From assembly GCF_040581405.1 (NCBI RefSeq), contig NZ_CP137157.1, forward strand, positions 390,001 to 454,000: a stretch of DNA of 64,000 bases, written 5' to 3'. Position 1 is the stretch's first letter, and every line of letters begins with the position of its first letter. The position numbers were made by a program, and so were the translations under genes. A model generated the notes under the pieces. It had not been told where the DNA came from and made no database searches. It saw only the letters and a list, made by a program, of their open reading frames with translations. This document shows, piece by piece, positions 1-64,000 of the stretch. This DNA comes from Komagataeibacter sucrofermentans DSM 15973. Its GTDB lineage: Bacteria > Pseudomonadota > Alphaproteobacteria > Acetobacterales > Acetobacteraceae.

Positions 1-389
1 ATCGCGTCCCAGTCCAGCGTCAGGCCGGTGGCTACCACCAGCACCTCGTAGCGGATGGATGACCCGTCGGACAGGTGCACGAGATTGGCTTCTGGCTCGA
101 AGCCCGTGGCCGCTGCCTGCACCCAGTCGGCACCGGCGGGGATCAGCTTCTTTTCCGACCGGCGGGTCTGTGACTGCTTGAACACGCCGCCCCCCACCAG
201 CGTCCAGCCCGGCTGATAGAAATGCGAGCCCGACGGCTCTATGATGGCCAGCGTGATGCCGCCCCGCCGCTTGAGAATGCTCGCCGCGGTGGACAGGCCG
301 GCAGCCCCCCCGCCAACCACGACGACATCATAGGTCAGGCCCCGCGCCGTGCTGGCGAGGTTCGGGGTGGTGGGGGCGGTATCGGTCAT
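1..389 (-). CDS. Sulfide:quinone oxidoreductase-like flavoprotein (3' part outside window)
   Basis: Only the first 129 residues are present; the gene runs off the left edge. The N-terminus holds an FAD-binding Rossmann motif (V-V-G-G-G-A-A-G-L-S at about residues 25-35) and the segment S-H-F-Y-Q-P-G-W-T-L-V-G-G-G, which is typical of type II sulfide:quinone oxidoreductases of the cytoplasmic membrane. These pass electrons from sulfide to quinone and form a persulfide or polysulfide. The catalytic cysteines would lie outside the window, so activity cannot be judged. The ATG at 389 follows GGAGAT. The gene begins 48 bases after the persulfide dioxygenase stop on the same strand, so the two are probably co-transcribed and carry out successive steps. 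Confidence 0.82.
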   Translation of the reverse strand, partial: MTDTAPTTPNLASTARGLTYDVVVVGGGAAGLSTAASILKRRGGITLAIIEPSGSHFYQPGWTLVGGGVFKQSQTRRSEKKLIPAGADWVQAAATGFEPEANLVHLSDGSSIRYEVLVVATGLTLDWDA

Positions 390-437
390 GAAGGATCTCC
401 GTAATGACTTTATAGATAAGGCAGCGATAGATGTGTG

Positions 438-1361
438 TCAGGAACGGCTGAGCGGTATTTTGATATAACTTACACCATTATCTTCAGGCTCGGGCAAATG
501 ACCACCGCGCATGTTGACCTGCACCGAGGGCATGATCAGGTTGGGTAGCGACAGGGTGGCGTCGCGCGCGGTGCGCATCTGCACGAAAGCCTCCTCATCC
601 ACGCCGTCATGAACGTGAACATTGTTCTGGCGTTCCGCGCCGATGGTGGTTTCCCATGCAAAGGTGTCGCGGCCGGGGGCCTTGTAGTCGTGGCACAGGA
701 AAACCCGCGTCTCGGCGGGCAGTGCGAGCAGGCGGCGGATGGACTGGTAGAGCATGCGGGCATTCCCGCCGGGAAAATCGGCCCGCGCGGTGCCGTAATC
801 GGGCATGAACAGCGTATCGCCAATAAAGGCGGCCTCGCCGATCACGTAGGCCATGTCGGCAGGCGTGTGGCCAGGCACGTGCAGCACGGTCACGGGCAGG
901 GCGCCGAGCGTGAACTGCGCCCCGTCCTCGAACAGTTCGTCAAACTGCGAGCCATCACGCGCGAACTGCGTGCCCACGTTGAACAGCCTGCCGAAGATGT
1001 CCTGCACTTTCAGGATGGCATGGCCAATGCCGAGCCTGCCGCCAAGCCGCTCCTGCAGCCAGGGGGCGGCCGAGAGGTGATCGGCATGGACATGGGTTTC
1101 AAGCAGCCATTCCACCTTCAGCTTTTCCGCCGTGACGTAGTCCACGATGTCCTGCGCCATGGCGTGGTCGGTTTTGCCGGATGCGGGGTCGTAGTCCATC
1201 ACGCTGTCGATGATGGCGCAGGCGCGGGTGGCTGGGTCATGCACCACATGGGTGGCGGTGAAGGTGGGCAGATCGAAAAAAGTCCGTACTACCGGCGCCT
1301 GGCCTGTTGCGCGGCATGTCATCACCTGGGTTGCAGCGGCTTCAAGGGCGGGGTCGGACAT
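438..1361 (-). CDS. Persulfide dioxygenase / Blh-type metallo-beta-lactamase-fold hydrolase
   Basis: A 307-residue MBL-fold protein. The metal site is visible as T-H-V-H-A-D-H-L (about residue 88), then G-H-T-P-A-D (about 163), G-D-T-L-F-M-P-D-Y-G-T-A-R-A-D and L-C-H-D-Y. Blh/ETHE1-like members oxidise glutathione persulfide to sulfite with one non-haem iron, and the T-A-R-x-D-F-P-G-G stretch is typical of the Blh branch. It sits directly upstream of the SQR-like gene, so the pair would turn sulfide into persulfide and then sulfite. Blh genes in Xylella and Agrobacterium are repressed by the ArsR-type regulator BigR; no such regulator is in this window, but the promoter carries a suitable AT-rich palindrome. 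Function is inferred from motifs and context. Confidence 0.87.
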   Translation of the reverse strand: MSDPALEAAATQVMTCRATGQAPVVRTFFDLPTFTATHVVHDPATRACAIIDSVMDYDPASGKTDHAMAQDIVDYVTAEKLKVEWLLETHVHADHLSAAPWLQERLGGRLGIGHAILKVQDIFGRLFNVGTQFARDGSQFDELFEDGAQFTLGALPVTVLHVPGHTPADMAYVIGEAAFIGDTLFMPDYGTARADFPGGNARMLYQSIRRLLALPAETRVFLCHDYKAPGRDTFAWETTIGAERQNNVHVHDGVDEEAFVQMRTARDATLSLPNLIMPSVQVNMRGGHLPEPEDNGVSYIKIPLSRS

Positions 1362-1386
1362 GGAATATCATCCATAGTTTATGAAT

Positions 1387-1401
1387 TACATAATAAATGT
1401 A
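1387..1401. promoter_or_regulatory. Perfect palindrome TACAT-AATAA-ATGTA, candidate operator
   Basis: Five-base arms around a five-base AT spacer in the short divergent region between persulfide dioxygenase (minus) and peroxiredoxin (plus). It overlaps the predicted -10 box of the minus-strand promoter. BigR-type persulfide-sensing repressors bind AT-rich palindromes over the blh promoter in other alphaproteobacteria, so the same role is likely here. No regulator is visible in the window. Confidence 0.5.
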
Positions 1402-1424
1402 TGTTATGAGATGGCTTGCGTCAA
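1396..1424 (-). promoter_or_regulatory. Sigma70-like promoter of the persulfide dioxygenase/SQR pair
   Basis: On the minus strand TTGACG (1424-1419) is followed after 17 bases by TACATT (1401-1396), close to the TTGACA-17-TATAAT consensus. It lies about 35 bases upstream of the dioxygenase ATG at 1361. The -10 box is half of the palindrome at 1387-1401. Confidence 0.5.
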
Positions 1425-1451
1425 GGCGCGGCAGATGCAAAAGGGCAGGAC

Positions 1452-2132
1452 ATGAGCAAAGAGGCGAGTATACCCGCATACCATGGCGTGATCGAAACGC
1501 GCCCGTTGCGGATCGGAGACGTGGCGCCAGACTTTCAGGCCCGTACCACGAAGGGGGAAATGCGCCTGTCGGACTTCCGCGGGCGCTGGCTGCTGTTTTT
1601 CTCGCATCCGGCGGATTTCACGCCGGTCTGCACCAGCGAGTTCATGGGCCTGGCCCGCGCGGCCGATCGCTTCGAGCAGCTTGACTGCGCGCTGCTGGGC
1701 CTGTCGGTCGACAGCCTGTATGCGCATCTGGCCTGGCTCGAGACGATACAGGAGCGCTTTGGCGTCGAGATCCCGTTCCCGCTGGTGGAAGATCCCTCCA
1801 TGGCGGTGTGCCGCGCCTATGGCATGCTGGACCTGACCGCGCAGAACAGCGCAACCGTGCGCGCCACCTACGTGATCGACCCCGATGGCGTGATCCGCGC
1901 GCTGGTGTGGTACCCCATGTCGGTCGGGCGCTCGGTCGAGGAACTGCTGCGCCTCGTCGAGGCCCTGCGCCGCAGCGAGGGCAATGCGGTCATGACGCCC
2001 GAGGGCTGGACGCCGGGCTGCGACGTGGTGCGCCCCGTGCCCACAACGCAGGCCGCCCTGCGCAAGGTCGGGGGCGCTGGCTGCTGGTTCTATAACCCCG
2101 TGCCCGATACGGGCAGCAAGCGCGGGCAGTAA
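1452..2132 (+). CDS. Peroxiredoxin, Prx6/1-Cys type
   Basis: A 226-residue thiol peroxidase that reduces hydrogen peroxide and organic peroxides. The peroxidatic motif [11 protein letters not shown] (about residues 45-55) holds the catalytic Cys with the conserved Thr and Pro. Two further Cys lie near the C-terminus (T-P-G-C-D and G-A-G-C-W), as in the longer AhpC/Prx6-like subgroup where they can form a resolving disulfide. An in-frame TTG lies upstream at 1416, but the ATG at 1452 follows AAGGGCAGGA and gives a normal N-terminus. It is divergent from the sulfide-oxidation pair with only 90 bases between, so it may share regulation. purU follows after 4 bases. Confidence 0.9.
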
Positions 2133-2136
2133 CGTC

Positions 2137-3018
2137 ATGTCTGATCCTGCCCGCGATGCGCGCCTGTCCTATGTGCTCACGCTGTCCTGCCCCAACCGTC
2201 CCGGTATCGTGGCGGCGATCAGTCAGGCCCTGTTCGAACTCGGTGGCGACATTGCGGGCGCCCAGCAGTTTGATGAGCGTGAAAGCCGCATCTTCTTCAT
2301 GCGCGTGGTGTTCAGCGTGCCCGCAGGCGGCGTGGAGCGCGCGGTGCTCGGGCAGGCGCTGGCCGCTTTGGCCGCGCGGTTCGACATGCACTGGTCGCTG
2401 CGCGAGAGCCTGCGGCCCACGCGCACCGTCATCATGGTCTCGCGCTTCGATCACTGCCTGGTTGACCTGCTGTACCGCTGGCGCATTGGTGAACTGGCCA
2501 TCGCGCCCGTGGCCATCATCGCCAACCACCCGCGTGAGACCTACGCCCATATCGACCTTGATGGCATCCCTTTCCACTACCTGCCCGTAACGGCCGCCAC
2601 CAAGGCCGCGCAGGAGGCACGGATGGCCGAAATCGTGCGCGGAACAGGGGCCGAGCTGGTGGTGCTGGCGCGGTACATGCAGATCCTGTCCGATTCCATG
2701 AGCGCGTGGCTGGCGGGGCGGTGCATCAACATCCACCACTCCTTCCTGCCCGGCTTCAAGGGGGCGCGGCCCTATCATCAGGCGTTTGCGCGCGGCGTGA
2801 AGCTGATCGGCGCCACCGCCCATTTCGTCACCCCCGACCTCGATGAAGGCCCGATCATCGAGCAGGATGTCGAGCGCATTACCCACGCCGATACCCCCGA
2901 TGACCTGATCCGCAAGGGGCGCGATATCGAGCGCCGGGTGCTGGCGCGCGCCGTGCGTTACTTTACCGAGTGCCGCGTCATTCCCAACGGGCGCAAGACC
3001 ATCGTGTTCAATCCCTGA
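2137..3018 (+). CDS. purU: Formyltetrahydrofolate deformylase
   Basis: A 293-residue cytosolic enzyme that hydrolyses 10-formyl-THF to THF and formate and balances one-carbon pools. The N-terminal ACT-type domain (about residues 8-85) begins [14 protein letters not shown]. The C-terminal formyltransferase domain has [13 protein letters not shown] and the [16 protein letters not shown] motif with the catalytic Asp. Length matches the family. It starts 4 bases after the peroxiredoxin stop, and its TGA overlaps the ATG of mntR (TGATG at 3016-3020), so the three are probably one transcript. Confidence 0.95.
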
Positions 3019-3506
3019 TGCCCAGCCCGGACCACAGGCCAGCCCCCCCCATGCCCGATGCCGATACGCAGTGCGCGGGCTTTCGCCAGGCGCGGCTGGC
3101 GCGCAAGACGGCCCTGATCGAGGATTATGTCGAACTGATCGATGACCTGCTCAATGACGGGCAGGAAGCACGCCAGGTCGATATTGCCGCCCGCCTTGGC
3201 GTGTCGCAGCCCACCGTGGCCAAGATGCTGGTGCGGCTTGAGGCGGATGGTCTTGTCACCCGCAGGCCCTATCGCGGCATTTTCCTGACCGGGGCGGGGC
3301 AGGAGATGGCGCGGGCCAGCCGCGCGCGCCACCACACGGTCGAGCAGTTCCTGCGCGCCCTTGGCGTAAGCGAGGTGAGTGCCCGCATTGATGCCGAGGG
3401 CATGGAACACTATGTGGGGGCGGAAACGCTGCGCGCCTTCCGCCACGCGCTCGAGGCGGGGCTGGCCACCTTCATGGCCGGCACGGGCAAACGCCAGAAC
3501 GACTGA
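3018..3506 (+). CDS. mntR: Manganese-responsive regulator MntR (DtxR family)
   Basis: A 162-residue DtxR-type repressor. The winged helix is clear (about residues 35-95: [21 protein letters not shown]), followed by the metal-binding dimerisation helices with R-H-H-T-V-E-x-F-L and D-A-E-G-M-E-H-Y, where Glu and His bind Mn(II). The E-D-Y-V-E-L-I motif near the N-terminus gives the remaining ligands. MntR usually represses mntH-type importers; none is adjacent. The ATG at 3018 overlaps the purU stop; an internal ATG at 3051 is possible. The pairing with a DUF763 gene is probably a local cluster. Confidence 0.9.
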
Positions 3507-3530
3507 CACGCCCATGAAGGGGAACGCGCC

Positions 3531-4868
3531 ATGACCCGACGCGCAGGCTCCGCCGACCTGCCGCTGCATTCCGGGCGGGTGCCCGCGTGGCTGGGCCAGC
3601 GCATGGCGCGGCTGGGGGCTGTCATCACGCAGGCGGTCGTGCATCATTACGGGCGTGACGAGTTCCTGCGCAGGCTGGCGCACCCGTTCTGGTTCCAGTC
3701 CTTTGGCGCGGTCATGGGCATGGACTGGCATTCCTCGGGCATTACCACCAGCGTGATCGGCGCGCTCAAGCGTGGGCTTGCGCCATTGCAGGATGAGCTG
3801 GGCCTGTATGTGTGCGGTGGCCGGGGCCGCCATTCGCGCCGCACGCCCGATGAACTGCTGGCGGTGGGCGAAGCCACGGGGCTTGATGCCACTCCCCTCG
3901 TGGCCACGAGCCGCATGGTGGCCAAGGTGGACAGCGCCGCCGTGCAGGATGGGTTCGACCTTTACCTGCATGGTTTCGTGGTGGCGGCGGATGGCAAATG
4001 GGCGGTGGTGCAGCAGGGCATGCATGCGGGCCAGCGCCTGGCGCGGCGCTATCACTGGCTGTCCGATGACGTGAGCAGTTTTGTCGAGGCCCCGCATGCC
4101 GCCATCGAGGGGCGTGTCGCGGGCGGCTCCATCATGAACCTGACCGACCGCCGGGCGGCCGCCTCACGCACGGGGCAGGTGGACCTGCTGCATGCCATGG
4201 GTCCGGACCGGCTGACGCGTGAACTCATGCGCATCGAGGGTCATGCGCCCCCACAGCCCCCGGCGCAGGGGGAACTGCCCTATCTGTGCATGCCCGCCCA
4301 CCATGACGTGCAGCCGCAGGATGTAAACATGCGCCGCCTGCATGGTGCGCTGGCGGCGGCGAGCGAGGCGGGGCCGCGTGATTTCCCCGACCTGCTGCGC
4401 GTGCCCGGCGTGGGCGCGCGCACGGTGCGGGCGCTGGCACTGGTGGCGGAGGTGGTGCATGGCGCGCCGTGCCGTTTTGATGATCCGGCCCGCTTCTCGC
4501 TGGCGCATGGCGGCAAGGACCGCCACCCCTATCCCGTGCCGGTGGCGGTTTATGACCGCACGCTCTCGGTCATGAAGGCGGCCGTGGCTGCTGCAAAGCT
4601 GGGGCACGAAGAACAGCTCGATGCCATCCGCAGGCTGGACTCCGCCGCCCGCAGGCTGGAGCGCGATGCGCATGGACCGTCTTTCTCCACTATCATGGGC
4701 GAAGAACGCGCCCGCTCGCATGATTATGGCGGGCGCTCCGTATTTGGTTATGAACCGCCACCGCCCGGCCGGGTTTCAGAAGGGCAGCGGAACGGGATCA
4801 TGCGCCATGATGACCAGCCACACGACCAGCAGGGACACGAAGGCAAGGCGTCTGGCAACGCGCGATAG
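3531..4868 (+). CDS. DUF763 family protein of unknown function
   Basis: A 445-residue protein I recognise as DUF763. It begins with the family's L-P-L-H-S-G-R-V-P-x-W-L and has the core stretches G-M-D-W-H-S-S-G-I-T-T-S and V-C-G-G-R-G-R-H-S-R-R-T-P. A helix-hairpin-helix-like segment (V-P-G-V-G-A-R-T-V-R-A-L, about residue 290) suggests nucleic acid binding. The C-terminal 50 residues are charged and probably disordered. AAGGGGAAC precedes the ATG. It follows mntR by 24 bases. The biochemical role is unknown; a DNA-repair function is sometimes suggested from the HhH motif, but nothing here proves it. Confidence 0.85.
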   Translation: MTRRAGSADLPLHSGRVPAWLGQRMARLGAVITQAVVHHYGRDEFLRRLAHPFWFQSFGAVMGMDWHSSGITTSVIGALKRGLAPLQDELGLYVCGGRGRHSRRTPDELLAVGEATGLDATPLVATSRMVAKVDSAAVQDGFDLYLHGFVVAADGKWAVVQQGMHAGQRLARRYHWLSDDVSSFVEAPHAAIEGRVAGGSIMNLTDRRAAASRTGQVDLLHAMGPDRLTRELMRIEGHAPPQPPAQGELPYLCMPAHHDVQPQDVNMRRLHGALAAASEAGPRDFPDLLRVPGVGARTVRALALVAEVVHGAPCRFDDPARFSLAHGGKDRHPYPVPVAVYDRTLSVMKAAVAAAKLGHEEQLDAIRRLDSAARRLERDAHGPSFSTIMGEERARSHDYGGRSVFGYEPPPPGRVSEGQRNGIMRHDDQPHDQQGHEGKASGNAR

Positions 4869-4936
4869 GGGTGCATCTGTCATGCAGGCATGATACCGGG
4901 CCAAATGCGGCATAAGTGCGGAGCCTTTTCCCCGCC

Positions 4937-6787
4937 ATGTCCTCAAGGCAGCATCCTCGCATGAACGTGAAAGACTCCGTCATCTCTACCGATACGCGCC
5001 CCATGCCCGCCCTGGCGTGGTACCGCGCCCGCCCGCTGGGGTTCATTTTCCATTACGTGCGGCTGCATGGCAGGTGGCATGCCATCATCGTTGGCGCGAT
5101 TACGATAGCGGTGGCGTGCAACGTGGGCATGTCGGCCATCATCCGCCACCTGGTCAATGGCATGACCGAGGGCGGGCGGGGCATGGGGGCGGTGTGGGTC
5201 TCGATCGGGCTGTTCTGCGCCACCATCATCTGCGACAACGCAGCCTGGCGCGTGGCGGGGTGGATGGCCTCGGGCGTGTTCGTGCGGGTGGGCGGCGATG
5301 TGCGCGGCGACCTGTTCCGCTACCTCAGCGGGCATGATGCGACCTATTTTGCCAACCGGCTTTCCGGTGCGCTCGCGGCCCGGGTTTCGGCGGCGGCAGG
5401 GGCGGTGGTGGCGCTGGAGAACATGGCGGCATGGAACCTGCTGCCTTCAGTGCTGAACCTGTTCCTTGCCATCATCACGCTGGGCACGGTCAGCCCGCTG
5501 ATGGCGGCGGTGCTGGTGGGCATGACGCTGCTGCTGGGGCTGTGCATTTACCTGCTGGCAGGCCACGGGCAGGAGATGCACCTGGCCTACGCGGCGGAAG
5601 CGGCGGAGGTGGATGGCGAGATGCTGGACGTGATGCAGAACCTGCCCCTGGTGCGCGCCTATGGCATGATGGGGGTGGAACATGCCCGCATGCGCCAGCG
5701 CATCCGTGGCGAGACCGGGCTGCAGACGCGCTCGCTGCGCTATATGGAAAAGCTGCGGATGATCCATTCCGTCGTCACGGCTTTCATGACCACGGGGCTG
5801 CTGCTGTGGGTCGTGCTGCTGTGGCGCATGCACCGCGCCACCACGGGCGATGTGGTGATGGTGACCACGCTGGGCTTTTTGATCCTGAACTGCACGCGCG
5901 ACCTGGCCTTCTCCATGGTGGAGGCGATGAAGCACGTCACCCGCCTAACCGAGACGCTGGGCCACCTGCTTGTGCCGCATGAAGGCAGCGGCGTGGCCGA
6001 GACGGTGGTGCTGCCGCCCGCGGCGTTGCGGGGGCACGTGCAGTTGCGTGATGTCAGTTTTGCCTATCCCGGCGGCGCGCCGGTGCTGTCGCATTTCAAT
6101 CTCGATATTCCCGCAGGCTGCCGCGTGGGGCTGGTGGGGGTATCGGGCTCGGGCAAGAGCACGGTGCTGGCCCTGTTGCAGCGCCAGCGCTTCGTGCAGG
6201 CAGGCGCTGTGGAGCTTGATGGTGTCAACATCCTTGAACTTGATGAGGACAGCCTGCGCGCCTCCATGGCCGTGGTGCCGCAGGAGGTGTACCTGCTGCG
6301 CCGCTCGGTGGGCGAGAACATCCGCTACGGCCGCCCCGACGCCACCGATGAAGAGGTGAAGGCCGCGGCCGAGGCGGCGGGCTGCTCCGGTTTCATCAAT
6401 GCCATGCCGCAGGGGTTCGCAACCGTGGTGGGCGAGCGGGGGGTCATGCTCTCGGGCGGGCAGCGCCAGCGCCTGGCCATTGCGCGTGCCTTTTTGCGCA
6501 ATGCGCCCATCCTGATTCTGGATGAAGCAACCAGCGCGCTTGATGGGGAAAGCGAGCGACATGTCCATGCCGCCCTTGAGCGGCTGATGGTGGGGCGCAC
6601 GGTCATTGCTGTCGCCCACCGGCTTTCCACCCTGCGCGGGTTTGACCGGATCGTGGTGATGGAGCACGGGCATATTGCCCAGGCGGGCAGCATGGCCGAG
6701 CTTGAGGCCGTGCCCGGCCCATATCGTGACCGGCTGCTGGCGACAGGCGACCTGCCCCCCGCGCCGGGTCTTGTGCCCCTGTCCTGA
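4937..6787 (+). CDS. ABC exporter, fused permease and ATPase (MsbA/MDR type)
   Basis: A 616-residue half-transporter of the inner membrane. The first 330 residues hold about six hydrophobic segments. The nucleotide-binding domain has Walker A (G-V-S-G-S-G-K-S-T, about residue 400), the Q-loop V-V-P-Q-E-V, signature L-S-G-G-Q-R-Q-R-L, Walker B I-L-I-L-D-E-A-T-S-A-L-D (about 525) and the switch His in A-V-A-H-R-L-S-T. All catalytic residues are present, so it should hydrolyse ATP as a homodimer. The substrate cannot be read from sequence; lipid or drug export is typical. Start is uncertain: GTG 4916, ATG 4937 and ATG 4961 are all in frame and none has a strong ribosome site. Confidence 0.9.
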   Translation: MSSRQHPRMNVKDSVISTDTRPMPALAWYRARPLGFIFHYVRLHGRWHAIIVGAITIAVACNVGMSAIIRHLVNGMTEGGRGMGAVWVSIGLFCATIICDNAAWRVAGWMASGVFVRVGGDVRGDLFRYLSGHDATYFANRLSGALAARVSAAAGAVVALENMAAWNLLPSVLNLFLAIITLGTVSPLMAAVLVGMTLLLGLCIYLLAGHGQEMHLAYAAEAAEVDGEMLDVMQNLPLVRAYGMMGVEHARMRQRIRGETGLQTRSLRYMEKLRMIHSVVTAFMTTGLLLWVVLLWRMHRATTGDVVMVTTLGFLILNCTRDLAFSMVEAMKHVTRLTETLGHLLVPHEGSGVAETVVLPPAALRGHVQLRDVSFAYPGGAPVLSHFNLDIPAGCRVGLVGVSGSGKSTVLALLQRQRFVQAGAVELDGVNILELDEDSLRASMAVVPQEVYLLRRSVGENIRYGRPDATDEEVKAAAEAAGCSGFINAMPQGFATVVGERGVMLSGGQRQRLAIARAFLRNAPILILDEATSALDGESERHVHAALERLMVGRTVIAVAHRLSTLRGFDRIVVMEHGHIAQAGSMAELEAVPGPYRDRLLATGDLPPAPGLVPLS

Positions 6788-6855
6788 ACAGTGCCGCAGA
6801 TGCTGCCTGTCTGCCTTTTCAGGTTCTTTCCCCAATCATGCGACAAGGACAACCC

Positions 6856-7344
6856 ATGCAAGCCCCAGCCCACCGCATAGGCCCCGATGACCTCGTGCCC
6901 ATGGTGGCCGCCACCTTGGCGGGCGAGACGGACCTGATCGCCAATATGGCGAATATCGCAGCGCTGGTGTTCGAGGCGCTGCCTGACATCAACTGGGCCG
7001 GATTCTATCTGTGGAAAGGCGGCATGCTCGTGCTGGGGCCTTTTCAGGGGCGGGTGGCGTGCACGCGCATTGCATCGGGGCGGGGCGTGTGCGGCACGGT
7101 AGCCCGCGAGCGCAGGACGGAAGTGGTGCCCGACGTGCACGCCTTTCCCGGCCATATCGCCTGTGACGCGGCCTCTGCCGCCGAGATCGTGGTGCCCGTC
7201 CTGCACGGGGAACGGCTCGTGGGCGTGCTGGACGTTGACAGCCCCCGCCAGAACCGTTTCACCCCGGCGGACCGGCACAGGCTCGAGCAGGTCGTGGCCC
7301 TGCTGGTGGCGCGTATGCCCCGTGAAGCGCCAGAACATTCCTGA
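6856..7344 (+). CDS. msrC: Free methionine-(R)-sulfoxide reductase (GAF-fold fRMsr)
   Basis: A 162-residue stand-alone GAF domain. It has the fRMsr signature: W-A-G-F-Y-L near residue 45 and three cysteines, in V-A-C-T-R-I, G-V-C-G-T and H-I-A-C-D-A-A-S, at the spacing of the catalytic and resolving Cys of this family. The I-V-V-P-V segment and L-D-V-D-S-P close the fold. It reduces free Met-R-O in the cytosol at the expense of thioredoxin. The ATG at 6856 follows AAGGAC by 5 bases and is preferred to the in-frame ATG at 6838. A terminator lies just after the stop. Confidence 0.9.
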   Translation: MQAPAHRIGPDDLVPMVAATLAGETDLIANMANIAALVFEALPDINWAGFYLWKGGMLVLGPFQGRVACTRIASGRGVCGTVARERRTEVVPDVHAFPGHIACDAASAAEIVVPVLHGERLVGVLDVDSPRQNRFTPADRHRLEQVVALLVARMPREAPEHS

Positions 7345-7349
7345 GGTTG

Positions 7350-7373
7350 CAGGCCGTCTCCGGCCTGTATTTT
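7350..7373 (+). terminator. Rho-independent-type terminator after msrC
   Basis: CAGGCCG (7350-7356), loop TCTC, CGGCCTG (7361-7367), then TATTTT. It lies 6 bases after the msrC stop, in the convergent gap before the retropepsin-like gene. Confidence 0.6.
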
Positions 7374-7411
7374 CGGGTAGCCGCTTTCAAAGGCAGGGCT
7401 GTCGGTCGCTT

Positions 7412-8560
7412 TTACGGTTTGATGTCAGTCTGCAGGGCAGGGTGGGGCGTGGAATCCGGCGTGGCCTGTACCGGCGCGCCTGGTGCGGGTGGCGTATCAA
7501 GCAGGCGGGCAATGGCCGTTCGGGTGGTGAGCATGCCATGGGCGGCCTGTCCGTGGTCATTGGGCATGTCGGCCTGCGGGGTCATGTATATCATGCCCTG
7601 CGGAAAGGCCATGAGCACGCGCCGGCGTTGCAGGAAGTTCATGCCCAGCACGTTGTAGCTGGTTTTTTCCACATTCACGTCCAGCCGCAGGTCGTGCCAT
7701 GCGCCAATGGCGATGTTGTCAAAATGGTGCATGCGCCCGTTCAGGATCTTTCCGGCATTGGTCCGTACGTGAATATCCTCGTGCAGGATGGTGGCGGTCA
7801 GGCCCAGCGCCCTGGCATCCCTGCGCGCGAGCGAGGACATGTCCGCCCCCGGTTCGATTTCCATGCGCGTGGCCTGCGTGCCCACCTGCATGCGGATGCC
7901 GGTCATGCGCCCGCGCCGGTCGGGTTGCAGGGGCAGGGCCGTGCTGTCCGGCCCGAGCCAGTCCTGCAATGGCGGGCAGCCGGGTGCCGTGCTGGCAACG
8001 AACAGCACCATGACCCGGGCGGGAAAATCAAACAGCACATCGTAATTGCCCAAAATGTCGTAGCCGATCACGCCCAGTACGGGCTGGTCATTGAGGCGGG
8101 GCTGGCGCGTGCCCTCGAGCAGGGCGGGCACGTCATCGGCATGGCCATTGCTGATGCGCAGGTCATGCAGCACCGTGGTGTAGGTGGTGTCGACACCCGC
8201 GATGGTCTGGATGCTGATGGCTGACAGAACGGGAAAGGCGGTGGGATTGGGCGCGTAAACGCCCACCTGGTCCTGCGTTACGCTGACATAGGCCAGCCCG
8301 GCCATGTCATTGAACGTGGCGGGAATGATGGGGCTGCCGCTATTGGTCAGCAGCGGGGCCGCGATGACATGGGTCAGGCAGGCGGCGGGCAGCCCATAGC
8401 GCAGCGCGGGTGGTGGCGCGGGCGGCGGCGCATGCCGGGCCGCATGGGCGGGTGCCGCCCCTGCCAGGGCAAGCAGCGCGGCACCTGCGCGGGCCAGTCG
8501 CAACGCGCGCCGATCAGTCCGGCTGGTCAGCCAGATATTCCGCCACCCCTGTATTTTCAT
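7412..8560 (-). CDS. Exported retropepsin-fold (aspartyl protease-like) protein with altered active site
   Basis: A 382-residue protein with a long basic N-region and a hydrophobic signal core ending A-P-A-H-A-A. Two copies of a clan AA pepsin-like half-fold are suggested. The second reads M-E-I-E-P-G-A-D-M-S-S-L followed by A-R-A-L-G-L, which matches the family pattern h-h-D-T-G-A-s-x-s-x-h...a-x-x-L-G-L except that D-T has become E-P. The first has F-N-D-M-A-G instead of D-T-G-A. It may therefore be a catalytically weakened or dead relative. Start ATG 8560 overlaps the potassium channel 3' end by 47 bases; a TTG near 8506 would also give a signal peptide. Confidence in the fold is moderate. 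Confidence 0.65.
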   Translation of the reverse strand: MKIQGWRNIWLTSRTDRRALRLARAGAALLALAGAAPAHAARHAPPPAPPPALRYGLPAACLTHVIAAPLLTNSGSPIIPATFNDMAGLAYVSVTQDQVGVYAPNPTAFPVLSAISIQTIAGVDTTYTTVLHDLRISNGHADDVPALLEGTRQPRLNDQPVLGVIGYDILGNYDVLFDFPARVMVLFVASTAPGCPPLQDWLGPDSTALPLQPDRRGRMTGIRMQVGTQATRMEIEPGADMSSLARRDARALGLTATILHEDIHVRTNAGKILNGRMHHFDNIAIGAWHDLRLDVNVEKTSYNVLGMNFLQRRRVLMAFPQGMIYMTPQADMPNDHGQAAHGMLTTRTAIARLLDTPPAPGAPVQATPDSTPHPALQTDIKP

Positions 8561-9485
8561 CGAGGGGGGATTCGGTCTGGTCAAAGCGGGTGTAGTCAAC
8601 GGTGATCCGCCCATCCGGCCCGGCGTTGATGATATCGACGAAGCGGTGATTATACAGCATGCGGTCAAATCCGTAAGCGGAGCGCGCAAAAACGGTCTGG
8701 CCCGATGCCTCGTCGGTGCCGGTCAGGCTGACGATGATTTCCGCCTCCTGCGCCGCAAGATCCTTTTCCGTCAGGCCATCAAGGGGGCTGCTGGTATCGA
8801 TGACATGGGTGGGCGTGCAGGCAAAGCGCAGCACCGGCACATGCGACTGCTGGAGCGCAAGCGGATCGAACTGCCGCACCACCCGGCCTGATGGCGTGTG
8901 AATGAGGCGGGCAAGCGCAAACTCCACATCGACCGACAGGATGGGGCTGCGGCGGCAGTTGGCGATGCGGATATCAAGGTGAAGCTGGCCGCCTTCCGGC
9001 AGGATCAGCGCCTTTTTGCTGAACATGACCCGGGCGCGCGGGCGCGAGAAACGCGCGAAGATGAGGCCCGTGGCCAGAGCGTTGATCATCATGCCACCCA
9101 GCACTTCCACGGTGGCGATCAGGTTGGCGGTGCGGCTGACGGGCACCATGCCGCCATAACCTACGGTGGAGAGGGTTTGCACGCTGAAGAAGAAAAAATC
9201 AGCGAAGCTGTGCGGGTCAGCCCCCTTAACGCCCTGGCTGTCGGCCATGTACAGCAGCGCGAAAAGCAGATTGACCCCCACGTAAACCAGCAGCGAACTG
9301 TAAAAGAACGTGCGCCACGGTGCTGTCAGGGCATGGTGGTAGAAATCGGACCAGATCCGGTCCACCTGCCCCACGCGCACGATCGTATCGTGTCCCTGAT
9401 CCTCGACCTTGTGGAGGGATTGCGGCCTGTCGCCTGCCAAAGGGCTGGGGCGTGGGGGCGTTTGTGGCCCGGCGTCCTGTGCCAT
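8514..9485 (-). CDS. KirBac-type inward-rectifier potassium channel
   Basis: A 323-residue inner-membrane channel. TM1 (about residues 60-82), pore helix and selectivity filter T-V-G-Y-G-G (107-112), then TM2 (about 122-146), followed by a roughly 175-residue cytoplasmic immunoglobulin-like domain beginning R-A-R-V-M-F-S-K-K-A. This order and length match prokaryotic Kir channels (KirBac1.1/3.1). The ATG at 9485 has AGGA upstream; longer in-frame starts only add an unlikely extension. The downstream retropepsin-like gene overlaps its 3' end, so the two are probably translated from one message. Confidence 0.93.
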   Translation of the reverse strand: MAQDAGPQTPPRPSPLAGDRPQSLHKVEDQGHDTIVRVGQVDRIWSDFYHHALTAPWRTFFYSSLLVYVGVNLLFALLYMADSQGVKGADPHSFADFFFFSVQTLSTVGYGGMVPVSRTANLIATVEVLGGMMINALATGLIFARFSRPRARVMFSKKALILPEGGQLHLDIRIANCRRSPILSVDVEFALARLIHTPSGRVVRQFDPLALQQSHVPVLRFACTPTHVIDTSSPLDGLTEKDLAAQEAEIIVSLTGTDEASGQTVFARSAYGFDRMLYNHRFVDIINAGPDGRITVDYTRFDQTESPLDENTGVAEYLADQPD

Positions 9486-9642
9486 GGCGTGTCCTGCCTG
9501 CGGGTGTGTGGTGTGGTGCCGGGACTGATCAGCCTGACAAACTTTGTAATATGGCATACGCCCCGGCGGGGCAACGCCCTGCGTGGTAGAAAGGACGCGC
9601 ACCCTTCGCATATCCATGCGCCCCCGCCCGGCAGGAGACCCC
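9486..9642. other. Divergent intergenic region between potassium channel and exonuclease genes
   Basis: 157 bases between two divergent genes must hold both promoters. I see no clear -35/-10 pair or palindrome. The stretch GGCAGGAG just before 9643 is the exonuclease ribosome binding site. Confidence 0.4.
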
Positions 9643-10542
9643 ATGACAGAGCTGACCCCCGACGAGATGGAACACATGGCGACCACGCTGGAAGGAACGG
9701 GCCGCTACCGCGTGCTGCGCCCGCTCGCCCCGCGCGTGCTGGCGCAATACCCGCCCGAGGCGGGCACGCGGCTGGGCATGTTCCTTGATCTCGAGACTAC
9801 GGGGCTGAGTGCGGCGAAGGATGAGATCATCGAATTTGGCATCGTGCCCTTCGTTTACACGCTGGATGGACGGATTCTGGGCAGCCTTGAACCGTTCAGC
9901 CGCCTGCGCGAGCCCTCGCGCCCCATTCCGCCCCAGATCACCGCGCTGACCGGCATCACCCCGGCCATGGTGGCGGGCCAGTCGGTCACACCTGAGGAGG
10001 TGGCCAGTTTCGTAGCGCCCGCCTCACTCATTATCGCACATAATGCAGATTTTGACCGCAAGTTTGCCGAGCGTTTTACCCCGGCCTTCACCACCAAGCC
10101 CTGGGCGTGTTCCATGAAGGATGTGGACTGGGCGGCGGAAGGTTTTGAGGGGCGCAAGCTGTCCTATCTGGGCATGCAGGCAGGGTTCTGGTTCGATGGG
10201 CATCGCGCGGTGGATGATTGCCTGGCGGGCATTGCAATCCTCGACCGGGTGCTGCCTGTGTCAGGGCAGCCTGCCCTTGCGGCGCTGCTGGAAAACGCCC
10301 GGCAGGTGCGCTGCCGCATCTGGGCGGAAAACGCGCCCTATGAGTTCAAGGACCAGTTGCGCCAGCGCGGCTACCGGTGGAATGACGGCACGGATGGCAA
10401 CCCGCGGGCGTGGTCCATCTCGCTGCCCGAGGCGGAGGTGGAAGCCGAACTGGCCTTTTTGAATGCAGAGGTCTTTGCCCGCCCGGTGGAACTGCCGGTA
10501 ACACGGATCACGCCGTGGGACCGCTTTTCCACCCGTTGCTGA
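9643..10542 (+). CDS. 3'-5' exonuclease of the DnaQ (DEDDh) superfamily
   Basis: A 299-residue protein. ExoI is F-L-D-L-E-T-T-G-L (Asp and Glu), ExoII is I-I-A-H-N-A-D-F-D, and ExoIII is H-R-A-V-D-D with the His five residues before Asp, so it is a DEDDh enzyme with all metal ligands. The C-terminal 90 residues after the nuclease fold (A-x-N-A-P-Y-E-F-K-D-Q-L-R-x-R-G-Y-R-W) are found in a group of stand-alone DnaQ-like proteins of unknown process. GGCAGGAG precedes the ATG at 9643; the in-frame start at 9583 is rejected for lack of a ribosome site. It is convergent with the small lipoprotein gene, with repeat copy A between. Confidence 0.9.
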   Translation: MTELTPDEMEHMATTLEGTGRYRVLRPLAPRVLAQYPPEAGTRLGMFLDLETTGLSAAKDEIIEFGIVPFVYTLDGRILGSLEPFSRLREPSRPIPPQITALTGITPAMVAGQSVTPEEVASFVAPASLIIAHNADFDRKFAERFTPAFTTKPWACSMKDVDWAAEGFEGRKLSYLGMQAGFWFDGHRAVDDCLAGIAILDRVLPVSGQPALAALLENARQVRCRIWAENAPYEFKDQLRQRGYRWNDGTDGNPRAWSISLPEAEVEAELAFLNAEVFARPVELPVTRITPWDRFSTRC

Positions 10543-10558
10543 GGGGCGGGGTATGGGC

Positions 10559-10623
10559 GTTTTGGGCGCTGCCTTTTCCAAAAAGCTTCGAAAGCGCAGC
10601 CCCCAAAAACTTTTATTATTTTA
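10559..10623. repeat. Dispersed intergenic hairpin element, copy A
   Basis: Outer arms GTTTTGGG (10559-10566) and CCCCAAAAAC (about 10601-10610) enclose GCTGC/GCAGC (10568-10572, 10596-10600) and an inner CTTTT/AAAAG pair. The right end is CTTTTATTATTTTA. It shares AAAAAGCTTCGAAA and the AAAAACTTTTATTATTTT tail with copies B-D. It fills the gap between two convergent genes, and its last bases supply the TAA stop of the lipoprotein gene. Confidence 0.7.
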
Positions 10624-10866
10624 CGGGCCGGTAAAGAACGCATCGCCCATGTAATCGGGCGGGCCGCCATCCAGCCCTTCGGCCTCGAAGCCATCATTAT
10701 ACGGGCCGGAATAATACCCCATGCCGTAATTATGTTCATTCCAGTCATTATTCGTAATCATCGGGCCATCCGGGCCTGAAAGCTGCGGGCCTTCAGGCCC
10801 CGCGCAGGCTCCCAGCCCGCCCAGCAATGCCGCCAGCAGGCACAGGGTTGTCTTGCGTGCGGGCAT
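10621..10866 (-). CDS. Small lipoprotein of unknown function
   Basis: An 81-residue product. The N-terminus M-P-A-R-K-T-T followed by a hydrophobic run and L-G-A-C gives a clear lipoprotein signal peptide with a lipobox at about residues 20-23. The mature part is acidic and rich in Gly, Pro, Asn and Tyr (N-N-D-W-N-E-H-N-Y-G-M-G-Y-Y) with no domain I recognise. AGGAA lies 9 bases before the ATG at 10866; an ATG at 10884 overlaps the amidohydrolase stop. It follows the amidohydrolase on the same strand and is probably co-transcribed. The stop falls in repeat copy A. Confidence 0.7.
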   Translation of the reverse strand: MPARKTTLCLLAALLGGLGACAGPEGPQLSGPDGPMITNNDWNEHNYGMGYYSGPYNDGFEAEGLDGGPPDYMGDAFFTGP

Positions 10867-10880
10867 AAAGCGGGTTCCTG

Positions 10881-12278
10881 TCATTTCTGGTGCGTGCTCT
10901 GACCGGGCAGCGGGCCGGAGACGGGCTGGCCACGATGCCAGACCTGCCTGATCCGGTCCAGCGCGGCAGGTTCCACCGTGGGGTTGCCCTGCACCACCAG
11001 CAGGTCGGCCCACTGGCCGGGTGCTATGGTGCCCCGGTCGGTCAGATGCATGAGGTGCGCGGCATCGCCCGTGGCCAGCGTAATGGCCTGTAATGGCGTC
11101 AGCCCGGCCATGATGGACAGGCGCACTTCCCGATGTTCCGCAAAGCCGGGAATGCGCACTGGCGTGGCCCCTGAATCCGTGCCGAACCCAACGGGAATAC
11201 CCGCGCGGTAAACCGCCATGAGGTTCTGCATGTTCATGGCCAGCGCCCGATGCGCGGCGGCTGTCAGGGGCGCTGCCAGCGTTCTGGCCCGCCAGGCGGG
11301 ATCGGCAAATTGCTGGCGCAGCGCGGGCGAAAGGCCGAAGGACAGGAAGGGATCGTCAAGCCATTCCGGGTGTTCGGCAAAGATGTAGCTGGCCTCATCA
11401 AGCGAGAGCGTGGCGATATAGCCCGTACCCTGCGCGCGCATGGCGTTGATCAGCGCGGGGTCTATGGGTCTGTCGCGCACGCCGTGGGCCAGAATGTCCA
11501 CGCCTGCCACCACCAGGGCGCGGGCATCGACGAGGTCATGAATATGGGCGGCAACCCGCTTGCCCCTTGCGTGGGCCTGCGCAATGGCGGCGCGGTAGAT
11601 CGCAGGCCGCATCTTGGGCAGGGGGTGCGCGCCGGGCACGCCATTGCGGAAATCATCAACCCACAGCTTGATCAGATCCGTGCCTTCATCGACCATGCGG
11701 TCGACGGCGGCGCGTGTTTCGGCAGGCGTGGTGGGGCGAAAGACCTGATCGGGGCCGATATGGAACATGTTTTCAGGCGGCACGCCATCGGGCGCGCCAA
11801 TGCCCTGATCCACGCCAAACAGGTCGGCACCGGGGTTGAGGCCCGCATGCTGTTCGCGCCGCAGGTCATCAAACAGCGGCGAGCGGTTCAGCCCGAGTGC
11901 GACCACCGTTGTCACGCCGTATCGTTCATATTGCGCGAGTTCGGCGAGGATATTGGCGCGGGTATAGTTTTCCGCTCCGTTATAGGTGCCGCTGACCTGG
12001 CCTACATGGCTGTGGTCCGAAATCAGCCCCGGCAGCACGCTCAGTCCTGACAGGTCGCGCACGCGGGCATGGGCGGCCGGCTTCAGGCCGTGCCCCGTGG
12101 CGGTGATGTGCCCGTTTTCGATCAGGATATCCATATCGGCCTGCGCAGGCTGTCCCGTGCCGTCAATCACGGTGGCATGGCGCAGCAGCACGGGTCCTGC
12201 CGCCTGGGCATGGGTAGTGCCGCACAGGGCGGGCAGGCTGGCCAGAACGGCCATCAGGGCAGGGCGGATTCGGGGCAT
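10881..12278 (-). CDS. Secreted amidohydrolase (imidazolonepropionase-like metal-dependent hydrolase)
   Basis: A 465-residue amidohydrolase-superfamily protein with a signal peptide (R-I-R-P then a hydrophobic core to A-Q-A-A). The composite domain (V-I-D-G-T-G, L-P-G-L-I) leads into the TIM barrel with S-D-H-S-H-V (the HxH metal motif), I-K-L-W-V-D-D, A-A-H-I-H-D, I-L-A-H-G-V and G-F-G-T-D-S-G with the catalytic Asp. The C-terminus returns to the composite domain (T-I-A-P-G-Q-W-A-D-L-L-V-V). The substrate is unknown; related exported enzymes act on peptides or cyclic amides in the periplasm. Confidence 0.88.
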   Translation of the reverse strand: MPRIRPALMAVLASLPALCGTTHAQAAGPVLLRHATVIDGTGQPAQADMDILIENGHITATGHGLKPAAHARVRDLSGLSVLPGLISDHSHVGQVSGTYNGAENYTRANILAELAQYERYGVTTVVALGLNRSPLFDDLRREQHAGLNPGADLFGVDQGIGAPDGVPPENMFHIGPDQVFRPTTPAETRAAVDRMVDEGTDLIKLWVDDFRNGVPGAHPLPKMRPAIYRAAIAQAHARGKRVAAHIHDLVDARALVVAGVDILAHGVRDRPIDPALINAMRAQGTGYIATLSLDEASYIFAEHPEWLDDPFLSFGLSPALRQQFADPAWRARTLAAPLTAAAHRALAMNMQNLMAVYRAGIPVGFGTDSGATPVRIPGFAEHREVRLSIMAGLTPLQAITLATGDAAHLMHLTDRGTIAPGQWADLLVVQGNPTVEPAALDRIRQVWHRGQPVSGPLPGQSTHQK

Positions 12279-12365
12279 GAAGAACCTCCATCAGGCACGG
12301 GCAATGGCGCAGTGTTGACCATCGGGTGCGCCTGCGTCCATTCACGTCCGTGCCGGTCAGGCGGT

Positions 12366-12695
12366 TCAGGCAGGCAGGCGGGTCGCGCCCCCTTCAATCA
12401 GGTCGGCAAAGGCATCCTGCACGTCGCCACTTTCAGGAAAGCAGACAAGAACGTCATCGCTTTCCGTTTTCGCCTCACGCGCGGGTTTGACCACGCTCTC
12501 CCACTGGCGCGAAAGGGATGTGACCGTGCCGATTTCGGGTTCAAGAAACTGCCACGACCCACCTTTGGCTGTTGACCCCATGACAGTGGTGAGCAGAAAC
12601 ACGCCCGCCTGGTCCGGCAGGGGCGAGGGCACGCGATGAAACTGGTAGAGCGTGCCGGATTTTCCAAACAGCGTGAATGAATTCCACGGTTCCAT
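12366..12695 (-). CDS. Small protein of unknown function
   Basis: A 109-residue protein starting at an ATG with a strong ribosome site (GGGAGGTAA). The N-terminal half has F-G-K-S-G-T-L-Y-Q-F and P-D-Q-A-G-V-F-L-L-T, a G-x-S-G-x-x-Y-x-F pattern that I associate with short proteins of unknown role, which may form a small beta-rich domain. The C-terminus is acidic (D-V-Q-D-A-F-A-D-L-I-E-G-G-A). No signal peptide or membrane segment. It lies between the accessory-looking nuclease/methyltransferase pair and the amidohydrolase and may belong to either; no function can be assigned. Confidence 0.55.
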   Translation of the reverse strand: MEPWNSFTLFGKSGTLYQFHRVPSPLPDQAGVFLLTTVMGSTAKGGSWQFLEPEIGTVTSLSRQWESVVKPAREAKTESDDVLVCFPESGDVQDAFADLIEGGATRLPA

Positions 12696-12941
12696 AAGCC
12701 TGTTACCTCCCTCGGTAGCAGGACAGAGTATGCCATACTTCACCATGATGGTGGAAAGGTGATGCAGGGCCTGCCAGCCATGCGGGCGGGGTGTGAAACG
12801 CGATGGAAAACAGAAGTTTCCGGATGCCGCTTGCTGGCCGCAAACAAGCCATCCGCCAACCATCATGCAGGCAATACGAGGCTGTTCATATCTGGAACGG
12901 GAAGAGTTCATGAAAGCAGGCGGACATGAACATGGCTGCCT
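12696..12941. other. 246-base gap without a recognised gene
   Basis: Between the small unknown protein and the methyltransferase. Base composition is visibly more AT-rich than the flanking core genes. I see no terminator, repeat or ORF that looks coding. Confidence 0.4.
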
Positions 12942-13544
12942 TCACTTCAGGTCAAAAACCGCATTCAGCCATGTTACTGATGGCCGATCTCCCGCTTGGT
13001 CTGTCGTGATGGAACATAACCGTAGCCTCAATGGGGTATTCCTGATCGTATTTTGCAGTTTCTCTTCGGTCATATCAAAAAAATAACGACAGTTTTCAAC
13101 CCTTTCACCTGTTCCTGCCTTGAACGAGGCATAACCCGTCCCTGAGGGTTTCAACGCCTGTGCCAGTCTTGTCAGAGCCGTTTCGAGTTCTGTCGGGGGC
13201 AGATGCAGGAGAGCGGCACAGGCCCAGAAACCATCGAACCGGTTGGTCCAGTCCAGTTCCGCAAACGTCATGTGATGCACCGAAACCGGGTATCCCGCTG
13301 TTCTTTTACGTGCCAGCCTGACCATGGCGGCGCTGCCATCCATGGCGGTAACGCGATACCCGGCACGGGCAAAGGCCAGCGCATCGCGCCCCACTCCGCA
13401 ACCGGCGTCCAGAATATGTCCACCGGGGGGAATATCGGGCAGGAAAAGCCCATGGATCGCCTTCATGTCCACGCTGGCGGTACGCGCCTCAAAATGGCTG
13501 GCGTTGCGGTCATACCATGCCAGCGTATCGGGAACCTCAGTCAT
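12942..13544 (-). CDS. Class I SAM-dependent methyltransferase, partner of the HNH protein
   Basis: A 200-residue Rossmann-fold methyltransferase. Motif I is H-I-L-D-A-G-C-G-V-G-R-D-A-L (about residues 43-56), followed by R-V-T-A-M-D-G-S with the acidic residue that binds the ribose. The motif IV region is F-W-A-C-A-A-L-L-H-L-P-P, as in small-molecule or tRNA-type enzymes, not the N/D-P-P-Y/F/W of adenine or cytosine DNA methylases. Its ATG (13544) overlaps the HNH stop (13537) by 8 bases, so translation is coupled. The substrate is unknown. The pairing with a nuclease suggests a two-gene functional module. Confidence 0.8.
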   Translation of the reverse strand: MTEVPDTLAWYDRNASHFEARTASVDMKAIHGLFLPDIPPGGHILDAGCGVGRDALAFARAGYRVTAMDGSAAMVRLARKRTAGYPVSVHHMTFAELDWTNRFDGFWACAALLHLPPTELETALTRLAQALKPSGTGYASFKAGTGERVENCRYFFDMTEEKLQNTIRNTPLRLRLCSITTDQAGDRPSVTWLNAVFDLK

Positions 13545-14541
13545 GATGCTCCTCGGCTGGTTCCCATGTATGGATCAGGGCGTCACGGGCGATCTGCTGC
13601 CGGGAGCGCAGGAAGCTGCGCCGGGCCTCCTCGCTCTGGCCTGTCTGCAGCATGATGGTTTCGCGCAGCGGGTGATGGCTTTCCACCAGCCATGAGTTGC
13701 GGGCGTGCAGCCGCGCGACAAGCCTGTCGGATGGCACGCTGGCAAACTTGCCACCCTCGCCCCGGTTGCAGTCCCGACAGGCCAGGACCAGATTCCAGAT
13801 TCCGTCAGCATCCGGCATGAGGCCACGTTCCCGCAGCATCCACGGAAAGAAATGGTCTACGTCCGCTGCTGCCAGTGGCATGTCGCACCCGCAATAGAAA
13901 CAGTGGCCTTTCTGGTAGCCATTCAGCGATGGGCGGACGCGGCTGAGCGAGACCCGTCGCACTTTCTGTACAAACAGTTCCTGCGTTTCGCTGTCCAGTT
14001 GCACGGCCACATTGGCGCGCGGAAGGTCATACTGCCATGCACCTTCCACCAAGCGCCATCGGGCTTCCGTTTCATCCGCCAGATCATCGGCCCGGAACCG
14101 TTCGCGCAATTTATAGAGTTCATCCGTCAGGCGGATGGCTGGCGGTCCGCCTGCCGTTCGTTCATCCACGAAAAAGCGGTGCGGCACCGGACCCTTGCCG
14201 ACCATGTGGAAGGCATCGATCACGTTGACAAACCCCAGCTTGGTCGTGGCATCGCGCAGTTGCGTTGCGGTGATTTCGTCGCGGTTGAATGCGCGACAGG
14301 TATCCAGAAACCGACTGGATCGCGATGTGCCCTGCCGGTCCACACGGGCCAGGTGCTGGCACAGATGCCGCGAAAACGGTTCCGCCAGATCGCTCAGCAG
14401 GACTCTGGTCGTAGACCGCTCCGCCATTTCCAGCAGGCTTTGCGCGAGCGCGAATTTATAGGACGCGACATTGCGCCCGAACAGCACGACCGCACGCCAT
14501 GATGTATCCGGTTTCGGGCAATCTGAAAGAAAAGGGGTCAT
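13537..14541 (-). CDS. HNH endonuclease-domain protein
   Basis: A 334-residue protein. The C-terminal third carries an HNH/beta-beta-alpha-metal nuclease with a structural zinc site: C-F-Y-C-G, then V-D-H-F-F-P-W, then I-W-N-L-V-L-A-C-R-D-C-N-R-G-E-G-G-K. The N-terminal 200 residues (S-W-R-A-V-V-L-F-G-R-N-V-A-S-Y-K-F-A-L-A) form a conserved domain that I cannot assign. The ATG at 14541 has no clear ribosome site; longer in-frame starts run into poor coding sequence. It is the first gene of a coupled pair with the methyltransferase, next to tRNA-Glu, a place where accessory or defence genes often sit. The target is unknown. Confidence 0.8.
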   Translation of the reverse strand: MTPFLSDCPKPDTSWRAVVLFGRNVASYKFALAQSLLEMAERSTTRVLLSDLAEPFSRHLCQHLARVDRQGTSRSSRFLDTCRAFNRDEITATQLRDATTKLGFVNVIDAFHMVGKGPVPHRFFVDERTAGGPPAIRLTDELYKLRERFRADDLADETEARWRLVEGAWQYDLPRANVAVQLDSETQELFVQKVRRVSLSRVRPSLNGYQKGHCFYCGCDMPLAAADVDHFFPWMLRERGLMPDADGIWNLVLACRDCNRGEGGKFASVPSDRLVARLHARNSWLVESHHPLRETIMLQTGQSEEARRSFLRSRQQIARDALIHTWEPAEEHHD

Positions 14542-14919
14542 GCTGCGCAACCAGACAGGGAAAAAGGCTGGACAGTGCAGGGTTGATGATGGGGCCAGCA
14601 CATTGGGCCAGTTTTGCCCGGCCAGTAACCGCGACGCAAGGTGAGGGCCGTCATCCTGATTGTTCTGATGCGGGCCTGAGTGTGTCAGGTTACGCCATCT
14701 GGCATCATGGCGATGGGCCGCGATGCCACACACCCTTCGGCAGCGGCCTGCCCGTGGCGGGATCAATATTTGTTTTCTGTGATTCGCTTATGCGAGGCCC
14801 TGATATCACCGCGTGTTTCCTGCCTGACGGAAACCCGTCTGGTTCAGGATCCAATAAACTGGAAATCAGGAAATTACCTGTAATCAGCCAAGACCCGCAG
14901 TAAACTGCGGTAAAGTAGC
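14542..14919. other. 378-base gap between HNH gene and tRNA-Glu
   Basis: No gene with convincing codon use is visible. The part near the tRNA is more AT-rich than the core genome. A six-base-stem hairpin lies at 14895-14910. No integrase remnant or second copy of the tRNA 3' end was found by eye. Confidence 0.4.
14895..14910 (-). terminator. Short hairpin after tRNA-Glu
   Basis: CCGCAG (14895-14900), loop TAAA, CTGCGG (14905-14910), a perfect six-base stem beginning 10 bases beyond the tRNA 3' end. There is no T-run, so it is a processing or weak termination hairpin. Confidence 0.4.
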
Positions 14920-14995
14920 TGGCGTCCCGTACGGGATTCGAACCCGTGTTGCCGCCGTGAAAGGGCGGTGTCCTAGGCCTCTAGACGAACGGGAC
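14920..14995 (-). tRNA. tRNA-Glu (anticodon TTC)
   Basis: 76 bases including an encoded CCA. Acceptor stem GTCCCGT/ACGGGAC with discriminator G, anticodon stem CCGCC/GGCGG around loop CTTTCAC (anticodon TTC), and T-loop GGTTCGAATCC. All arms pair. The accessory-looking HNH/methyltransferase patch lies on its 3' side. Confidence 0.97.
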
Positions 14996-15065
14996 TAAAG
15001 GCGTGAGGGGTAACTATCCCGCCACGGGGGGCGGGTCAACCCCCCTTATGCAAAAAAGACTGAAA

Positions 15066-16913
15066 TTATTGAGCGATCGCCACGTCGCGGATGAAGAATG
15101 TGGCCGATGTCCGCCCGTTCCAGCTCTCGGCCCGCAGCCAGCCTGCAAGGTGCAGCGGGGGCGCATCGCGGTCTTCCAGCACCGGGGCGATGGGGCTTTC
15201 ATTGGCGCGGAACACCAGCGCCTTGAGCCGTGGGCCCCGGCCTTCGCCCTGGAGTGTGAGGCGCAGGGTATTGCCCTCGCGCCCGATCCGCTCGGCATAG
15301 GCCACGCGCACGCGGGGCAGGGCGATGAGCGGTTCGTCATTGCCCGGGCCAAAGGGGGCGAGGCGATCCATGTCGGTTGCCAGCGCCACGTCGGCGGCGG
15401 CCACGTTCACCACGGCATCAATGGTCAGGTCCACCGCATCGGGCAGATCGGCGGCGGAGGCGAGGTAGCGGTCAAGAAAGTCGTGCAGTGCCGGAACCCC
15501 TTCGGCGGGCAGCCCAAAGCCCGCTGCCATGGCATGGCCGCCGCCCGATGTCAGCAGCCCTGCCTGGCGTGCTGCAATGATGGCGCCGCCCAGATCCTGC
15601 CCCGGCACGGAGCGGGCCGAGCCCTTGACGCTGCCATCATCAAGTTCCGCGCCAACCAGCACGGGGCGATTGAATTTTTCCTTTATCCGCCCGGCCACGA
15701 TGCCCACCACGCCGGGGTGCCAGTCGCGCCCGCTCAGCACCAGCACGGCATGCCCCTGTTCGCGCTGGGCGGCGGCGAGTTCCATGGCGCGGTCCAGAAT
15801 GCCGGCTTCCACGCTCTGGCGGTTATGGTTGACGGAATTGAGCTTGTCGGCCAGCGCCTGTGCCTCGGCGGCATCATGTGACAGCAGCAGCCGCAGCCCC
15901 AGCCCGGAATCGGCAATGCGCCCCCCGGCATTGATGCGCGGCCCAAGCGCAAACCCGCAGGTAAAGGCGGAGAGCGGGTCACGCGCGCCCGCGGCCTCAA
16001 GCAGGGCTGCAAGCCCCGTGCGCCCGCGCCGCGCCATGATGTTCAGCCCATGAATCACGAAGGCGCGGTTCAGCCCGGTCAGCGGCATCACGTCGCACAC
16101 GGTGGCCAGGGCCACCAGGTCGAGGCTGTTCTTGAGTTGCGGGTCGGGATGGGTGTCAAACCACCCTTCGCTGCGCAGCAGGCGCGTGGTGGCTCCGGCT
16201 GCCAGAAAGGCCACCGCTGCCGCGCAGATGCTGCGCAGGCCGGAGGGGCAGTCGGGCCGGTTGGGGTTGACCGTGGCCAGCACGCGGGGCAACGCGCCCT
16301 GCACCTGATGGTGATCGAGCACGATCACATCGCAACTCTGGCTGACATGCTCCAGCACATCGACCGCCGCCGTGCCGCAGTCGAGGCAGACGATGAGGCT
16401 GGCACCCTGCGCCTGCAGGGCTTCAATGGCGGGAATGTTGGGGCCGTAGCCCTCCGTCATGCGGTCGGGGATGTGGGTGAGCACCGTGCAGCCCTGCGTG
16501 CGCAGGAAGGCGGTCAGGAGTGCAGTGGAACAGGCGCCATCCACGTCATAATCGCCAAACAGCCCGATGGTCTCGCCATTGCGGATGGCGCGCGCCATGC
16601 GCTCGGCGGTCACGTCCATGTCCACCAGCGTCGAGGGATCGGGCAGCATCTGGCCCATGACGGGCCTGATGTAGCTTTCCACCTGGTCGGGGCTGATATG
16701 ACGCAGCGCGAGCATGCGGCCCACGATCTCGGGCAGGCCGGTCTGCTGGGCAATGGCCATGCCCATGCGGTCGGCATGGCTGGCCTGGCTGCCCGCCCGC
16801 CATGTCCATCGCCGCCCTGTCACGCTGTGGGTCACCCCCAGCACGGCGGGCACGGCTCCGTCCTGTGCCAGTTGTGCGGCAGGGGCGGGCGATGTCAGGT
16901 CGGTAACAGGCAC
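15066..16913 (-). CDS. recJ: Single-stranded-DNA-specific exonuclease RecJ
   Basis: A 615-residue 5'-3' ssDNA exonuclease of recombination and mismatch repair. The DHH phosphoesterase motifs are present: G-D-Y-D-V-D-G (about 120-126), C-L-D-C-G (177-180), D-H-H-Q (200-203), then the DHHA1 domain with G-G-G-H-A-M-A-A-G-F-G. A C-terminal OB-fold follows. Length fits the family. The start is GTG at 16913 with AAGGAC upstream. It lies 72 bases downstream of hom on the same strand and is likely co-transcribed with alaC and hom. Confidence 0.95.
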   Translation of the reverse strand: MPVTDLTSPAPAAQLAQDGAVPAVLGVTHSVTGRRWTWRAGSQASHADRMGMAIAQQTGLPEIVGRMLALRHISPDQVESYIRPVMGQMLPDPSTLVDMDVTAERMARAIRNGETIGLFGDYDVDGACSTALLTAFLRTQGCTVLTHIPDRMTEGYGPNIPAIEALQAQGASLIVCLDCGTAAVDVLEHVSQSCDVIVLDHHQVQGALPRVLATVNPNRPDCPSGLRSICAAAVAFLAAGATTRLLRSEGWFDTHPDPQLKNSLDLVALATVCDVMPLTGLNRAFVIHGLNIMARRGRTGLAALLEAAGARDPLSAFTCGFALGPRINAGGRIADSGLGLRLLLSHDAAEAQALADKLNSVNHNRQSVEAGILDRAMELAAAQREQGHAVLVLSGRDWHPGVVGIVAGRIKEKFNRPVLVGAELDDGSVKGSARSVPGQDLGGAIIAARQAGLLTSGGGHAMAAGFGLPAEGVPALHDFLDRYLASAADLPDAVDLTIDAVVNVAAADVALATDMDRLAPFGPGNDEPLIALPRVRVAYAERIGREGNTLRLTLQGEGRGPRLKALVFRANESPIAPVLEDRDAPPLHLAGWLRAESWNGRTSATFFIRDVAIAQ

Positions 16914-16985
16914 GGGCAGGTCCTTGTGCAGGGGGCCGGGATCAGCGACGGGGCGCGGATGGACGCGCGCCCACCCGCGCCATTT

Positions 16986-18356
16986 CTAGCCCGCGTCGAT
17001 GCGGATCAGGGCAGGTTCGTCCAGCACGGCAGGCAGTTCCGCAATGTGGTGCAGGGCGTGCTGCATGGCCGCTTCGTTGGTCTTGTGGGTCAGCAGCACC
17101 AGCGGCACGGCATGGGTGCCGTCGGGGCGGGTTTCATGCGCATCGGCATGCTGGAGCATGCTGCGCAGCGACACGCCATTGTCACGCAGCACGGCGGTGA
17201 TGTCGGCAATCACGCCGGGGCGGTCTTCCACGTTCAGGCGCAGGTAGTATTCGCCCATGAACGATTTGGCGGGCAGGGCCACGGCCTGCGTCAGGCTGTC
17301 GGCATCGCAGCCCCATACGGGAATGGCGGCGCCGCGCGCGATGTCGATCAGGTCGGCGCACACGGCGGTGGCCGTAGGCCCTTCGCCAGCACCCCGGCCC
17401 TCAAGCATCAGGCGGCCGACAAACGCGCCCTCCGCCACCACGGCGTTGAACACGCCATTGACCTGCGCGATCGAGGCATCCTGCGGCACAAGGCACGGAT
17501 GCACGCGGGCCTCGATGCCGTTTTCATGCTGGCGGGCAATGCCCAGCAGCTTGATGCGGTAGCCCATCTTGCGCGCGAACTGCAGGTCAAGCGCGCCAAT
17601 GCGGCGGATGCCCTCGATATAGACGGAGGCGAACACCACCGGCCGCCCGAAGGCCAGCCCCGCAAGGATGGCCAGCTTGTGGGCGGTGTCGATCCCATCG
17701 ACATCGGTGGAGGGATCGGCCTCGGCATAGCCCAGCTTCTGGGCATCGGCCAGGATCTCGGCAAAGTCGCGGCCGGTCTCGTGCATCACGCTCAGGATGT
17801 AGTTGCACGTGCCGTTGAGGATGCCGCCAATTTTAAGGATGCGGTCCGCCGCCAGCCCTTCGCGCACGGTCTTGATGGCGGGAATGCCGCCGGCCACCGC
17901 CGCCTCGAACATCAGCGGCACGCCTGCGGCCTGCGCCGTGCAGGCCAGTTCCGCGCCGTGGATGGCGATCAGCGCCTTGTTGGCGGTCACCACCGGCCTG
18001 CGGTTTTCCAGCGCGCGGGTTACGGTCAGGCGGGCAGCGCCCTCGGCGCCGCCAATCAGTTCGGCCACCACGTCCACATTGGGGTGGGTGGCGAGTTCCT
18101 CGGGCGTGTCGCACCAGGCAACGCCTGCCAGGTCAACCCCACGGTCGCGCGTGCGGTCGCGCGCGCTGACGGCGGTCACCACCAGTTCGCGCCCGGCGCG
18201 GGCGCGGATCAGGGCCGCGTTCTCGCGCAGCAGTTTCATAACGCCAGCGCCAACCGTGCCCAGCCCTGCAATGCCGATGCGCAGGGGCGGTTTGGGTGCG
18301 GGCGAAGAAGAAGGTTTAGAAGTCATCTGTTTTCCGTCAACCGAGTGGGCCGTCAT
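16986..18356 (-). CDS. hom: Homoserine dehydrogenase
   Basis: A 456-residue NAD(P)-dependent enzyme that reduces aspartate semialdehyde to homoserine for threonine and methionine synthesis. The N-terminus has the dinucleotide motif G-I-A-G-L-G-T-V-G-A-G. The catalytic domain includes G-I-L-N-G-T-C-N-Y-I-L and A-D-P-S-T-D-V-D-G-I-D-T-A-H-K-L with the active-site Asp and Lys. A C-terminal ACT domain (Y-Y-L-R-L-N-V-E-D-R-P-G-V) suggests feedback control by threonine. The ATG at 18356 overlaps the stop of the upstream aminotransferase (ATGA); an ATG at 18326 has a better ribosome site. Confidence 0.96.
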   Translation of the reverse strand: MTAHSVDGKQMTSKPSSSPAPKPPLRIGIAGLGTVGAGVMKLLRENAALIRARAGRELVVTAVSARDRTRDRGVDLAGVAWCDTPEELATHPNVDVVAELIGGAEGAARLTVTRALENRRPVVTANKALIAIHGAELACTAQAAGVPLMFEAAVAGGIPAIKTVREGLAADRILKIGGILNGTCNYILSVMHETGRDFAEILADAQKLGYAEADPSTDVDGIDTAHKLAILAGLAFGRPVVFASVYIEGIRRIGALDLQFARKMGYRIKLLGIARQHENGIEARVHPCLVPQDASIAQVNGVFNAVVAEGAFVGRLMLEGRGAGEGPTATAVCADLIDIARGAAIPVWGCDADSLTQAVALPAKSFMGEYYLRLNVEDRPGVIADITAVLRDNGVSLRSMLQHADAHETRPDGTHAVPLVLLTHKTNEAAMQHALHHIAELPAVLDEPALIRIDAG

Positions 18357-19594
18357 GAATGGGCGGGCTGTTCTTCAGGCAGGGGAGCGGCCTGCTGGCT
18401 GGTGGGCGCAAGGCCGCCATGTTCCGTCATGAAATGGCGGATGGAGCGGCAGGCCTGCCGCAGGCGCTGGGTGTTTTCCACCAGGCCGATGCGCACGAAG
18501 CCTTCGCCATGCTCGCCAAAGCCAAGCCCCGGCGCTACGGCAACGCCTGCCTCCCTGAGCAGAAGCTTGGAGAAGCCAACGCTGCCAAGTTCGCGGAACT
18601 GCTCGGGAATCGGCGCCCAGGCAAACATCGAGCCCTCGGGCGAGGGCACATCCCATCCTGCCGCGTGCAGGCCCTGGATCAGCACGTCGCGGCGCTTGCG
18701 GTAGATGTCGCGAATTTCGGCAACACAGTCCTGCGGGCCGCTCAGGGCCGCCACCGCCGCAACCTGAATGGGGGTGAACGCGCCATAATCAAGGTAGGAC
18801 TTGATGCGCGTCAGCGCCGAGATCAGCTTCGGGTTGCCCGCAGCAAAGCCCATGCGCCAGCCCGCCATGGAATAGGTCTTGGACAGCGAGGTGAACTCGA
18901 CCGCGATATCCTTCGCCCCCGGCACTTCAAGGATCGAGGGGGGCACTTTGTCGCCAAAATAGATCTCGGCATAGGCCAGGTCGGACAGGATCCAGATCTC
19001 GTGCTTGCGGGCAAACGCCACGAGCTTGCGGTAGAAATCGAGATCGGCCAGGTACGCGGTCGGGTTTGACGGAAAATTGACAATCAGCGCCGTGGGCTTG
19101 GGCACCGAATGGCGCACCGCGCGGTCGAGGGCCTCGAGCATTTCATCATCCGGCGTGGCCGGGATGGAGCGCACGGACGCACCCGCGATGATGAAGCCGA
19201 ACTGATGGATGGGGTAGGAGGGGTTGGGCACCAGAATGGTGTCGCCCGGGCTGGTGATGGCGGAGGCGAGGTTGGCCAGCCCTTCCTTTGAGCCAAGGGT
19301 CGCGATCACCTCGGTCTCGGGGTCAAGCTTTACGTTGAAGCGGCGCTCGTAATAGCCCGCCAGCGCCCGGCGCAGGCCGGGAATGCCCCGGCTGACCGAA
19401 TAGCGGTGCGCGCGCGGGTCCGACACGGTCTCGACCAGCTTCTGCACGATATGCGGCGGCGTGGGCGTGTCGGGATTGCCCATGCCGAGATCAATAATAT
19501 CCTCCCCCCGCGCTCGGGCGGCGGCCTTGGCCTTGTTGACTTCAGCGAAGACATAGGGCGGCAGGCGGCGGATACGATGGAATTCTTCGGTCAT
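18353..19594 (-). CDS. alaC: Alanine-forming PLP aminotransferase AlaC
   Basis: A 413-residue class I aminotransferase. The start F-x-R-I-x-R-L-P-P-Y-V-F and the I-I-D-L-G-M-G-N-P-D, N-P-S-Y-P-I-H, F-P-S-N-P-T-A and S-L-S-K-T-Y-S-M-A-G-W-R segments match AlaC. The Lys of S-L-S-K binds PLP. AlaC makes alanine from pyruvate and glutamate; LL-diaminopimelate aminotransferases are close relatives, so the exact substrate is uncertain. It leads a set with hom (4-base overlap) and recJ. Confidence 0.88.
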   Translation of the reverse strand: MTEEFHRIRRLPPYVFAEVNKAKAAARARGEDIIDLGMGNPDTPTPPHIVQKLVETVSDPRAHRYSVSRGIPGLRRALAGYYERRFNVKLDPETEVIATLGSKEGLANLASAITSPGDTILVPNPSYPIHQFGFIIAGASVRSIPATPDDEMLEALDRAVRHSVPKPTALIVNFPSNPTAYLADLDFYRKLVAFARKHEIWILSDLAYAEIYFGDKVPPSILEVPGAKDIAVEFTSLSKTYSMAGWRMGFAAGNPKLISALTRIKSYLDYGAFTPIQVAAVAALSGPQDCVAEIRDIYRKRRDVLIQGLHAAGWDVPSPEGSMFAWAPIPEQFRELGSVGFSKLLLREAGVAVAPGLGFGEHGEGFVRIGLVENTQRLRQACRSIRHFMTEHGGLAPTSQQAAPLPEEQPAHS

Positions 19595-19684
19595 GGGACG
19601 CTCTGTTACGGGCGGGCGAAATGAATGCGCGCCAGGTTGCGAATCAGCTCATGCAGGCCCGCGTGCCGGGCCTGCGGCGCCAGT

Positions 19685-20710
19685 CTAGCGCACCACTGCA
19701 ATTCTTGCACCATTGCCAAAGGCATGGGCACGCACCACGATGCGGGCGGCGGGCACGCCACGCGCCACGAGCATGGCGGTGACGGTGCGGGCGCGCAGGA
19801 TGGCAAGGTTGAGGGCGGCGGTCTGCCCTTCCGCCGTGGCGCTGGCGGCATTTCCGTAGCCGTTCACGATTATGAAATTACCGTCGCGTTCCCTCACGGC
19901 GTTGTCCACCACCTCGTCCTCGCCATCGGCAATGTGGTCGGATCCGGGCAGGAAGTGCACCGTTGGTCCGTCATCGGCGCTGGCAAGGTGGTAGCTTGGC
20001 AGATCGAGCCCGTCACGCTCCGCGTTGTCAGGCAGGGTGATGCCGCCCACCTTGGGCAGGGCCGGGGCTTCCTGGGCTATGGGCGGCAGGTTGGCGGGAA
20101 TGGCCTCGGGGTGTTCGCTCACCATGGTCGAGACCTCGGGCATGAGCAGCAGGCCGTTGCCGCCATAAAGCGGGCGCCCGTCCTGGCCGGTCTGCGTGGT
20201 GGGGGTGGCGGCCTCGGGCGTGGTGCCTTCTGGCGACGGGGCGGGCGTGGCGGCGGTAGCGGCAGGCGTGTCAGGGCTGTCCGCCGTCCTGAGCGAGGCG
20301 GACTGCGTGCCGAACTGCGTGCGCGAGGGGATGGGCGGAATATCCGTCATCGTGGGCATGGTGCCCATGATCGCATCCTGGCGCTCGTTGAGTTCGTGCT
20401 GGGCCTCGAGGTCGGCGGTAATGTCCTCGCGCAGGTCGGGCGAGGGGAGTTCGGGCGCCTTGCGCGGGCCAAGCCCGATTTTCGGGTAGGGCTGGTGGGT
20501 GCCCGGTGGCGGGGGGCGCTGGTGGCTGATCACGCCGCCCTGGTACTGGTGGTACCACTGCGTCACGGTATCGACCGTGTCCTGGTGGTGCACGCAGCCC
20601 GCAAGCGCTGCCGCGCACAGGGCCAGCATGGCGGGCCGTGCGGCACGCGCGCTGCATGATGGCGGAAAAAAAAATCTTCCGGGACTTGGCGATGGCACCC
20701 GCTTTCCCAA
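19685..20710 (-). CDS. OmpA-C-type outer-membrane lipoprotein
   Basis: A 341-residue predicted lipoprotein: a hydrophobic run ending L-A-G-C (lipobox, about residues 36-39), a long Pro/Thr/Ala-rich spacer (about 40-250) and a C-terminal OmpA-like peptidoglycan-binding domain (V-H-F-L-P-G-S-D, I-I-V-N-G-Y-G-N, N-L-A-I-L-R-A-R-T-V-T-A-M-L). It probably ties the outer membrane to the wall. The best start is TTG at 20710 behind GGGAG; an internal ATG at 20629 would leave too short a signal peptide. The region coding residues 5-20 carries a nine-T run and resembles part of the dispersed hairpin element. Confidence 0.7.
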   Translation of the reverse strand: MGKRVPSPSPGRFFFPPSCSARAARPAMLALCAAALAGCVHHQDTVDTVTQWYHQYQGGVISHQRPPPPGTHQPYPKIGLGPRKAPELPSPDLREDITADLEAQHELNERQDAIMGTMPTMTDIPPIPSRTQFGTQSASLRTADSPDTPAATAATPAPSPEGTTPEAATPTTQTGQDGRPLYGGNGLLLMPEVSTMVSEHPEAIPANLPPIAQEAPALPKVGGITLPDNAERDGLDLPSYHLASADDGPTVHFLPGSDHIADGEDEVVDNAVRERDGNFIIVNGYGNAASATAEGQTAALNLAILRARTVTAMLVARGVPAARIVVRAHAFGNGARIAVVR

Positions 20711-20921
20711 TCTCTAGCTCCCATGGCCCTTGTGGCCTGCACACGACACGACCGGGGCAAACTAGCCTGCAATGCCGCTCTTAGCGAGAGGGGTTGCGTC
20801 ACTTGCGTCATGACGTGCGTCACCTCTCCACCCGATTGCAAGGTCGGGACTTGGCACCGGGCGCAAGGCAGCGCAGGATAAGGGCATGACCAGGACAGTC
20901 CCGGAGAAGAGGGAGAACCCG
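20711..20921. promoter_or_regulatory. Divergent control region with three TGCGTCA heptamers
   Basis: Between the OmpA-like lipoprotein gene and clpP. TGCGTCA occurs at 20795-20801, 20804-20810 and 20816-20822 on the plus strand, and the palindrome CGTCATGACG lies at 20806-20815. Repeats with 9- and 12-base spacing and a palindrome look like a regulator-binding cluster. No named regulator can be assigned. Confidence 0.4.
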
Positions 20922-21596
20922 ATGAACGGCATGCAGCCGAACTACCGCATCCGCATGGATGATGAAGACCCGAGAGATCCCGATATCCCCGAACCCCAGG
21001 GCCCGGAAACCGAGGAGCCCGACAAGAACCGCACGCTGTCCTCGCCCATTGGCGAGCTTGAGAGCCGCCTGTTCGACCAGCGCAAGGTGCTGGTGTTCGG
21101 CCCGATCAACGACAAGATCGCCCGTGACGTGACCGGCCGCCTGCTCGCCCTTGCCGGTGCATCCGACAAGCCGATCGATGTGTACGTCAACTCGCCCGGC
21201 GGCCATGTGGAAAGTGGCGACACCATTCACGACATGATCCGCTTTGTCGATTCGATGGCGCCGGTGAACATGATCGGCACGGGCTGGGTCGCCTCCGCTG
21301 GCGCGCTGATCTTTGCCGCCGGCAACAAGGAGCGGCGCTACTGCCTGCCCAACACGCGCTTCCTGCTGCACCAGCCGATGGGCGGCGTGCGCGGGCCTGC
21401 CACCGATATCGACATCGAGGCCCGTGAGATCGTCAAGATGCGCGCGCGCCTCAACCACCTGTTCGCCCGCGAGACCGGCCAGCCTTACGAGAAGGTGTGC
21501 AAGGACACCGACCGTAACTACTGGATGTCCGCTGAAGAAGCGATCGCCTATGGCCTGGTGACGCGCGTGATCGACAAGATCTCGGACCTGCATTGA
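20922..21596 (+). CDS. clpP: ATP-dependent Clp protease proteolytic subunit (ClpP paralogue)
   Basis: A 224-residue serine peptidase. The catalytic triad is present: Ser in G-W-V-A-S-A-G-A-L-I, His in F-L-L-H-Q-P-M-G-G, and Asp in C-K-D-T-D-R-N-Y-W. The family motif V-N-S-P-G-G-H-V is also there. It differs from ordinary ClpP in a roughly 30-residue acidic, Pro-rich N-terminal extension (D-D-E-D-P-R-D-P-D-I-P-E-P) and in V-A-S-A-G for A-A-S-M-G. No clpX, lon or tig is adjacent, so it is probably a second ClpP. ATG 20922 follows GAGGGAGAA; an in-frame ATG exists at 20886. Confidence 0.9.
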   Translation: MNGMQPNYRIRMDDEDPRDPDIPEPQGPETEEPDKNRTLSSPIGELESRLFDQRKVLVFGPINDKIARDVTGRLLALAGASDKPIDVYVNSPGGHVESGDTIHDMIRFVDSMAPVNMIGTGWVASAGALIFAAGNKERRYCLPNTRFLLHQPMGGVRGPATDIDIEAREIVKMRARLNHLFARETGQPYEKVCKDTDRNYWMSAEEAIAYGLVTRVIDKISDLH

Positions 21597-21606
21597 TCTA
21601 GGGCAA

Positions 21607-21676
21607 GGCGAGGTTTCGGGCTCGCCCATAATGCTGGCGTTCCGTTCCGCAGGAGGGGCCAAAACCCCTTCTGCGG
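21607..21676 (+). terminator. Two consecutive hairpins after clpP
   Basis: GGCGAG/CTCGCC (21607-21612 with 21621-21626), then a longer hairpin CCGCAGGAGGGG (21647-21658), loop CCAAAA, CCCCTTCTGCGG (21665-21676) with one wobble pair. No T-run follows. They probably stabilise or end the clpP transcript. Confidence 0.5.
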
Positions 21677-21808
21677 ATTCCAGATAACAGTCCTGCACTT
21701 TGCATGGACTTATGATATGGGAACCGGCAACGAGGGTGTCAGGCAGTTTGAATGAACGCCTCATCGGCCGGCGTATTCACGCGACACCGTTCCGAACAGC
21801 GAGCCGAC

Positions 21809-22813
21809 ATGACGAAATCACTTTCTGACATTTATACAACCCTGCCCGAAGCCCGTGATCCGGGCGCTGCCACGCCAGATGCCGTGGCGAAGGCCGATTT
21901 CAATGCGCGGCATTGGTCCAGCCCGGTTGCTGGCCCGCTCAAGCCGGGCTCGCCCGAGCACAAGAAGGCCGTGGCGGACATGTTCCGCGAGACCTTCAAC
22001 CCCTACAAGCCATCCGTCATCGAATGGCCTGAACTTGATGCCGAGACGCTGCAGCGCGTCACCTCCCTGCCGATCTGGGACATCGCGGTCCAGACCGAAG
22101 GCAAGGCCCGCCTGCGCATGGCCGCCTATGCCCGCCTGATCGACGACCCGGACATGAAGGACGCCCTGTCACGCAATGCGTGGGAGGAGAACCGGCACAA
22201 GGAAGTGCTGTCCAAGATGGTGGCGGCCTACAACATTCCGCTGGCCTCCGAGCCGCCCTACATCGAGCCGCGCGATGTGGAATGGGCCTATATGGTCACC
22301 GGTTTTTCGGAGTGCGTGGACAGCTTCTTCGCCTTCGGCCTGTTTGCCATCGCCCAGAAATCCGCTTTCTTCCCGCCTGTGCTGATCGATACGTTCGAGC
22401 CGGTGATGCAGGAAGAATGCCGCCACATCCTTCTGTTCGCCAACTGGCTGGCCTGGCACCGCGCCACCATGCCATGGTGGAAGCGCCCGTGGTTCGAGGC
22501 GCGCGTGCTCGGCGTATGGTTCTTCCTGCTCTATGAGCGGCTGGGCATGGTCACCACGTTCGATGCCGATGGCAACAAGCACGAGCAGGACAACAACTTC
22601 ACCGTCAACGGCACGAAGGAAGTGGCTGATGTCGATGTGAAGCTGCGTGACATGATCGATATCTGCCTGATCGAGAACGAGCGCCGCTTCTCGGGCTACG
22701 ATCCACGCCTGGCGCGGCCGAAGCTTGCGCCCAACCTTGCGCGCCTCATCCGCTTCTTCCTGCCGCGCACGCCCAACTCGGCCAGCCTTGAAAGCCAGCC
22801 CGGCGCGGCGTAA
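21809..22813 (+). CDS. Ferritin-like di-iron protein of unknown function
   Basis: A 334-residue soluble protein. Four helix-type segments carry a likely carboxylate-bridged di-iron site: Glu in Q-T-E-G-K-A-R-L-R-M, ExxH in W-E-E-N-R-H-K-E-V-L, Glu in F-S-E-C-V-D-S-F-F, and ExxH in M-Q-E-E-C-R-H-I-L-L. Such a layout is seen in oxygen-activating ferritin-like oxidases, but I cannot name a substrate. The tail (R-L-I-R-F-F-L-P-R-T) is basic. Start ATG 21809 gives M-T-K-S-L-S-D; an ATG at 21752 is in frame. It is flanked by a hairpin before and a bidirectional terminator after, so it is probably monocistronic. Confidence 0.7.
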   Translation: MTKSLSDIYTTLPEARDPGAATPDAVAKADFNARHWSSPVAGPLKPGSPEHKKAVADMFRETFNPYKPSVIEWPELDAETLQRVTSLPIWDIAVQTEGKARLRMAAYARLIDDPDMKDALSRNAWEENRHKEVLSKMVAAYNIPLASEPPYIEPRDVEWAYMVTGFSECVDSFFAFGLFAIAQKSAFFPPVLIDTFEPVMQEECRHILLFANWLAWHRATMPWWKRPWFEARVLGVWFFLLYERLGMVTTFDADGNKHEQDNNFTVNGTKEVADVDVKLRDMIDICLIENERRFSGYDPRLARPKLAPNLARLIRFFLPRTPNSASLESQPGAA

Positions 22814-22827
22814 CCCGCACCCGTCAC

Positions 22828-22859
22828 TTTCCCCGCCCGCCTGATGCGGGCGGGGAAAA
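22828..22859. terminator. Bidirectional terminator
   Basis: TTT, then CCCCGCCCGC (22831-22840), loop CTGAT, GCGGGCGGGG (22846-22855), then AAAA. The perfect ten-base GC stem with T and A flanks can end both the ferritin-like gene (plus) and the unknown gene (minus). Confidence 0.85.
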
Positions 22860-22864
22860 CGGCT

Positions 22865-23386
22865 TCAGCCCAGCGTGGGCACGGCGGGGCCCGCCCCGAA
22901 ATCAAGCTGCCCCAGATAGGCCACGCGCTCGCCGGGAACGATATCGCCAATCCGGCCGCCTTCGATGCGGGCATAGGCGAAGACCTTGCTTTCCTCCTCA
23001 TCCGACGAACCGATGGCAAGGCCCGTGAACGGCTTGCCTGCCGCATCCTTCAACTGCCACACATCACCGCGCACCACGGCGTCGTATTTGTAGCGAAAGC
23101 CCGGCACGATCTTCGTCAGGAGCAGGGGCATGGCGGCGGTGACGTCAATGGCGGTGCGCACGAAGGCGGTGCAGGCGTCATCGGGGGCGAAATAGCCACG
23201 GGCATCCGCCGTCATCAGGATCAGGCCCGGTGTTGTGCCATCGGGGCCGACAAGGCGGCTGCGGATGACGATCTTCTGGTCATCACGCGAGACTTCCGAG
23301 GCGAGCATCACGGTGCCGGCTGGTGCTGCAAGCAGGTCAGGCACCACGATGAGGTCTGACAGGGGAAGAGTGGCGAGTCTGGTCAT
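22865..23386 (-). CDS. Conserved-looking protein of unknown function
   Basis: A 173-residue soluble protein without signal peptide or membrane segment. The sequence alternates hydrophobic and polar residues (L-I-V-V-P-D-L-L, Q-K-I-V-I-R-S-R-L-V, I-V-P-G-F-R-Y-K-Y-D-A-V-V), which suggests a beta-rich fold. Codon use matches its neighbours. I do not recognise the family. ATG 23386 has GAGAA upstream. It shares a bidirectional terminator with the ferritin-like gene. Confidence 0.6.
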   Translation of the reverse strand: MTRLATLPLSDLIVVPDLLAAPAGTVMLASEVSRDDQKIVIRSRLVGPDGTTPGLILMTADARGYFAPDDACTAFVRTAIDVTAAMPLLLTKIVPGFRYKYDAVVRGDVWQLKDAAGKPFTGLAIGSSDEEESKVFAYARIEGGRIGDIVPGERVAYLGQLDFGAGPAVPTLG

Positions 23387-23632
23387 TTTTCATTCTCCAT
23401 CGCGGCAGTTGCCAGGGGACAATGGGGCGGACTGTGCGCTCCGTTACGTTTCATGACAACCATGCACCCCTGCGGGTGTTACATGTTACATGGCCCGCGC
23501 ATGACCCATGCGTGGCAGGAATGGTCCGCCCTTCATGCATGCGCGATAAACATTGGTAATATGGGGTCATTGCCCCAATTTAGAAGAGGGCCATGGAAAC
23601 ATCTCCATGCTCCATAGAGGGAGGGTAACCAC
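23387..23632. other. 246-base divergent intergenic region
   Basis: Between an unknown minus-strand gene and a secreted protein. It contains the direct repeat GTTACATGTTACAT (about 23478-23491) and, near 23633, a strong ribosome site AGAGGGAGGG. No clear promoter pair is seen. Confidence 0.4.
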
Positions 23633-24001
23633 ATGGCGGGTCAAATCACGAAGGGGCTTGCGGCTCTGGCGTTTGGCGCATTGCTGGCCTGCGGGTCGGC
23701 GGGCGTGGCCCATGCGCGCAGCCATTCGGGCGACGCGGCTTCAGGCGCGGGCAGCTATGCGGCTGGCCAGAATGATGGCGCAGGGGTGGCCATGCCGCCT
23801 GCCTACAGCGCGCCCGAGACCGGAACCGGCGGTGGCGTGCCGCAGTTCAGCAACGACAATGCGGAATCTGACCAGATGAGCGGCGCAATGATGATGCCCG
23901 GCTCCGCATCTGGCAGCGCGGCGCCTGGCATGACCGATGGCAGCTATACCAACATGAATATTGGTGGCGAAGACAGCGCGATTCTGCCCGGCGTCAACTG
24001 A
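23633..24001 (+). CDS. Small exported protein of unknown function
   Basis: A 122-residue product with a signal peptide (M-A-G-Q-I-T-K-G, a hydrophobic core, then V-A-H-A-R-S). The mature part is of low complexity, rich in Gly, Ser, Ala, Met and Asn (M-S-G-A-M-M-M-P-G), and probably disordered and periplasmic or surface-exposed. AGAGGGAGGG precedes the ATG. The cytochrome b561 gene follows after 53 bases and may be co-transcribed. No function can be assigned. Confidence 0.65.
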   Translation: MAGQITKGLAALAFGALLACGSAGVAHARSHSGDAASGAGSYAAGQNDGAGVAMPPAYSAPETGTGGGVPQFSNDNAESDQMSGAMMMPGSASGSAAPGMTDGSYTNMNIGGEDSAILPGVN

Positions 24002-24054
24002 AGGCGGGATGGGCCGCGGCCTTTTTATAGGTAATTTTGATCAGAGATCACCGC

Positions 24055-24606
24055 ATGACCGCATCTTCTCTTTCCTCGCCGCCTGCGCATTATAGTTGGG
24101 AGACACGGTGGCTGCACTGGCTGACCGCCGTTCTGGTGCTTGAGCAGTTCGTGGTGGGGCAGGTGGGCTGGCATCTCATGGCCCGCACCGCAGCGTGGCG
24201 GCCCTTTCTGGTCGTGACGCATACCTCGCTTGGGGTAGTGCTGGCCACGGTGTTCATCATCCGCGTGGCATGGGGCATGACCGGCGGTCGTGCCATTCGC
24301 TTCCCTGTCGTGACAATGCAGGATCGCGTGGCGCGCAGCGTGCATCGCCTGCTCTATATGCTGCTGGGCGGCGAGATCGTGTTCGGCTACATGGCGCGCT
24401 GGTCCACCGGGCGACCCATCATGGCGTTTGGCGTGCCGATCAATTCGCCCCTGCCCATGTTGATGCATGGAACACATTCCTTTTTTACAGGATTACATCA
24501 CTGGACCGCATGGTTACTGTTCTGTGTGGCGCTCTTTCACGGACTGGCCGGGTTTTACCACCTGTTCATTTATCGTGACCGAGTTTTTCAACGGATGTTA
24601 CCCTGA
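24055..24606 (+). CDS. Cytochrome b561 family membrane protein
   Basis: A 183-residue protein with four hydrophobic segments. Likely haem-ligand histidines are in R-W-L-H-W-L-T-A, V-T-H-T-S-L-G, L-M-H-G-T-H-S and L-H-H-W-T-A-W-L-L-F-C-V-A-L-F-H. This is the bacterial b561 layout of a small di-haem electron carrier in the inner membrane that may oxidise quinol or serve superoxide:quinone transfer. Start ATG 24055 was chosen over an upstream non-ATG start. No partner dehydrogenase is adjacent. Confidence 0.87.
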   Translation: MTASSLSSPPAHYSWETRWLHWLTAVLVLEQFVVGQVGWHLMARTAAWRPFLVVTHTSLGVVLATVFIIRVAWGMTGGRAIRFPVVTMQDRVARSVHRLLYMLLGGEIVFGYMARWSTGRPIMAFGVPINSPLPMLMHGTHSFFTGLHHWTAWLLFCVALFHGLAGFYHLFIYRDRVFQRMLP

Positions 24607-24994
24607 CAGGCATAGATTAAGGCGTGTTGTCCTAATATCGCCTGCATCAGAACAGAAATATCTCCACAAATAAAAAAATAGGAATATAAGCCTAATTTTT
24701 GTTATATTGGAATTCTATCTGTTACGCATTTAAATAGGAAATACCTTTAACTATCCGGATTGGTAGTGCCCTAATGTATTTATAAATTTTTTAAGGACAA
24801 TTTTTTGTTGCATTGTGAATGAATGTTTACTAATATATGATTAATCTCAGCAAATATAAAAACAAATGGCTGATTTCCCGTTGGATGCCCTTATTGTAAG
24901 CGGTTGATGCCAGATGGTTTCTGCAATGCCCCCTGTGGAGCCAGGTGTTTGTTGGAACCTGTTTTCGTAAACGCATGGTATCTGGCGCTCAAAA
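24607..24994. other. AT-rich leader upstream of the c-di-GMP genes
   Basis: 388 bases, strikingly AT-rich compared with the rest of the window. It holds three CCTAAT hexamers (24631, 24691, 24770), two AATAGGAA-type motifs near 24677 and 24733, and several T- and A-runs of 5-7. No ORF looks coding. It contains a good promoter at 24808-24836. AT-rich blocks of this sort are commonly bound by nucleoid proteins; that is an inference. Confidence 0.6.
24808..24836 (+). promoter_or_regulatory. Sigma70-like promoter of the c-di-GMP gene row
   Basis: TTGCAT (24808-24813), 17-base spacer, TAATAT (24831-24836). It lies about 160 bases upstream of the MHYT gene and is the best promoter match in the AT-rich region, so an untranslated leader of about 150 bases is expected. 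Confidence 0.5.
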
Positions 24995-27079
24995 ATGGAA
25001 GTCATGAGCAATCATATTTATGAACTGAAGGTGTATGATCCCTTCCTACTCGTCGGTGCGCTGATCGTATGCGTAACAGGCGCGTGGATTACGATGCGGC
25101 TGGTAACACGGGTCGCGCAGACCCATGGCCGCCAGCGCCTGGGCTGGTACTGCCTTGCCAGCATGGCAGGGGCGAGTTTTGTGTGGTGCACGCATTTTGC
25201 CGCCATGCTGGCCTATCATTGCAATGCCCAGGTGCATCTTGACCCGCTGCGCACGGGGGTTTCGCTACTGGTCATGCTGGGCGCGATGCCGCTGGCGGTG
25301 ATGCTGGCGGTGCGCCTGTATGGTCGTGGCGGCTGCATGGTTGGCGGCGTCGTGCTCGGGCTGGGCATTGCCGGCATGCATTATATCGGCATGGCCGCCT
25401 ACCGGCTTGATGCGCTCGTGGCCTGGAACGGGCTGCTTGTGGTCGCCTCCGTGCTGATTGGTGCGGGCTGCTCCGCCACGGCCCTGATGCTGGCGTTGCG
25501 CCCGGTCAATCCGCGCCGCGAGATCGAGACGACGCTGGCCCTTGTCGGCGCGGTTGCCGGGCTGCATTTTACCGGCATGGAGGCCATGCGTGTTGTGGCC
25601 ATGCCGCAGCACATGCTGGCTGTACATGATAACGGGCAGTTCCTGGCGCTGGGGGTGTCGGTCATTGGCGGCACGATGCTCATGCTCATTGCCGGTATCG
25701 CCTCGTTTGTCATTGATGGCAGCGTGCGGCAGGAGTCCTATGAGGAACTGCATCGCATGGCCATGTCGGACGGGCTGACCGGCCTGCCCAACCGCATCAG
25801 CTTCAACGAGCGGCTGCACAACGAGGTCAGCCGGGCCGACCGCGATGGCGAACAGTTTGCCGTCATCGGCATCGACCTGAACAAGTTCAAGGAAATCAAC
25901 GATACCCGCGGTCATGCGGCGGGCGATATCGTGCTGACCACGCTGGCCGAGCGCTTCAGCGCGCTGCTTGCGGATGGCGAGTTCGTGGCCCGCCTTGGTG
26001 GTGATGAGTTCATCGCCATTCACCGCACGTCCGACAGCGCGGAACTGCATGGTTTTGTCGAGCGGATCCAGCAGGCGCTCAACCAGCCGATCCCCATCGA
26101 GGATTACGTGGTGACAAGCGGCGGCAGTATTGGCGTTGCGGTCTATCCCGTCGATGCGAGCGACAGCGAGACCCTGATCTCGCGCGCGGACATGGCCATG
26201 TACCGCGCCAAGACCGATCCGCACCACACCATCTGGTACTATGAAAGCGCGCTTGACCAGAACATGCGCGCGCGCCGCGCCCTTGGCGAAGACCTGAAGG
26301 TCGCCATGAATAGCGGGCAGCTCTCGCTGTTCTATCAGGTGCAGACCGTGGTGGCGACGGGCGAGGTCTCGGGCTACGAGGCGCTACTGCGCTGGGAGCA
26401 CCCCGAACGCGGCGCCATCGCCCCCCCCGAGATCCTGCAGCTTGCCGATGAGAACGGCCTCATCATCAAACTCGGCGAATGGGTGCTGCAGACAGCCTGT
26501 GAGGCAGCCGCAGGGTGGAACGAGAACGTCCGGGTTGCGGTCAATATGTCCGCTGCCCAGTTCCTCCAGCCCCGCTTCGTTGTGGCCGTGCAGGAAAATC
26601 TTGCCCGCAGCGGGCTTGCTGCCGACCGTCTGGTCATCGAGATCACGGAAGAAACCGTGCAGCGCAATCCTGACCGCGCGCTGGCCATGGCCAACAGCCT
26701 GCAGGCCCTTGGGGTGCGCCTCGCCCTTGATGAGTTTGGCGGCACCCATTCGGTGCTGCACATGCTGCGCGCGTTCCCTTTCAGCAAGCTCAAGATCGAC
26801 CGTTCGCTCATGCAGCAGGTCGATACCGACCCGGTGGTGGCGCAGCTTGTGCGCTCCATCCTGCTCATGGGCCACGCGCTGCGCATCTCGGTTCTGGCCC
26901 AGGGGATCGAAACGAGGGGCCAGTTCAGCATCGCCTCCGCCGAAGGGTGTGACGAAGGCCAGGGTTACCTGATCGGCCACCCCGCGCAGTCGGCCCAGGC
27001 AGCGGCCACGATCGGTGGCGGATCTTTCGCCAGTTCCATACGCGCCGTCCCATCTCCCGCCTTCAGCCCCGAGATCTGA
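24995..27079 (+). CDS. MHYT-GGDEF-EAL cyclic-di-GMP protein with altered EAL site
   Basis: A 694-residue inner-membrane signalling protein. The N-terminal 250 residues form a seven-helix MHYT sensor, with motif versions in C-T-H-F-A-A-M, G-M-H-Y-I-G-M and G-L-H-F-T-G-M that may bind copper and sense oxygen, CO or NO. The GGDEF domain has R-L-G-G-D-E-F (335-339 intact), but the RxxD inhibition site is absent. The EAL domain keeps E-A-L (462-464) and L-K-I-D, but D-D-F-G-T-G is D-E-F-G-G-T (from 579) and E-G-V-E is Q-G-I-E, so phosphodiesterase activity is doubtful. It probably makes c-di-GMP. The next gene begins 16 bases after its stop. Start is 24995 or 25004. Confidence 0.92.
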   Translation: MEVMSNHIYELKVYDPFLLVGALIVCVTGAWITMRLVTRVAQTHGRQRLGWYCLASMAGASFVWCTHFAAMLAYHCNAQVHLDPLRTGVSLLVMLGAMPLAVMLAVRLYGRGGCMVGGVVLGLGIAGMHYIGMAAYRLDALVAWNGLLVVASVLIGAGCSATALMLALRPVNPRREIETTLALVGAVAGLHFTGMEAMRVVAMPQHMLAVHDNGQFLALGVSVIGGTMLMLIAGIASFVIDGSVRQESYEELHRMAMSDGLTGLPNRISFNERLHNEVSRADRDGEQFAVIGIDLNKFKEINDTRGHAAGDIVLTTLAERFSALLADGEFVARLGGDEFIAIHRTSDSAELHGFVERIQQALNQPIPIEDYVVTSGGSIGVAVYPVDASDSETLISRADMAMYRAKTDPHHTIWYYESALDQNMRARRALGEDLKVAMNSGQLSLFYQVQTVVATGEVSGYEALLRWEHPERGAIAPPEILQLADENGLIIKLGEWVLQTACEAAAGWNENVRVAVNMSAAQFLQPRFVVAVQENLARSGLAADRLVIEITEETVQRNPDRALAMANSLQALGVRLALDEFGGTHSVLHMLRAFPFSKLKIDRSLMQQVDTDPVVAQLVRSILLMGHALRISVLAQGIETRGQFSIASAEGCDEGQGYLIGHPAQSAQAAATIGGGSFASSIRAVPSPAFSPEI

Positions 27080-27095
27080 GAGGCGCGAATTTTTC

Positions 27096-29375
27096 ATGAA
27101 ACAGCAAGAGCATGTAATGAACCCTCACGATGCCTCCGCGATGACATCTGTACAGACCCCGCCCGGTGAACTTGACATGACCGCCGATGTCAGCCTCCAG
27201 CTGCTTGAGCAGGCGACGGATGGCGTGGTCATCATCAACGAGCGCAACGAGGTGATCTTTTTCAATCCGGCGGCTGAGAAACTGTGGGGCTATTCCGAGG
27301 CCGAAGTGCTGGGGCGCAACGTGAGCTGCCTCGTGCCATCGGTCTATCGTGGCGATCATGACAGCTATATCGACAAGAACCGCAAGACGGGCATGAACCG
27401 CATTGTCGGCACCTCGCGTGAGGTCACGTTCGAGAACAAGGCGGGTGACTACATCTCGGGCGAGATGTCGATCTCGACCGCGCTGCTCGGCCCGGAAAAG
27501 AAACGCTATTACATGGCCTTCATGAAAGGCGTGACCGAGGAGAGCCACCGCCGCAAGCTGCTCGACCTGCAGAATACGGTGTTCCAGGCCATCTCCAACG
27601 ACATGCTTGTTGAAGACGTGGCCGATCTGGTGTGCCGCGAGGTGGAAAGCTTCGTGCCCAACACGGTCTCGGTCATCATCCTGCTGGATGAGAACAACCG
27701 CCTGAGCATCCTGTCCGGCCCCGGCCTGCCGCGCCGTTATGCCGCAGCACTCGAGAACATGGCCCTGACCGAAGGCGACCTTGCGGCGCTGGGCAATGAC
27801 CTGTCGGAAGCCAACAGCATCGTGTGGGACAGCTACCGCTCGCTCGGCATCTCGCTGGGGCTGCACAACTGCTGGGCCTCGGCCATCAAATCGCGCAACG
27901 GGCGCATTTCGGGCATTTTCGCGCTATATTCGCGCAACCAGTACAAGCTGAGCGACTGGCCGCAGAAGATCGTGTCGGGCTGCGTGCCCTTCTGTAGCGT
28001 GGTGATCGAGAACTACGAGGCGCAGCAGCACATCGCCCAGCTTGCCAACCATGACTCGCTGACCGGCTTCCACAACCGCACCGCCATCCACAAGGTCATC
28101 AAGTCGATGATCGACCACCCGGGTGATAACGAGTTTGCGGTGTTCATGATCGATATCGACCGTTTCCGCGATATCAATGACACGCTCGGCCACATGAATG
28201 GCGATGCCTTCCTCAAGGCGGTGGCCCAGCGGCTCAGGGACCTGTCGCGCAGCAACTATATCCTCAGCCGATCGGGGGGGGACGAGTTCGTCATCGTCAT
28301 GCCCGACAGTGACGAGGCCAAGGCCGTGGCCTTTGCCGAAACCCTGATCAAGGCCATGCAGGAGCCCATCGAGATCGCGGGCAACCTGCTTGTCGTCTCC
28401 CTTGGCATCGGCATCAGCCTGTTCCCCGAGAACGGACCTGATAGCGAATCCCTGCTTGGCCATGCCGAGATTGCCATGCGCCGGTGCAAGAAGGAGGCGC
28501 GCGGCGGATACTGCGTGTCCAGCACGGCCGACAACCGTGCCGCACAGGACCGGCTGCTGCTGGGCTCGGCGCTGCGTGATTCACTGGCCAAGGGCATGCT
28601 CAACCTGCACTATCAGCCGCAGGTCGATATCAAGACCGGCAAGCTGTATGGCGTTGAGGCGCTCTCGCGGTGGAAGCACCCGACGCTGGGCAACATCTAT
28701 CCATCGCGCTTCATCGCGGTGGCGGAAGATACCGGGCAGATCGAGGCCATCGGCACCTGGTCGCTCGAAGAGGCGACAAAACAGATCATCGACTGGGAGC
28801 GCGCCGGGCTTTACGTGCCGACCGTTTCGGTCAACCTGTCGGCTGCCCATTTTCGCAATCGCGGGCTGCCCGCGCTGATCGAGCGCATCCTCAAGGATCG
28901 TCAGATCTCGCCGGAACGCCTGTGCGTGGAAATTACGGAAAGCGTGATGATGGATGAAAACGAGGATACGATGGAAGGCCTCGCCGCCATCCGCAACCTC
29001 GGCGTTGGTCTGTCGATGGATGATTTCGGCACGGGATATTCGTCGCTCTCCAGGCTGACGCGCCTGCCGCTGACCGAGATCAAGATCGACCGCAGCTTCA
29101 TCATGAACCTTGACCATGACCCCAATGCCCAGGCCGTGACCACGGCGGTGATCGGTATTGGCAACCGCCTGGGCATGACTGTCGTGACCGAGGGTGTCGA
29201 GACCGAGGCCCAGCTCAAGCTGCTGCAGGGGCTGAACTGCGATGTGGTGCAGGGCTATCTGTTCGCACGGCCGATGCCGTCGGCGGAGCTGCTTGAATGG
29301 TCACAGGGGCCTGCCAAGACCCTTACGCTCGAACTTGTCGCCTCTGATGAGGCCGAAAGCAAAACGAAGAAATAG
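27096..29375 (+). CDS. PAS-GAF-GGDEF-EAL cyclic-di-GMP enzyme, both motifs intact
   Basis: A 759-residue cytosolic protein. PAS (about 30-140) resembles E. coli DosP PAS-A (V-I-F-F-N-P-A-A-E-K-L-W-G-Y), but the position of the haem His in DosP (Y-I-R-H-N-R-E) reads S-Y-I-D-K-N-R-K, so the same haem ligand is missing. A GAF-like domain spans about 155-320. GGDEF (394-398) is intact; the I-site position reads R-S-N-Y. EAL keeps E-A-L (521-523), N-L-S, E-I-T-E, D-D-F-G-T-G-Y-S (642), K-I-D-R and E-G-V-E-T. It could be cyclase, phosphodiesterase or both. ATG 27096 follows GAGAGG, 16 bases after the previous stop. Confidence 0.94.
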   Translation: MKQQEHVMNPHDASAMTSVQTPPGELDMTADVSLQLLEQATDGVVIINERNEVIFFNPAAEKLWGYSEAEVLGRNVSCLVPSVYRGDHDSYIDKNRKTGMNRIVGTSREVTFENKAGDYISGEMSISTALLGPEKKRYYMAFMKGVTEESHRRKLLDLQNTVFQAISNDMLVEDVADLVCREVESFVPNTVSVIILLDENNRLSILSGPGLPRRYAAALENMALTEGDLAALGNDLSEANSIVWDSYRSLGISLGLHNCWASAIKSRNGRISGIFALYSRNQYKLSDWPQKIVSGCVPFCSVVIENYEAQQHIAQLANHDSLTGFHNRTAIHKVIKSMIDHPGDNEFAVFMIDIDRFRDINDTLGHMNGDAFLKAVAQRLRDLSRSNYILSRSGGDEFVIVMPDSDEAKAVAFAETLIKAMQEPIEIAGNLLVVSLGIGISLFPENGPDSESLLGHAEIAMRRCKKEARGGYCVSSTADNRAAQDRLLLGSALRDSLAKGMLNLHYQPQVDIKTGKLYGVEALSRWKHPTLGNIYPSRFIAVAEDTGQIEAIGTWSLEEATKQIIDWERAGLYVPTVSVNLSAAHFRNRGLPALIERILKDRQISPERLCVEITESVMMDENEDTMEGLAAIRNLGVGLSMDDFGTGYSSLSRLTRLPLTEIKIDRSFIMNLDHDPNAQAVTTAVIGIGNRLGMTVVTEGVETEAQLKLLQGLNCDVVQGYLFARPMPSAELLEWSQGPAKTLTLELVASDEAESKTKK

Positions 29376-29449
29376 TTTCGCCACGAATTTTGGCTTGTTC
29401 GCTGTTCCCGTGCCTGGTTGGAAACAGGCCTGCTTAACCTTGGATCCCT

Positions 29450-31672
29450 ATGAAAACGCAGAAACCTTCCCCTTCGCCAGCTGTTGTGGCCATTCCTGAA
29501 ATCAGTTTTGAACTGTTGCATCAGGCGCATGATGGCATGGTCATCATCGATGATCATAACACCATCCTCTATGCCAACCCCGCAGCCGAGACGTTATGGG
29601 GCTACGACCCTGGCACGCTTGTGGGGCGCTCCGTGGGGGAACTCATGGCCGCGTCGGTGGAGAATGGGGCAGCACCCTTTGACATCAACGCCTCGATCAA
29701 GGCTGTGGAGCCGGTCTCGGGAGAGGTCACGTTCGAGAACCGCAGCGGCGACTACATCTCCGCCGAGGTCAGCCTGACGGCGGCGCGGGTAGGGGTCGAT
29801 GGACGCCGCTACCGCCTGATGATGGTGCATGGCATTACCGGCGCGGGCCATCGCAGCCGGGTGGTCGAGCTGCAGAATACGGTGTTCCGCTCGCTGTCGA
29901 GCGAGATCCAGATCCAGGACGTGGCGGACATGGTCTGCCGCGAGGTCGAGACGCTGGTGCCCAATACGGTTGCCGTGCTGATCCTGCTCGATGAGCAGAA
30001 CCGGCTGCGCATCCTTTCAGGCCCCGGCATGCCACGCCGCTTTGCCGCGGCCCTGGAAGACATGCGCCTGACCGAGGCCGATATTGCCGCCCTTGCCAAT
30101 GACCTGAACGAGGCGACGACCATCGTCTGGGACAGCTACCGCTCGGTTGGCATCTCGCTGGGGCTGCACCATTGCTGGGCTTCGGCCATCCGCACGCGCA
30201 ACGGGCGCATTACCGGCATCTTCGCGCTGTATTCGCGCTCCGAGCGCAACCGTGGCGGCTGGCCCGCGCAGATCGTGAACAGCTGCGTGCCGTTCTGTGG
30301 CGTGCTGATCGAGCAGCATGAGGCGCGCCAGCACATCTCGCAGCTGTCGAACTACGACCCGCTGACCGGCTTCCTCAACCGCACGGCGGTGCACAAGGTC
30401 ATCCGCTCGCTGATCGGCCAGCCGGGGGATAATCATTTCGCGCTGTACATGATCGATATCGACCGCTTCCGTGATATCAACGACGCGCTGGGCCATATCA
30501 ATGGCGATGGGTTCCTGAAATCCGTTTCCGAGCGGCTCAAGGGTGTTTCGCGCAGCAATTACGTGCTCAGCCGTTCCGGCCCGAACGAGTTCCTGATCAT
30601 CGTGCCCAACACGCGGCGGGAGGAGGCGCTCAAATTCGCCGATATGTTGCATGGCTGCGTCAAGCAGCCCATCGAGATCGGTGGCAACATGATCGTGCCG
30701 ACGCTGGGCATCGGCATCAGCCTGTTCCCTGAAAACGGGCCGGATGGCGAATCCCTGCTCAGCTATGCCGAGCAGGCCATGCGGCAGGCCAAGCGCTCGG
30801 GGCTGGGCGTGACCCACCTCGCGCGCTCGGAAGACAACAAGGCCGCGCAGGACCGGCTGCTGCTCGGCTCGGCGCTGCGTGAATCGCTGGCGCAGGGGCT
30901 GCTCAACCTGCAGTACCAGCCGCAGATCGACGTGCGCAACAACACGCTGTATGGCGTGGAAGCGCTCTCGCGGTGGAACCACCCCACGCTGGGCAACATC
31001 TATCCCTCGCGCTTCATTGCCGTGGCGGAGGAAACCGGGCAGATCGAGGCCATCGGCACCTGGTCGCTCGAGCGCGCCGTAAAGCAGATCCTTGAATGGG
31101 ACGCCCACGGCATTTACGTGCCCACGGTGGCGGTCAACCTTTCCGCCGGGCATTTCCGCAACCGCAATCTGCCCGGCTTCATTGCCCGCCTGCTCAGTGA
31201 CAGCAAGCTCGAGCCCCATCGCCTGACGGTCGAGATTACCGAGAGCGTGATGATGACTGAAAACGAGGACACGAACATGGTCCTCCAGTCCATCCGCAAC
31301 CTTGGCGTGGCGCTGTCGATGGATGATTTCGGCACGGGGTATTCGTCGCTTTCCAGGCTGACGCGCCTGCCGCTGACCGAGATCAAGATCGACCGCAGCT
31401 TCATCATGAACCTCGAGCATGACGCCAACGCCCAGGCCGTGACCACGGCGGTGATCGGCATTGGCGGCCGTCTTGGCATGACGGTGGTGACCGAAGGCGT
31501 GGAAACCGTGCGCCAGCTTGACCTGCTGTGCCAGCTTGGGTGCGATGTGGTGCAGGGCTACCTGTTCGCCCGCCCCATGCCGCCTGAAAAACTTGAGGAA
31601 TGGCTGCGTGATGACCGCCTCGCCGCCGTGCTGAAGGAAGCCAAGGAAAGCCGCGCCGCCGCCAGCGAATAA
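29450..31672 (+). CDS. PAS-GAF-GGDEF-EAL protein, GGDEF degenerate (likely phosphodiesterase)
   Basis: A 740-residue paralogue of the preceding gene, colinear over its whole length. PAS (about 15-120) is shorter in the loop before the sheet and has no candidate haem His. GAF-like domain about 135-300. The cyclase motif reads G-P-N-E-F (377-381), so synthesis should be lost. The EAL domain keeps E-A-L (504-506), N-L-S, E-I-T-E, D-D-F-G-T-G-Y-S (625) and E-G-V-E-T, so hydrolysis of c-di-GMP is expected. It follows after 74 bases on the same strand; a terminator lies beyond. In cellulose-making relatives such pairs set the c-di-GMP level seen by cellulose synthase; no bcs gene is in the window. 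Confidence 0.94.
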   Translation: MKTQKPSPSPAVVAIPEISFELLHQAHDGMVIIDDHNTILYANPAAETLWGYDPGTLVGRSVGELMAASVENGAAPFDINASIKAVEPVSGEVTFENRSGDYISAEVSLTAARVGVDGRRYRLMMVHGITGAGHRSRVVELQNTVFRSLSSEIQIQDVADMVCREVETLVPNTVAVLILLDEQNRLRILSGPGMPRRFAAALEDMRLTEADIAALANDLNEATTIVWDSYRSVGISLGLHHCWASAIRTRNGRITGIFALYSRSERNRGGWPAQIVNSCVPFCGVLIEQHEARQHISQLSNYDPLTGFLNRTAVHKVIRSLIGQPGDNHFALYMIDIDRFRDINDALGHINGDGFLKSVSERLKGVSRSNYVLSRSGPNEFLIIVPNTRREEALKFADMLHGCVKQPIEIGGNMIVPTLGIGISLFPENGPDGESLLSYAEQAMRQAKRSGLGVTHLARSEDNKAAQDRLLLGSALRESLAQGLLNLQYQPQIDVRNNTLYGVEALSRWNHPTLGNIYPSRFIAVAEETGQIEAIGTWSLERAVKQILEWDAHGIYVPTVAVNLSAGHFRNRNLPGFIARLLSDSKLEPHRLTVEITESVMMTENEDTNMVLQSIRNLGVALSMDDFGTGYSSLSRLTRLPLTEIKIDRSFIMNLEHDANAQAVTTAVIGIGGRLGMTVVTEGVETVRQLDLLCQLGCDVVQGYLFARPMPPEKLEEWLRDDRLAAVLKEAKESRAAASE

Positions 31673-31703
31673 GGCGCGGCCCTGCATCGGTAAGCCTGAT
31701 CCG

Positions 31704-31733
31704 CACCCCGGCCCGCAAGAGCCGGGGTGTTCT
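31704..31733 (+). terminator. Terminator after the c-di-GMP gene row
   Basis: CACCCCGGC (31704-31712), loop CCGCAAGA, GCCGGGGTG (31721-31729), then TTCT. A perfect nine-base stem 31 bases after the last stop. Confidence 0.65.
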
Positions 31734-31848
31734 GGTATGGGCGGTTTGCACGGGGGCGGGCGCATGCCATACAAACAGGACCAGCAATCCCCTGCGCCCG
31801 CCTGCCGCATGCGGCCGGTTGCGGGTTTATGGCCACAGGATGATCCCC

Positions 31849-33189
31849 ATGACCCTACCCATTTTTGATCTCTGTCTGAAAAATGGCAGCGTTGTCCTGC
31901 CTGACGCCACGGTCGTGACCGATGTTTACGTGCGTGACGGGCGTATCGCCCGTATTGGCGGGCAGGGTGACGCGGGCCGGGTCATTGACTGCACGGGGCT
32001 GACCGTGCTGCCCGGCGTGATCGACACGCAGGTGCATTTTCGCGAGCCGGGGCTGACGGCGGCGGAAGACCTGGCCACCGGCAGCCTTGCTGCCGTGATG
32101 GGTGGCGTGACCGCCGTATTTGAAATGCCCAACACCAAGCCGCCCACCGACTGCCCCGAGGCGGTGGTGGCCAAGCTTGAACATGCGCGCGGGCGCATGT
32201 GGTGCGACCATGCCTTTTACGTGGGCGCCACGACCGATAACGCCGAGCGCTGCGCCGAGCTGGAAATGCTGCCGGGCACGGCGGGGATCAAGATCTTCAT
32301 GGGGTCTTCCACCGGCAGCCTGCTGGTGTCCGAGGATGCGGTGCTTGAGCGGGTGCTGCGCTCGGGCCGCCGCCGTGTCGCGATCCATGCCGAGGACGAG
32401 ACCCGCCTGCATGAGCGCCTGAACGAACGCAAGGCAGGCGACCCGTCGAGCCACCCGGTCTGGCGTGATGAGGAAACGGCCCTGCGCGCCACGCGGCGCA
32501 TCGTGCAGCTTGCGCGGCGCACGGGGCGGCGCATCCATGTGCTGCACATCACCACCCCGGCCGAACTTGAGTTCCTGTCAGGCCACAAGGACATTGCGAG
32601 TTGCGAGGTGACGCCGCAGCACCTGACGCTGGCAGGCGAGGACGCCTATGCCCGCCTCGGCACGCTGGCGCAGATGAACCCGCCCATCCGTGGCCAGAAA
32701 TATCGCGACGGGCTGTGGTACTGGATGGGGCAGGGCGTGCCCGATATCATCGGCTCCGACCATGCGCCCCATCCGCTGGCGGCCAAGCAGCGCGCGTATC
32801 CCGATACGCCTTCGGGCATGCCGGGGGTGCAGACCCTGCTGCCGCTCATGCTCAACCATGTGGCTCAGGGGCGGCTGTCGCTGCGCCGCCTGGTGGACAT
32901 GACATCAGCCGGTCCGCAGCGCCTGTTCGGGCTGGTGCGCAAGGGGCGCATCGCGGTGGGATATGACGCGGACTTTTCGGTCGTGGACCTTGGCGCGCGC
33001 TGGACGGTGCAGCAGGAATGGCTGGCCTCGAAATGTGGCTGGTCGCCTTTTGTGGGCGATGAACTGACCGGCCGCCCCATGGGCACCATCATCCGCGGCA
33101 ATGTGGTCATGTGGGAAAACCAGATCGCGCCCACCGCGCAGGGTGAGCCGCTGCTGTTTGAGGCAACAGACCGCCCGCGCGAAGCCTGA
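31849..33189 (+). CDS. pyrC: Dihydroorotase (class I)
   Basis: A 446-residue amidohydrolase that cyclises carbamoyl aspartate to dihydroorotate in pyrimidine synthesis. Metal-site motifs are D-T-Q-V-H-F-R-E-P-G, G-I-K-I-F-M-G with a Lys suited to carboxylation, H-A-E-D, L-H-I-T-T and G-S-D-H-A-P-H. Substrate-binding N-T-K-P-P is present. The length fits the long alphaproteobacterial form. ATG 31849 lies 9 bases after AGGA; upstream in-frame starts at 31819 and 31840 are less likely. It is convergent with the TetR gene, with 20 bases between stops. No other pyr gene is adjacent. Confidence 0.93.
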   Translation: MTLPIFDLCLKNGSVVLPDATVVTDVYVRDGRIARIGGQGDAGRVIDCTGLTVLPGVIDTQVHFREPGLTAAEDLATGSLAAVMGGVTAVFEMPNTKPPTDCPEAVVAKLEHARGRMWCDHAFYVGATTDNAERCAELEMLPGTAGIKIFMGSSTGSLLVSEDAVLERVLRSGRRRVAIHAEDETRLHERLNERKAGDPSSHPVWRDEETALRATRRIVQLARRTGRRIHVLHITTPAELEFLSGHKDIASCEVTPQHLTLAGEDAYARLGTLAQMNPPIRGQKYRDGLWYWMGQGVPDIIGSDHAPHPLAAKQRAYPDTPSGMPGVQTLLPLMLNHVAQGRLSLRRLVDMTSAGPQRLFGLVRKGRIAVGYDADFSVVDLGARWTVQQEWLASKCGWSPFVGDELTGRPMGTIIRGNVVMWENQIAPTAQGEPLLFEATDRPREA

Positions 33190-33209
33190 CAGCACGGATA
33201 AGGCGTCCG

Positions 33210-33809
33210 TTACGGGCACCCCGGTGGCGTGGGGTCCAGCAGGCCTGTCAGATAGGTCGAGACCCCTGCCGTGCTGCCCGGGCTGGCGACTTCCAGCAGG
33301 CTTATGCCCTCCACGATGGAAAGGATGGCGGCTGCCCGGCCCGGCTGGGCACCCGTGGGCGGTGTGGTCAGGCGTGAGTCGATCCACGCCATCCAGGCCC
33401 GGACTATATCGCGCGCGACGGTGTCATAGGGTTGCATCCCTCTGGCGCCACGGGCGATGACATCGGTCCATACCTGCATGAAGGGGGCCACATCCGCCTC
33501 ATGGGCAAGCGCGAGCACACGGGTCAGAAACTGCCCCGGTGACAGGCGTGGCCCCGTACTATGCTCCGCCAGCAGGTGGCTCAGGCGATTGCTGATTTCA
33601 TGCAGCACGGCCAGGATCATCTGCTCACGGGTCGTGAAATAATAAAGCAGCATGCGGTCGCTTGTGCCCAGCTTGGCCGCCAGCGCGCGCACGCTCATAT
33701 CCCCCAGCCCCTCATGCAGGACAATCGTCGCGATCTCGGCAGTCAGGGCCGCGTGGCGGGTCGCCTTGTCGCCCCGGGCGGCACGTGTGCGGTCTGCTGG
33801 CGTTTTCAT
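33210..33809 (-). CDS. TetR/AcrR family transcriptional regulator
   Basis: A 199-residue regulator. The N-terminal helix-turn-helix (about residues 20-65) reads L-G-D-M-S-V-R-A-L-A-A-K-L-G-T-S-D-R-M-L-L with the TetR-type Y-Y-F that follows the recognition helix. The C-terminal ligand-binding domain is not recognisable beyond the family. The gene is divergent from a small membrane protein, and two near-identical 18-base palindromes lie between them, the nearer only 7 bases from this start, so it should repress both itself and the neighbour. The ligand is unknown. Confidence 0.9.
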   Translation of the reverse strand: MKTPADRTRAARGDKATRHAALTAEIATIVLHEGLGDMSVRALAAKLGTSDRMLLYYFTTREQMILAVLHEISNRLSHLLAEHSTGPRLSPGQFLTRVLALAHEADVAPFMQVWTDVIARGARGMQPYDTVARDIVRAWMAWIDSRLTTPPTGAQPGRAAAILSIVEGISLLEVASPGSTAGVSTYLTGLLDPTPPGCP

Positions 33810-33816
33810 GCAGAAA

Positions 33817-33834
33817 ATGTAGCGCGTGCTACAT
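33817..33834. promoter_or_regulatory. TetR operator 1
   Basis: ATGTAGCGCGTGCTACAT: seven-base arms ATGTAGC/GCTACAT around GCGT, perfectly symmetric. It ends 7 bases from the TetR start codon and so overlaps its ribosome-binding region or transcription start. Confidence 0.75.
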
Positions 33835-33843
33835 GGTTCTGGT

Positions 33844-33861
33844 ATGTAGTGGGTGCTACAT
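33844..33861. promoter_or_regulatory. TetR operator 2
   Basis: ATGTAGTGGGTGCTACAT, the same palindrome with one mismatched pair, 27 bases centre to centre from operator 1. It lies just before the ribosome site of the membrane-protein gene. Confidence 0.75.
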
Positions 33862-33876
33862 ATGAAAGGACGAACC

Positions 33877-34278
33877 ATGATGTTGCGCCCAAGGCAGATC
33901 GTGATCTGCACATCGCTTGCCGTTTCCTTCTGGTTGCTGGCGACACTCTATATTCGCTTCATGCCCGTGTTTGTTACTGATCCCCTGCGTGGGGATATCG
34001 GGTTCATTACCAGCATTCCGGTCTGCTGGCTCAGTCTCTGGCTGACCATCCGCCTGGCCAGACTTGAGCCGCAGCAGATCCTTGCGGGCTGCCTGCTCGT
34101 ACTGGCTGATGCCATGCTGATTGACGGCATCGCACTGCGCTGGTTTCACGCAGTCTATACGACCGATGAACGGACCGCACGTCTTGGCGCAGCGTGGCTG
34201 CTATGGGGATATGGGGTCAGTGCGTGGATTGCCCTTTTCGTGGCAAACCGCAGGGTGCGCCTGCATCCGGCCCGCTGA
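33877..34278 (+). CDS. Small four-helix membrane protein controlled by the adjacent TetR
   Basis: A 133-residue inner-membrane protein with four hydrophobic segments (starting at about residues 7, 42, 69 and 106) and basic loops (R-L-A-R-L-E-P, N-R-R-V-R-L-H-P-A-R). I do not recognise the family with confidence; it resembles short DUF-type integral proteins of unknown role. AAAGGA lies 7 bases before ATG 33877, which fixes the start; ATG 33862 and GTG 33853 are in frame but lie in the operator. Its only visible link is the divergent TetR gene, which suggests induction by a small molecule. Confidence 0.7.
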   Translation: MMLRPRQIVICTSLAVSFWLLATLYIRFMPVFVTDPLRGDIGFITSIPVCWLSLWLTIRLARLEPQQILAGCLLVLADAMLIDGIALRWFHAVYTTDERTARLGAAWLLWGYGVSAWIALFVANRRVRLHPAR

Positions 34279-34363
34279 AGGGCGATTACGAACGCACAAA
34301 GCCGCATTCCAACTGCATATACAGTGGATTAGCAGCTTATTATGACAGATTTATTGGATTTAA

Positions 34364-34439
34364 TGGTGCCCAAGACCGGGATCGAACCAGTGACACTGCG
34401 ATTTTCAGTCGCATGCTCTACCAACTGAGCTACTTGGGC
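34364..34439 (-). tRNA. tRNA-Phe (anticodon GAA)
   Basis: 76 bases with encoded CCA. Acceptor stem GCCCAAG/CTTGGGC, discriminator A, anticodon stem TGCGA/TCGCA around CTGAAAA (anticodon GAA), T-loop GGTTCGATCC. It is on the same strand as and downstream of yacG, as in many alphaproteobacteria. Confidence 0.97.
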
Positions 34440-34498
34440 ACCGGGCCGTTGGTCCGGCTAGGCCATGGGGCAGGGCCGTCATGACGTTGGACAAGCGT

Positions 34499-34708
34499 TT
34501 ACCCCACCTCATCATCGGGATCAACCCGTCTTGTGTATTTTTCATCCGTTTCGGAGGGAATTTCAGTAGAGGGCACGCGATACTGCCCGGAGAACCAGCG
34601 CCCGAGGTCCACATCCGCGCAGCGCCGCGAGCAGAACGGCCGGTAGCGCGGGTGGGCGGGCTGGCCACAGATGGGGCAGGGGGCGGCTTTGGGCTGCTGC
34701 GCGGTCAT
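34499..34708 (-). CDS. yacG: DNA gyrase inhibitor / zinc-finger protein YacG
   Basis: A 69-residue protein with one four-Cys zinc finger: C-P-I-C-G and, 16 residues on, F-C-S-R-R-C-A-D-V-D-L-G-R-W. This is the YacG signature. YacG binds GyrB and blocks DNA binding in E. coli. The ATG overlaps the stop of the RNase E/G-like gene by 4 bases, so the two are coupled, in the usual maf-RNase-yacG order. Confidence 0.93.
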   Translation of the reverse strand: MTAQQPKAAPCPICGQPAHPRYRPFCSRRCADVDLGRWFSGQYRVPSTEIPSETDEKYTRRVDPDDEVG

Positions 34709-35823
34709 GGTTCAAATCTCCAGCCATGGGCGGGCAGGGCCGTGTCGGCCACGGGCTGGAGCACGCGCCCGGTCAGGCGCATGAAGTCCTCCACCCAGGC
34801 CGGATGGTCCTGCATCATCTGCATGATACCATAGCCGCAGGCCAGCCGCACGGGCTGCCCGTTGGGCGGCATGCCGCGATAGGCCTGCATCTGCCCGCGC
34901 AGGGCGTGCAGCATGCGCCCCTCGCGCGAATGAAACAGTTCATGCAGCGGAGGATGCACGCGCGGGCGCACGATCTCGGCCAGGCCCAGCGCCGTAAAGC
35001 CCAGAAAGCGCGGGCGCAGCGGGTCATCGCGCAGCACCGCCTCGATCGTATCGCCCAGCGCGCGGCGCTTGCGGATGGCAAGCCCTGCCACGTCAACCAC
35101 AATCGCGCCCGACAGGTTGCGCAGCCGCAACTGGCGCATCAGGTCGGGCAGGGCATCGCGGTTGGCGGCAAACTGCGCGGTCTGTTTGGGGCGGCGGTCC
35201 ATGCTGGTGGCGGCTCCGCCATCCATATCGATCGCAATCAGGGCCGGGGTGGGCGTAATGCTGGCCGACATGCCGCCGGGTAGGGGCACGGTGGCCTCCT
35301 GCAGCGCATCGACCTGGGCGCGCAGGTCGCTGTCAAAGGCGGAACTGGCGCGTGACAGGCGTGGGTGCAGGCTGGCGGGCAAAAGGGTGGCAATGGCCGC
35401 GTCATCAATGACGATGGGCGCATCAGGATGGCGTGCGGCCAGCCGTTCCAGCGGGGTGAGGCCACGCCGCAGCAGCCGGGGGTCGGCGCCGCCGGGCAGG
35501 TCGGGGGGCAGGTTGCGCGCGCCAAGCCGCACGCCCTTGCCGCCCTGTGCGCTGCGGGTGACGGTGACAAGCACCGTCTGCCCCTGCGTAAGTGGACCCA
35601 GCCCTTCCGAATCGGGCAGGAAGCCTGCCTGCTCCTGCCCCGGCAGGGTCACGAACGTGCCGCCGAGCGCAGGCGCATGCGCGCTGACGCGGGCGCGGTA
35701 AATATCGCCCACCCCATCGGGCATGTCAGGTCGCCACAGGGCGAATTCCTGCATGACGCCATCAAGGGTTACGGCAATGCGGATTTCACCGGGGCTGCTG
35801 CTGGCGCAGATGCGCGCGCTCAC
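34705..35823 (-). CDS. Short ribonuclease E/G-like protein
   Basis: A 372-residue protein aligning to the catalytic half of RNase E/G. An S1-like segment lies at about 35-110. The catalytic core has L-I-A-I-D-M-D-G-G (family I-D-V-N-T/S) and R-Q-L-R-L-R-N-L-S-G-A-I-V-V-D-V-A-G-L (family I-D-F-I-D-M), followed by G-F-T-A-L-G-L-A-E-I. Both aspartates equivalent to E. coli Asp303 and Asp346 are kept, while the Asn has become Asp and F-I-D-M is lost. The Cys-x-x-Cys zinc link is absent. GTG 35823 overlaps the maf stop. It may be a low-activity or differently specific RNase. Confidence 0.85.
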   Translation of the reverse strand: MSARICASSSPGEIRIAVTLDGVMQEFALWRPDMPDGVGDIYRARVSAHAPALGGTFVTLPGQEQAGFLPDSEGLGPLTQGQTVLVTVTRSAQGGKGVRLGARNLPPDLPGGADPRLLRRGLTPLERLAARHPDAPIVIDDAAIATLLPASLHPRLSRASSAFDSDLRAQVDALQEATVPLPGGMSASITPTPALIAIDMDGGAATSMDRRPKQTAQFAANRDALPDLMRQLRLRNLSGAIVVDVAGLAIRKRRALGDTIEAVLRDDPLRPRFLGFTALGLAEIVRPRVHPPLHELFHSREGRMLHALRGQMQAYRGMPPNGQPVRLACGYGIMQMMQDHPAWVEDFMRLTGRVLQPVADTALPAHGWRFEP

Positions 35824-36449
35824 GAAAGCCAGCTTCCCTTCTGCCCGCGCAGCAACTGGGCTGTCTCGAACAGAGGCAGGCCCACAATGCCGGTGTAGCT
35901 GCCTGACATGAATCGTACAAATGCTGCTGCATGGCCCTGTATGGCGTAGCCGCCCGCCTTGCCCTGCCAGTCGCCTGCGGCAATGAGCGCATCGATCTGC
36001 ACAGGTGTAAGGCGCGAGAAGGTGACCGTGCTGGCGACAATGCGGCTACCTGCACGCCCTTCGGCCCATGCTGCCGTGGGGCGCAGGGCGATGGCGGTAA
36101 AAACGGTATGACGGCGGCCCGAAAGCCGCTCGAGGCAGGCGCGCGCCGTCTGCTCGTCTTCCGTCTTGGGCAGGATGCGGCGGCCAAGGGCCACGACCGT
36201 ATCGGCTGCCAGCACGAGTGCGGGGCCTTCGATCTGGCCAGCCACATGCGCCGCCTTTTCAGCGGCGAGCCGCTCGGCGTAAGGGCGGGGCAACTCGTCA
36301 TGCCGGGGCGTTTCATCGATATTGGCTGGAAAGACCTGACCGGGCACGAGCCCGATCTGGCGTAGCAGGTCAAGCCTGCGGGGTGAAGCCGAGGCGAGGA
36401 CAAGCCGCACCTCCGCCTCCGCGCCGCCGGGCGCGGGGGTTCCGGTCAT
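35820..36449 (-). CDS. maf: Maf family nucleoside triphosphate pyrophosphatase
   Basis: A 209-residue enzyme that removes non-canonical or modified nucleotides. Motifs: L-A-S-A-S-P-R-R-L-D-L-L (substrate pocket), N-I-D-E-T, Y-A-E-R-L-A-A-E-K-A, L-A-A-D-T-V-V-A-L-G with the catalytic Asp, L-S-G-R-R-H-T-V-F-T-A and G-K-A-G-G-Y-A-I-Q-G. Whether it prefers dTTP/UTP or m7GTP cannot be decided here. ATG 36449 is used; an in-frame TTG lies at 36458. It follows infA by 16 bases. Confidence 0.93.
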   Translation of the reverse strand: MTGTPAPGGAEAEVRLVLASASPRRLDLLRQIGLVPGQVFPANIDETPRHDELPRPYAERLAAEKAAHVAGQIEGPALVLAADTVVALGRRILPKTEDEQTARACLERLSGRRHTVFTAIALRPTAAWAEGRAGSRIVASTVTFSRLTPVQIDALIAAGDWQGKAGGYAIQGHAAAFVRFMSGSYTGIVGLPLFETAQLLRGQKGSWLS

Positions 36450-36465
36450 GACCGACAAGGGCGGC

Positions 36466-36684
36466 TTACTTGAAGCGGAAGGTGATGCGACCCTTTGTCA
36501 GGTCATAAGGCGTCATTTCCACATTCACGCGGTCACCGGCGAGTACGCGGATGCGGTTCTTGCGCATCTTGCCGCTGGTATGCGCCAGGATGGTGTGCTC
36601 GTTATCCAGTGTAACGCGGAACATGGCATTGGGCAGCAGTTCGGTAACCGTGCCGCTGAATTCGATCATGTCTTCTTTAGACAT
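36466..36684 (-). CDS. infA: Translation initiation factor IF-1
   Basis: A 72-residue OB-fold protein that binds the ribosomal A site during initiation. The sequence [12 protein letters not shown] and [14 protein letters not shown] is a near-perfect family match. ATG 36684 follows AAGGACACG; the ATG at 36696 is in frame but without a ribosome site. It heads the block infA-maf-RNase-yacG-tRNA-Phe. Confidence 0.97.
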
Positions 36685-36781
36685 CGTGTCCTTCAATCAT
36701 CAAAATGGCCGTCCTGCCGCGGGCCCGCGGCGTAGTACGGTTGGTTTATGTGGGGAGACTCGCCGCCGGGGTCAAGTTCCG

Positions 36782-38086
36782 TTATTGCGCGCCCTCAAGC
36801 TTTGCCAGCCGTACCGCCACGCTAAGGGCATGGGCATCAAGCCCTTCGGCCTGAGCAAGGCTTACGGCGGCAGGCCCGATTTCACGCAGCGACTCGGCCT
36901 GCGCCTCGATGAACGTGGTGCGCTTGATAAAGTCGAACACCGAAAGCCCCGACGAGAACCGCGCCGTGCGGCTGGTGGGCAGCACATGGTTCGGCCCCCC
37001 CACGTAATCGCCGATCGCCTCGGGGCAGTAGCGCCCCACGAAGATCGCGCCCGCATGCCGCACGCGGTCAAAAACCGGCTGCGGATTATCGATCATGAGT
37101 TCCAGATGTTCCGGGGCGATCTCGTTTACAAGGTCGGCGGCTTCATCAAGGTCGCGCACGGTAATGATCGCGCCATGCGCATCCCAGCTGGCGCGGGCGA
37201 TTGCCGCGCGCGGCAGGGTTTCAAGCTCGGTCGCCACGGCCTGTTCCACCTTCGCCGCCATGCCGGCATCGGGCGTGATCAGGATGGACTGGGCCATGGG
37301 GTCGTGTTCGGCCTGGGCCAGCAGGTCAAGGGCAATGGCGCGGGGGTCGTTGTTGCCATCGGCAAGCACCACCACTTCCGACGGACCCGCAATGCTGTCG
37401 ATACCCACCGTGCCGAACACCTGCCGCTTGGCTTCGGCCACATAGGCATTGCCCGGCCCCACCACGCGGTCAACCGGGGCGATGGTGGCGGTGCCATAAG
37501 CCATGGCACCCACGGCCTGGGCGCCACCCACGCGGTAGATCTCGGTCACACCCGCGCGGCGGGCGGCGGCGAGCACGAGCGGGTTGAGCACGCCATCGGG
37601 CGTGGGCACGCACATGGCAATGCGCCCGACACCCGCCACATGGGCGGGGATGGCGTTCATCAGCACGGACGAAGGATAGGCCGCCTTGCCGCCGGGCACG
37701 TACAGCCCCACCGAATCCAGCGCCGTCCAGCGCATGCCCAGTGTCACGCCTGCGCCATCGACATATTTCATGTCGGCCGGCATCTGCGCCCTGTGAAAGG
37801 ACTCGATGCGGGTGGCAGCGACTTCAAGCGCCTCAAGCAGGGCGGGGGGCACGTGCGCGCAGGCGGCCTCGACCTCTGCGGGCGTGATGCGCAGGGTGGC
37901 GGGGGTGACGCTGGTGCGGTCGAAGCGGTTGGTGAATTCGCACAGCGCCGCATCCCCGCGCGTGCGCACGGCGGCGAGGATCTCGGTTACGGGGCCATCG
38001 ACGCGGGCGGTATCGCTGTCGCGCTCGGTCAGCAGGCGTCGGAACTCGGCGTGGAAATCCGCCTGGGTGCTCGTCAGGCGCTTCAT
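36782..38086 (-). CDS. hisD: Histidinol dehydrogenase
   Basis: A 434-residue zinc enzyme that oxidises L-histidinol to histidine in two NAD-dependent steps. Motifs: V-G-L-Y-V-P-G-G-K-A-A-Y-P-S-S-V, G-P-G-N-A-Y-V-A-E-A-K-R, I-A-G-P-S-E-V-V-V-L, Q-A-E-H-D with the zinc Gln and His, and A-P-E-H-L-E-L-M. It overlaps the hisG stop by 4 bases (ATGA). Only hisG and hisD of the pathway lie here, so the his genes are split in this genome. Confidence 0.96.
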   Translation of the reverse strand: MKRLTSTQADFHAEFRRLLTERDSDTARVDGPVTEILAAVRTRGDAALCEFTNRFDRTSVTPATLRITPAEVEAACAHVPPALLEALEVAATRIESFHRAQMPADMKYVDGAGVTLGMRWTALDSVGLYVPGGKAAYPSSVLMNAIPAHVAGVGRIAMCVPTPDGVLNPLVLAAARRAGVTEIYRVGGAQAVGAMAYGTATIAPVDRVVGPGNAYVAEAKRQVFGTVGIDSIAGPSEVVVLADGNNDPRAIALDLLAQAEHDPMAQSILITPDAGMAAKVEQAVATELETLPRAAIARASWDAHGAIITVRDLDEAADLVNEIAPEHLELMIDNPQPVFDRVRHAGAIFVGRYCPEAIGDYVGGPNHVLPTSRTARFSSGLSVFDFIKRTTFIEAQAESLREIGPAAVSLAQAEGLDAHALSVAVRLAKLEGAQ

Positions 38087-38790
38087 GCCGTGTGCTCCTT
38101 GGCCAGTGCCGTGCGGAAACGGTTGATGATCGCGGTAATGCGCTCGGGCTGGGTTTTCAGCGCCGTGCGGTTCACGATCAGGCGGCTGGTGATGTGGGCG
38201 ATGGTCTGGGTTTCCTCCAGCCCGTTGGCGCGCAGCGTGGAGCCGGTATCGACCAGATCGACGATCAGGTGCGAAAGATCCAGCACCGGGGCCAGTTCCA
38301 TCGCGCCATGCAGGTGCACGATGGAGGCATTGATGCCACGCGCCGCGAAATGCCGCCGCGTGAGCGAAGGATACTTGGTGGCCACCCGCACCTGCGAGAG
38401 GCGGTTGGGGTTGTCTTCCTGCCCGCTGCGATCCTTGGGCTGGGCGATGGAAATGCGGCACCCGCCAATGCCCAGATCAAGCGGGGCATAGATTTCGGGA
38501 TAGTCGAATTCCATCAGCACATCAGCGCCGCAGATGCCGATCTGCGCCCCGCCAAAGGCCACGAAGGTCGCCACATCGAACGAGCGCACGCGCACCACGT
38601 CGATGCCGGGGTTATTGGTCGAGAAACGCAGGAGGCGGCTTTTATCGTCACTGAAATCCGGTCCGGGCACAATGCCCGCCATATGCAGAAGCGGCGCCGC
38701 GGCTTTGAGGATACGGCCCTTGGGCAGGGCGAGTACCAGCGGGCTATCCGTTTCCGGAATGGCGGTCTGGGCCGGTGACAGGACGGTCAA
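38083..38790 (-). CDS. hisG: ATP phosphoribosyltransferase, short form
   Basis: A 235-residue first enzyme of histidine synthesis. L-A-L-P-K-G-R-I and the P-loop-like D-L-V-D-T-G-S-T-L-R-A-N-G-L are present. The protein ends right after the catalytic domains without the ACT-like regulatory domain, so this is the short HisG that needs HisZ for activity; hisZ is not in the window. Start TTG 38790 has GGAG 8 bases upstream; GTG codons at 38802 and 38820 are alternatives. The hisD ATG overlaps its stop. Confidence 0.93.
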   Translation of the reverse strand: MTVLSPAQTAIPETDSPLVLALPKGRILKAAAPLLHMAGIVPGPDFSDDKSRLLRFSTNNPGIDVVRVRSFDVATFVAFGGAQIGICGADVLMEFDYPEIYAPLDLGIGGCRISIAQPKDRSGQEDNPNRLSQVRVATKYPSLTRRHFAARGINASIVHLHGAMELAPVLDLSHLIVDLVDTGSTLRANGLEETQTIAHITSRLIVNRTALKTQPERITAIINRFRTALAKEHTA

Positions 38791-38907
38791 TGCATTCTCC
38801 ACGCATGAAGGCAGGCCCACCGCAATCGCAGGCGGGCCTTAAGTGACATGCGCGCATACCACATTCAGCCATCATGCAGGAAGCGCGCTTTTCTCAGGCC
38901 AGATGCC

Positions 38908-40170
<1,263 letters not shown>

Positions 40171-40187
40171 AGGCTTGCGGTTCCTGC

Positions 40188-40742
40188 TTACATGCGCGGT
40201 GGGGCGACGCCGATCTGCCCCATGTATTTGCCCTTGCGGTCGGCGTAGCTGACCTCGCACGGTGAGGCCCCCTGAAAGAACAGGAACTGGCAGATGCCCT
40301 CATTGGCATAGATGCGCGCGGGCAGCGGCGTGGTGTTGCTGATCTCGATCGTGACCTGCCCCTCCCATTCCGGCTCCAGCGGGGTCACGTTGACGATAAT
40401 GCCGCAGCGCGCATAGGTGGATTTGCCCAGGCACACCACCAGCGTGTCACGCGGTATGCGGAAATACTCGACCGTATGCGCCAGCACGAAGCTGTGGGGC
40501 GGGATGGTGCAGCAGTCGCCATGGCGGGTGACGAAGCTGTTCTCGGCAAAGTTCTTGGGGTCGACCACCGCGTTGTCCACGTCGGTGAAAATCTTGAATT
40601 CGTTGGCGATGCGCGCATCGTAGCCATAGGAGGACAGGCCGAAGGAAATGACGCCCTCACGGCTCTGTTTTTCCACGAAAGGCTCGATCATGCCGTGTTC
40701 CGTGGCCATGCGACGAATCCACGTATCAGGCATTATGGGCAT
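40188..40742 (-). CDS. dcd: dCTP deaminase
   Basis: A 184-residue trimeric enzyme that converts dCTP to dUTP for thymidylate synthesis. Motifs: [28 protein letters not shown], and T-P-L-E-P-E-W-E-G with the catalytic Glu. A very strong ribosome site (GGAGGAACGG) precedes ATG 40742. It is followed by murA after 17 bases. Confidence 0.96.
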
Positions 40743-40836
40743 GGTGTCCGTTCCTCCGGCATGGATTGCGCGCAGGGCGTGCCCTGCGGCTTGCGCGACC
40801 ACTAACGAAGTGATCGGCCAACCGCAACCGGCAAAA

Positions 40837-41016
40837 TCACGCTTCGTTGCCGGATGTGTCCTGCGGCGGGGCCTCGGGCGGCGTAATGCGCGCGCGGCTC
40901 TGCTGCTTGCGCCTGCGCAGGTTCGCGCGCAGGGCTTCGGCCTCGCGCTCGAGGCGGGCAAGGCGCGCGGCTTCGGCCCTGTCGGTCAGGCGGGGGGTGT
41001 CAGGCCGGTCGGTCAT
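40837..41016 (-). CDS. Very short, highly charged protein (59 residues)
   Basis: The product starts [14 protein letters not shown] and continues with an Arg/Glu/Ala-rich helix ([18 protein letters not shown]) and an acidic, Pro-rich tail. Composition and codon use resemble the neighbours, and short basic proteins with L-R-x-N-L-x-R-R-K are common next to core genes in alphaproteobacteria. No ribosome site is clear. It lies between the Rieske oxygenase and dcd on the same strand. Function is unknown. Confidence 0.6.
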
Positions 41017-41076
41017 GGCGGTGTTTCGTTCAAAGGCAGGGCCATCCGCCCCATGCCGGGGCGGATGGCGGGGCGC

Positions 41077-42231
41077 TCAGGCCGTGGTTTCGGGTGTGGC
41101 GGCGCAGGCAGCGGGTGCGGCGAGCGCTACGGGTGCCGCGTCAGCCTGCGGTGCTGCATCCTGCGCAATGCCGCAGCGCGTGAGCAGTTCGCGCAGCGCC
41201 TTGACCACGGGGAAGATCTCGACATTGCGGTCGTGGCCCACCTCGTTCCACGCCGCCTGCTCCAGTTCCACGATTTCCTTGTCTTCAAGGAAGATGCGGT
41301 TGGTGAACCAGCCCAGCGCAGGCCAGATCAGGTCGATCAGCAGCGGGGTCTGCGGGCGCAGGATGGACAGCAGGCCAAAGGCCTGGGTCACGCGCTCGTC
41401 CTTGTCCACCGGCACGTAGGCCGTCCACAGATCCATGATCAGGTCACCGTCCTTATCGGTGATGCGCAGGGTCTGGTACGGGTATTCGGTGCGGATGGTC
41501 ACCACTTCCTCAATGGGCTGTTCGCGGCCGTTGAGGTCCTTGTGCTTGCCAAAGATCAGGCGCTCGGCCAGCGGCTGCTGGCCCGCGCAGCGCATGAAGC
41601 TGTAGCGTGCCTCGATGAAGTCCTCGCCCTTGTCCTGACCAAGGAAACGCGCCTTGATCTGGCCCATCTGGCGGCGGTGCAGGAACTGATGGTTCATGTC
41701 CATCAGGTTCTCGTGCATGAAGGTGTAGTGGCAGTTCACGCGCGGGCCGAACTGCTTGGTCTTGTAGGCGGGATTGGCGGTCTGGGCCAGTTTGGGGAAG
41801 GGGACGGTATCCGCCTTGGCCGGATCGCCGGGGAAGACGAAGATCAGCCCGCCTTCCTCACGCACGGGGAAGGTGCGCACGCCGTTGGGCATCTTGCCCT
41901 TGCCCAGATAGGGCACGTCGATGCAGCGCCCCGAGCGGCCAAACGCCCAGCCATGATAGCAGCAGCGCACGGTCTGGCCATTCACGGTGCCCTTGCTCAG
42001 CGGCACCTGGCGGTGGGGGCATCGGTCGAACAGGGCAAAGACGGTGCCTTCCTCCGGGCGGACGAGCACCATGGGAATGCCCGCAAAGCTGACGGCCAGC
42101 GTCTTGTTCCGGCGCAGGGCGGAAGACCACGCCACCGGATACCAGAAATCCGGGTTGGAATTGACCCGCCGCAGGTCGGGCGTGGCTGCCGTGGCGGCGG
42201 TGTCTGTCTGGACGGGGGAAATCTGGTTCAT
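41077..42231 (-). CDS. Rieske non-haem iron oxygenase, alpha-subunit type
   Basis: A 384-residue oxygenase component. The Rieske [2Fe-2S] site is C-P-H-R and C-C-Y-H-G-W (about residues 70-95). The mononuclear iron site is E-N-L-M-D-M-N-H-Q-F-L-H-R-R (about 170-183), the D-x-x-H-x-x-x-x-H pattern of aromatic-ring or sterol-type hydroxylases. No reductase or beta-subunit gene is adjacent, so it must take electrons from another system. The substrate cannot be read from the sequence. ATG 42231 is used; GTG 42255 is in frame. The tail is Ala-rich. Confidence 0.9.
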   Translation of the reverse strand: MNQISPVQTDTAATAATPDLRRVNSNPDFWYPVAWSSALRRNKTLAVSFAGIPMVLVRPEEGTVFALFDRCPHRQVPLSKGTVNGQTVRCCYHGWAFGRSGRCIDVPYLGKGKMPNGVRTFPVREEGGLIFVFPGDPAKADTVPFPKLAQTANPAYKTKQFGPRVNCHYTFMHENLMDMNHQFLHRRQMGQIKARFLGQDKGEDFIEARYSFMRCAGQQPLAERLIFGKHKDLNGREQPIEEVVTIRTEYPYQTLRITDKDGDLIMDLWTAYVPVDKDERVTQAFGLLSILRPQTPLLIDLIWPALGWFTNRIFLEDKEIVELEQAAWNEVGHDRNVEIFPVVKALRELLTRCGIAQDAAPQADAAPVALAAPAACAATPETTA

Positions 42232-42462
42232 GTGGTGCAGTCCCGAAGTGTTCACGTTAAACGGCGGTCAGCGGGCATCCCCGTCCGCCAGGAATCAGAA
42301 TGTGCCATGGGTGAAGAATTTCAGCCGGGTTGTCGACTGTAAAACAGTCCCTTGCATATGGCCCATGCTCGGGGCTGGATGCTCCGCCAGGGTTTTGGGG
42401 CGGGCATGAGGCAGATCAAGGCATTGTTGCACCGTATATGACATAATTACGGTGCAACCCTT
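42232..42462. other. 231-base gap between oxygenase and glycosyltransferase genes
   Basis: No ORF of note. It holds a small perfect hairpin GACTGT-AAA-ACAGTC at 42335-42349 and the larger hairpin at 42426-42456. Confidence 0.5.
42426..42456 (-). terminator. Long hairpin after the GT4 gene
   Basis: TTGCACCGTA (42426-42435) and TACGGTGCAA (42447-42456) pair perfectly over ten bases; the loop may form a further TAT/ATA pair. It begins 7 bases after the glycosyltransferase stop. No T-run follows, so it may be a transcript-stabilising or factor-assisted hairpin. Confidence 0.55.
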
Positions 42463-43692
42463 TCAGCCAGCCTGGGGCAGGGCTTCCTCATCCCACTCCG
42501 GGCTGCCCATGGCGGTGTGATAAAACGTATCCGCCAGCCGGGTGTGCAGGAGTTCATCATAAACGCATAGCGTCGCGTACTGCATGGCCTGGGTGGAATA
42601 ATGCAGCAGCACGTTTTCGCGCGCACGCACGGCAAGATCCGCGCGTTCTTCCACTGACAACGCGGCCACGTGGCGGATGCACGCTGCCAGCGCCTGCGTG
42701 TCATCGGGGGGGAAGGCAAAGCCGGTCACGCCGTTGTCTACTGTTTCGAGCGCCGCGCCATGGGCGGCCACGATCACGGGGCGGCCCATGGCCTGCGCCT
42801 CCACCACCACGCGGCCAAACGGTTCGGGCCGGCGCGAGGGCACCACGATCATGTCAGCCAGCATCATGGCCGCGGGCATGTCCGCGCAGTGCCCGGCAAA
42901 GCGCAAATGTTCGGCAATGCCGCTGCGTTCGGCCTGGGCCACGAGCGCGCGGCCTTCCTTCGCGTTGGCCTCGCCCACGAAAATGCACACCCAGTCCCGG
43001 CTGAAGCCTTCCGTGCGGGTGAGATGGGCCAGCGCCTCGATCAGCACGGCATGGCCTTTCCACGCCGTTACGCGCGCGGGTAGCATGATGACCGTGGCCC
43101 CATCGGGGATGTGCCATAGCCCCAGCAGCTTCTGCACCCGGTTGCCGCGCACGTTATGCGGGTCAAAGCGCAGCATGTCCGCCCCGCGCGGGATCAGGCG
43201 CAGGCGGTCGTCGCCCACCTTGTATTCATCACGCAGGCGGGTGGCAATGTACTGGCTGATGGCAATGACCCGCGCGCCCGAGGCCAGCACGCTGTTATAG
43301 CGCTTCTTGCCCGGCAGGTTGGCCGCGTGCACGCCATGCCACGTGGTGACCAGCGGCACGCCCGCCCTGCGGCAGGCAAGCGATGCCGCCCAGGCGGGCG
43401 CGCGCGAGCGGGCGTGCACCAGGCTGACGCCATGTTCGGCCATGACATGACACAGCCGGCTGGCGTTGCGCATGATGGAGAAGGGGTTCTTGGCCCCGAG
43501 TTCGAGCGCGATGGGGGTTGCGCCGATATATTTCAGGCGTGGCACAAGGCGCCCGCCCGCACTGGCCACCAGCGCCGTGCCGCCAGCCTGTACGATGGCC
43601 TGCGCCATTTCCAGCGTGCCATGTTCTATGCCGCCGGATTCGAGTGCTGGCAGCACCTGCAGGATGACGGGTCGGTCAGTAACGGTTTGCAT
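42463..43692 (-). CDS. Glycosyltransferase family 4
   Basis: A 409-residue GT-B enzyme. The N-terminal Rossmann domain has L-P-A-L-E-S-G-G-I-E-H-G-T, V-H-A-R-S-R-A-P-A-W and T-T-W-H-G-V-H. The C-terminal nucleotide-sugar domain has P-A-R-V-T-A-W-K-G-H and R-P-E-P-F-G-R-V-V-V-E-A-Q-A-M-G-R-P-V-I with the conserved E-x7-E motif. It probably adds a sugar in LPS core or exopolysaccharide synthesis at the inner face of the membrane; a GT9 gene lies nearby on the other strand. ATG 43692 overlaps an in-frame GTG 43695. Confidence 0.92.
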   Translation of the reverse strand: MQTVTDRPVILQVLPALESGGIEHGTLEMAQAIVQAGGTALVASAGGRLVPRLKYIGATPIALELGAKNPFSIMRNASRLCHVMAEHGVSLVHARSRAPAWAASLACRRAGVPLVTTWHGVHAANLPGKKRYNSVLASGARVIAISQYIATRLRDEYKVGDDRLRLIPRGADMLRFDPHNVRGNRVQKLLGLWHIPDGATVIMLPARVTAWKGHAVLIEALAHLTRTEGFSRDWVCIFVGEANAKEGRALVAQAERSGIAEHLRFAGHCADMPAAMMLADMIVVPSRRPEPFGRVVVEAQAMGRPVIVAAHGAALETVDNGVTGFAFPPDDTQALAACIRHVAALSVEERADLAVRARENVLLHYSTQAMQYATLCVYDELLHTRLADTFYHTAMGSPEWDEEALPQAG

Positions 43693-43792
43693 CACATTTC
43701 ACCATACCACGAACGCAATGGAACTGCACGGTCTGCGGGTCAATGGGGCTTTGGCCTTGACCTTGGCCGCAGGCAGGCCGACGAATGCGCTA

Positions 43793-44767
43793 ATGAGACC
43801 TTTTGCCCAGCCATCCTTCTGTGCGCCCGCCTCATGGCGCAGCCCTGCCGCAGGGCCGGTGCCGGTGTTGTCGTGCCCCCGGCGCGCGGGTTTCATGGCC
43901 TTTGGCCTCGTGCTGGCCGCGGGCCTTGCGTGCGGGCGCGCCCGGGCCGATGAAACCGGCCCCGTGAAAGACGTGCAGCCGCCCATCGCCACGCCTGCAT
44001 CCGCCCCGTCCGTGCCCGCAGCGCCAGAGAGCTGGGATTTCAGCCACTGCACCGCCACCCTTGCCGATGACCCCGATGGCGTCCGTGATTATGCCGAGGA
44101 CTGGCGCAGCCATGGCGGCGGGCTTGAGGCCGAGCAGTGCGCGGCCCTGGCCGAGATGGAACTTGGCGATGTCGCCACCGCCGCCACTACCCTCGACCGC
44201 CTGGCGCATGTGCCAGACTGGCCCGCAGGCCCGCCCGAGGGCAGGCGGGGCAACAGGCATGCCGTTGTGGAAACACCCGCTTCCCGCCTGCGCCGTGCCA
44301 GCGTGGCGGAGGCGGCGGCCCGCGCCTGGCAGGCCGATGACAGCCCGAAGCAGGCCTTTGACAGCGCCACCTATGGCCTGACGCTGGCCCCGGATGATCC
44401 GGCGCTGAAGCTGGTCTATGCGCGGGTGGCGGTGGAGCTTGGCCAGCCCCAGCGCGCCATCGACATGCTCACGCCGCTGCCATCCGCCCCCGCCGCGCGT
44501 GATGAGGCGCTGGTGGCGCGGGCGGGCGCGTGGCGCCAGCTCGGGCGCATCGATCAGGGCATGGCCGATATCAACGCCGCCCTGCATGACATGCCCCATA
44601 ATGGCGCGGCCCTGCTTGAGCGTGGCATCCTGTACCAGCGTCAGGGGCAGATGGAACAGGCCCGCGCCGACTGGCTCGACGTGGTGAAGCAGGCCCCGGA
44701 TTCGGATGAGGCCGATCTCGCGCGTCAGGATCTCGCCCTGCTGGAAACCGACCCCGAGGCACCCTGA
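43793..44767 (+). CDS. Exported TPR-repeat protein
   Basis: A 324-residue (with this start) protein with a signal core A-F-G-L-V-L-A-A-G-L-A and cleavage likely after A-R-A. The mature part has at least three tetratricopeptide-like repeats, for example A-L-V-A-R-A-G-A-W-R-Q-L-G-R-I-D-Q-G and L-E-R-G-I-L-Y-Q-R-Q-G-Q-M-E-Q-A. It is probably a periplasmic scaffold. The start is unsure: ATG 43718, 43793 and 43895 are all in frame. The GT9 gene follows after 3 bases, so it may assist in surface polysaccharide assembly. Confidence 0.75.
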   Translation: MRPFAQPSFCAPASWRSPAAGPVPVLSCPRRAGFMAFGLVLAAGLACGRARADETGPVKDVQPPIATPASAPSVPAAPESWDFSHCTATLADDPDGVRDYAEDWRSHGGGLEAEQCAALAEMELGDVATAATTLDRLAHVPDWPAGPPEGRRGNRHAVVETPASRLRRASVAEAAARAWQADDSPKQAFDSATYGLTLAPDDPALKLVYARVAVELGQPQRAIDMLTPLPSAPAARDEALVARAGAWRQLGRIDQGMADINAALHDMPHNGAALLERGILYQRQGQMEQARADWLDVVKQAPDSDEADLARQDLALLETDPEAP

Positions 44768-44770
44768 CCC

Positions 44771-45673
44771 ATGGCCCGCATTCTTGTCATCCGCCTGGGC
44801 GCGCTGGGCGATTTCGTGCAGTCATTCGCGCCGTTTGCCGCCATCCGCGCCCATCATCCCCATGATGAGGTGGACCTGATGACCCAGCCTGCCCTTGCCG
44901 AACTCGGGCGGGCCTGCCCGTGGTTTGACCATGTGCGGCTCGACCGCAGGCCCCCGTGGCGCGACATTGCGGGCATCATGGCGCTGCGGCGCGTGCTGCG
45001 TGGTTATGACTTCATTTACGACCTGCAGACCTCGGGGCGCAGCACGCGCTATTTTCATCTTTCGGGGCACAGGGCGTGGTCGGGAATCGGCCGGGGCGCG
45101 CAGGCGGAGCATGACAACCCCCAGCGGCGCTTCATGCACACCCGGGCCCGCCAGCGCGACCAGCTCAGGCGGGCGGGACTCGAGCACCTGCCCGCGCCCG
45201 ACCTGTCATGGCTGGCCCGGGGCGGCCCCGTGCTGCCTGCGCCCTACGCTGTGCTCGTGCCCGGTGCCGCCGCCCACCGCCCGGCCAAGCGCTGGCCGGT
45301 GGAACGCTACGCAGCCCTTGCCACGCGCCTGCACACGCAGGGCCTGCTGCCGGTTGTGGTGGGGGGGAAAGGCGAGGCCGGGCTGGCCCGCATCATCCGC
45401 CAGGCCTGCCCCGAGGCGCTGGACCTGACCGGCCGGACCACGCTGCCCGAACTCGGCGGCGTGCTGGCGCGCGCGGCGTGGGCCGTGGGCAATGATACCG
45501 GGCCCATGCACATGGCAGCCGCCCTCGGGGTCGCGTGCACCGTGCTGTTTTCCGCTGACAGCAACCCTGCCCTGACCGCCCCGGTAGGGGTGCGGGCAGG
45601 GCAGGTACAGGTGATTTATGTACATGATCTGGCCACCGTGCGCGTTGACAGGGTTGCGGCAACGCGCGCCTGA
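44771..45673 (+). CDS. Glycosyltransferase family 9 (heptosyltransferase-like)
   Basis: A 300-residue enzyme. The N-terminus I-L-V-I-R-L-G-A-L-G-D-F-V-Q-S, the middle L-V-P-G-A-A-A-H-R-P-A-K-R-W-P and the C-terminal G-N-D-T-G-P-M-H-M-A-A-A-L-G are the ADP-heptose transferase signature. It should add heptose or a related sugar to the LPS inner core at the cytoplasmic face. It starts 3 bases after the TPR gene and is followed by thrS after 41 bases. Confidence 0.92.
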   Translation: MARILVIRLGALGDFVQSFAPFAAIRAHHPHDEVDLMTQPALAELGRACPWFDHVRLDRRPPWRDIAGIMALRRVLRGYDFIYDLQTSGRSTRYFHLSGHRAWSGIGRGAQAEHDNPQRRFMHTRARQRDQLRRAGLEHLPAPDLSWLARGGPVLPAPYAVLVPGAAAHRPAKRWPVERYAALATRLHTQGLLPVVVGGKGEAGLARIIRQACPEALDLTGRTTLPELGGVLARAAWAVGNDTGPMHMAAALGVACTVLFSADSNPALTAPVGVRAGQVQVIYVHDLATVRVDRVAATRA

Positions 45674-45714
45674 CGCCATTACAGCGCAGTATATTCTTAC
45701 CGGAGCAATGAACC

Positions 45715-47649
45715 ATGCCTGCCATCACCCTGCCTGACGGATCCGTTCGCCGCTTTGACGGGGCAGTGACGGGCACTACCGTGGCGCAGTCCATCGGCGC
45801 CGGTCTCGCCCGCGCCGCTCTTGCCATGGAAGTGGATGGCAAGCTCATGGATATCGGCCGCGAGATCGACCACGACGCCAGCCTGCGCTTCATCACGCGC
45901 AAGGACCCCGAGGCGCTGGAAATGATCCGCCACGACGCCGCCCACGTGCTGGCCGAGGCCGTGCAGTCGCTCTTTCCCGGCACACAGGTCACGATTGGCC
46001 CGTCGATCGAGAATGGCTTCTATTACGATTTCTACCGTAACGAGCCGTTCAGCCCGGAGGATTTCGCCGCCATCGAAAAGCGCATGGGCGAGATCGTGGC
46101 CGCCAACGAACCCTTCGTGCGCGAGGCGTGGCCGCGGGACAAGGCCATCGAATTCTTCGAGAACAAGGGCGAGCGCTTCAAGGCCGAACTGATCCGCGAC
46201 CTGCCGGCGGATGAGGAAATCTCGATCTACCGCCAGGGCGAATGGCTGGACCTATGCCGTGGCCCGCACCTGCGCGGCACGGCTGATGTGGGCCATGCCT
46301 TCAAGCTGATGAAGGTGGCGGGCGCCTACTGGCGCGGCGACCACCGCAACCCCATGCTCACGCGCATCTACGGCACGGTCTGGCGCGACCGCAAGGAGCT
46401 TGAGGCCCACCTGCACCAGCTTGAGGAAGCCGAGCGTCGCGACCACCGCCGCATTGGCCGCGAGATGGACCTGTTTCACATTCAGGAAGAAGCCGTGGGC
46501 CAGATCTTCTGGCACCCCAAGGGCTGGCGGCTGTACACCGTGCTGCAGGACTACATGCGCCGCGCCCAGGATGGCAACGGCTACCAGGAAGTCCGCACCC
46601 CCCAGCTCGTTGACCGCGCCCTGTGGGAGGCCTCGGGCCACTGGGACAAATACCGCGAGCACATGTTCATCGCCACCGTGGAGGACGAGGACAAGACCTT
46701 GGCGCTCAAGCCGATGAACTGCCCGTGCCATGTGCAGATCTTCCGCCACGGGCTGCGCTCATATCGCGAACTGCCGCTGCGCATGGCGGAATTCGGCGCG
46801 TGCCACCGCTACGAGCCCTCGGGCGCGCTGCACGGCATCATGCGCGTGCGCGGCTTTACGCAGGATGATGCGCATATCTTCTGCACCGAGGACCAGATTG
46901 CCGATGAAACCGCGCGTTTCGTCCGCATGCTGGCCGATGTGTATCAGGATCTCGGCTTCGAGCACTTCCGCGTAAAGTTTGCGGATCGCCCCGAACAGCG
47001 CGCGGGCGATGATGCGACATGGGACCGGGCGGAAAACGCGCTGAAAGTGGCCTGCGACATGGCGGGCGTGACCTACGAGCACAATCCGGGCGAGGGCGCG
47101 TTCTATGGCCCCAAGCTGGAATTCGTGCTGCGTGACGCCATTGGCCGTGACTGGCAGTGCGGCACGCTGCAGGTCGATTACGTGCTGCCCGAGCGGCTTG
47201 ATGCCTCCTATGTGGGCGAGGACAGCGCGCGCCATCGCCCCGTCATGCTGCACCGGGCCATTCTCGGCTCGTTCGAGCGATTCCTTGGCATCCTGATCGA
47301 GCAGCATGCCGGGCGCTTCCCGCTGTGGCTCGCACCCACCCAGGTGGTCGTGGCCTCGATCGTGACCGATGCGGCCGATTATGCCCAGCATGTGACCGAC
47401 AGCCTGCGGGCGGCCGGGCTGGTGGTGGAAGCAGACCTGCGCAACGAGAAGATCAACGCCAAGATTCGCGAGCACAGCCTAGCCCGCGTGCCGGTCATTC
47501 TGGTGGTGGGCCGCAAGGAAGCGGAGGAAAACACCGTGGCCATGCGCCGCCTGGGCGGCAAGACGCAGGAAGTGCTGCCGCTTGAAGAAGCGGTCTCTGC
47601 CCTTGCATATGAGGCCCTGCCACCCGATATCCGTCGCAAGCGCGGCTGA
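45715..47649 (+). CDS. thrS: Threonine--tRNA ligase
   Basis: A 644-residue class II synthetase. TGS domain 1-60, then an editing domain with [10 protein letters not shown] and L-C-R-G-P-H-L, the catalytic core with zinc Cys in [10 protein letters not shown], motif 2 in [22 protein letters not shown], and motif 3 with [11 protein letters not shown]. The C-terminal anticodon-binding domain follows. Full length. GGAG precedes the ATG. infC comes next after 211 bases, a common thrS-infC order. Confidence 0.97.
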
Positions 47650-47790
47650 TTAGCCCTGTCCCGTGCCGGAACTGCATGGCTGTTTTCGCAGGTGCGGGGC
47701 AAGACAGTACTTGATCTGGGGCGCGTCTTTGCGTCACATATCTTTCCATAATGTAAGGTCATTCCTTGCCCGCGTGTTTTTTCGTGGCTT

Positions 47791-47809
47791 TGCCCACGGC
47801 GCGTGGGCA
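47791..47809 (+). ncRNA. Hairpin in the infC leader
   Basis: TGCCCACG (47791-47798), loop GCG, CGTGGGCA (47802-47809), a perfect eight-base stem 50 bases upstream of the infC start. The thrS-infC gap may carry a leader RNA that regulates infC; only the hairpin itself is seen. Confidence 0.4.
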
Positions 47810-47860
47810 GCGGGAATGGCCTTGCCTGCCGTTTGAATGCAACAGTTACAGGAGCTGACC

Positions 47861-48397
47861 ATAGCCAGACCCCCGATGCCCACTCCGCCAAATCGAGAGG
47901 GCCCCCGCGTCAATGAAGAGATCCGCGTGCCGCAGGTGCGTCTGATCGATGAAGAGGGCGAGATGCTCGGCATCATGTCCACGCGTGATGCGCTGGCACG
48001 CGCTTATGCCGCTGGTCTTGACCTGCTTGAAATCAGCCCGAACGCCGAGCCGCCGGTGGCCAAGGTGCTCGATTACGGCAAGTTCAAATACGAGCAGCAG
48101 AAGAAGCGCAACGAAGCGCGCAAGAAGCAGAAAGTCATTGAAATCAAGGAAGTCAAGGTTCGCCCGAACATTGATGAAAATGACTATCAGGTGAAAATGC
48201 GCGCGATGAAGACCTTCATCGGCGAGGGTGACAAGGTGAAGGTGACCCTTCGCTTCCGTGGCCGCGAAATGGCGCATCAGGATCTGGGTGTGAAGGTTCT
48301 CGAACGTATCCGCGCCGAGATGGATGAACTGGCCAAGGTTGAGCATATGCCCAAGCTTGAAAACCGCCAGATGATCATGGTGCTGGCACCGCGTTGA
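47861..48397 (+). CDS. infC: Translation initiation factor IF-3, probably from an ATA start codon
   Basis: A 178-residue factor that proofreads the initiator tRNA and keeps the 30S subunit free. N-domain: [27 protein letters not shown]. Linker: K-Y-E-Q-Q-K-K. C-domain: [11 protein letters not shown] and [15 protein letters not shown] (47850-47854) lies 6 bases before ATA 47861, which gives the family N-terminus (A-R-P-P-M-P). The in-frame ATG at 47837 has no ribosome site and adds eight odd residues. Rare start codons in infC allow IF-3 to repress its own synthesis. rpmI and rplT do not follow. Confidence 0.95.
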
Positions 48398-48420
48398 CAC
48401 CCTTGCGGGTGTAGAATGCA

Positions 48421-48454
48421 AAAGCCCGGAGGGATTACCCTCCGGGCTTTTTTT
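48421..48454 (+). terminator. Strong rho-independent terminator of infC
   Basis: AAAGCCCGGAGGG (48421-48433), loop ATTA, CCCTCCGGGCTTT (48438-48450), then a T-run. A 13-base perfect stem. Confidence 0.95.
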
Positions 48455-48460
48455 ATGGCT

Positions 48461-48534
48461 AAAAGCTTTAGAAGAACGCCGCCTTTTTGAAAAAAAAGCG
48501 GCATCCAAAAACTTCTATTTTTATCAATGCTTTA
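48461..48534. repeat. Dispersed intergenic hairpin element, copy B
   Basis: AAAAGCTTTAGAAGAACGCC, then GCCGC (48478-48482) with CTTTTT, a short loop and AAAAAGCGGC (to 48502), then CCAAAAACTTCTATTTTTAT. The left outer arm seems replaced by the infC terminator. It lies between infC and the SIMPL gene, and its right end reaches the SIMPL stop at 48532. Confidence 0.7.
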
Positions 48535-49287
48535 GGGTTTGAGGATCACCGTTGCCCGCGCCGTCGCGGTTACATCCTGCTGCCCGGTGGGGGCTTCGGG
48601 GGCGGCCACGTCGGCGGAGGCCATGCGGGCCATCATCATCATGGGCATGGGGCGGGGGAAGTTCTGCTCCTCAAGGGCGACCGAGCGGATCGAGGCCACC
48701 TTGAGCTTGAGCGTCGCGGCCGCCGCCTGAGCGCGGGCCTGCATGTCTTCCAGCGCCAGGGTTTCGGCCTTGCGGGTCAGTTCCGCGCGCCTGTTGCGCG
48801 AAAGGGACCAGTCCAGCCGGGTCAGCGCCAGGTTTTCAGCCTGTATGCGGCCTACGAGCGGCAGCAGCACCTTGCCGTCGGCTGCCGTCAGGCGCAGGCC
48901 CTGCCGCGCCACCCAGTGCGGCTTGCGGTTCTGGTGCACATCGCCTTCATCATGATGCACGAAATAGGATTCGGCATTGATGACCAGCCCGTCGGTATGG
49001 GCGGTGGCGGCCATGGCCTTGCTGATGAGCGCATTGAGCTGCGCCTGCGCGGCAGCGGCGGTATCGGCCTGCGCCTCGGCCACGAAGGTGGCGGTCAGTT
49101 CATCGGGCGGGGCCTGCACGGTGCCGGTCGCGCTCAGTTCGAGTTCGGTGCCATCGGGGCGTGTGGAGTCGGGGGATTGGGTCTGGGCCATGCCTGTTGC
49201 CGGATGCAGCCCTGCTACGGCCAGCAGGCCGCACAGCGCCACCCTCTGGCTGGTGCGGGCGGGAAACAAAAAATGAAGTCGGGTCAT
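48532..49287 (-). CDS. Exported SIMPL-domain (DUF541) protein
   Basis: A 251-residue periplasmic protein with a signal peptide (hydrophobic V-A-L-C-G-L-L-A-V-A-G-L, then G-M-A-Q). The SIMPL fold begins L-E-L-S-A-T-G-T-V-Q-A-P-P-D-E-L and has the internal helix-strand repeats typical of DUF541. A methionine-rich patch (M-P-M-M-M-M-A-R-M) lies near the C-terminus. SIMPL proteins are linked to envelope and oxidative stress. The ATG overlaps the stop of the upstream unknown gene by 4 bases; it ends the minus-strand stress cluster. Confidence 0.85.
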   Translation of the reverse strand: MTRLHFLFPARTSQRVALCGLLAVAGLHPATGMAQTQSPDSTRPDGTELELSATGTVQAPPDELTATFVAEAQADTAAAAQAQLNALISKAMAATAHTDGLVINAESYFVHHDEGDVHQNRKPHWVARQGLRLTAADGKVLLPLVGRIQAENLALTRLDWSLSRNRRAELTRKAETLALEDMQARAQAAAATLKLKVASIRSVALEEQNFPRPMPMMMMARMASADVAAPEAPTGQQDVTATARATVILKP

Positions 49288-49616
49288 GAATGCGTGGTCT
49301 CCTTGAGTTCGACCAACGCGCGACGCAGCCGAACGATGCCTGAGCGGACACGCCCCTCGCGGCACATGTCCGCACCCTGCATGCGCAGGCTGTCCACATC
49401 CTGCGGCAGGGCGGGGCCGTAGGCGTCGATGATGTTGAGCAGCCGGTTGCAGTAGGCCTTGGTGTCACTGGTAATGATGACCGGCTTGTCGCCTCCGCCA
49501 TCACGCGTGGCCATGATCTGGGGCGTGCCCTCCGGCGCTATCGGCGCGGGTGCTGCGCCGCACAGGCAGAAACTCATCACGACGATGGCGGGCGTCACGG
49601 AGGATTGCATGGTCAT
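49284..49616 (-). CDS. Small exported protein of unknown function
   Basis: A 110-residue product. The N-terminus (V-T-P-A-I-V-V-M-S-F-C-L-C-G-A-A) looks like a signal peptide. The mature part has two Cys (A-Y-C-N-R-L-L and A-D-M-C-R-E-G) that could pair in the periplasm, and a helical R-L-R-R-A-L-V-E-L-K-E. It begins 4 bases after the histidine kinase stop and overlaps the SIMPL gene, so it is almost certainly in one operon with both. I do not recognise the family. Confidence 0.65.
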   Translation of the reverse strand: MTMQSSVTPAIVVMSFCLCGAAPAPIAPEGTPQIMATRDGGGDKPVIITSDTKAYCNRLLNIIDAYGPALPQDVDSLRMQGADMCREGRVRSGIVRLRRALVELKETTHS

Positions 49617-49620
49617 GATG

Positions 49621-51207
49621 CTACTCTACGCTACTGTTCGTGTCGTGCTGATGGGGTAAAGGTGACGTTTGAGTCATGCCTGATATGTGCGCCGATGAGG
49701 ACATCTCCGCCTCTGCCTCCGCCAGGGCGCTGGCCGCCACGGGCAGCGCGAGCGAAACCGTAAGCCCCGGCGCATGCGATGAGAGATGCATCTGCCCCCC
49801 ATGCAGTTGCACGATGGCCCGCACCATCGACAGGCCCAGCCCCGAGCCGGGGGTATTACGGGCCTTCTCCGCGCGGAAGAAGCGTTCGGTCGCGCGCGCC
49901 ATGTCCGCCTCGCTCATGCCAATGCCCTCGTCACTGACCGAAAGGTCGAGCATGCCCTCGCCCGTGGGGCCGGCAAGGCGCCCCGGCGCGCTCTCGCGCA
50001 GGTGCGCGCGCAGGTAAACCTTACCGCCGGGGGGCGAGAACTTGATGGCGTTATCAAGCATGTTGGCCACCGCCTGCTGCACCAGCGAGCGGTCGCCATA
50101 AAAGAACAGGCGCGCGGGCAGGTCGAGTGCCAGCGCAATGCCACGCTCTTCCGCCACGGCTTCGTACAGGTCGGCCACGTCGCGCAGCACGGGCACGAGG
50201 TCGAAGGTCATGAACGCGGAGCGGCGTGCCCCCGCCTCGATCTGGGCAATGCGCAGCAGGGCCTCGAATACGGCGGTCACGTTATCAAGGTCGCCCACCG
50301 CACGCTCGATCGCGCCGCGCAGCTCATCGGGCGTGCTGGCGTGGAGTGCGGCATCTTCAAGCTGGGTGCGGGCGCGGGCGATGGGGGTGCGCAGGTCATG
50401 GGCAATGGCGTTGGACACCTGCCGCACGCCATCCATCAGGCGCACGATCCGGTCGAGCATTTCATTGATGGCCTCGGCCACCTGATCCATCTCGTCGCCA
50501 TTGCCCACAAGCGGCATGCGGCGGCTCAGATCGCCATGCGCGATGGCGGATGTGGTGCGCGCCACGGTCTTGACCATGCGGCGGAAAATGCGGTGCACCA
50601 GCACCGCCCCGCTGATGGCCAGCAACGTGACCATGACCCACGCCCAAAGCAGCGAATCGGTCAGCAGATGGCGCAGGATGCCGCGCGCGCGCACATCGCG
50701 CCCCACCAGCAGGCGGTAGCCGCTATCAAGCTGGCCTTCCGTATGGGTCTGGGCCGTGCCGGGCAGGTTGTAGGCATGGAGCTGGGCCATGCCGCGCAGC
50801 CCCGCGCGGGTATCGGGCAGGTTGTACCACCGGTCGGTGTGCTCCACCCTGCCGGGCCAGGCGGAGACGTTGCCGGTCAGGTAATTGCCCTGCGGGTCGA
50901 TGACCAGATAGATCGCATCATCATCAAGGTTCTGTTCAAGCCGGTCCTCGATGGTCAGGGCCAGCGTGGGCAGGCCGCCCATCACCCAGCGCTCGGCCAG
51001 GCCGCGGGCATCGGCGTTGATGGCGGTTTCCACCTGGCGTTCAAGGAACCCGATCGTGCCCCACCACATGAACGACATGAACAGGATGGAAGACAGCGCG
51101 AACATCGTGCCATAGGCCAGCGAAAAGCGCAGGCTGGCCGACCGCCATGCCCGCCAGCGCGAGCGGCGCGGCGGCGCGGCGGTGCAGAATACGGGGGGTA
51201 CTGTCAT
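49621..51207 (-). CDS. Two-component sensor histidine kinase
   Basis: A 528-residue inner-membrane kinase. TM1 about 27-50, periplasmic domain about 51-187, TM2 about 188-207, HAMP about 210-265, then the HisKA domain with N-A-I-A-H-D-L-R-T-P (phospho-acceptor His270). The ATPase domain has N-M-L-D-N-A-I-K-F-S, D-E-G-I-G-M and G-S-G-L-G-L-S-M-V. All catalytic boxes are intact. ATG 51207 is used; ATG 51228 is also in frame. Its partner regulator is just upstream, and the HtrA protease before that points to sensing of envelope stress. Confidence 0.92.
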   Translation of the reverse strand: MTVPPVFCTAAPPRRSRWRAWRSASLRFSLAYGTMFALSSILFMSFMWWGTIGFLERQVETAINADARGLAERWVMGGLPTLALTIEDRLEQNLDDDAIYLVIDPQGNYLTGNVSAWPGRVEHTDRWYNLPDTRAGLRGMAQLHAYNLPGTAQTHTEGQLDSGYRLLVGRDVRARGILRHLLTDSLLWAWVMVTLLAISGAVLVHRIFRRMVKTVARTTSAIAHGDLSRRMPLVGNGDEMDQVAEAINEMLDRIVRLMDGVRQVSNAIAHDLRTPIARARTQLEDAALHASTPDELRGAIERAVGDLDNVTAVFEALLRIAQIEAGARRSAFMTFDLVPVLRDVADLYEAVAEERGIALALDLPARLFFYGDRSLVQQAVANMLDNAIKFSPPGGKVYLRAHLRESAPGRLAGPTGEGMLDLSVSDEGIGMSEADMARATERFFRAEKARNTPGSGLGLSMVRAIVQLHGGQMHLSSHAPGLTVSLALPVAASALAEAEAEMSSSAHISGMTQTSPLPHQHDTNSSVE

Positions 51208-51307
51208 GGCTGCCCGCGCCGTGGCCATCCACGCCCGCGCTGCCCGGCATGGGCCGTGCCGTGCCGGTGCAGTCGTGCCGCCGGGGGCTGGCATGTGCCG
51301 TAAGCGA

Positions 51308-51362
51308 CGGCTCCCTGCGCCAGACAGGGCGCGCGCCTGCCCCCGCAGGGCGGAGGGAGCCG
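51308..51362 (-). promoter_or_regulatory. Branched hairpin between regulator and kinase genes
   Basis: Outer stem CGGCTCCCT (51308-51316) with AGGGAGCCG (51354-51362), enclosing smaller GC hairpins (CCTGC/GCAGG around 51337-51350). It begins 4 bases after the regulator stop and fills much of the 159-base gap before the kinase. It may lower kinase expression relative to the regulator. Confidence 0.5.
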
Positions 51363-51366
51363 CCTG

Positions 51367-52047
51367 TTACTCGGCACGCAGCATGTACCCCGCATTGCGG
51401 ATGGTATGGATGAGCGGCGCGCCGAAGGGCTTGTCCACCTTCTGGCGCAGGCGCGAAACATGCACGTCGATCACGTTGGTCTGCGGGTCGAAATGGTAGT
51501 CCCACACGCCCTCGAGCAGCATGGTGCGGGTCACGACCTGGCCTGCGTGGCGGGCAAGATATTCCAAAAGGCGGAATTCACGCGGCTGAAGGTCGATCTT
51601 CTGCCCCGCCCGGCGCACCGTGCGCGAGAGCAGGTCGATCTCGAGATCGGCCACTTCCAGCTTGGTCTGGGGCGCGCTTTCGGTGCGGCCCCGGCGGCCC
51701 AGCGCCTCGACGCGGGCCAGCAGTTCGCTGAAGGCGAACGGCTTGGTCACGTAGTCATCGCCGCCCGCCTTGAGGCCCTGCACGCGGTCATCCACATCCG
51801 CCAGCGCCGAGAGCAGCAGCACGGGGGTGGTGTTGTTCTGTGCGCGGATGGTCTCGAGCAGGCGCACGCCATCAATGCCGCCGGGCAGCATGCGATCGAG
51901 TATGATCAGGTCGAACTTTTCGCTCACGGCCATGAACAGGCCGTCCTTGCCGTTATCGGTCATCTCGACCAGGTGGCCTGCTTCCTTCAGGCCCTTGGCC
52001 ACGAAAGAGCGGACGGTGGGGTCATCTTCAACAACAAGAATATGCAA
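51367..52047 (-). CDS. OmpR/PhoB-family response regulator
   Basis: A 226-residue regulator. The receiver has the acidic pair E-D-D (7-9), phospho-acceptor Asp51 in L-I-I-L-D-R-M-L-P and Lys102 in Y-V-T-K-P-F. The DNA-binding winged helix (about 130-225) ends with N-V-I-D-V-H-V-S-R-L-R-Q-K-V and I-R-N-A-G-Y-M-L. It pairs with the downstream kinase and lies 33 bases after the HtrA-type protease gene, which is a likely target. Confidence 0.95.
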   Translation of the reverse strand: MHILVVEDDPTVRSFVAKGLKEAGHLVEMTDNGKDGLFMAVSEKFDLIILDRMLPGGIDGVRLLETIRAQNNTTPVLLLSALADVDDRVQGLKAGGDDYVTKPFAFSELLARVEALGRRGRTESAPQTKLEVADLEIDLLSRTVRRAGQKIDLQPREFRLLEYLARHAGQVVTRTMLLEGVWDYHFDPQTNVIDVHVSRLRQKVDKPFGAPLIHTIRNAGYMLRAE

Positions 52048-52080
52048 AACGGCCTCGTGTCGGTTGGGGCGGGGTCTTGG

Positions 52081-53238
52081 TCAGTCGTCCATGTCTTCAT
52101 CGGGGCGGTGGCCTACGCAGGCCTCCAGGCTCATGGTATCGTGGCGGCGGCGGATATGCAGCGTTACGGTGGAAGCGGGCCGCTTCGCCGCGATCGAGCG
52201 GATCAGCATGCGCGCGGTGTCGATCGGCTCGTCATTTACCGCCGTAATGACATCGCCAATGCGCAGATGCGCCTTCATGGCCGGGCCGTCGCGGTCGATT
52301 CCCACGATCTGCACGCCGCCATGCCCCGCGCCGTCAGCCAGTGTAACACCAAGCCAGCCGCGGTCTATATGCCCGTTATGGCGCAGTTCCTCCACGATGG
52401 GGGCCACGATCTCCGATGGCAGGCCAAAGCCTATGCCCACCGAACCACCCGTGGGCGAGACGATGGCCGTGTTCACCGCCACCACCTGCCCGCCCAGATT
52501 GAAGGACGGGCCGCCGGAATTGCCGGGGTTGATGGGCGCATCGATCTGGAAAAAGTCATCGAACGGGCTGGTGCCAATGTCGCGCCCGCGCGCCGATACG
52601 ATGCCTGCGGTCACGCTCGAGCCCAGCCCGAACGGGTTGCCTGCCGCCATGATCCAGTCACCGATATTGACCAGCCTGCTGTCGCCCCACGGCACGAAGG
52701 GCATGGGGTGGGGCGCATGGATCTGGATGACCGCGATATCGGTCAGGTCGTCGCTGCCCACAAGCCGGGCGGGGAACTCCGTGCCATCGGAGAGCGAGAC
52801 GGTAATCTGGTCAGCCCCCCCCACCACATGCGCGTTGGTCACGATCACGCCGCCGGGGTCGATCAGGAAGCCCGAGCCCGCGCCCAGCATTTCCTCGCCA
52901 TGGGCGCGCATGCGCTCGCGGAATTTATGCTCGAACGGCGTGCCTTTCACGCTTGGCGGCAGGGGCTGGCGGGTGGCGGCCTGATGGCTGTCCTGCGCCT
53001 GCGATACGGCGATGTTCACCACGGCGGGGCCAACCTGGCGCACCAGTGGCGCGAAGGTCAGCGGCCCGGTCTGCACCACCGGCGGCACGGGGGGCGCGAA
53101 CAGCGAGGCACTGGCAGGCACGGTGGGCGCTGGCGCCGCCACATCCTGCGCCAGCGCCTCCGTTCCCGCGCCGGTCATGCCCAGCAGCAGGATCGGTAGC
53201 ATGCGTGCAGCCGGACGGGCCGTGGCGATCCATGTCAT
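52081..53238 (-). CDS. Periplasmic HtrA/Deg-type serine protease with one PDZ domain
   Basis: A 385-residue protein with a signal peptide (T-A-R-P-A-A-R, a hydrophobic core, E-A-L-A-Q). The trypsin-like domain has the triad His in V-T-N-A-H-V-V, Asp in D-L-T-D-I-A-V and Ser in P-G-N-S-G-G-P. One C-terminal PDZ domain (R-G-W-L-G-V-T-L-A-D, I-G-D-V-I-T-A-V-N) follows, as in DegS or short DegQ. It probably degrades misfolded envelope proteins. Start ATG 53238 is a choice; ATG 53274 and 53301 are in frame, and the longest form would begin in repeat copy C. Confidence 0.9.
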   Translation of the reverse strand: MTWIATARPAARMLPILLLGMTGAGTEALAQDVAAPAPTVPASASLFAPPVPPVVQTGPLTFAPLVRQVGPAVVNIAVSQAQDSHQAATRQPLPPSVKGTPFEHKFRERMRAHGEEMLGAGSGFLIDPGGVIVTNAHVVGGADQITVSLSDGTEFPARLVGSDDLTDIAVIQIHAPHPMPFVPWGDSRLVNIGDWIMAAGNPFGLGSSVTAGIVSARGRDIGTSPFDDFFQIDAPINPGNSGGPSFNLGGQVVAVNTAIVSPTGGSVGIGFGLPSEIVAPIVEELRHNGHIDRGWLGVTLADGAGHGGVQIVGIDRDGPAMKAHLRIGDVITAVNDEPIDTARMLIRSIAAKRPASTVTLHIRRRHDTMSLEACVGHRPDEDMDD

Positions 53239-53381
53239 GCCGGGGGACGGAAGAATGCGTTCATGATGAAGCATGTTATCTGAAAAAAGCGGCAATGCCA
53301 TGTCTGCATGGCACGGTAGGGGCTGATGCATGCGTTTTTCGGGGCTGTCTGACAAACCCGCGCCCCGCGGCTGAAAACCAC

Positions 53382-53474
53382 AAGACGTTTTTGGTGAAGC
53401 TTTTTTCAAAAAGCTTCGAAAAAATACTGCTTTCCCGGGGGAAAGCGGTACCCGGAATCTTTTATTATTTTAAT
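53382..53474. repeat. Dispersed intergenic hairpin element, copy C
   Basis: Left arm ACGTTTTTGG, then a perfect hairpin GAAGCTTTTT-TC-AAAAAGCTTC (53396-53417), then a second hairpin GCTTTCCC (53429-53436) with GGGAAAGC (53439-53446), then CCCGGAATCTTTTATTATTTTA. Compared with copies B and D the second stem has C/G pairs where they have T/A, yet pairing is kept. It lies between hrpB and the HtrA gene, 8 bases from the hrpB stop. Confidence 0.75.
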
Positions 53475-53481
53475 CTGGTTC

Positions 53482-56040
53482 CTACGACGGACGGCGCGGG
53501 CGTGGTGGCGGCGGACTGGCTGTTGCCGGGTTTTCGGGCCAGTCGTGGCGGGGGTAGCGCCCGCGCATGTCGCGCCGCATGTCCGCCCATGACCCCGCCC
53601 AGAACCCGGCAAGGTCCGCCGTGATTGCCTGTGGCCTGCCAGCGGGCGAGAGCAGGGCGATGCGCAGGTCGAGCCTGCCATCGGCCAGGCGCGGGGTCTG
53701 GGTCACGCCATAGAAGGTCTGGGCGCGGGCGGCGGCAACCGGCACGGGCTGCAGGTAATCGATCGCGGCGCGGCCACCGGGCAGGTCCAGATGGGTGGGC
53801 AGCATGCGGTCCAGCCATTTCAGGCTGGCATGGTCCATGGTGGCGCGCAGCATGGCCAGCAGGTCCATCTCCGCCAGCGCGGACAGGCGGTTTACCCCCG
53901 CCAGCCACGGGGCGAGCCATGTTTCGGTGGTGGTGGCGAGTGCTGCATCCGACAGGTCGGGCAGATCGGGGCGGTCAAGCTGCGTGCGGGCCATCTCCAC
54001 CCGTGCCTGAAGCTGGCGGCAGGCATCGGGCCACGTCAGCGTGGCAGCCAGGTTCTGCGCCGCCTGCGCACAGAGCAGGGCGCAGACCTCATCGGGGCTG
54101 GCAGTCACCGTGCGGTCGCGCAGCACGAGGTTGCCCAGCCGCAGCCTGCGCCGCGCCAGCACGCTGCCCGTGGTGGTGTCGAGCGTGGTTTCCACCTGTT
54201 CCTTCGCCCGCGCTAGCAGGGTCTGCGGCAGGTTGTCGCGCTCCAGTGGCGCGGCAAGGCAGATCTCGGCGGCCTTGCGCACATGCATGCCCGCTACCGC
54301 CAGCAGGGTGCTGCGGGCCAGTTCATCAGTTTTGGAAAGTCGGGCGCTGCCACCTCCCGCCAGCCGGAAGGAGCCGACATCGCCGCGCGCCTGCGCCACC
54401 CGGTCGGGGAAGGCGGCGGCAATCAGGGCGGCAGGATCGCCCGTAGCCTCGATATCGCGGCCCAGCCCCAGCCGCCTGCGATACTGCCGGGCGGCATGGC
54501 GGATGCGCGAGAGTGCTGCCCGGTCGGCATCGGGGTGGTCGCCGCCCGCGATCAGCTCCAGGCGCAGGCGGATATCGGCAGGCGCTGCGGGGGGCGCGCC
54601 ACGGCTGCCGCCTGCGGGGCGGCGGGGGCGCAGCGGGTCGCGTTCCTCCAGCAGGGCGGCGATATCGGCGGCCATGGCGCGTTCGGCTGGCGTGCGGGCG
54701 GCCAGCATCATGGCGGCAAGGCGGGGATGCGCGCCCAAAGCGGCCATGCGCGCGCCCTCATGGGTAATGCGGCCTGCCTCATCAAGCGCGCCAAGGGCCT
54801 CAAGCAGGCTGCGCCCGGCCTCGAACGCGCCATTGGGGGGCGTGTCGGGGAAGGGCAGGTCGGCAGGCTCCGTGCCCATCGCCTCCTGCCACGCGGCGGC
54901 ATCAAGCCGCAGGCCGGTCAGTTCGGCCTCCATCATTTCAGGCTGGTCGTGCGGCGGCATGGCGCGGGTGGTCATTTCGGTCCAGAGCCGGATGGCGATG
55001 CCGGGCGCCACGCGGCCTGCGCGGCCCGCGCGTTGCTGCGCGGCCGCACGCGAGATGCGTACCGTATCGAGGCGGGTCAGCCCGGTGCCCACATCCAGCC
55101 GGGGCACGCGGCGGAACCCGCCATCGACCACAATGCGCACGCCCGGCACGGTGAGCGATGTCTCGGCAATGGAGGTGGACAGGATCACCCGCCTGCGCCC
55201 GGCGGGGTGGGGGGTGAGGGCCAGATCCTGCTCGGCGGGGGGGAGCTCGCCATAAAGCGGCAGCACATCGGCATCGATGCCCGCAAGCGCTGCGCGGGCG
55301 CGGTGGATCTCGGCCACGCCGGGCAGGAAGGCCAGCACGTCGCCTTCATCGTGCGCAATGGCGGTGCGGATGGTGGCGGCCATGGCATCGGGCAGGTCGC
55401 GGCGGTGCACGAGGTCGCGCGTGGCGTGGCGGATTTCCACAGGGAACATCCGGCCTTCGCTTTCCACCCGCTCGGCATTCATACGGGTGGCGAGTGCTGC
55501 GCCATCCATGGTGGCGGACATGGCCACCAGCTTCAGTTCCGGCCGCAGGCTGCGCTGCAGGTCGAGGCAGAAGGCCAGCGCCGCATCGGCATCGACCGAG
55601 CGTTCATGGATTTCATCAAAGATCACGCAGGCCACGCCATCAAGCGTGGGGTCGGACAGCAGGCGGCGCACCAGCAGCCCCTCGGTAATCACCTCGATGC
55701 GCGTGCGCTCCGAACGCGCGCCATCGAGCCGGGTGCGGTAGCCCACCAACCCGCCAACCGGCTCATTCACCAGTTCCGCCATGCGGGTGGCGGCAGCGCG
55801 GGTGGCCAGCCTGCGCGGCTCGAGCATGAGGATGCGCCCATCGCCCCGCCATGGTGCCTGTAGCAGGGCGAGCGGTACCAGCGTGGTCTTGCCCGCACCC
55901 GGCGGGGCCACCAGAACGGCGTTGGATGTGCGCGCCAGCGCCGCCTGAAGGGCAGGCAGGGCCTGAGCCACGGGCAGGGCGGCTGCGTTCTGGGCCACAA
56001 GGGCGTGCAGCCGGTTTTGCAAGGTCGGGTCGAAAGCCAT
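53482..56040 (-). CDS. hrpB: ATP-dependent helicase HrpB
   Basis: An 852-residue DEAH/RHA-type helicase. Walker A is A-P-P-G-A-G-K-T-T-L (about 45-54), then L-E-P-R-R-L-A-T-R-A, F-D-E-I-H-E-R (D-E-I-H box), M-S-A-T-M-D-G, S-T-S-I-A-E-T-S-L-T and Q-R-A-G-R-A-G-R. The C-terminal 350 residues are the HrpB-specific domain. Its cellular role is not well settled; it is usually a single, non-essential gene. It is divergent from the DsbD-like gene, with 99 bases between. Confidence 0.95.
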   Translation of the reverse strand: MAFDPTLQNRLHALVAQNAAALPVAQALPALQAALARTSNAVLVAPPGAGKTTLVPLALLQAPWRGDGRILMLEPRRLATRAAATRMAELVNEPVGGLVGYRTRLDGARSERTRIEVITEGLLVRRLLSDPTLDGVACVIFDEIHERSVDADAALAFCLDLQRSLRPELKLVAMSATMDGAALATRMNAERVESEGRMFPVEIRHATRDLVHRRDLPDAMAATIRTAIAHDEGDVLAFLPGVAEIHRARAALAGIDADVLPLYGELPPAEQDLALTPHPAGRRRVILSTSIAETSLTVPGVRIVVDGGFRRVPRLDVGTGLTRLDTVRISRAAAQQRAGRAGRVAPGIAIRLWTEMTTRAMPPHDQPEMMEAELTGLRLDAAAWQEAMGTEPADLPFPDTPPNGAFEAGRSLLEALGALDEAGRITHEGARMAALGAHPRLAAMMLAARTPAERAMAADIAALLEERDPLRPRRPAGGSRGAPPAAPADIRLRLELIAGGDHPDADRAALSRIRHAARQYRRRLGLGRDIEATGDPAALIAAAFPDRVAQARGDVGSFRLAGGGSARLSKTDELARSTLLAVAGMHVRKAAEICLAAPLERDNLPQTLLARAKEQVETTLDTTTGSVLARRRLRLGNLVLRDRTVTASPDEVCALLCAQAAQNLAATLTWPDACRQLQARVEMARTQLDRPDLPDLSDAALATTTETWLAPWLAGVNRLSALAEMDLLAMLRATMDHASLKWLDRMLPTHLDLPGGRAAIDYLQPVPVAAARAQTFYGVTQTPRLADGRLDLRIALLSPAGRPQAITADLAGFWAGSWADMRRDMRGRYPRHDWPENPATASPPPPRPRRPS

Positions 56041-56139
56041 ATCTTCATCTTATGGCGTCGGGCATGGTGGCGGGGCAATCCTTGCCGTGCTGCGTGGCTG
56101 CGTTTTTCCTGATCTCCTGTTTGTGGTGGAGTACTGTCC

Positions 56140-58233
56140 GTGCCCTTTCTGTGGCTTGTGTCGATCCTGTGCATGCTGGTCACGGCCCTGCCGGTTGCCC
56201 GTGCCGCCGAGAGCGACCCCGTAACCTCGACCCGCGCCACCGCCACGCTGGTCACGGATGATGATACCTACAGCCCCGGTCGCGCCCTGCATGTGGGGCT
56301 GCGGCTGCAACTTGCCCCCGGCTGGCACACCTACTGGCTCAACCCCGGCGATGCAGGTGATGCGCCCACCCTTGAGGTGAGCGCGCAGGGCGGGGCCACC
56401 GGGCAGGCCAGCACCATTGAATGGCCAACCCCGCGCGTGCTGCATGACGGGCCGCTGACATCCTACGCCTATACCGGCGACGTGCTGTTGCCTGTCACCT
56501 TTACCCCCGCAGCGGGCGAAGGCGATGGTCCGCTCACGCTCAGCGCCGTGGCGGACTGGCTGGTCTGTGCCGAGGTGTGCGTGCCCGAGCACGGCACGTT
56601 CAGCCTGAGCCTGCCGCGCGGAGCGCCCCGGCCTTCGGCGCAGGCGCCCGCATTTGCACAGGCTGCTGCGGCGCGCCCCGTGGCCTCGCCCTTTGCGGCA
56701 AAGGTCTCGGTAGAAGGGATCATGCAGTTGCGCGGGCCTGAACTTTCGGCTGACAGCGTGCGCGATGCCTGGTTCATGCCCGAGGTGGCGGGCGCGATCG
56801 ATCAGGATGCCCCGCAGGCGGTGACGGTGCATGATGGCGTGGTGCAGCTTGCGCTGCATCCGGGGCCGGAATTCCATGGCGGTGCGAAGCTGTCCGGCAT
56901 CGTGGTGCTGCGTGACGGCATGGGGCGCGAGCGCGGGTTGCAGGTCAGGCCGGAGCCGGGGGCGGTAACAGCCCTTGCCGCCCCCGTGGCGGCACCGAAC
57001 ACGCGCGCCAATGTGGGCGTGCTGTTGCTCATGGCGTTTGCGGGCGGCGTGATCCTGAACCTCATGCCCTGCGTCTTTCCCGTGCTGGCCATGAAGATCC
57101 TGGCCCTTGAGCGCATGGCGCGCGGGGCGCGGGGGGCTGCGCTGACGGGTGCTGCGGCTTATGGCGCGGGCGTGGTGGTGTCCTTTGTCGCACTTGGCGG
57201 CGCTATTGCGGCATTGAGGGTGGCAGGGCACGAGGCGGGGTGGGGGTTTCAGTTCCAGTCCGTGGGGTTCGTGACCGTTATCTGCCTGCTGCTGTTTGCC
57301 GTGGCCCTCAACCTGCTGGGCGTGTTCACCATCGGGCTGCGGCTGATGGGGGTGGGGGGCAACCTGCCCGCCCATGCCGGTGATTTCCTGACCGGGGTGC
57401 TGGCGGTGGTGCTGGCCTCGCCGTGCACGGCGCCGTTCATGGGGGCAGCGGTGGCGGCGGCCCTTGCGGCCTCGCCGGTGATCGGAGTGGTGGTCTTTGC
57501 CGCCCTCGGGCTGGGACTGGCCGCACCTTACCTTGTGCTGGCAGCCATGCCCGGCCTGCTGGCATGGCTGCCCAAACCGGGAAAGTGGATGGAGACGGTG
57601 CGCAACCTGCTGGCCCTGCCAGTACTGGCCACCTGCGTGTGGCTGGGCTGGGTGGCGAAGCTGGAAGGCGGCATGGATGCCCTCACCCTGCTGGGCATGG
57701 GGCTGGTGCTGGTGGCCATTGGCTGCTGGAGCCTGCGGCGTGCCAACCGGCTGGACCTGCGCGATGCCATGGCGGGGCGGGCCGGGCTGTACCGCGCGGT
57801 GGCGACATTAAGCCTGCTGGCGGCTTTTGTGGGGGGGGCCGTGCTGCCACCCGCCACGCTGCATGAGCGGGGAGCGGCGCGCGTGGCCGATGGCAGTTCC
57901 GCCTATTCCCCCACGCGCCTGGCCGAATTGCGCAGGCAGGGCCGACCTGTCTTTGTGGACATGACGGCGGCGTGGTGCATCTCATGTCTGGTCAATGAGC
58001 GTGTGGCCCTGTCGAGCCAGAGCGTGCAGGCAGCCTTTGCCAAACGCGGCATTATCTACATGAAAGGCGACTGGACCCTGCGCGATGCGGCGATTACCGC
58101 CTTTTTGCAGGCCCATGGGCGCGACGGAGTGCCGTTTTACGCCTATTACCCTGCGCATGGGGCGGAAGTGATCCTGCCTGAAATCCTCACCCCCGCCATC
58201 GTGCTGGAGATGACCGCGCCCGCGGGTAAGTGA
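56140..58233 (+). CDS. DsbD/ScsB-family thiol:disulfide reductase
   Basis: A 697-residue inner-membrane electron carrier that brings reducing power to the periplasm. Signal peptide 1-23. The N-terminal periplasmic part has a Cys pair C-A-E-V-C (143, 147). Eight or so membrane helices carry M-P-C-V-F-P-V-L (Cys311) and A-S-P-C-T-A-P-F-M (Cys429), the redox pair of the DsbD core. The C-terminal thioredoxin-like domain has A-A-W-C-I-S-C-L-V-N-E (613, 616). All three Cys pairs are present. Size and the N-terminal domain resemble ScsB more than DsbD. Start is GTG 56140 with GGAG upstream. No partner is adjacent. Confidence 0.92.
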   Translation: MPFLWLVSILCMLVTALPVARAAESDPVTSTRATATLVTDDDTYSPGRALHVGLRLQLAPGWHTYWLNPGDAGDAPTLEVSAQGGATGQASTIEWPTPRVLHDGPLTSYAYTGDVLLPVTFTPAAGEGDGPLTLSAVADWLVCAEVCVPEHGTFSLSLPRGAPRPSAQAPAFAQAAAARPVASPFAAKVSVEGIMQLRGPELSADSVRDAWFMPEVAGAIDQDAPQAVTVHDGVVQLALHPGPEFHGGAKLSGIVVLRDGMGRERGLQVRPEPGAVTALAAPVAAPNTRANVGVLLLMAFAGGVILNLMPCVFPVLAMKILALERMARGARGAALTGAAAYGAGVVVSFVALGGAIAALRVAGHEAGWGFQFQSVGFVTVICLLLFAVALNLLGVFTIGLRLMGVGGNLPAHAGDFLTGVLAVVLASPCTAPFMGAAVAAALAASPVIGVVVFAALGLGLAAPYLVLAAMPGLLAWLPKPGKWMETVRNLLALPVLATCVWLGWVAKLEGGMDALTLLGMGLVLVAIGCWSLRRANRLDLRDAMAGRAGLYRAVATLSLLAAFVGGAVLPPATLHERGAARVADGSSAYSPTRLAELRRQGRPVFVDMTAAWCISCLVNERVALSSQSVQAAFAKRGIIYMKGDWTLRDAAITAFLQAHGRDGVPFYAYYPAHGAEVILPEILTPAIVLEMTAPAGK

Positions 58234-58253
58234 CCCGCGCAGGTGCGGCAGAC

Positions 58254-58335
58254 AAAAGTTTTTGGCAAATCTTTTTTCAAAAAGCTTTGAAAGAACACCG
58301 CCTTTTTAAAAAAAGCGGCGCCCGGAAACTTTTGC
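58254..58335. repeat. Dispersed intergenic hairpin element, copy D
   Basis: Left arm AAAAGTTTTTGG (58254-58265), hairpin 1 CTTTTT-TC-AAAAAG (58271-58284), hairpin 2 CCGCCTTTTT/AAAAAGCGG (58298-58318), right arm GGAAACTTTT (58324-58333). The outer arms pair as AAAAGTTT/AAACTTTT, so the whole can form a three-way junction. It lies between two convergent genes, 7 bases from the minus-strand stop. Confidence 0.75.
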
Positions 58336-58341
58336 CCGGCC

Positions 58342-59268
58342 TTACTGCCCCGTGCCGCCCGGCAGCGTCAGGTTGCCCGGCTGGGGGGAGCGCATCCGCG
58401 GGGTCGGGGCTGCGGTATCGTTGCCTTCGGATGAATATCCTTCAGGGAAGATCGCATCCGGTTCTTCATGGATGGGCCTGGCCTGCGCAGGTGCGGGGGC
58501 CGGGGTGGCCGCCGGTGTGGTTGCTGCGGCCTCGGGGTGGTCGTCGGTCGGGCCACCGCCAATGGTCATGGTGTCCACCCCTGTGGCCGGGCTGGCGGGC
58601 GTGGTGGTGACGGCAGGCGTATCACCATCGAGCGGCTGGGCCGCAACGCTGCCCGGTGCCTGCGGCGTGACCAGCCAGTTGCCCAGATTGGTGCGGATCT
58701 GGCTTTCCAGCTCCTGGTTCATGTCCTGCAGCATGAGGTTGGTCAGGGTATTCAGGTTCTCGGGCGTGTCGCTGTTGCCGTGCTTCTTCTTGGGGTCGAA
58801 CGAGCGGGTGACCTGGGCCACGGCATAGCCGGTGCGGCGGCCATCGGCGGAGGTCACGTCCAGATGCACGTTCAGCTGCCCGTCAAGGATGCCGCCCGGC
58901 TCGTGCAGGATGGAAACGCGGTCGATGGTGAACGTGCCGCTGCCCCCGCTGCCCGCGGCGAGCAGCCGGTCATGCGCCAGCTGCTTGAGCAGGTCATCGG
59001 GCGGGTTGGGCGCGCGACCCGACAGGTCGCCCGGCACCAGACCCGGTCCGCCCCGGTCCACCACCGATATGGTGGCCACATTCAGGTTCAGCGGTGGCTG
59101 GTCACCATATTGCGGCCCGGCAAAGGTGGTCGGTTCGTCATGATGGTGGCGGCTGTAGGCGGGGGTGCTGACAGCACCCAGCGCGATCAGGGGCAGGCCT
59201 GCGGCCAGTACCACGCGCAGGCTGCGGCGTAACGACAGGGTGCTAAGCGGCGAACGGTTCGGTCGCAT
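58342..59268 (-). CDS. Exported protein of unknown function
   Basis: A 308-residue product. Signal peptide: R-R-S-L-R-V-V-L-A-A-G-L-P-L-I-A-L-G-A, then A-Y-S. The central part (about 55-200) looks like a folded domain (L-N-L-N-V-A-T-I-S-V-V-D, L-D-V-T-S-A-D-G-R-R-T-G-Y, Q-E-L-E-S-Q-I-R-T-N-L-G-N-W-L). The last 100 residues are Pro/Ala/Thr-rich and probably unstructured. No family is recognised. It is convergent with the DsbD-like gene. Confidence 0.75.
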   Translation of the reverse strand: MRPNRSPLSTLSLRRSLRVVLAAGLPLIALGAVSTPAYSRHHHDEPTTFAGPQYGDQPPLNLNVATISVVDRGGPGLVPGDLSGRAPNPPDDLLKQLAHDRLLAAGSGGSGTFTIDRVSILHEPGGILDGQLNVHLDVTSADGRRTGYAVAQVTRSFDPKKKHGNSDTPENLNTLTNLMLQDMNQELESQIRTNLGNWLVTPQAPGSVAAQPLDGDTPAVTTTPASPATGVDTMTIGGGPTDDHPEAAATTPAATPAPAPAQARPIHEEPDAIFPEGYSSEGNDTAAPTPRMRSPQPGNLTLPGGTGQ

Positions 59269-59360
59269 GGATATATCCCGATAACGGCTGGCGCACGTGG
59301 CGCGGTGGTCGATCAGGAGTGTGATCGTGCCATGTCCCGCGCCGGACGCATAGGGTGCTG

Positions 59361-60323
59361 TCAGGCGGTCTTGCCGCTGATCTCGCTGCGCTGGAAGTGG
59401 AAGTCATGGTTGCAGAACTGGCAGTTCATGGTGATCGTGCCGTCCTTGGCCATGTGGTCGAGGTCATCAAGCGGAAAGGTTTCCAGCAGGCTCGACAGCC
59501 GCGCGCGCGAGCAGCGGCAGCCAAAGGCCAGCGCGCGGGGCTGGCCCGTAATCAGCCCCTCGGCATGGAACAGGCGGTACAGCAGGTCAGCCGAGGCAAG
59601 CCGGTCATCAAGCACTTCGCGTGCGGTGAGGGTTGTGGCAAGCGTGATGGCGGTCTCCCACGCATCATCGCCTTCCTCGGGCGTTACGTCGGATTCGATG
59701 CCGCCGCCCATGGCGATCTTTTCCATCACCAGCGCGCCCGCGCGCCAGCCGGCTTCCGTTTTGTCACAGAACAGCTTGACCCAGCAGGCATGCTGCTCGG
59801 AGGTGGCGAAGTAATGCGCCGCCATCTCCGACAGGCTCTCCCCACTGATCTCGACAATACCCTGATGGATGTCGGTATCAGGCCCCTGGTCCACGCTGAA
59901 GGCAATGTAGCCCTTGCCCAGCAGGTCGCTTGCCGTGGGGTTGGGGTTGGTTTTGAGCAGTTCGGCCACCGCCTCATCATCCGAGCGGGCATGAAAGCGC
60001 AGCGCGCCTGCATCGGTGCAGTCGGCCAGCAGCAGGCTCAGCGGGCCATCGCCCTTGGCCTGCAGCGAGAACGACCCCTGGAACTTCAGCGCCGAAGCTA
60101 ACGCCGCCACCAGTGCCAGCGCCTCGCCCGCAAGCCTGAGCACGCAGTCGGGGTTGTCATGGCGGGTCAGCAGCGTGTCGGTCAGCACGCCGGGCCGCAC
60201 GAGGCGGCCGCGCACGGGCCGGTTATCGAGGTAGAACGGCACCACGCCCTGCGGCACGACTAGATCGGGCGTGTCGGGGCGGCTGGTGTCGAGAAAGGCG
60301 GGGGAGGAAATATTGGAGGTCAT
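59361..60323 (-). CDS. hslO: Redox-regulated chaperone Hsp33
   Basis: A 320-residue cytosolic holdase activated by oxidation. The C-terminal zinc switch is present as C-R-C (in F-G-C-R-C-S-R) and C-Q-F-C, the C-x-C and C-x-x-C pattern of the family. The core has the usual long linker and domain I. ATG 60323 gives M-T-S-N-I-S-S; ATG 60341 and 60353 are in frame. It is the last gene of argD-argF-unknown-hslO, 50 bases after the unknown gene. Confidence 0.94.
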   Translation of the reverse strand: MTSNISSPAFLDTSRPDTPDLVVPQGVVPFYLDNRPVRGRLVRPGVLTDTLLTRHDNPDCVLRLAGEALALVAALASALKFQGSFSLQAKGDGPLSLLLADCTDAGALRFHARSDDEAVAELLKTNPNPTASDLLGKGYIAFSVDQGPDTDIHQGIVEISGESLSEMAAHYFATSEQHACWVKLFCDKTEAGWRAGALVMEKIAMGGGIESDVTPEEGDDAWETAITLATTLTAREVLDDRLASADLLYRLFHAEGLITGQPRALAFGCRCSRARLSSLLETFPLDDLDHMAKDGTITMNCQFCNHDFHFQRSEISGKTA

Positions 60324-60373
60324 GGCACAAACCCGCTTCATCACGCCCCGCATTGCAGCGCGGCGCTGGGAAA

Positions 60374-60694
60374 TCAGAGGTTGGCGGTAATATCCGCCTC
60401 CAGCGCGGCAAGGCGCTGGTCGAGGTCTTCAAGCCTGGCGGCAGGCAGCAGGCCCGTGTTTTCTACCGCGCCGAGGGCCTGCTGGCGGCATCGGTCATGC
60501 TCCATGTCCAGATCCTGTGTGCGGCCCGCACCGGCAAGGCAGTCCAGATACGCATCGCGGATGGCGTCAAGCCGCCCGTCATGCACCGGCAGCGCCGCGA
60601 AAATGTCGCGCGCGCTCTTTTCCGCCCAACCGGGCACCTCGGGCGTGTCTTCGGTGCCGCTGGGCAGGGCGGGCTGTTCGGCGGGGCCGGTCAT
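60374..60694 (-). CDS. Small acidic protein of unknown function in the arg row
   Basis: A 106-residue protein, mostly helical and acidic, with V-P-G-W-A-E-K-S-A-R-D-I-F-A-A-L-P-V-H near the N-terminus and a probable coiled coil (L-E-D-L-D-Q-R-L-A-A-L-E-A-D-I) at the end. AAAGGAA precedes ATG 60694, which overlaps the argF stop by 4 bases. It is translated with argF and lies before hslO. The family is not recognised. Confidence 0.7.
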   Translation of the reverse strand: MTGPAEQPALPSGTEDTPEVPGWAEKSARDIFAALPVHDGRLDAIRDAYLDCLAGAGRTQDLDMEHDRCRQQALGAVENTGLLPAARLEDLDQRLAALEADITANL

Positions 60695-61677
60695 GGGGTG
60701 GGTTCCTTTCCATATTGCTGCCAGTCCGCGCCACACAGCGCCCAGACCAGAATGCCCTTTTGCGCGTGCAGGCGGTTCTCCGCTTCATCGAACACGACGG
60801 AGCGGGGGCCTTCAAACACGTCTTCGGTCACTTCCTCCCCGATATGGGCAGGCAGGCAGTGCAGGAAAAGGGCATCGGGGGCGGCATGCGCCATCAGCGC
60901 CGCATCAACCCGGTAGGGTTCGAACGCGCTCACCCGCTGGTCGGATGCCTTGTCAGACATGCTGACCCAGGTATCGGTAATGATCGCATCAGCGTCTTTT
61001 ACCGCGGCAGCCGGGTCGGTCGTGACCGTGATGTCGGCCCCATGTTCACGCGCCCACGCAACCGCCGCGACCGAGGGCGCATGGGTGGGCGGCGTTGCCA
61101 GCCGCAGGCTGAAGCCGAACAGGGCGGCGGCCTCGATGAAGGAGGTGGCGACATTGTTGCCATCGCCCACCCAGGCCAGTGTGCGGCCCCTGATCGGGCC
61201 GCGATGTTCCTCGAACGTCATGATGTCGGCCATGATCTGCACGGGGTGCGAATCCGGCGTCAGGCCGTTGATGACCGGCACGCTGCTCCACCGCGCCAGC
61301 TCGCGCAGGTTCTCGGTCTTGCCGGTGCGCAGCACGATGGCATCGACAAAGCGTGACAGCACGCGCGCGGTATCGGCAATGCTTTCCCCGCGCCCAAGCT
61401 GCATGTCGGATGGCGCAAGCAGCACCACGTTGCCGCCAAGCTGCTGCATGCCCACTTCAAACGAGACGCGCGTGCGCGTGGAGGGCTTGGAGAGCATCAG
61501 CCCCAGTGCGCGGCCACGCAGCGGCAGGGCCGGGTGCAGCGGGCGCGCCCTGTGGTCCTGCATGCGCTTGATGCCGCTGGCCACATCAAGGATGGCGCGC
61601 AGTGTCGCGGCATTGAGGTCCTTGAGGTCAAGGAAGTGGCGGGGGGTGACATGAGTGGGGGTGCGTAGCGCGTTCAT
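60691..61677 (-). CDS. argF: Ornithine carbamoyltransferase
   Basis: A 328-residue enzyme that makes citrulline from ornithine and carbamoyl phosphate. S-T-R-T-R-V-S-F-E (carbamoyl-phosphate site), M-Q-L-G-R-G-E-S, H-P-V-Q (here D-S-H-P-V-Q-I-M-A-D) and H-C-L-P-A-H are all present. The ATG overlaps the argD stop (ATGA), and the next gene overlaps its own stop, so the row is tightly coupled. Confidence 0.96.
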   Translation of the reverse strand: MNALRTPTHVTPRHFLDLKDLNAATLRAILDVASGIKRMQDHRARPLHPALPLRGRALGLMLSKPSTRTRVSFEVGMQQLGGNVVLLAPSDMQLGRGESIADTARVLSRFVDAIVLRTGKTENLRELARWSSVPVINGLTPDSHPVQIMADIMTFEEHRGPIRGRTLAWVGDGNNVATSFIEAAALFGFSLRLATPPTHAPSVAAVAWAREHGADITVTTDPAAAVKDADAIITDTWVSMSDKASDQRVSAFEPYRVDAALMAHAAPDALFLHCLPAHIGEEVTEDVFEGPRSVVFDEAENRLHAQKGILVWALCGADWQQYGKEPTP

Positions 61678-62879
61678 GCCACAGTCTCCGCATTGGTGGC
61701 CGCGAGGTGGGCCTGCACGCGCGCAGCCGCCCGGCCCAGCATGGACAGGGCGGCTGTGCAGTCGGCCTCGGTCACGGTCAGGGGGGGGAGCAGGCGCAGC
61801 ACGTTGTCGCCCGCCGTCACGCACAGCATGCCCTCGCCCGTCGCCGCGTTCTGCACCAGTGCTACATCGGGCCTGCATTTCAGGCCGATGAGCAGCCCGA
61901 GGCCGCGATGGGCGGTGAAAACGTTGGGGTAAGTGGCGATCAGCCTGTCAAAGCCTGCGTCAAGCTGGGCCGCGCGGGCCTGCACGCCTTCAAGGAAGCC
62001 GGGGGCGAGGATGATGTCGAGCACCGCGTTGGCGGCGGCGCAGGCCAGCGGGCTGCCGCCAAAGGTGGTGCCGTGGCTGCCGGGCGTCATGTGCTTTGCA
62101 ATGGTCTCGGTCGTCAGCACCGCCCCCATGGGGAAGCCACCGGCAATGCCCTTGGCGGTGGACAGGATGTCAGGCGTGATGTCCGACCATTCATAGGCGA
62201 ACAGGCGGCCGGTGCGGCCCATGCCGCACTGTACCTCGTCCACGCCCAGGAACAGGCCGTATTCATCGCACGCGGCCCGCAGTTCGCGCATGAAGCGCGG
62301 GTCGGCGACATGGATGCCGCTTTCGCCCTGCACCGGCTCGATCATGATGCCTGCCGTCTCGGCGCCAATGGCGTCGCGCACGGCGTTCATGTTGTTGAGC
62401 GGCACGTGGTCGAAGCCTTCCACCCGCGGGCCGAAGCCATCGAGGTATTTGGCGTTGCCGGTGGCTGACAGCGTGGCCAGCGTGCGCCCGTGGAAGGCGC
62501 CGTTGAAGCAGATGATGCGCGTGCGCTCGGGGTGGCCGGACTTGGCCTGCGCGCGGCGGATCATCTTAATCATGCCTTCATTGGCTTCCGCGCCCGAATT
62601 GCAGAAGAAGGCGCTATCGGCAAAGCTGTTGGCCACCAGCCGCTCGGCCAGCTTTTCCGCCTGCGGCACGCGATACAGGTTGGAGACATGCATGACGCGC
62701 TGCGCCTGCTGCGTGATGGCCTGCACCAGATGCGGGTTGTTGTGCCCGACCGAGGACGTGGCGATGCCGGAGCCAAAATCGAGGAATCGTCGCCCGTCCA
62801 CCGTGTACAGCCAGGCGCCTTCGCCACGCTCGAAAGCGAGGTCGGCGCGATTGTAATTCGGCATCAGGGCGGAAATCAT
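61674..62879 (-). CDS. argD: Acetylornithine aminotransferase
   Basis: A 401-residue class III PLP aminotransferase of arginine synthesis. L-F-x-x-E-G-A-W-L-Y style N-terminus (R-A-D-L-A-F-E-R-G-E-G-A-W-L-Y), F-F-C-N-S-G-A-E-A-N-E, F-H-G-R-T-L-A-T-L-S-A-T-G, D-E-V-Q-C-G-M-G-R-T-G and PLP-Lys in S-T-A-K-G-I-A-G-G-F. Start ATG 62879 matches relatives. A stronger ribosome site (AGGAAGG) lies before an in-frame ATG at 62960, which would add 27 residues, starting M-P-T-P-S-G-G-L-F. argF overlaps the stop. Confidence 0.95.
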   Translation of the reverse strand: MISALMPNYNRADLAFERGEGAWLYTVDGRRFLDFGSGIATSSVGHNNPHLVQAITQQAQRVMHVSNLYRVPQAEKLAERLVANSFADSAFFCNSGAEANEGMIKMIRRAQAKSGHPERTRIICFNGAFHGRTLATLSATGNAKYLDGFGPRVEGFDHVPLNNMNAVRDAIGAETAGIMIEPVQGESGIHVADPRFMRELRAACDEYGLFLGVDEVQCGMGRTGRLFAYEWSDITPDILSTAKGIAGGFPMGAVLTTETIAKHMTPGSHGTTFGGSPLACAAANAVLDIILAPGFLEGVQARAAQLDAGFDRLIATYPNVFTAHRGLGLLIGLKCRPDVALVQNAATGEGMLCVTAGDNVLRLLPPLTVTEADCTAALSMLGRAAARVQAHLAATNAETVA

Positions 62880-63151
62880 GGAATGGCCTTGCGATTTCGG
62901 TTCAAAGAAAAAAGAATGATGGTCCAGAAACGAAAATAACCCACCGCTCGGGGTGGGCATCTTTTCCTTCCTGCTTTTTCCAGCCCTCAATGCGGGGCCT
63001 TCGCCCACCGCGCCCGAGGCCGGAAAAGCGGAAGAATATGGCGCGCCGGGCCGAAATGCAACCTTCAGCGCCATTTCCACCCCGCGTTCTGGCCATGCCT
63101 GCCATACTGCCATAGGCGCGCGCGGGCTGATTGTGGCACACTGCATGCATC
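62880..63151. other. 272-base divergent region between argD and recX
   Basis: It should hold promoters for both directions. An in-frame extension of argD runs through it without a stop. A hairpin lies at 62940-62957. No clear -35/-10 pair or ARG-box is seen. Confidence 0.4.
62932..62957 (-). promoter_or_regulatory. Terminator-like hairpin in the argD leader
   Basis: On the minus strand CCCACC, loop of six, GGTGGG (62957 down to 62940), then TTATTTTC. It lies 60 bases upstream of the argD ATG at 62879 and directly after the alternative ATG at 62960. It could be an attenuator, or a structured start of a longer argD. Confidence 0.45.
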
Positions 63152-63793
63152 ATGGTGGCCCGTCCTTCCCGTTCCGCACCCCGCCCGCTGCCGCCAGCGC
63201 CTGATGGTGCTGCGCTGCGCGCGGTCGCGCTGGCCTATCTGGCCCGCTTCTCGGCCACACGGGCGGGGGTGACGCGGGTGCTGACCCGCCATGTCGACCG
63301 CTGGGCGCGGCGTGCGGTTGATGGCGGAATGGACGGGGAGGAGGCCGCGCGCAGCGTGCAGCCCGCCCGTGCGCTGATCGGGCGCATCGTGGCCGACATG
63401 GAAGGGCTTGGTGCGGTGGATGATGCCCGTTTTGCCGAATTCCGCGCCCGTTCGCTGGCACGGGCCGGGCGTTCGCGCCGCATGGTTGCCGCCCATCTGA
63501 GCGCGCGCGGCGTGGATGAGGCGACGGCAGGGGTTGCAGTGGAGGAAGCGCTGGGCGCGCGCGATGGCGAAGGGCGCGAAACCGAGCTGGCCGCCGCTCT
63601 TGTGTTCATCCGCAAGCGCCGGGCGGGGCCTTTCCTGCGGGCCGATGCCGATGAGGCGGAGGCCGCCCTGCGCCACCGCCGCGCAATGGATGCCATGGCG
63701 CGCGCGGGCTTTACGCGCGATACGGCGCGCACGGCGCTGGATATGGACCGTGACGAGGCGGAGGACAGGATCATGCGTATGAGGATGGCGTGA
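63152..63793 (+). CDS. recX: Regulatory protein RecX
   Basis: A 213-residue member of the RecX family, which binds RecA filaments and limits their extension. The helical three-repeat layout is visible: A-L-A-Y-L-A-R-F-S-A-T-R-A-G-V, D-D-A-R-F-A-E-F-R-A-R-S-L-A-R-A-G-R-S-R-R-M-V, and A-L-R-H-R-R-A-M-D-A-M-A-R-A-G-F. Two-residue signatures D-D-x-R-F-A and G-x-S-R-R are typical. ATG 63152 is used; it lacks a strong ribosome site. recA is not adjacent. The following lipoprotein gene overlaps its stop. Confidence 0.87.
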   Translation: MVARPSRSAPRPLPPAPDGAALRAVALAYLARFSATRAGVTRVLTRHVDRWARRAVDGGMDGEEAARSVQPARALIGRIVADMEGLGAVDDARFAEFRARSLARAGRSRRMVAAHLSARGVDEATAGVAVEEALGARDGEGRETELAAALVFIRKRRAGPFLRADADEAEAALRHRRAMDAMARAGFTRDTARTALDMDRDEAEDRIMRMRMA

Positions 63794-64000
63794 AGCGCGT
63801 GCTGGCGCGGGGGGCAGGGGGGCTTGCGCTCCTGTCGCTTGCGGCATGCGCCGGGGGCAGCGGGCAGGGCTGGCACGGCGCGCTGCAGTGCGCGCCCTAT
63901 GCGCGGCAGGTCACGCATGTGCAGTTGCGCGGCGATGCGGCCTCATGGTGGGGGCAGGCGCAGGGGCATTACCCCCGCACGCATGTGCCGAGCCGGGGGG
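63790..64000 (+). CDS. Lipoprotein with CHAP (amidase) domain, 3' part outside window
   Basis: Seventy residues are visible. GTG 63790 overlaps the recX stop (GTGA). The signal peptide K-R-V-L-A-R then a hydrophobic run ends L-A-A-C-A-G (lipobox). The mature part has L-Q-C-A-P-Y-A-R, G-D-A-A-S-W-W-G-Q-A and V-P-S-R-G, the pattern of the CHAP domain with its catalytic Cys, which cleaves peptidoglycan amide bonds. The catalytic His would lie beyond the window. Confidence 0.75.
   Translation, partial: MKRVLARGAGGLALLSLAACAGGSGQGWHGALQCAPYARQVTHVQLRGDAASWWGQAQGHYPRTHVPSRG

Follow-up and report, generated by a model that had tools for sequence, protein, structure and literature searches.

REP and BIME elements are described as high-copy intergenic palindromes that lie mostly in convergent or unidirectional gaps, 3' of coding regions, and the same account reports CGTC repeats as missing in Acetobacteraceae (PMC3733652). 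Bidirectional intrinsic terminators have been presented as an A tract, a stem and a T tract that serve both strands of convergent genes, with stems that evolve by compensation (PMC5381666). In Neisseria and Pasteurellaceae, pairs of uptake signals are reported to be used as gene-end terminators (PMC1852404). The Bacillus cereus repeats bcr1-bcr3 and bcr10/bcr18 are described as intergenic families often transcribed in UTRs, with MITE-like members as well as ones whose secondary structure is conserved (PMC3446304), and BOX and SPRITE as chromosomal MITE-like repeats of pneumococcus, SPRITE being terminator-like (PMC10969869).

The repeat studied here belongs to a branched-hairpin family with a unit of ~85 bp (consensus of 40 copies). 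Four copies, A to D, lie in the window, that is, the whole stretch of 64,000 nucleotides that was analysed. The covariance model R1, trained on 40 copies from the genome, C and D among them, recovered all four. The copies and their neighbors, the latter assigned by Pfam, are as follows.

9643-10542, + strand: RNase_T-type exonuclease gene, convergent with the next gene across copy A
10552..10617, + strand: copy A, degenerate, with hairpin 1 largely absent (R1 30.6 bits, from sequence)
10621-11013, - strand: unassigned gene
48420..48456, + strand: classical terminator after infC, AAAGCCCGGAGGGATTACCCTCCGGGCTTTTTTT, separate from the repeat
48461..48519, + strand: copy B, left arm absent, hairpin 2 and right arm kept (R1 match 48439-48519, 30.0 bits); between the convergent infC (+) and SIMPL-domain (-) genes, with the classical terminator adjoining
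53380..53466, + strand: copy C, full length, hairpin 2 being TTTCCC/GGGGAAA (R1 81.8 bits); 3' of an hrpB-type helicase gene (-) and 5' of an HtrA-like protease gene (-)
58251..58336, + strand: copy D, full length (R1 84.7 bits); between a convergent dsbD-type gene (+) and unassigned gene (-)

The sequence-only reading of this DNA had taken these as four copies of one element in one orientation, and the R1 search bore this out, with every copy on the + strand. The first ~20 bases of the R1 match of copy B are the tail of the adjoining classical terminator, which inspection by eye showed at this gap in 18/18 relatives. A CCGC...GCGG stem and a three-way junction had been ascribed to all four; both are complete in copies C and D, whereas copies A and B are degenerate and do not have them in full, copy A having no CCGC stem. 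Single-strand folds of the four copies gave z values of -1.8 to -3.8. Each copy lies, as proposed, at the stop codon of a minus-strand gene, the R1 match ending 3 (A), 12 (B), 15 (C) or 5 (D) bases short of it, slightly above the 0-9 bases initially given. The further copies predicted in the genome were abundant, beyond a chance recurrence: there were at least 150 family matches in this Komagataeibacter-like genome, 149 of them on contig C1, where none lay less than 100 bp from another.

The family resembles REP/BIME elements as a high-copy intergenic palindrome at the 3' sides of genes, but REPs are 20-40 bp long with a tag and Y1 transposases, whereas the unit here is a hairpin junction of ~85 bp. 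Membership of the REP/RAYT group was rejected because no Y1 (RAYT) transposase (Y1_Tnp, PF01797) was detected in any of the 19 genomes of the genus, the control being positive in 5/14 well-known genomes. In addition, no GTAG or CGTC end tag was conserved, by eye, in the 40-copy consensus. Bidirectional intrinsic terminators share the A tract, stem and T tract and the compensatory stem evolution, but are classically single GC-rich hairpins; in the present case the junction is branched, its closing outer stem is A/U-rich, and the sequence belongs to a repeat family. Uptake signals are likewise self-dispersing repeats found as terminators at gene ends, although they are 9-11 nt long and in inverted pairs rather than a single 85 bp unit. 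The bcr repeats are alike by description, as intergenic repeat families, and differ in belonging to other organisms. Pneumococcal BOX is modular, and compared by description with BOX and SPRITE the present repeat has a fixed outer stem holding two to several exchangeable arms. Rfam returned no repeat match on the window, only two tRNAs, and on seven loci with copies gave three matches at E up to 1, all below the gathering threshold.

Full-length copies fold into a three-way junction of two hairpins on a common outer stem, and the Acidocella versions carry additional arms. The paired region of the outer arms is up to 14 bp long, with 86.5% of cells paired. The outer stem, GUUUUUGG/CCAAAAAC, has 3 G-C pairs out of 8 and is near-invariant, while the bases of the inner hairpins differ between genera with their pairing maintained. 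RNAalifold found no structure in alignment A1, which included flanks and degenerate copies, and a trimmed alignment, A2, with a structure stated by the author was used in its place. In A2, two-sided change occurred at 10 pairs versus 5.9 after shuffling (5/500 shuffles as high) and the covariation score was matched by 6/500 shuffles; the share of paired cells, 90.6% versus 90.3%, was not above that of the shuffles (78/500), and the covariation on A2 by itself is modest. Family-wide covariation was significant, and among the G000 copies that of hairpin 1 was reached by 24/5000 shuffles and that of hairpin 2 by 14/5000, in agreement with the covariation anticipated from the window. The compensatory change noticed there at copy C (TTTT/AAAA to TCCC/GGGA) is present, in that one copy alone, and T·G intermediates were seen by eye at this position of hairpin 2 in the orthologues of relatives.

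Placement was analyzed with gene calls from a codon-usage caller, independent of any annotation. Of the 44 copies within 353 kb, 30 lay between convergent genes, 12 between tandem and one between divergent genes; the one intragenic copy was in a weak ORF, so that copies are not equally frequent within genes. The 43 intergenic copies departed strongly from the distribution of intergenic bases among gap types (chi-square P about 4e-9), and 30 of the 48 convergent gaps were occupied. A wider set of 100 copies had 66 in convergent gaps; of these 66, 58 were no more than 25 bp from a stop codon and 28 were that close to both stops, and 22 of the 29 tandem copies of the set were no more than 16 bp from the upstream stop. 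The Acidocella copies were comparable (13/19 convergent, none divergent), and a sequence-only scan of named species placed 69 of 122 copies as convergent, two as divergent and 15 at an edge. In four mostly uncultured genomes the copies were tandem, divergent or intragenic, and none of 21 was convergent, the stretches covered having only 4 convergent gaps. Overall, none of the three outcomes named beforehand as refuting the sequence-only reading occurred, and the reading was supported; it had underestimated the range of the family and how far placement is convergent.

T-rich tails occurred at both ends of the repeat (5 or more T among 8 bases in 49/58 right and 49/62 left ends; background 5%) and extended past the stem on both strands. 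The T tract directly follows the stem, as in intrinsic terminators, but the short GC-rich hairpin that adjoins the T tract in such terminators was not found: the GC-rich hairpin is ~10 nt away and the adjoining stem is mostly A/U. Based on placement and tails, we infer that RNA polymerase terminates at the repeat. Polymerase arriving from either gene would transcribe the two hairpins (in Acidocella sometimes three or more), after which the second arm of the outer stem would close the junction directly before the U-rich tract; the A-rich 5' side would be the U tract for the opposite strand. The terminator role suggested earlier, at a 3' end or in both directions, agrees with the placement, its activity being predicted. 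We consider it reasonably likely that the repeat is a non-coding palindromic family of Acetobacteraceae whose copies become established at the 3' ends of genes, where they act as intrinsic terminators in both directions. In its favor, besides placement and tails, are the arms re-paired across genera, the other hairpins at some gaps without the repeat and the 17 occupied convergent gaps with no other terminator-like hairpin. Counting against it are the lack of a G·U excess on the transcribed strand of tandem copies, the mostly A/U stem beside the T tract, the copies of four mostly uncultured genomes, none of them convergent, the classical terminators present in 13 occupied convergent gaps, the dyads with no clear T tract that take its place at the copy D gap, and the report that in E. 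coli ribosomes repressed terminators near a stop codon (PMC4824070).

Mutual exclusion between the repeat and classical terminators was looked for and not found. Occupancy and terminators are not complementary: of the 30 convergent gaps with a repeat, 13 contain a classical terminator as well, and of the 18 without a repeat, 12 contain no terminator, as called by the author's simple, unvalidated scanner. The 13 gaps, the terminator beside copy B and the strong structure at 3' ends would suit a site of RNA 3'-end protection or processing: transcripts would end downstream, through Rho or at another terminator, and be trimmed by exonucleases to the branched structure. Such a site would not need two-sided T-rich tails, however, and the other 17 occupied gaps had no other terminator-like hairpin; we regard this explanation as quite improbable. 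The preference for convergent gaps could also reflect a DNA-level element, a cruciform or protein-binding site taking up supercoils where genes converge, cf. the proposal for E. coli REPs and gyrase. Both strands fold equally (L019), and tandem copies had no RNA-strand asymmetry of wobble pairs (G·U versus A·C on the transcribed strand, 41 versus 31, P 0.29), which would suit such an element, but the T-rich tails and the many tandem copies directly 3' of a stop codon speak against it; we regard it as very improbable.

Orthologous sites in relatives recorded gain, loss, flips and truncation of the repeat. The gap g3|g4 was cleanly divided into 14 filled and 5 empty sites, with boundaries that by eye permit a target site duplication of 0-2 bp. 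At the copy C site seven relatives had the repeat and ten had a gap of 35-38 bp without it; the inserted stretch at occupied versus empty sites exceeds the repeat length. The repeat has terminal inverted repeats like MITEs and no coding capacity, ~85 bp being too short to encode a transposase, and the suggestion that it is a small non-autonomous element agrees with its presence and absence at orthologous sites. We infer that copies spread via transposition. These sites, the inverted arms, the near-identical copies in G038 and G136 (mean 97%) and the non-convergent copies of the four mostly uncultured genomes would also fit a selfish MITE-like repeat of no use to its host, which inserts near stops or is tolerated there, insertions 5' of genes or within operons being purged by selection and the palindromes being kept through the transposition mechanism or template switching. 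Against this, the T-rich tails run beyond the stem on both strands, same-locus copies have been inherited across species, changing yet still folded, and other GC-rich hairpins occupy some gaps without the repeat. At the copy D gap, 5/6 relatives without the repeat had another GC-rich dyad (three with z <=-3.1), with no clear T tract, and G010 had a plain GC hairpin at g5|g6. Orthologous and paralogous identity were 0.80 versus 0.78 over all copies; in the close clade, with 32 copies 75 bp or longer, they were 0.86 versus 0.80 (permutation maximum 0.83), which indicated vertical inheritance with fast change, and the comparison gave no sign of concerted evolution. We think a purely selfish repeat rather unlikely.

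The best reading is a mobile repeat that serves as a bidirectional terminator, probably stopping transcription from both sides. More tentatively, it is possible, if doubtful, that it forms a family-wide gene-ending system, in which a mobile, modular multi-way junction lands at 3' ends, where it can bring the stop codon for one convergent gene or for both, together with a terminator per strand; its outer frame would stay fixed while arms are exchanged and re-paired as lineages diverge, and 3'-end formation at a large fraction of the convergent pairs would by now depend on this one mobile repeat. If the terminator reading is true, a moving repeat gives matched ends to both convergent genes in bacteria that are exploited to make vinegar and bacterial cellulose and for industrial oxidations, and work with Komagataeibacter and Gluconobacter would gain a class of candidate two-way terminators. 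The repeat is a test case for whether termination can be brought about by a branched RNA whose closing stem is A/U-rich, and its occupied, empty, flipped, truncated and replaced sites in related genomes are many natural replicates of one 3'-end element, in which gain and loss of function can be traced.

The family was found in 19/19 sampled genomes of the genus and in other Acetobacteraceae, among them Gluconobacter, Acetobacter, Novacetimonas and Acidocella, and had no match in the 288 other genomes of a class sample. Judged by these searches, its range is parts of the bacterial family Acetobacteraceae, broader than the single lineage proposed. Matches to the outer-arm pattern in MAGs named Bacteroidetes (L219), Selenomonadaceae (L258) and Clostridia (L240) were dropped, the first two being without inner hairpins and the third having a different fold; they were excluded from the named-species context count but included in the arm re-pairing test. 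A plasmid search with copy D identified two partial matches, both on Komagataeibacter saccharivorans plasmids.

Using a covariance model built from 40 genomic copies (R1), we confirmed that the four repeats described in the sequence-only reading belong to one common element, as indicated by the consensus of these copies and by their R1 scores. That reading had given all four the same branched architecture; the full element was present in copies C and D (82-85 bits), whereas copies A and B were degenerate (~30 bits).

10552-10617, + strand, copy A, degenerate
48439-48519, + strand, copy B, degenerate
53380-53466, + strand, copy C, full element
58251-58336, + strand, copy D, full element

The 40-copy consensus consists, in order, of ATAAAAGTTTTTGG (outer arm), TGAAGCTTTTTTCAAAAAGCTTC (hairpin 1), a linker close to GAAAGAAC, then GCCGCCTTTTTGAAAAAAGGCGGC (hairpin 2) and ACCCAAAAACTTTTAT (outer arm). 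The three-way junction suggested earlier was predicted on both strands of a good copy, L019 (~-36 kcal/mol, z ~-6.2), and Rfam gave no match above gathering. T-rich tails of ~12 positions lie beyond the outer stem on both strands. At least five T occupied the first eight tail positions at 49 of 58 right and 49 of 62 left ends, compared to 5% of intergenic windows (67 copies of >=60 bits; tails not placed by the expression were left out); the earliest tail positions belong to the repeat itself.

The repeat was not confined to the window (C1:390001-454000 of a 3.44 Mb genome in 5 contigs), as there were at least 150 matches at E 0.01 in the genome, 149 on C1 and 1 on C2. This number is a floor, as all 150 scored candidates passed E 0.01; a full scan of 353 kb of C1 returned 44 merged copies versus 37 places in the 150-match list. 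Matches per 250 kb along C1 numbered 24, 17, 10, 12, 7, 2, 4, 3, 10, 19, 20 and 21, with high copy density near both contig ends and low density at 1.25-2.0 Mb. Contigs other than C1 were almost without copies (1 of 150 among the matches listed).

Comparisons across genera revealed that the outer arms stay close to AAAAGTTTTTTGG...CCAAAAAACTTTT, and that the hairpin arms vary together with their partners (GTTC/GAAC, CTTC/GAAG, GCCGC/GCGGC, CTCCC/GGGAG, TGGCCCC/GGGGCCA). Such changes in sequence with pairing kept are strong evidence for the predicted structure. In a set of 76 distinct arm pairs drawn from 13 genomes, 2.80 of the 4 positions tested (2-5) were paired, versus 1.21 (sd 0.12) with shuffled partners. 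Because the structure model, which supplied the copies from other genomes, favours paired arms, the test was repeated on structure-free copies. Values of 2.76 versus 1.24 were obtained for a sample found by the outer-arm pattern (46 distinct arm pairs, 125 matches listed) and of 2.19 versus 1.37 for own-genome copies from a sequence profile, and none of the 5000 shuffles reached either value. As shuffling mixes hairpin classes in the other two tests and the copies are related, the cautious figures are those within one hairpin class in the own genome, where 24 of 5000 shuffles were as high for hairpin 1 and 14 of 5000 for hairpin 2; covariation across the family is significant. The share of paired cells alone in the 40-copy alignment was not higher than in shuffles. 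A regular expression for T-run/A-run hairpins found two in 95, one in 24 and none in 6 of the 125 pattern-sample matches listed.

Analyses of copy placement provided strong evidence for the element's location at gene ends. The stretch C1:2595001-2947970 has 295 called genes, and of its gaps 48 are convergent, 199 tandem and 47 divergent. Of the 44 merged copies there (E up to 0.01), 30 lay in convergent gaps, 12 in tandem gaps and 1 in a divergent gap, with 1 more within a weak ORF; 30 of the 48 convergent gaps were occupied. The intergenic character claimed earlier was thus upheld, with 1 of 44 copies inside a gene. By eye, about 3 of 12 convergent gaps with neither the element nor a classical terminator appeared to hold decayed copies, and decayed remains (AAGCTT and CCGCC pieces) were seen in unscored convergent gaps at C1:2598695, 2600131 and 2605272. 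Across all stretches examined, mostly chosen for holding copies, 66 of 100 distinct copies lay in convergent and 29 in tandem gaps, while 1 was divergent and 4 were at an edge. A stop codon lay within 25 bp of 58 of the 66 convergent copies (both stops in 28), and 22 of the 29 tandem copies were <=16 bp from the upstream stop. Of the pattern-sample copies among the matches listed (n=122, three loci dropped), 69 were convergent and 35 tandem, 2 were divergent, 1 lay inside and 15 were at an edge.

In 220 kb of Acidocella facilis (G202), with 37 convergent, 135 tandem and 36 divergent gaps, 13 of the 19 copies were convergent, 6 were tandem and none was divergent; 5 of the 13 convergent copies overlapped both stops, at distances of -5 to -2. 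Six of seven matches in its congener G156 were classed, 2 as convergent and 4 as tandem, the one at a stretch end being left out. All eight Gluconobacter copies listed, several probably one locus in different species, were 7-16 bp from both stops. Four mostly uncultured genomes (G038, G194, G136, G161) speak against a universal convergent rule. The 21 copies classed there, taken from the top matches on short stretches that had just 4 convergent gaps among them, included none that was convergent; 15 were tandem, and of the remainder 2 each were divergent, inside or at an edge. Mean identity of the compared copies within these genomes was 97%, 91%, 97% and 94%, respectively. As six high-scoring copies of the own genome also reach 91%, recent amplification is suggested only for G038 and G136, and perhaps G161. 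The 97%-alike copies of G038 and G136 (uncultured Acetobacteraceae) sit in tandem or other, not convergent, gaps.

Orthologous gaps (named by their flanking numbered genes) in two syntenic regions of 18 relatives were judged by eye from sequence. At the convergent gap g5|g6, 18 of 19 genomes had the element in full, partial or decayed form, oppositely oriented in 7, and G010 had a plain GC hairpin instead. The tandem gap g3|g4 was filled in 14 genomes and empty in 5, where the next leader begins almost directly after the stop codon. The ~145 bp insert exceeds the repeat length and holds a second small dyad; what was inserted may be a unit larger than the repeat alone. This conserved dyad (L138-L152) is near GGGCCGTTT...AACGGTGCC, on the side opposite the stop codon. 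Gap g12|g13, comparable in all but four genomes, was filled by a full element in G000 (the own genome), G018 and G006; a single hairpin remained in G007, G016 and G017; an element or fragment adjoined a classical terminator in G014, G001, G011, G008 and G002; and there was a classical terminator only in G003, a different hairpin in G013, other GC-rich sequence in G010 and a 15 bp gap in G005.

At the copy C site the element was present in 7 of 19 genomes (partial in G006), with an element-free gap of 35-38 bp in 10 others and of 97 bp in G010 (G012 was not comparable). With copy C, the hrpB-htrA gap (window 53301-53481) measures ~180 bp and hrpB ends in TAG, versus TAA in ten relatives without the element, and the element seems to have arrived with an altered hrpB 3' end. 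The copy D site had 7 full, 2 truncated, 1 decayed, 6 absent and 3 not comparable; sites without it had strong GC dyads in G009, G004 and G012 (z -3.1 to -5.4), weaker ones in G013 (z -2.0) and G010 (z -1.7) and none in G005, and these dyads had no clear T tract. A classical infC terminator was present at the copy B site in 19 of 19 genomes, the element being absent in 4 and a mere fragment in 2. Within the close clade, identity was 0.86 between same-locus copies and 0.80 between unrelated ones, with a permutation maximum of 0.83, indicating that copies are inherited but fast-changing.

The convergent placement, stop-codon contact, A/T tracts on both sides and hairpin substitution at some gaps point to the formation of 3' ends on both strands, and a putative two-way terminator role is likely. 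The inner hairpins would draw the two outer-stem arms together, and the geometry suggests that the terminating event would be the outer stem closing ahead of the T tract. With this tract ~85 nt beyond the stop codon, the layout may avoid ribosome interference, such as PMC4824070 describes in E. coli for a tR2 terminator lying near a stop codon, though the 5' outer arm itself is near the stop. Against the terminator reading, the four genomes had no convergent copies among 21, the transcribed strand showed no excess of G·U (41 vs 31, P 0.29), and 13 of 30 occupied and 6 of 18 unoccupied convergent gaps contained a classical terminator.

Convergent and tandem placement is shared with REPs, according to passages of PMC3733652, but the element differs from REPs in size, tag and Y1 transposase. 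The main texts of PMC12306157 (RepRanger), PMC10969869 (a MITE review), PMC2267715 and PMC4666352 mention none of the acetic acid genera looked for, and that of PMC5756330 (G. oxydans RNA-seq) has no match to hairpin, palindrom, repeat or convergent. Six sequence strings of the element were absent from the full-text literature searched, which covers few subscription journals, and no earlier description was recognisable by title or abstract start among the matches listed. Relative to this literature, mostly outside subscription journals, the element is a new, well-marked variant of bacterial intergenic palindromic repeats.

A genus search found the element in 19 of 19 genomes, with 31 to at least 150 matches apiece. 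Under the stricter filters used for samples of >40 genomes, it was present in 32 of 200 genomes (18 of 102 genera) of an even family sample, in 40 of 200 of an order sample, all 40 from the same family, and in 1 of 289 of a class sample; that one was the own genome, and the remaining 288 include at least three members of the same family. A named-genome scan with the outer arms alone gave at least 120 stretches, 80 listed with titles; those listed included Komagataeibacter, Novacetimonas, Gluconacetobacter entanii, Acetobacter, Gluconobacter, Acidocella facilis, uncultured Acetobacteraceae and a few records under other names. Two of the last, L219 and L258, were without inner hairpins, and in L240 5852-5928 (a Clostridia MAG) the outer arms match and the inner hairpin differs, the match probably being due to chance. 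The named records place the element family among Komagataeibacter and relatives.

Model matches listed for the two Acidocella genomes were 90 to 192 bases long; some copies had an unrelated third hairpin in the middle, and further arms were present in some, as if the arms were modules. Examples of a strong third hairpin are L156 1553-1687 and L165 13975-14107 (G202 supplied L156-L166, and G156 L167-L175), and in L167 52-221 and L172 5325-5466 the inserted hairpin is bordered by A and T runs.
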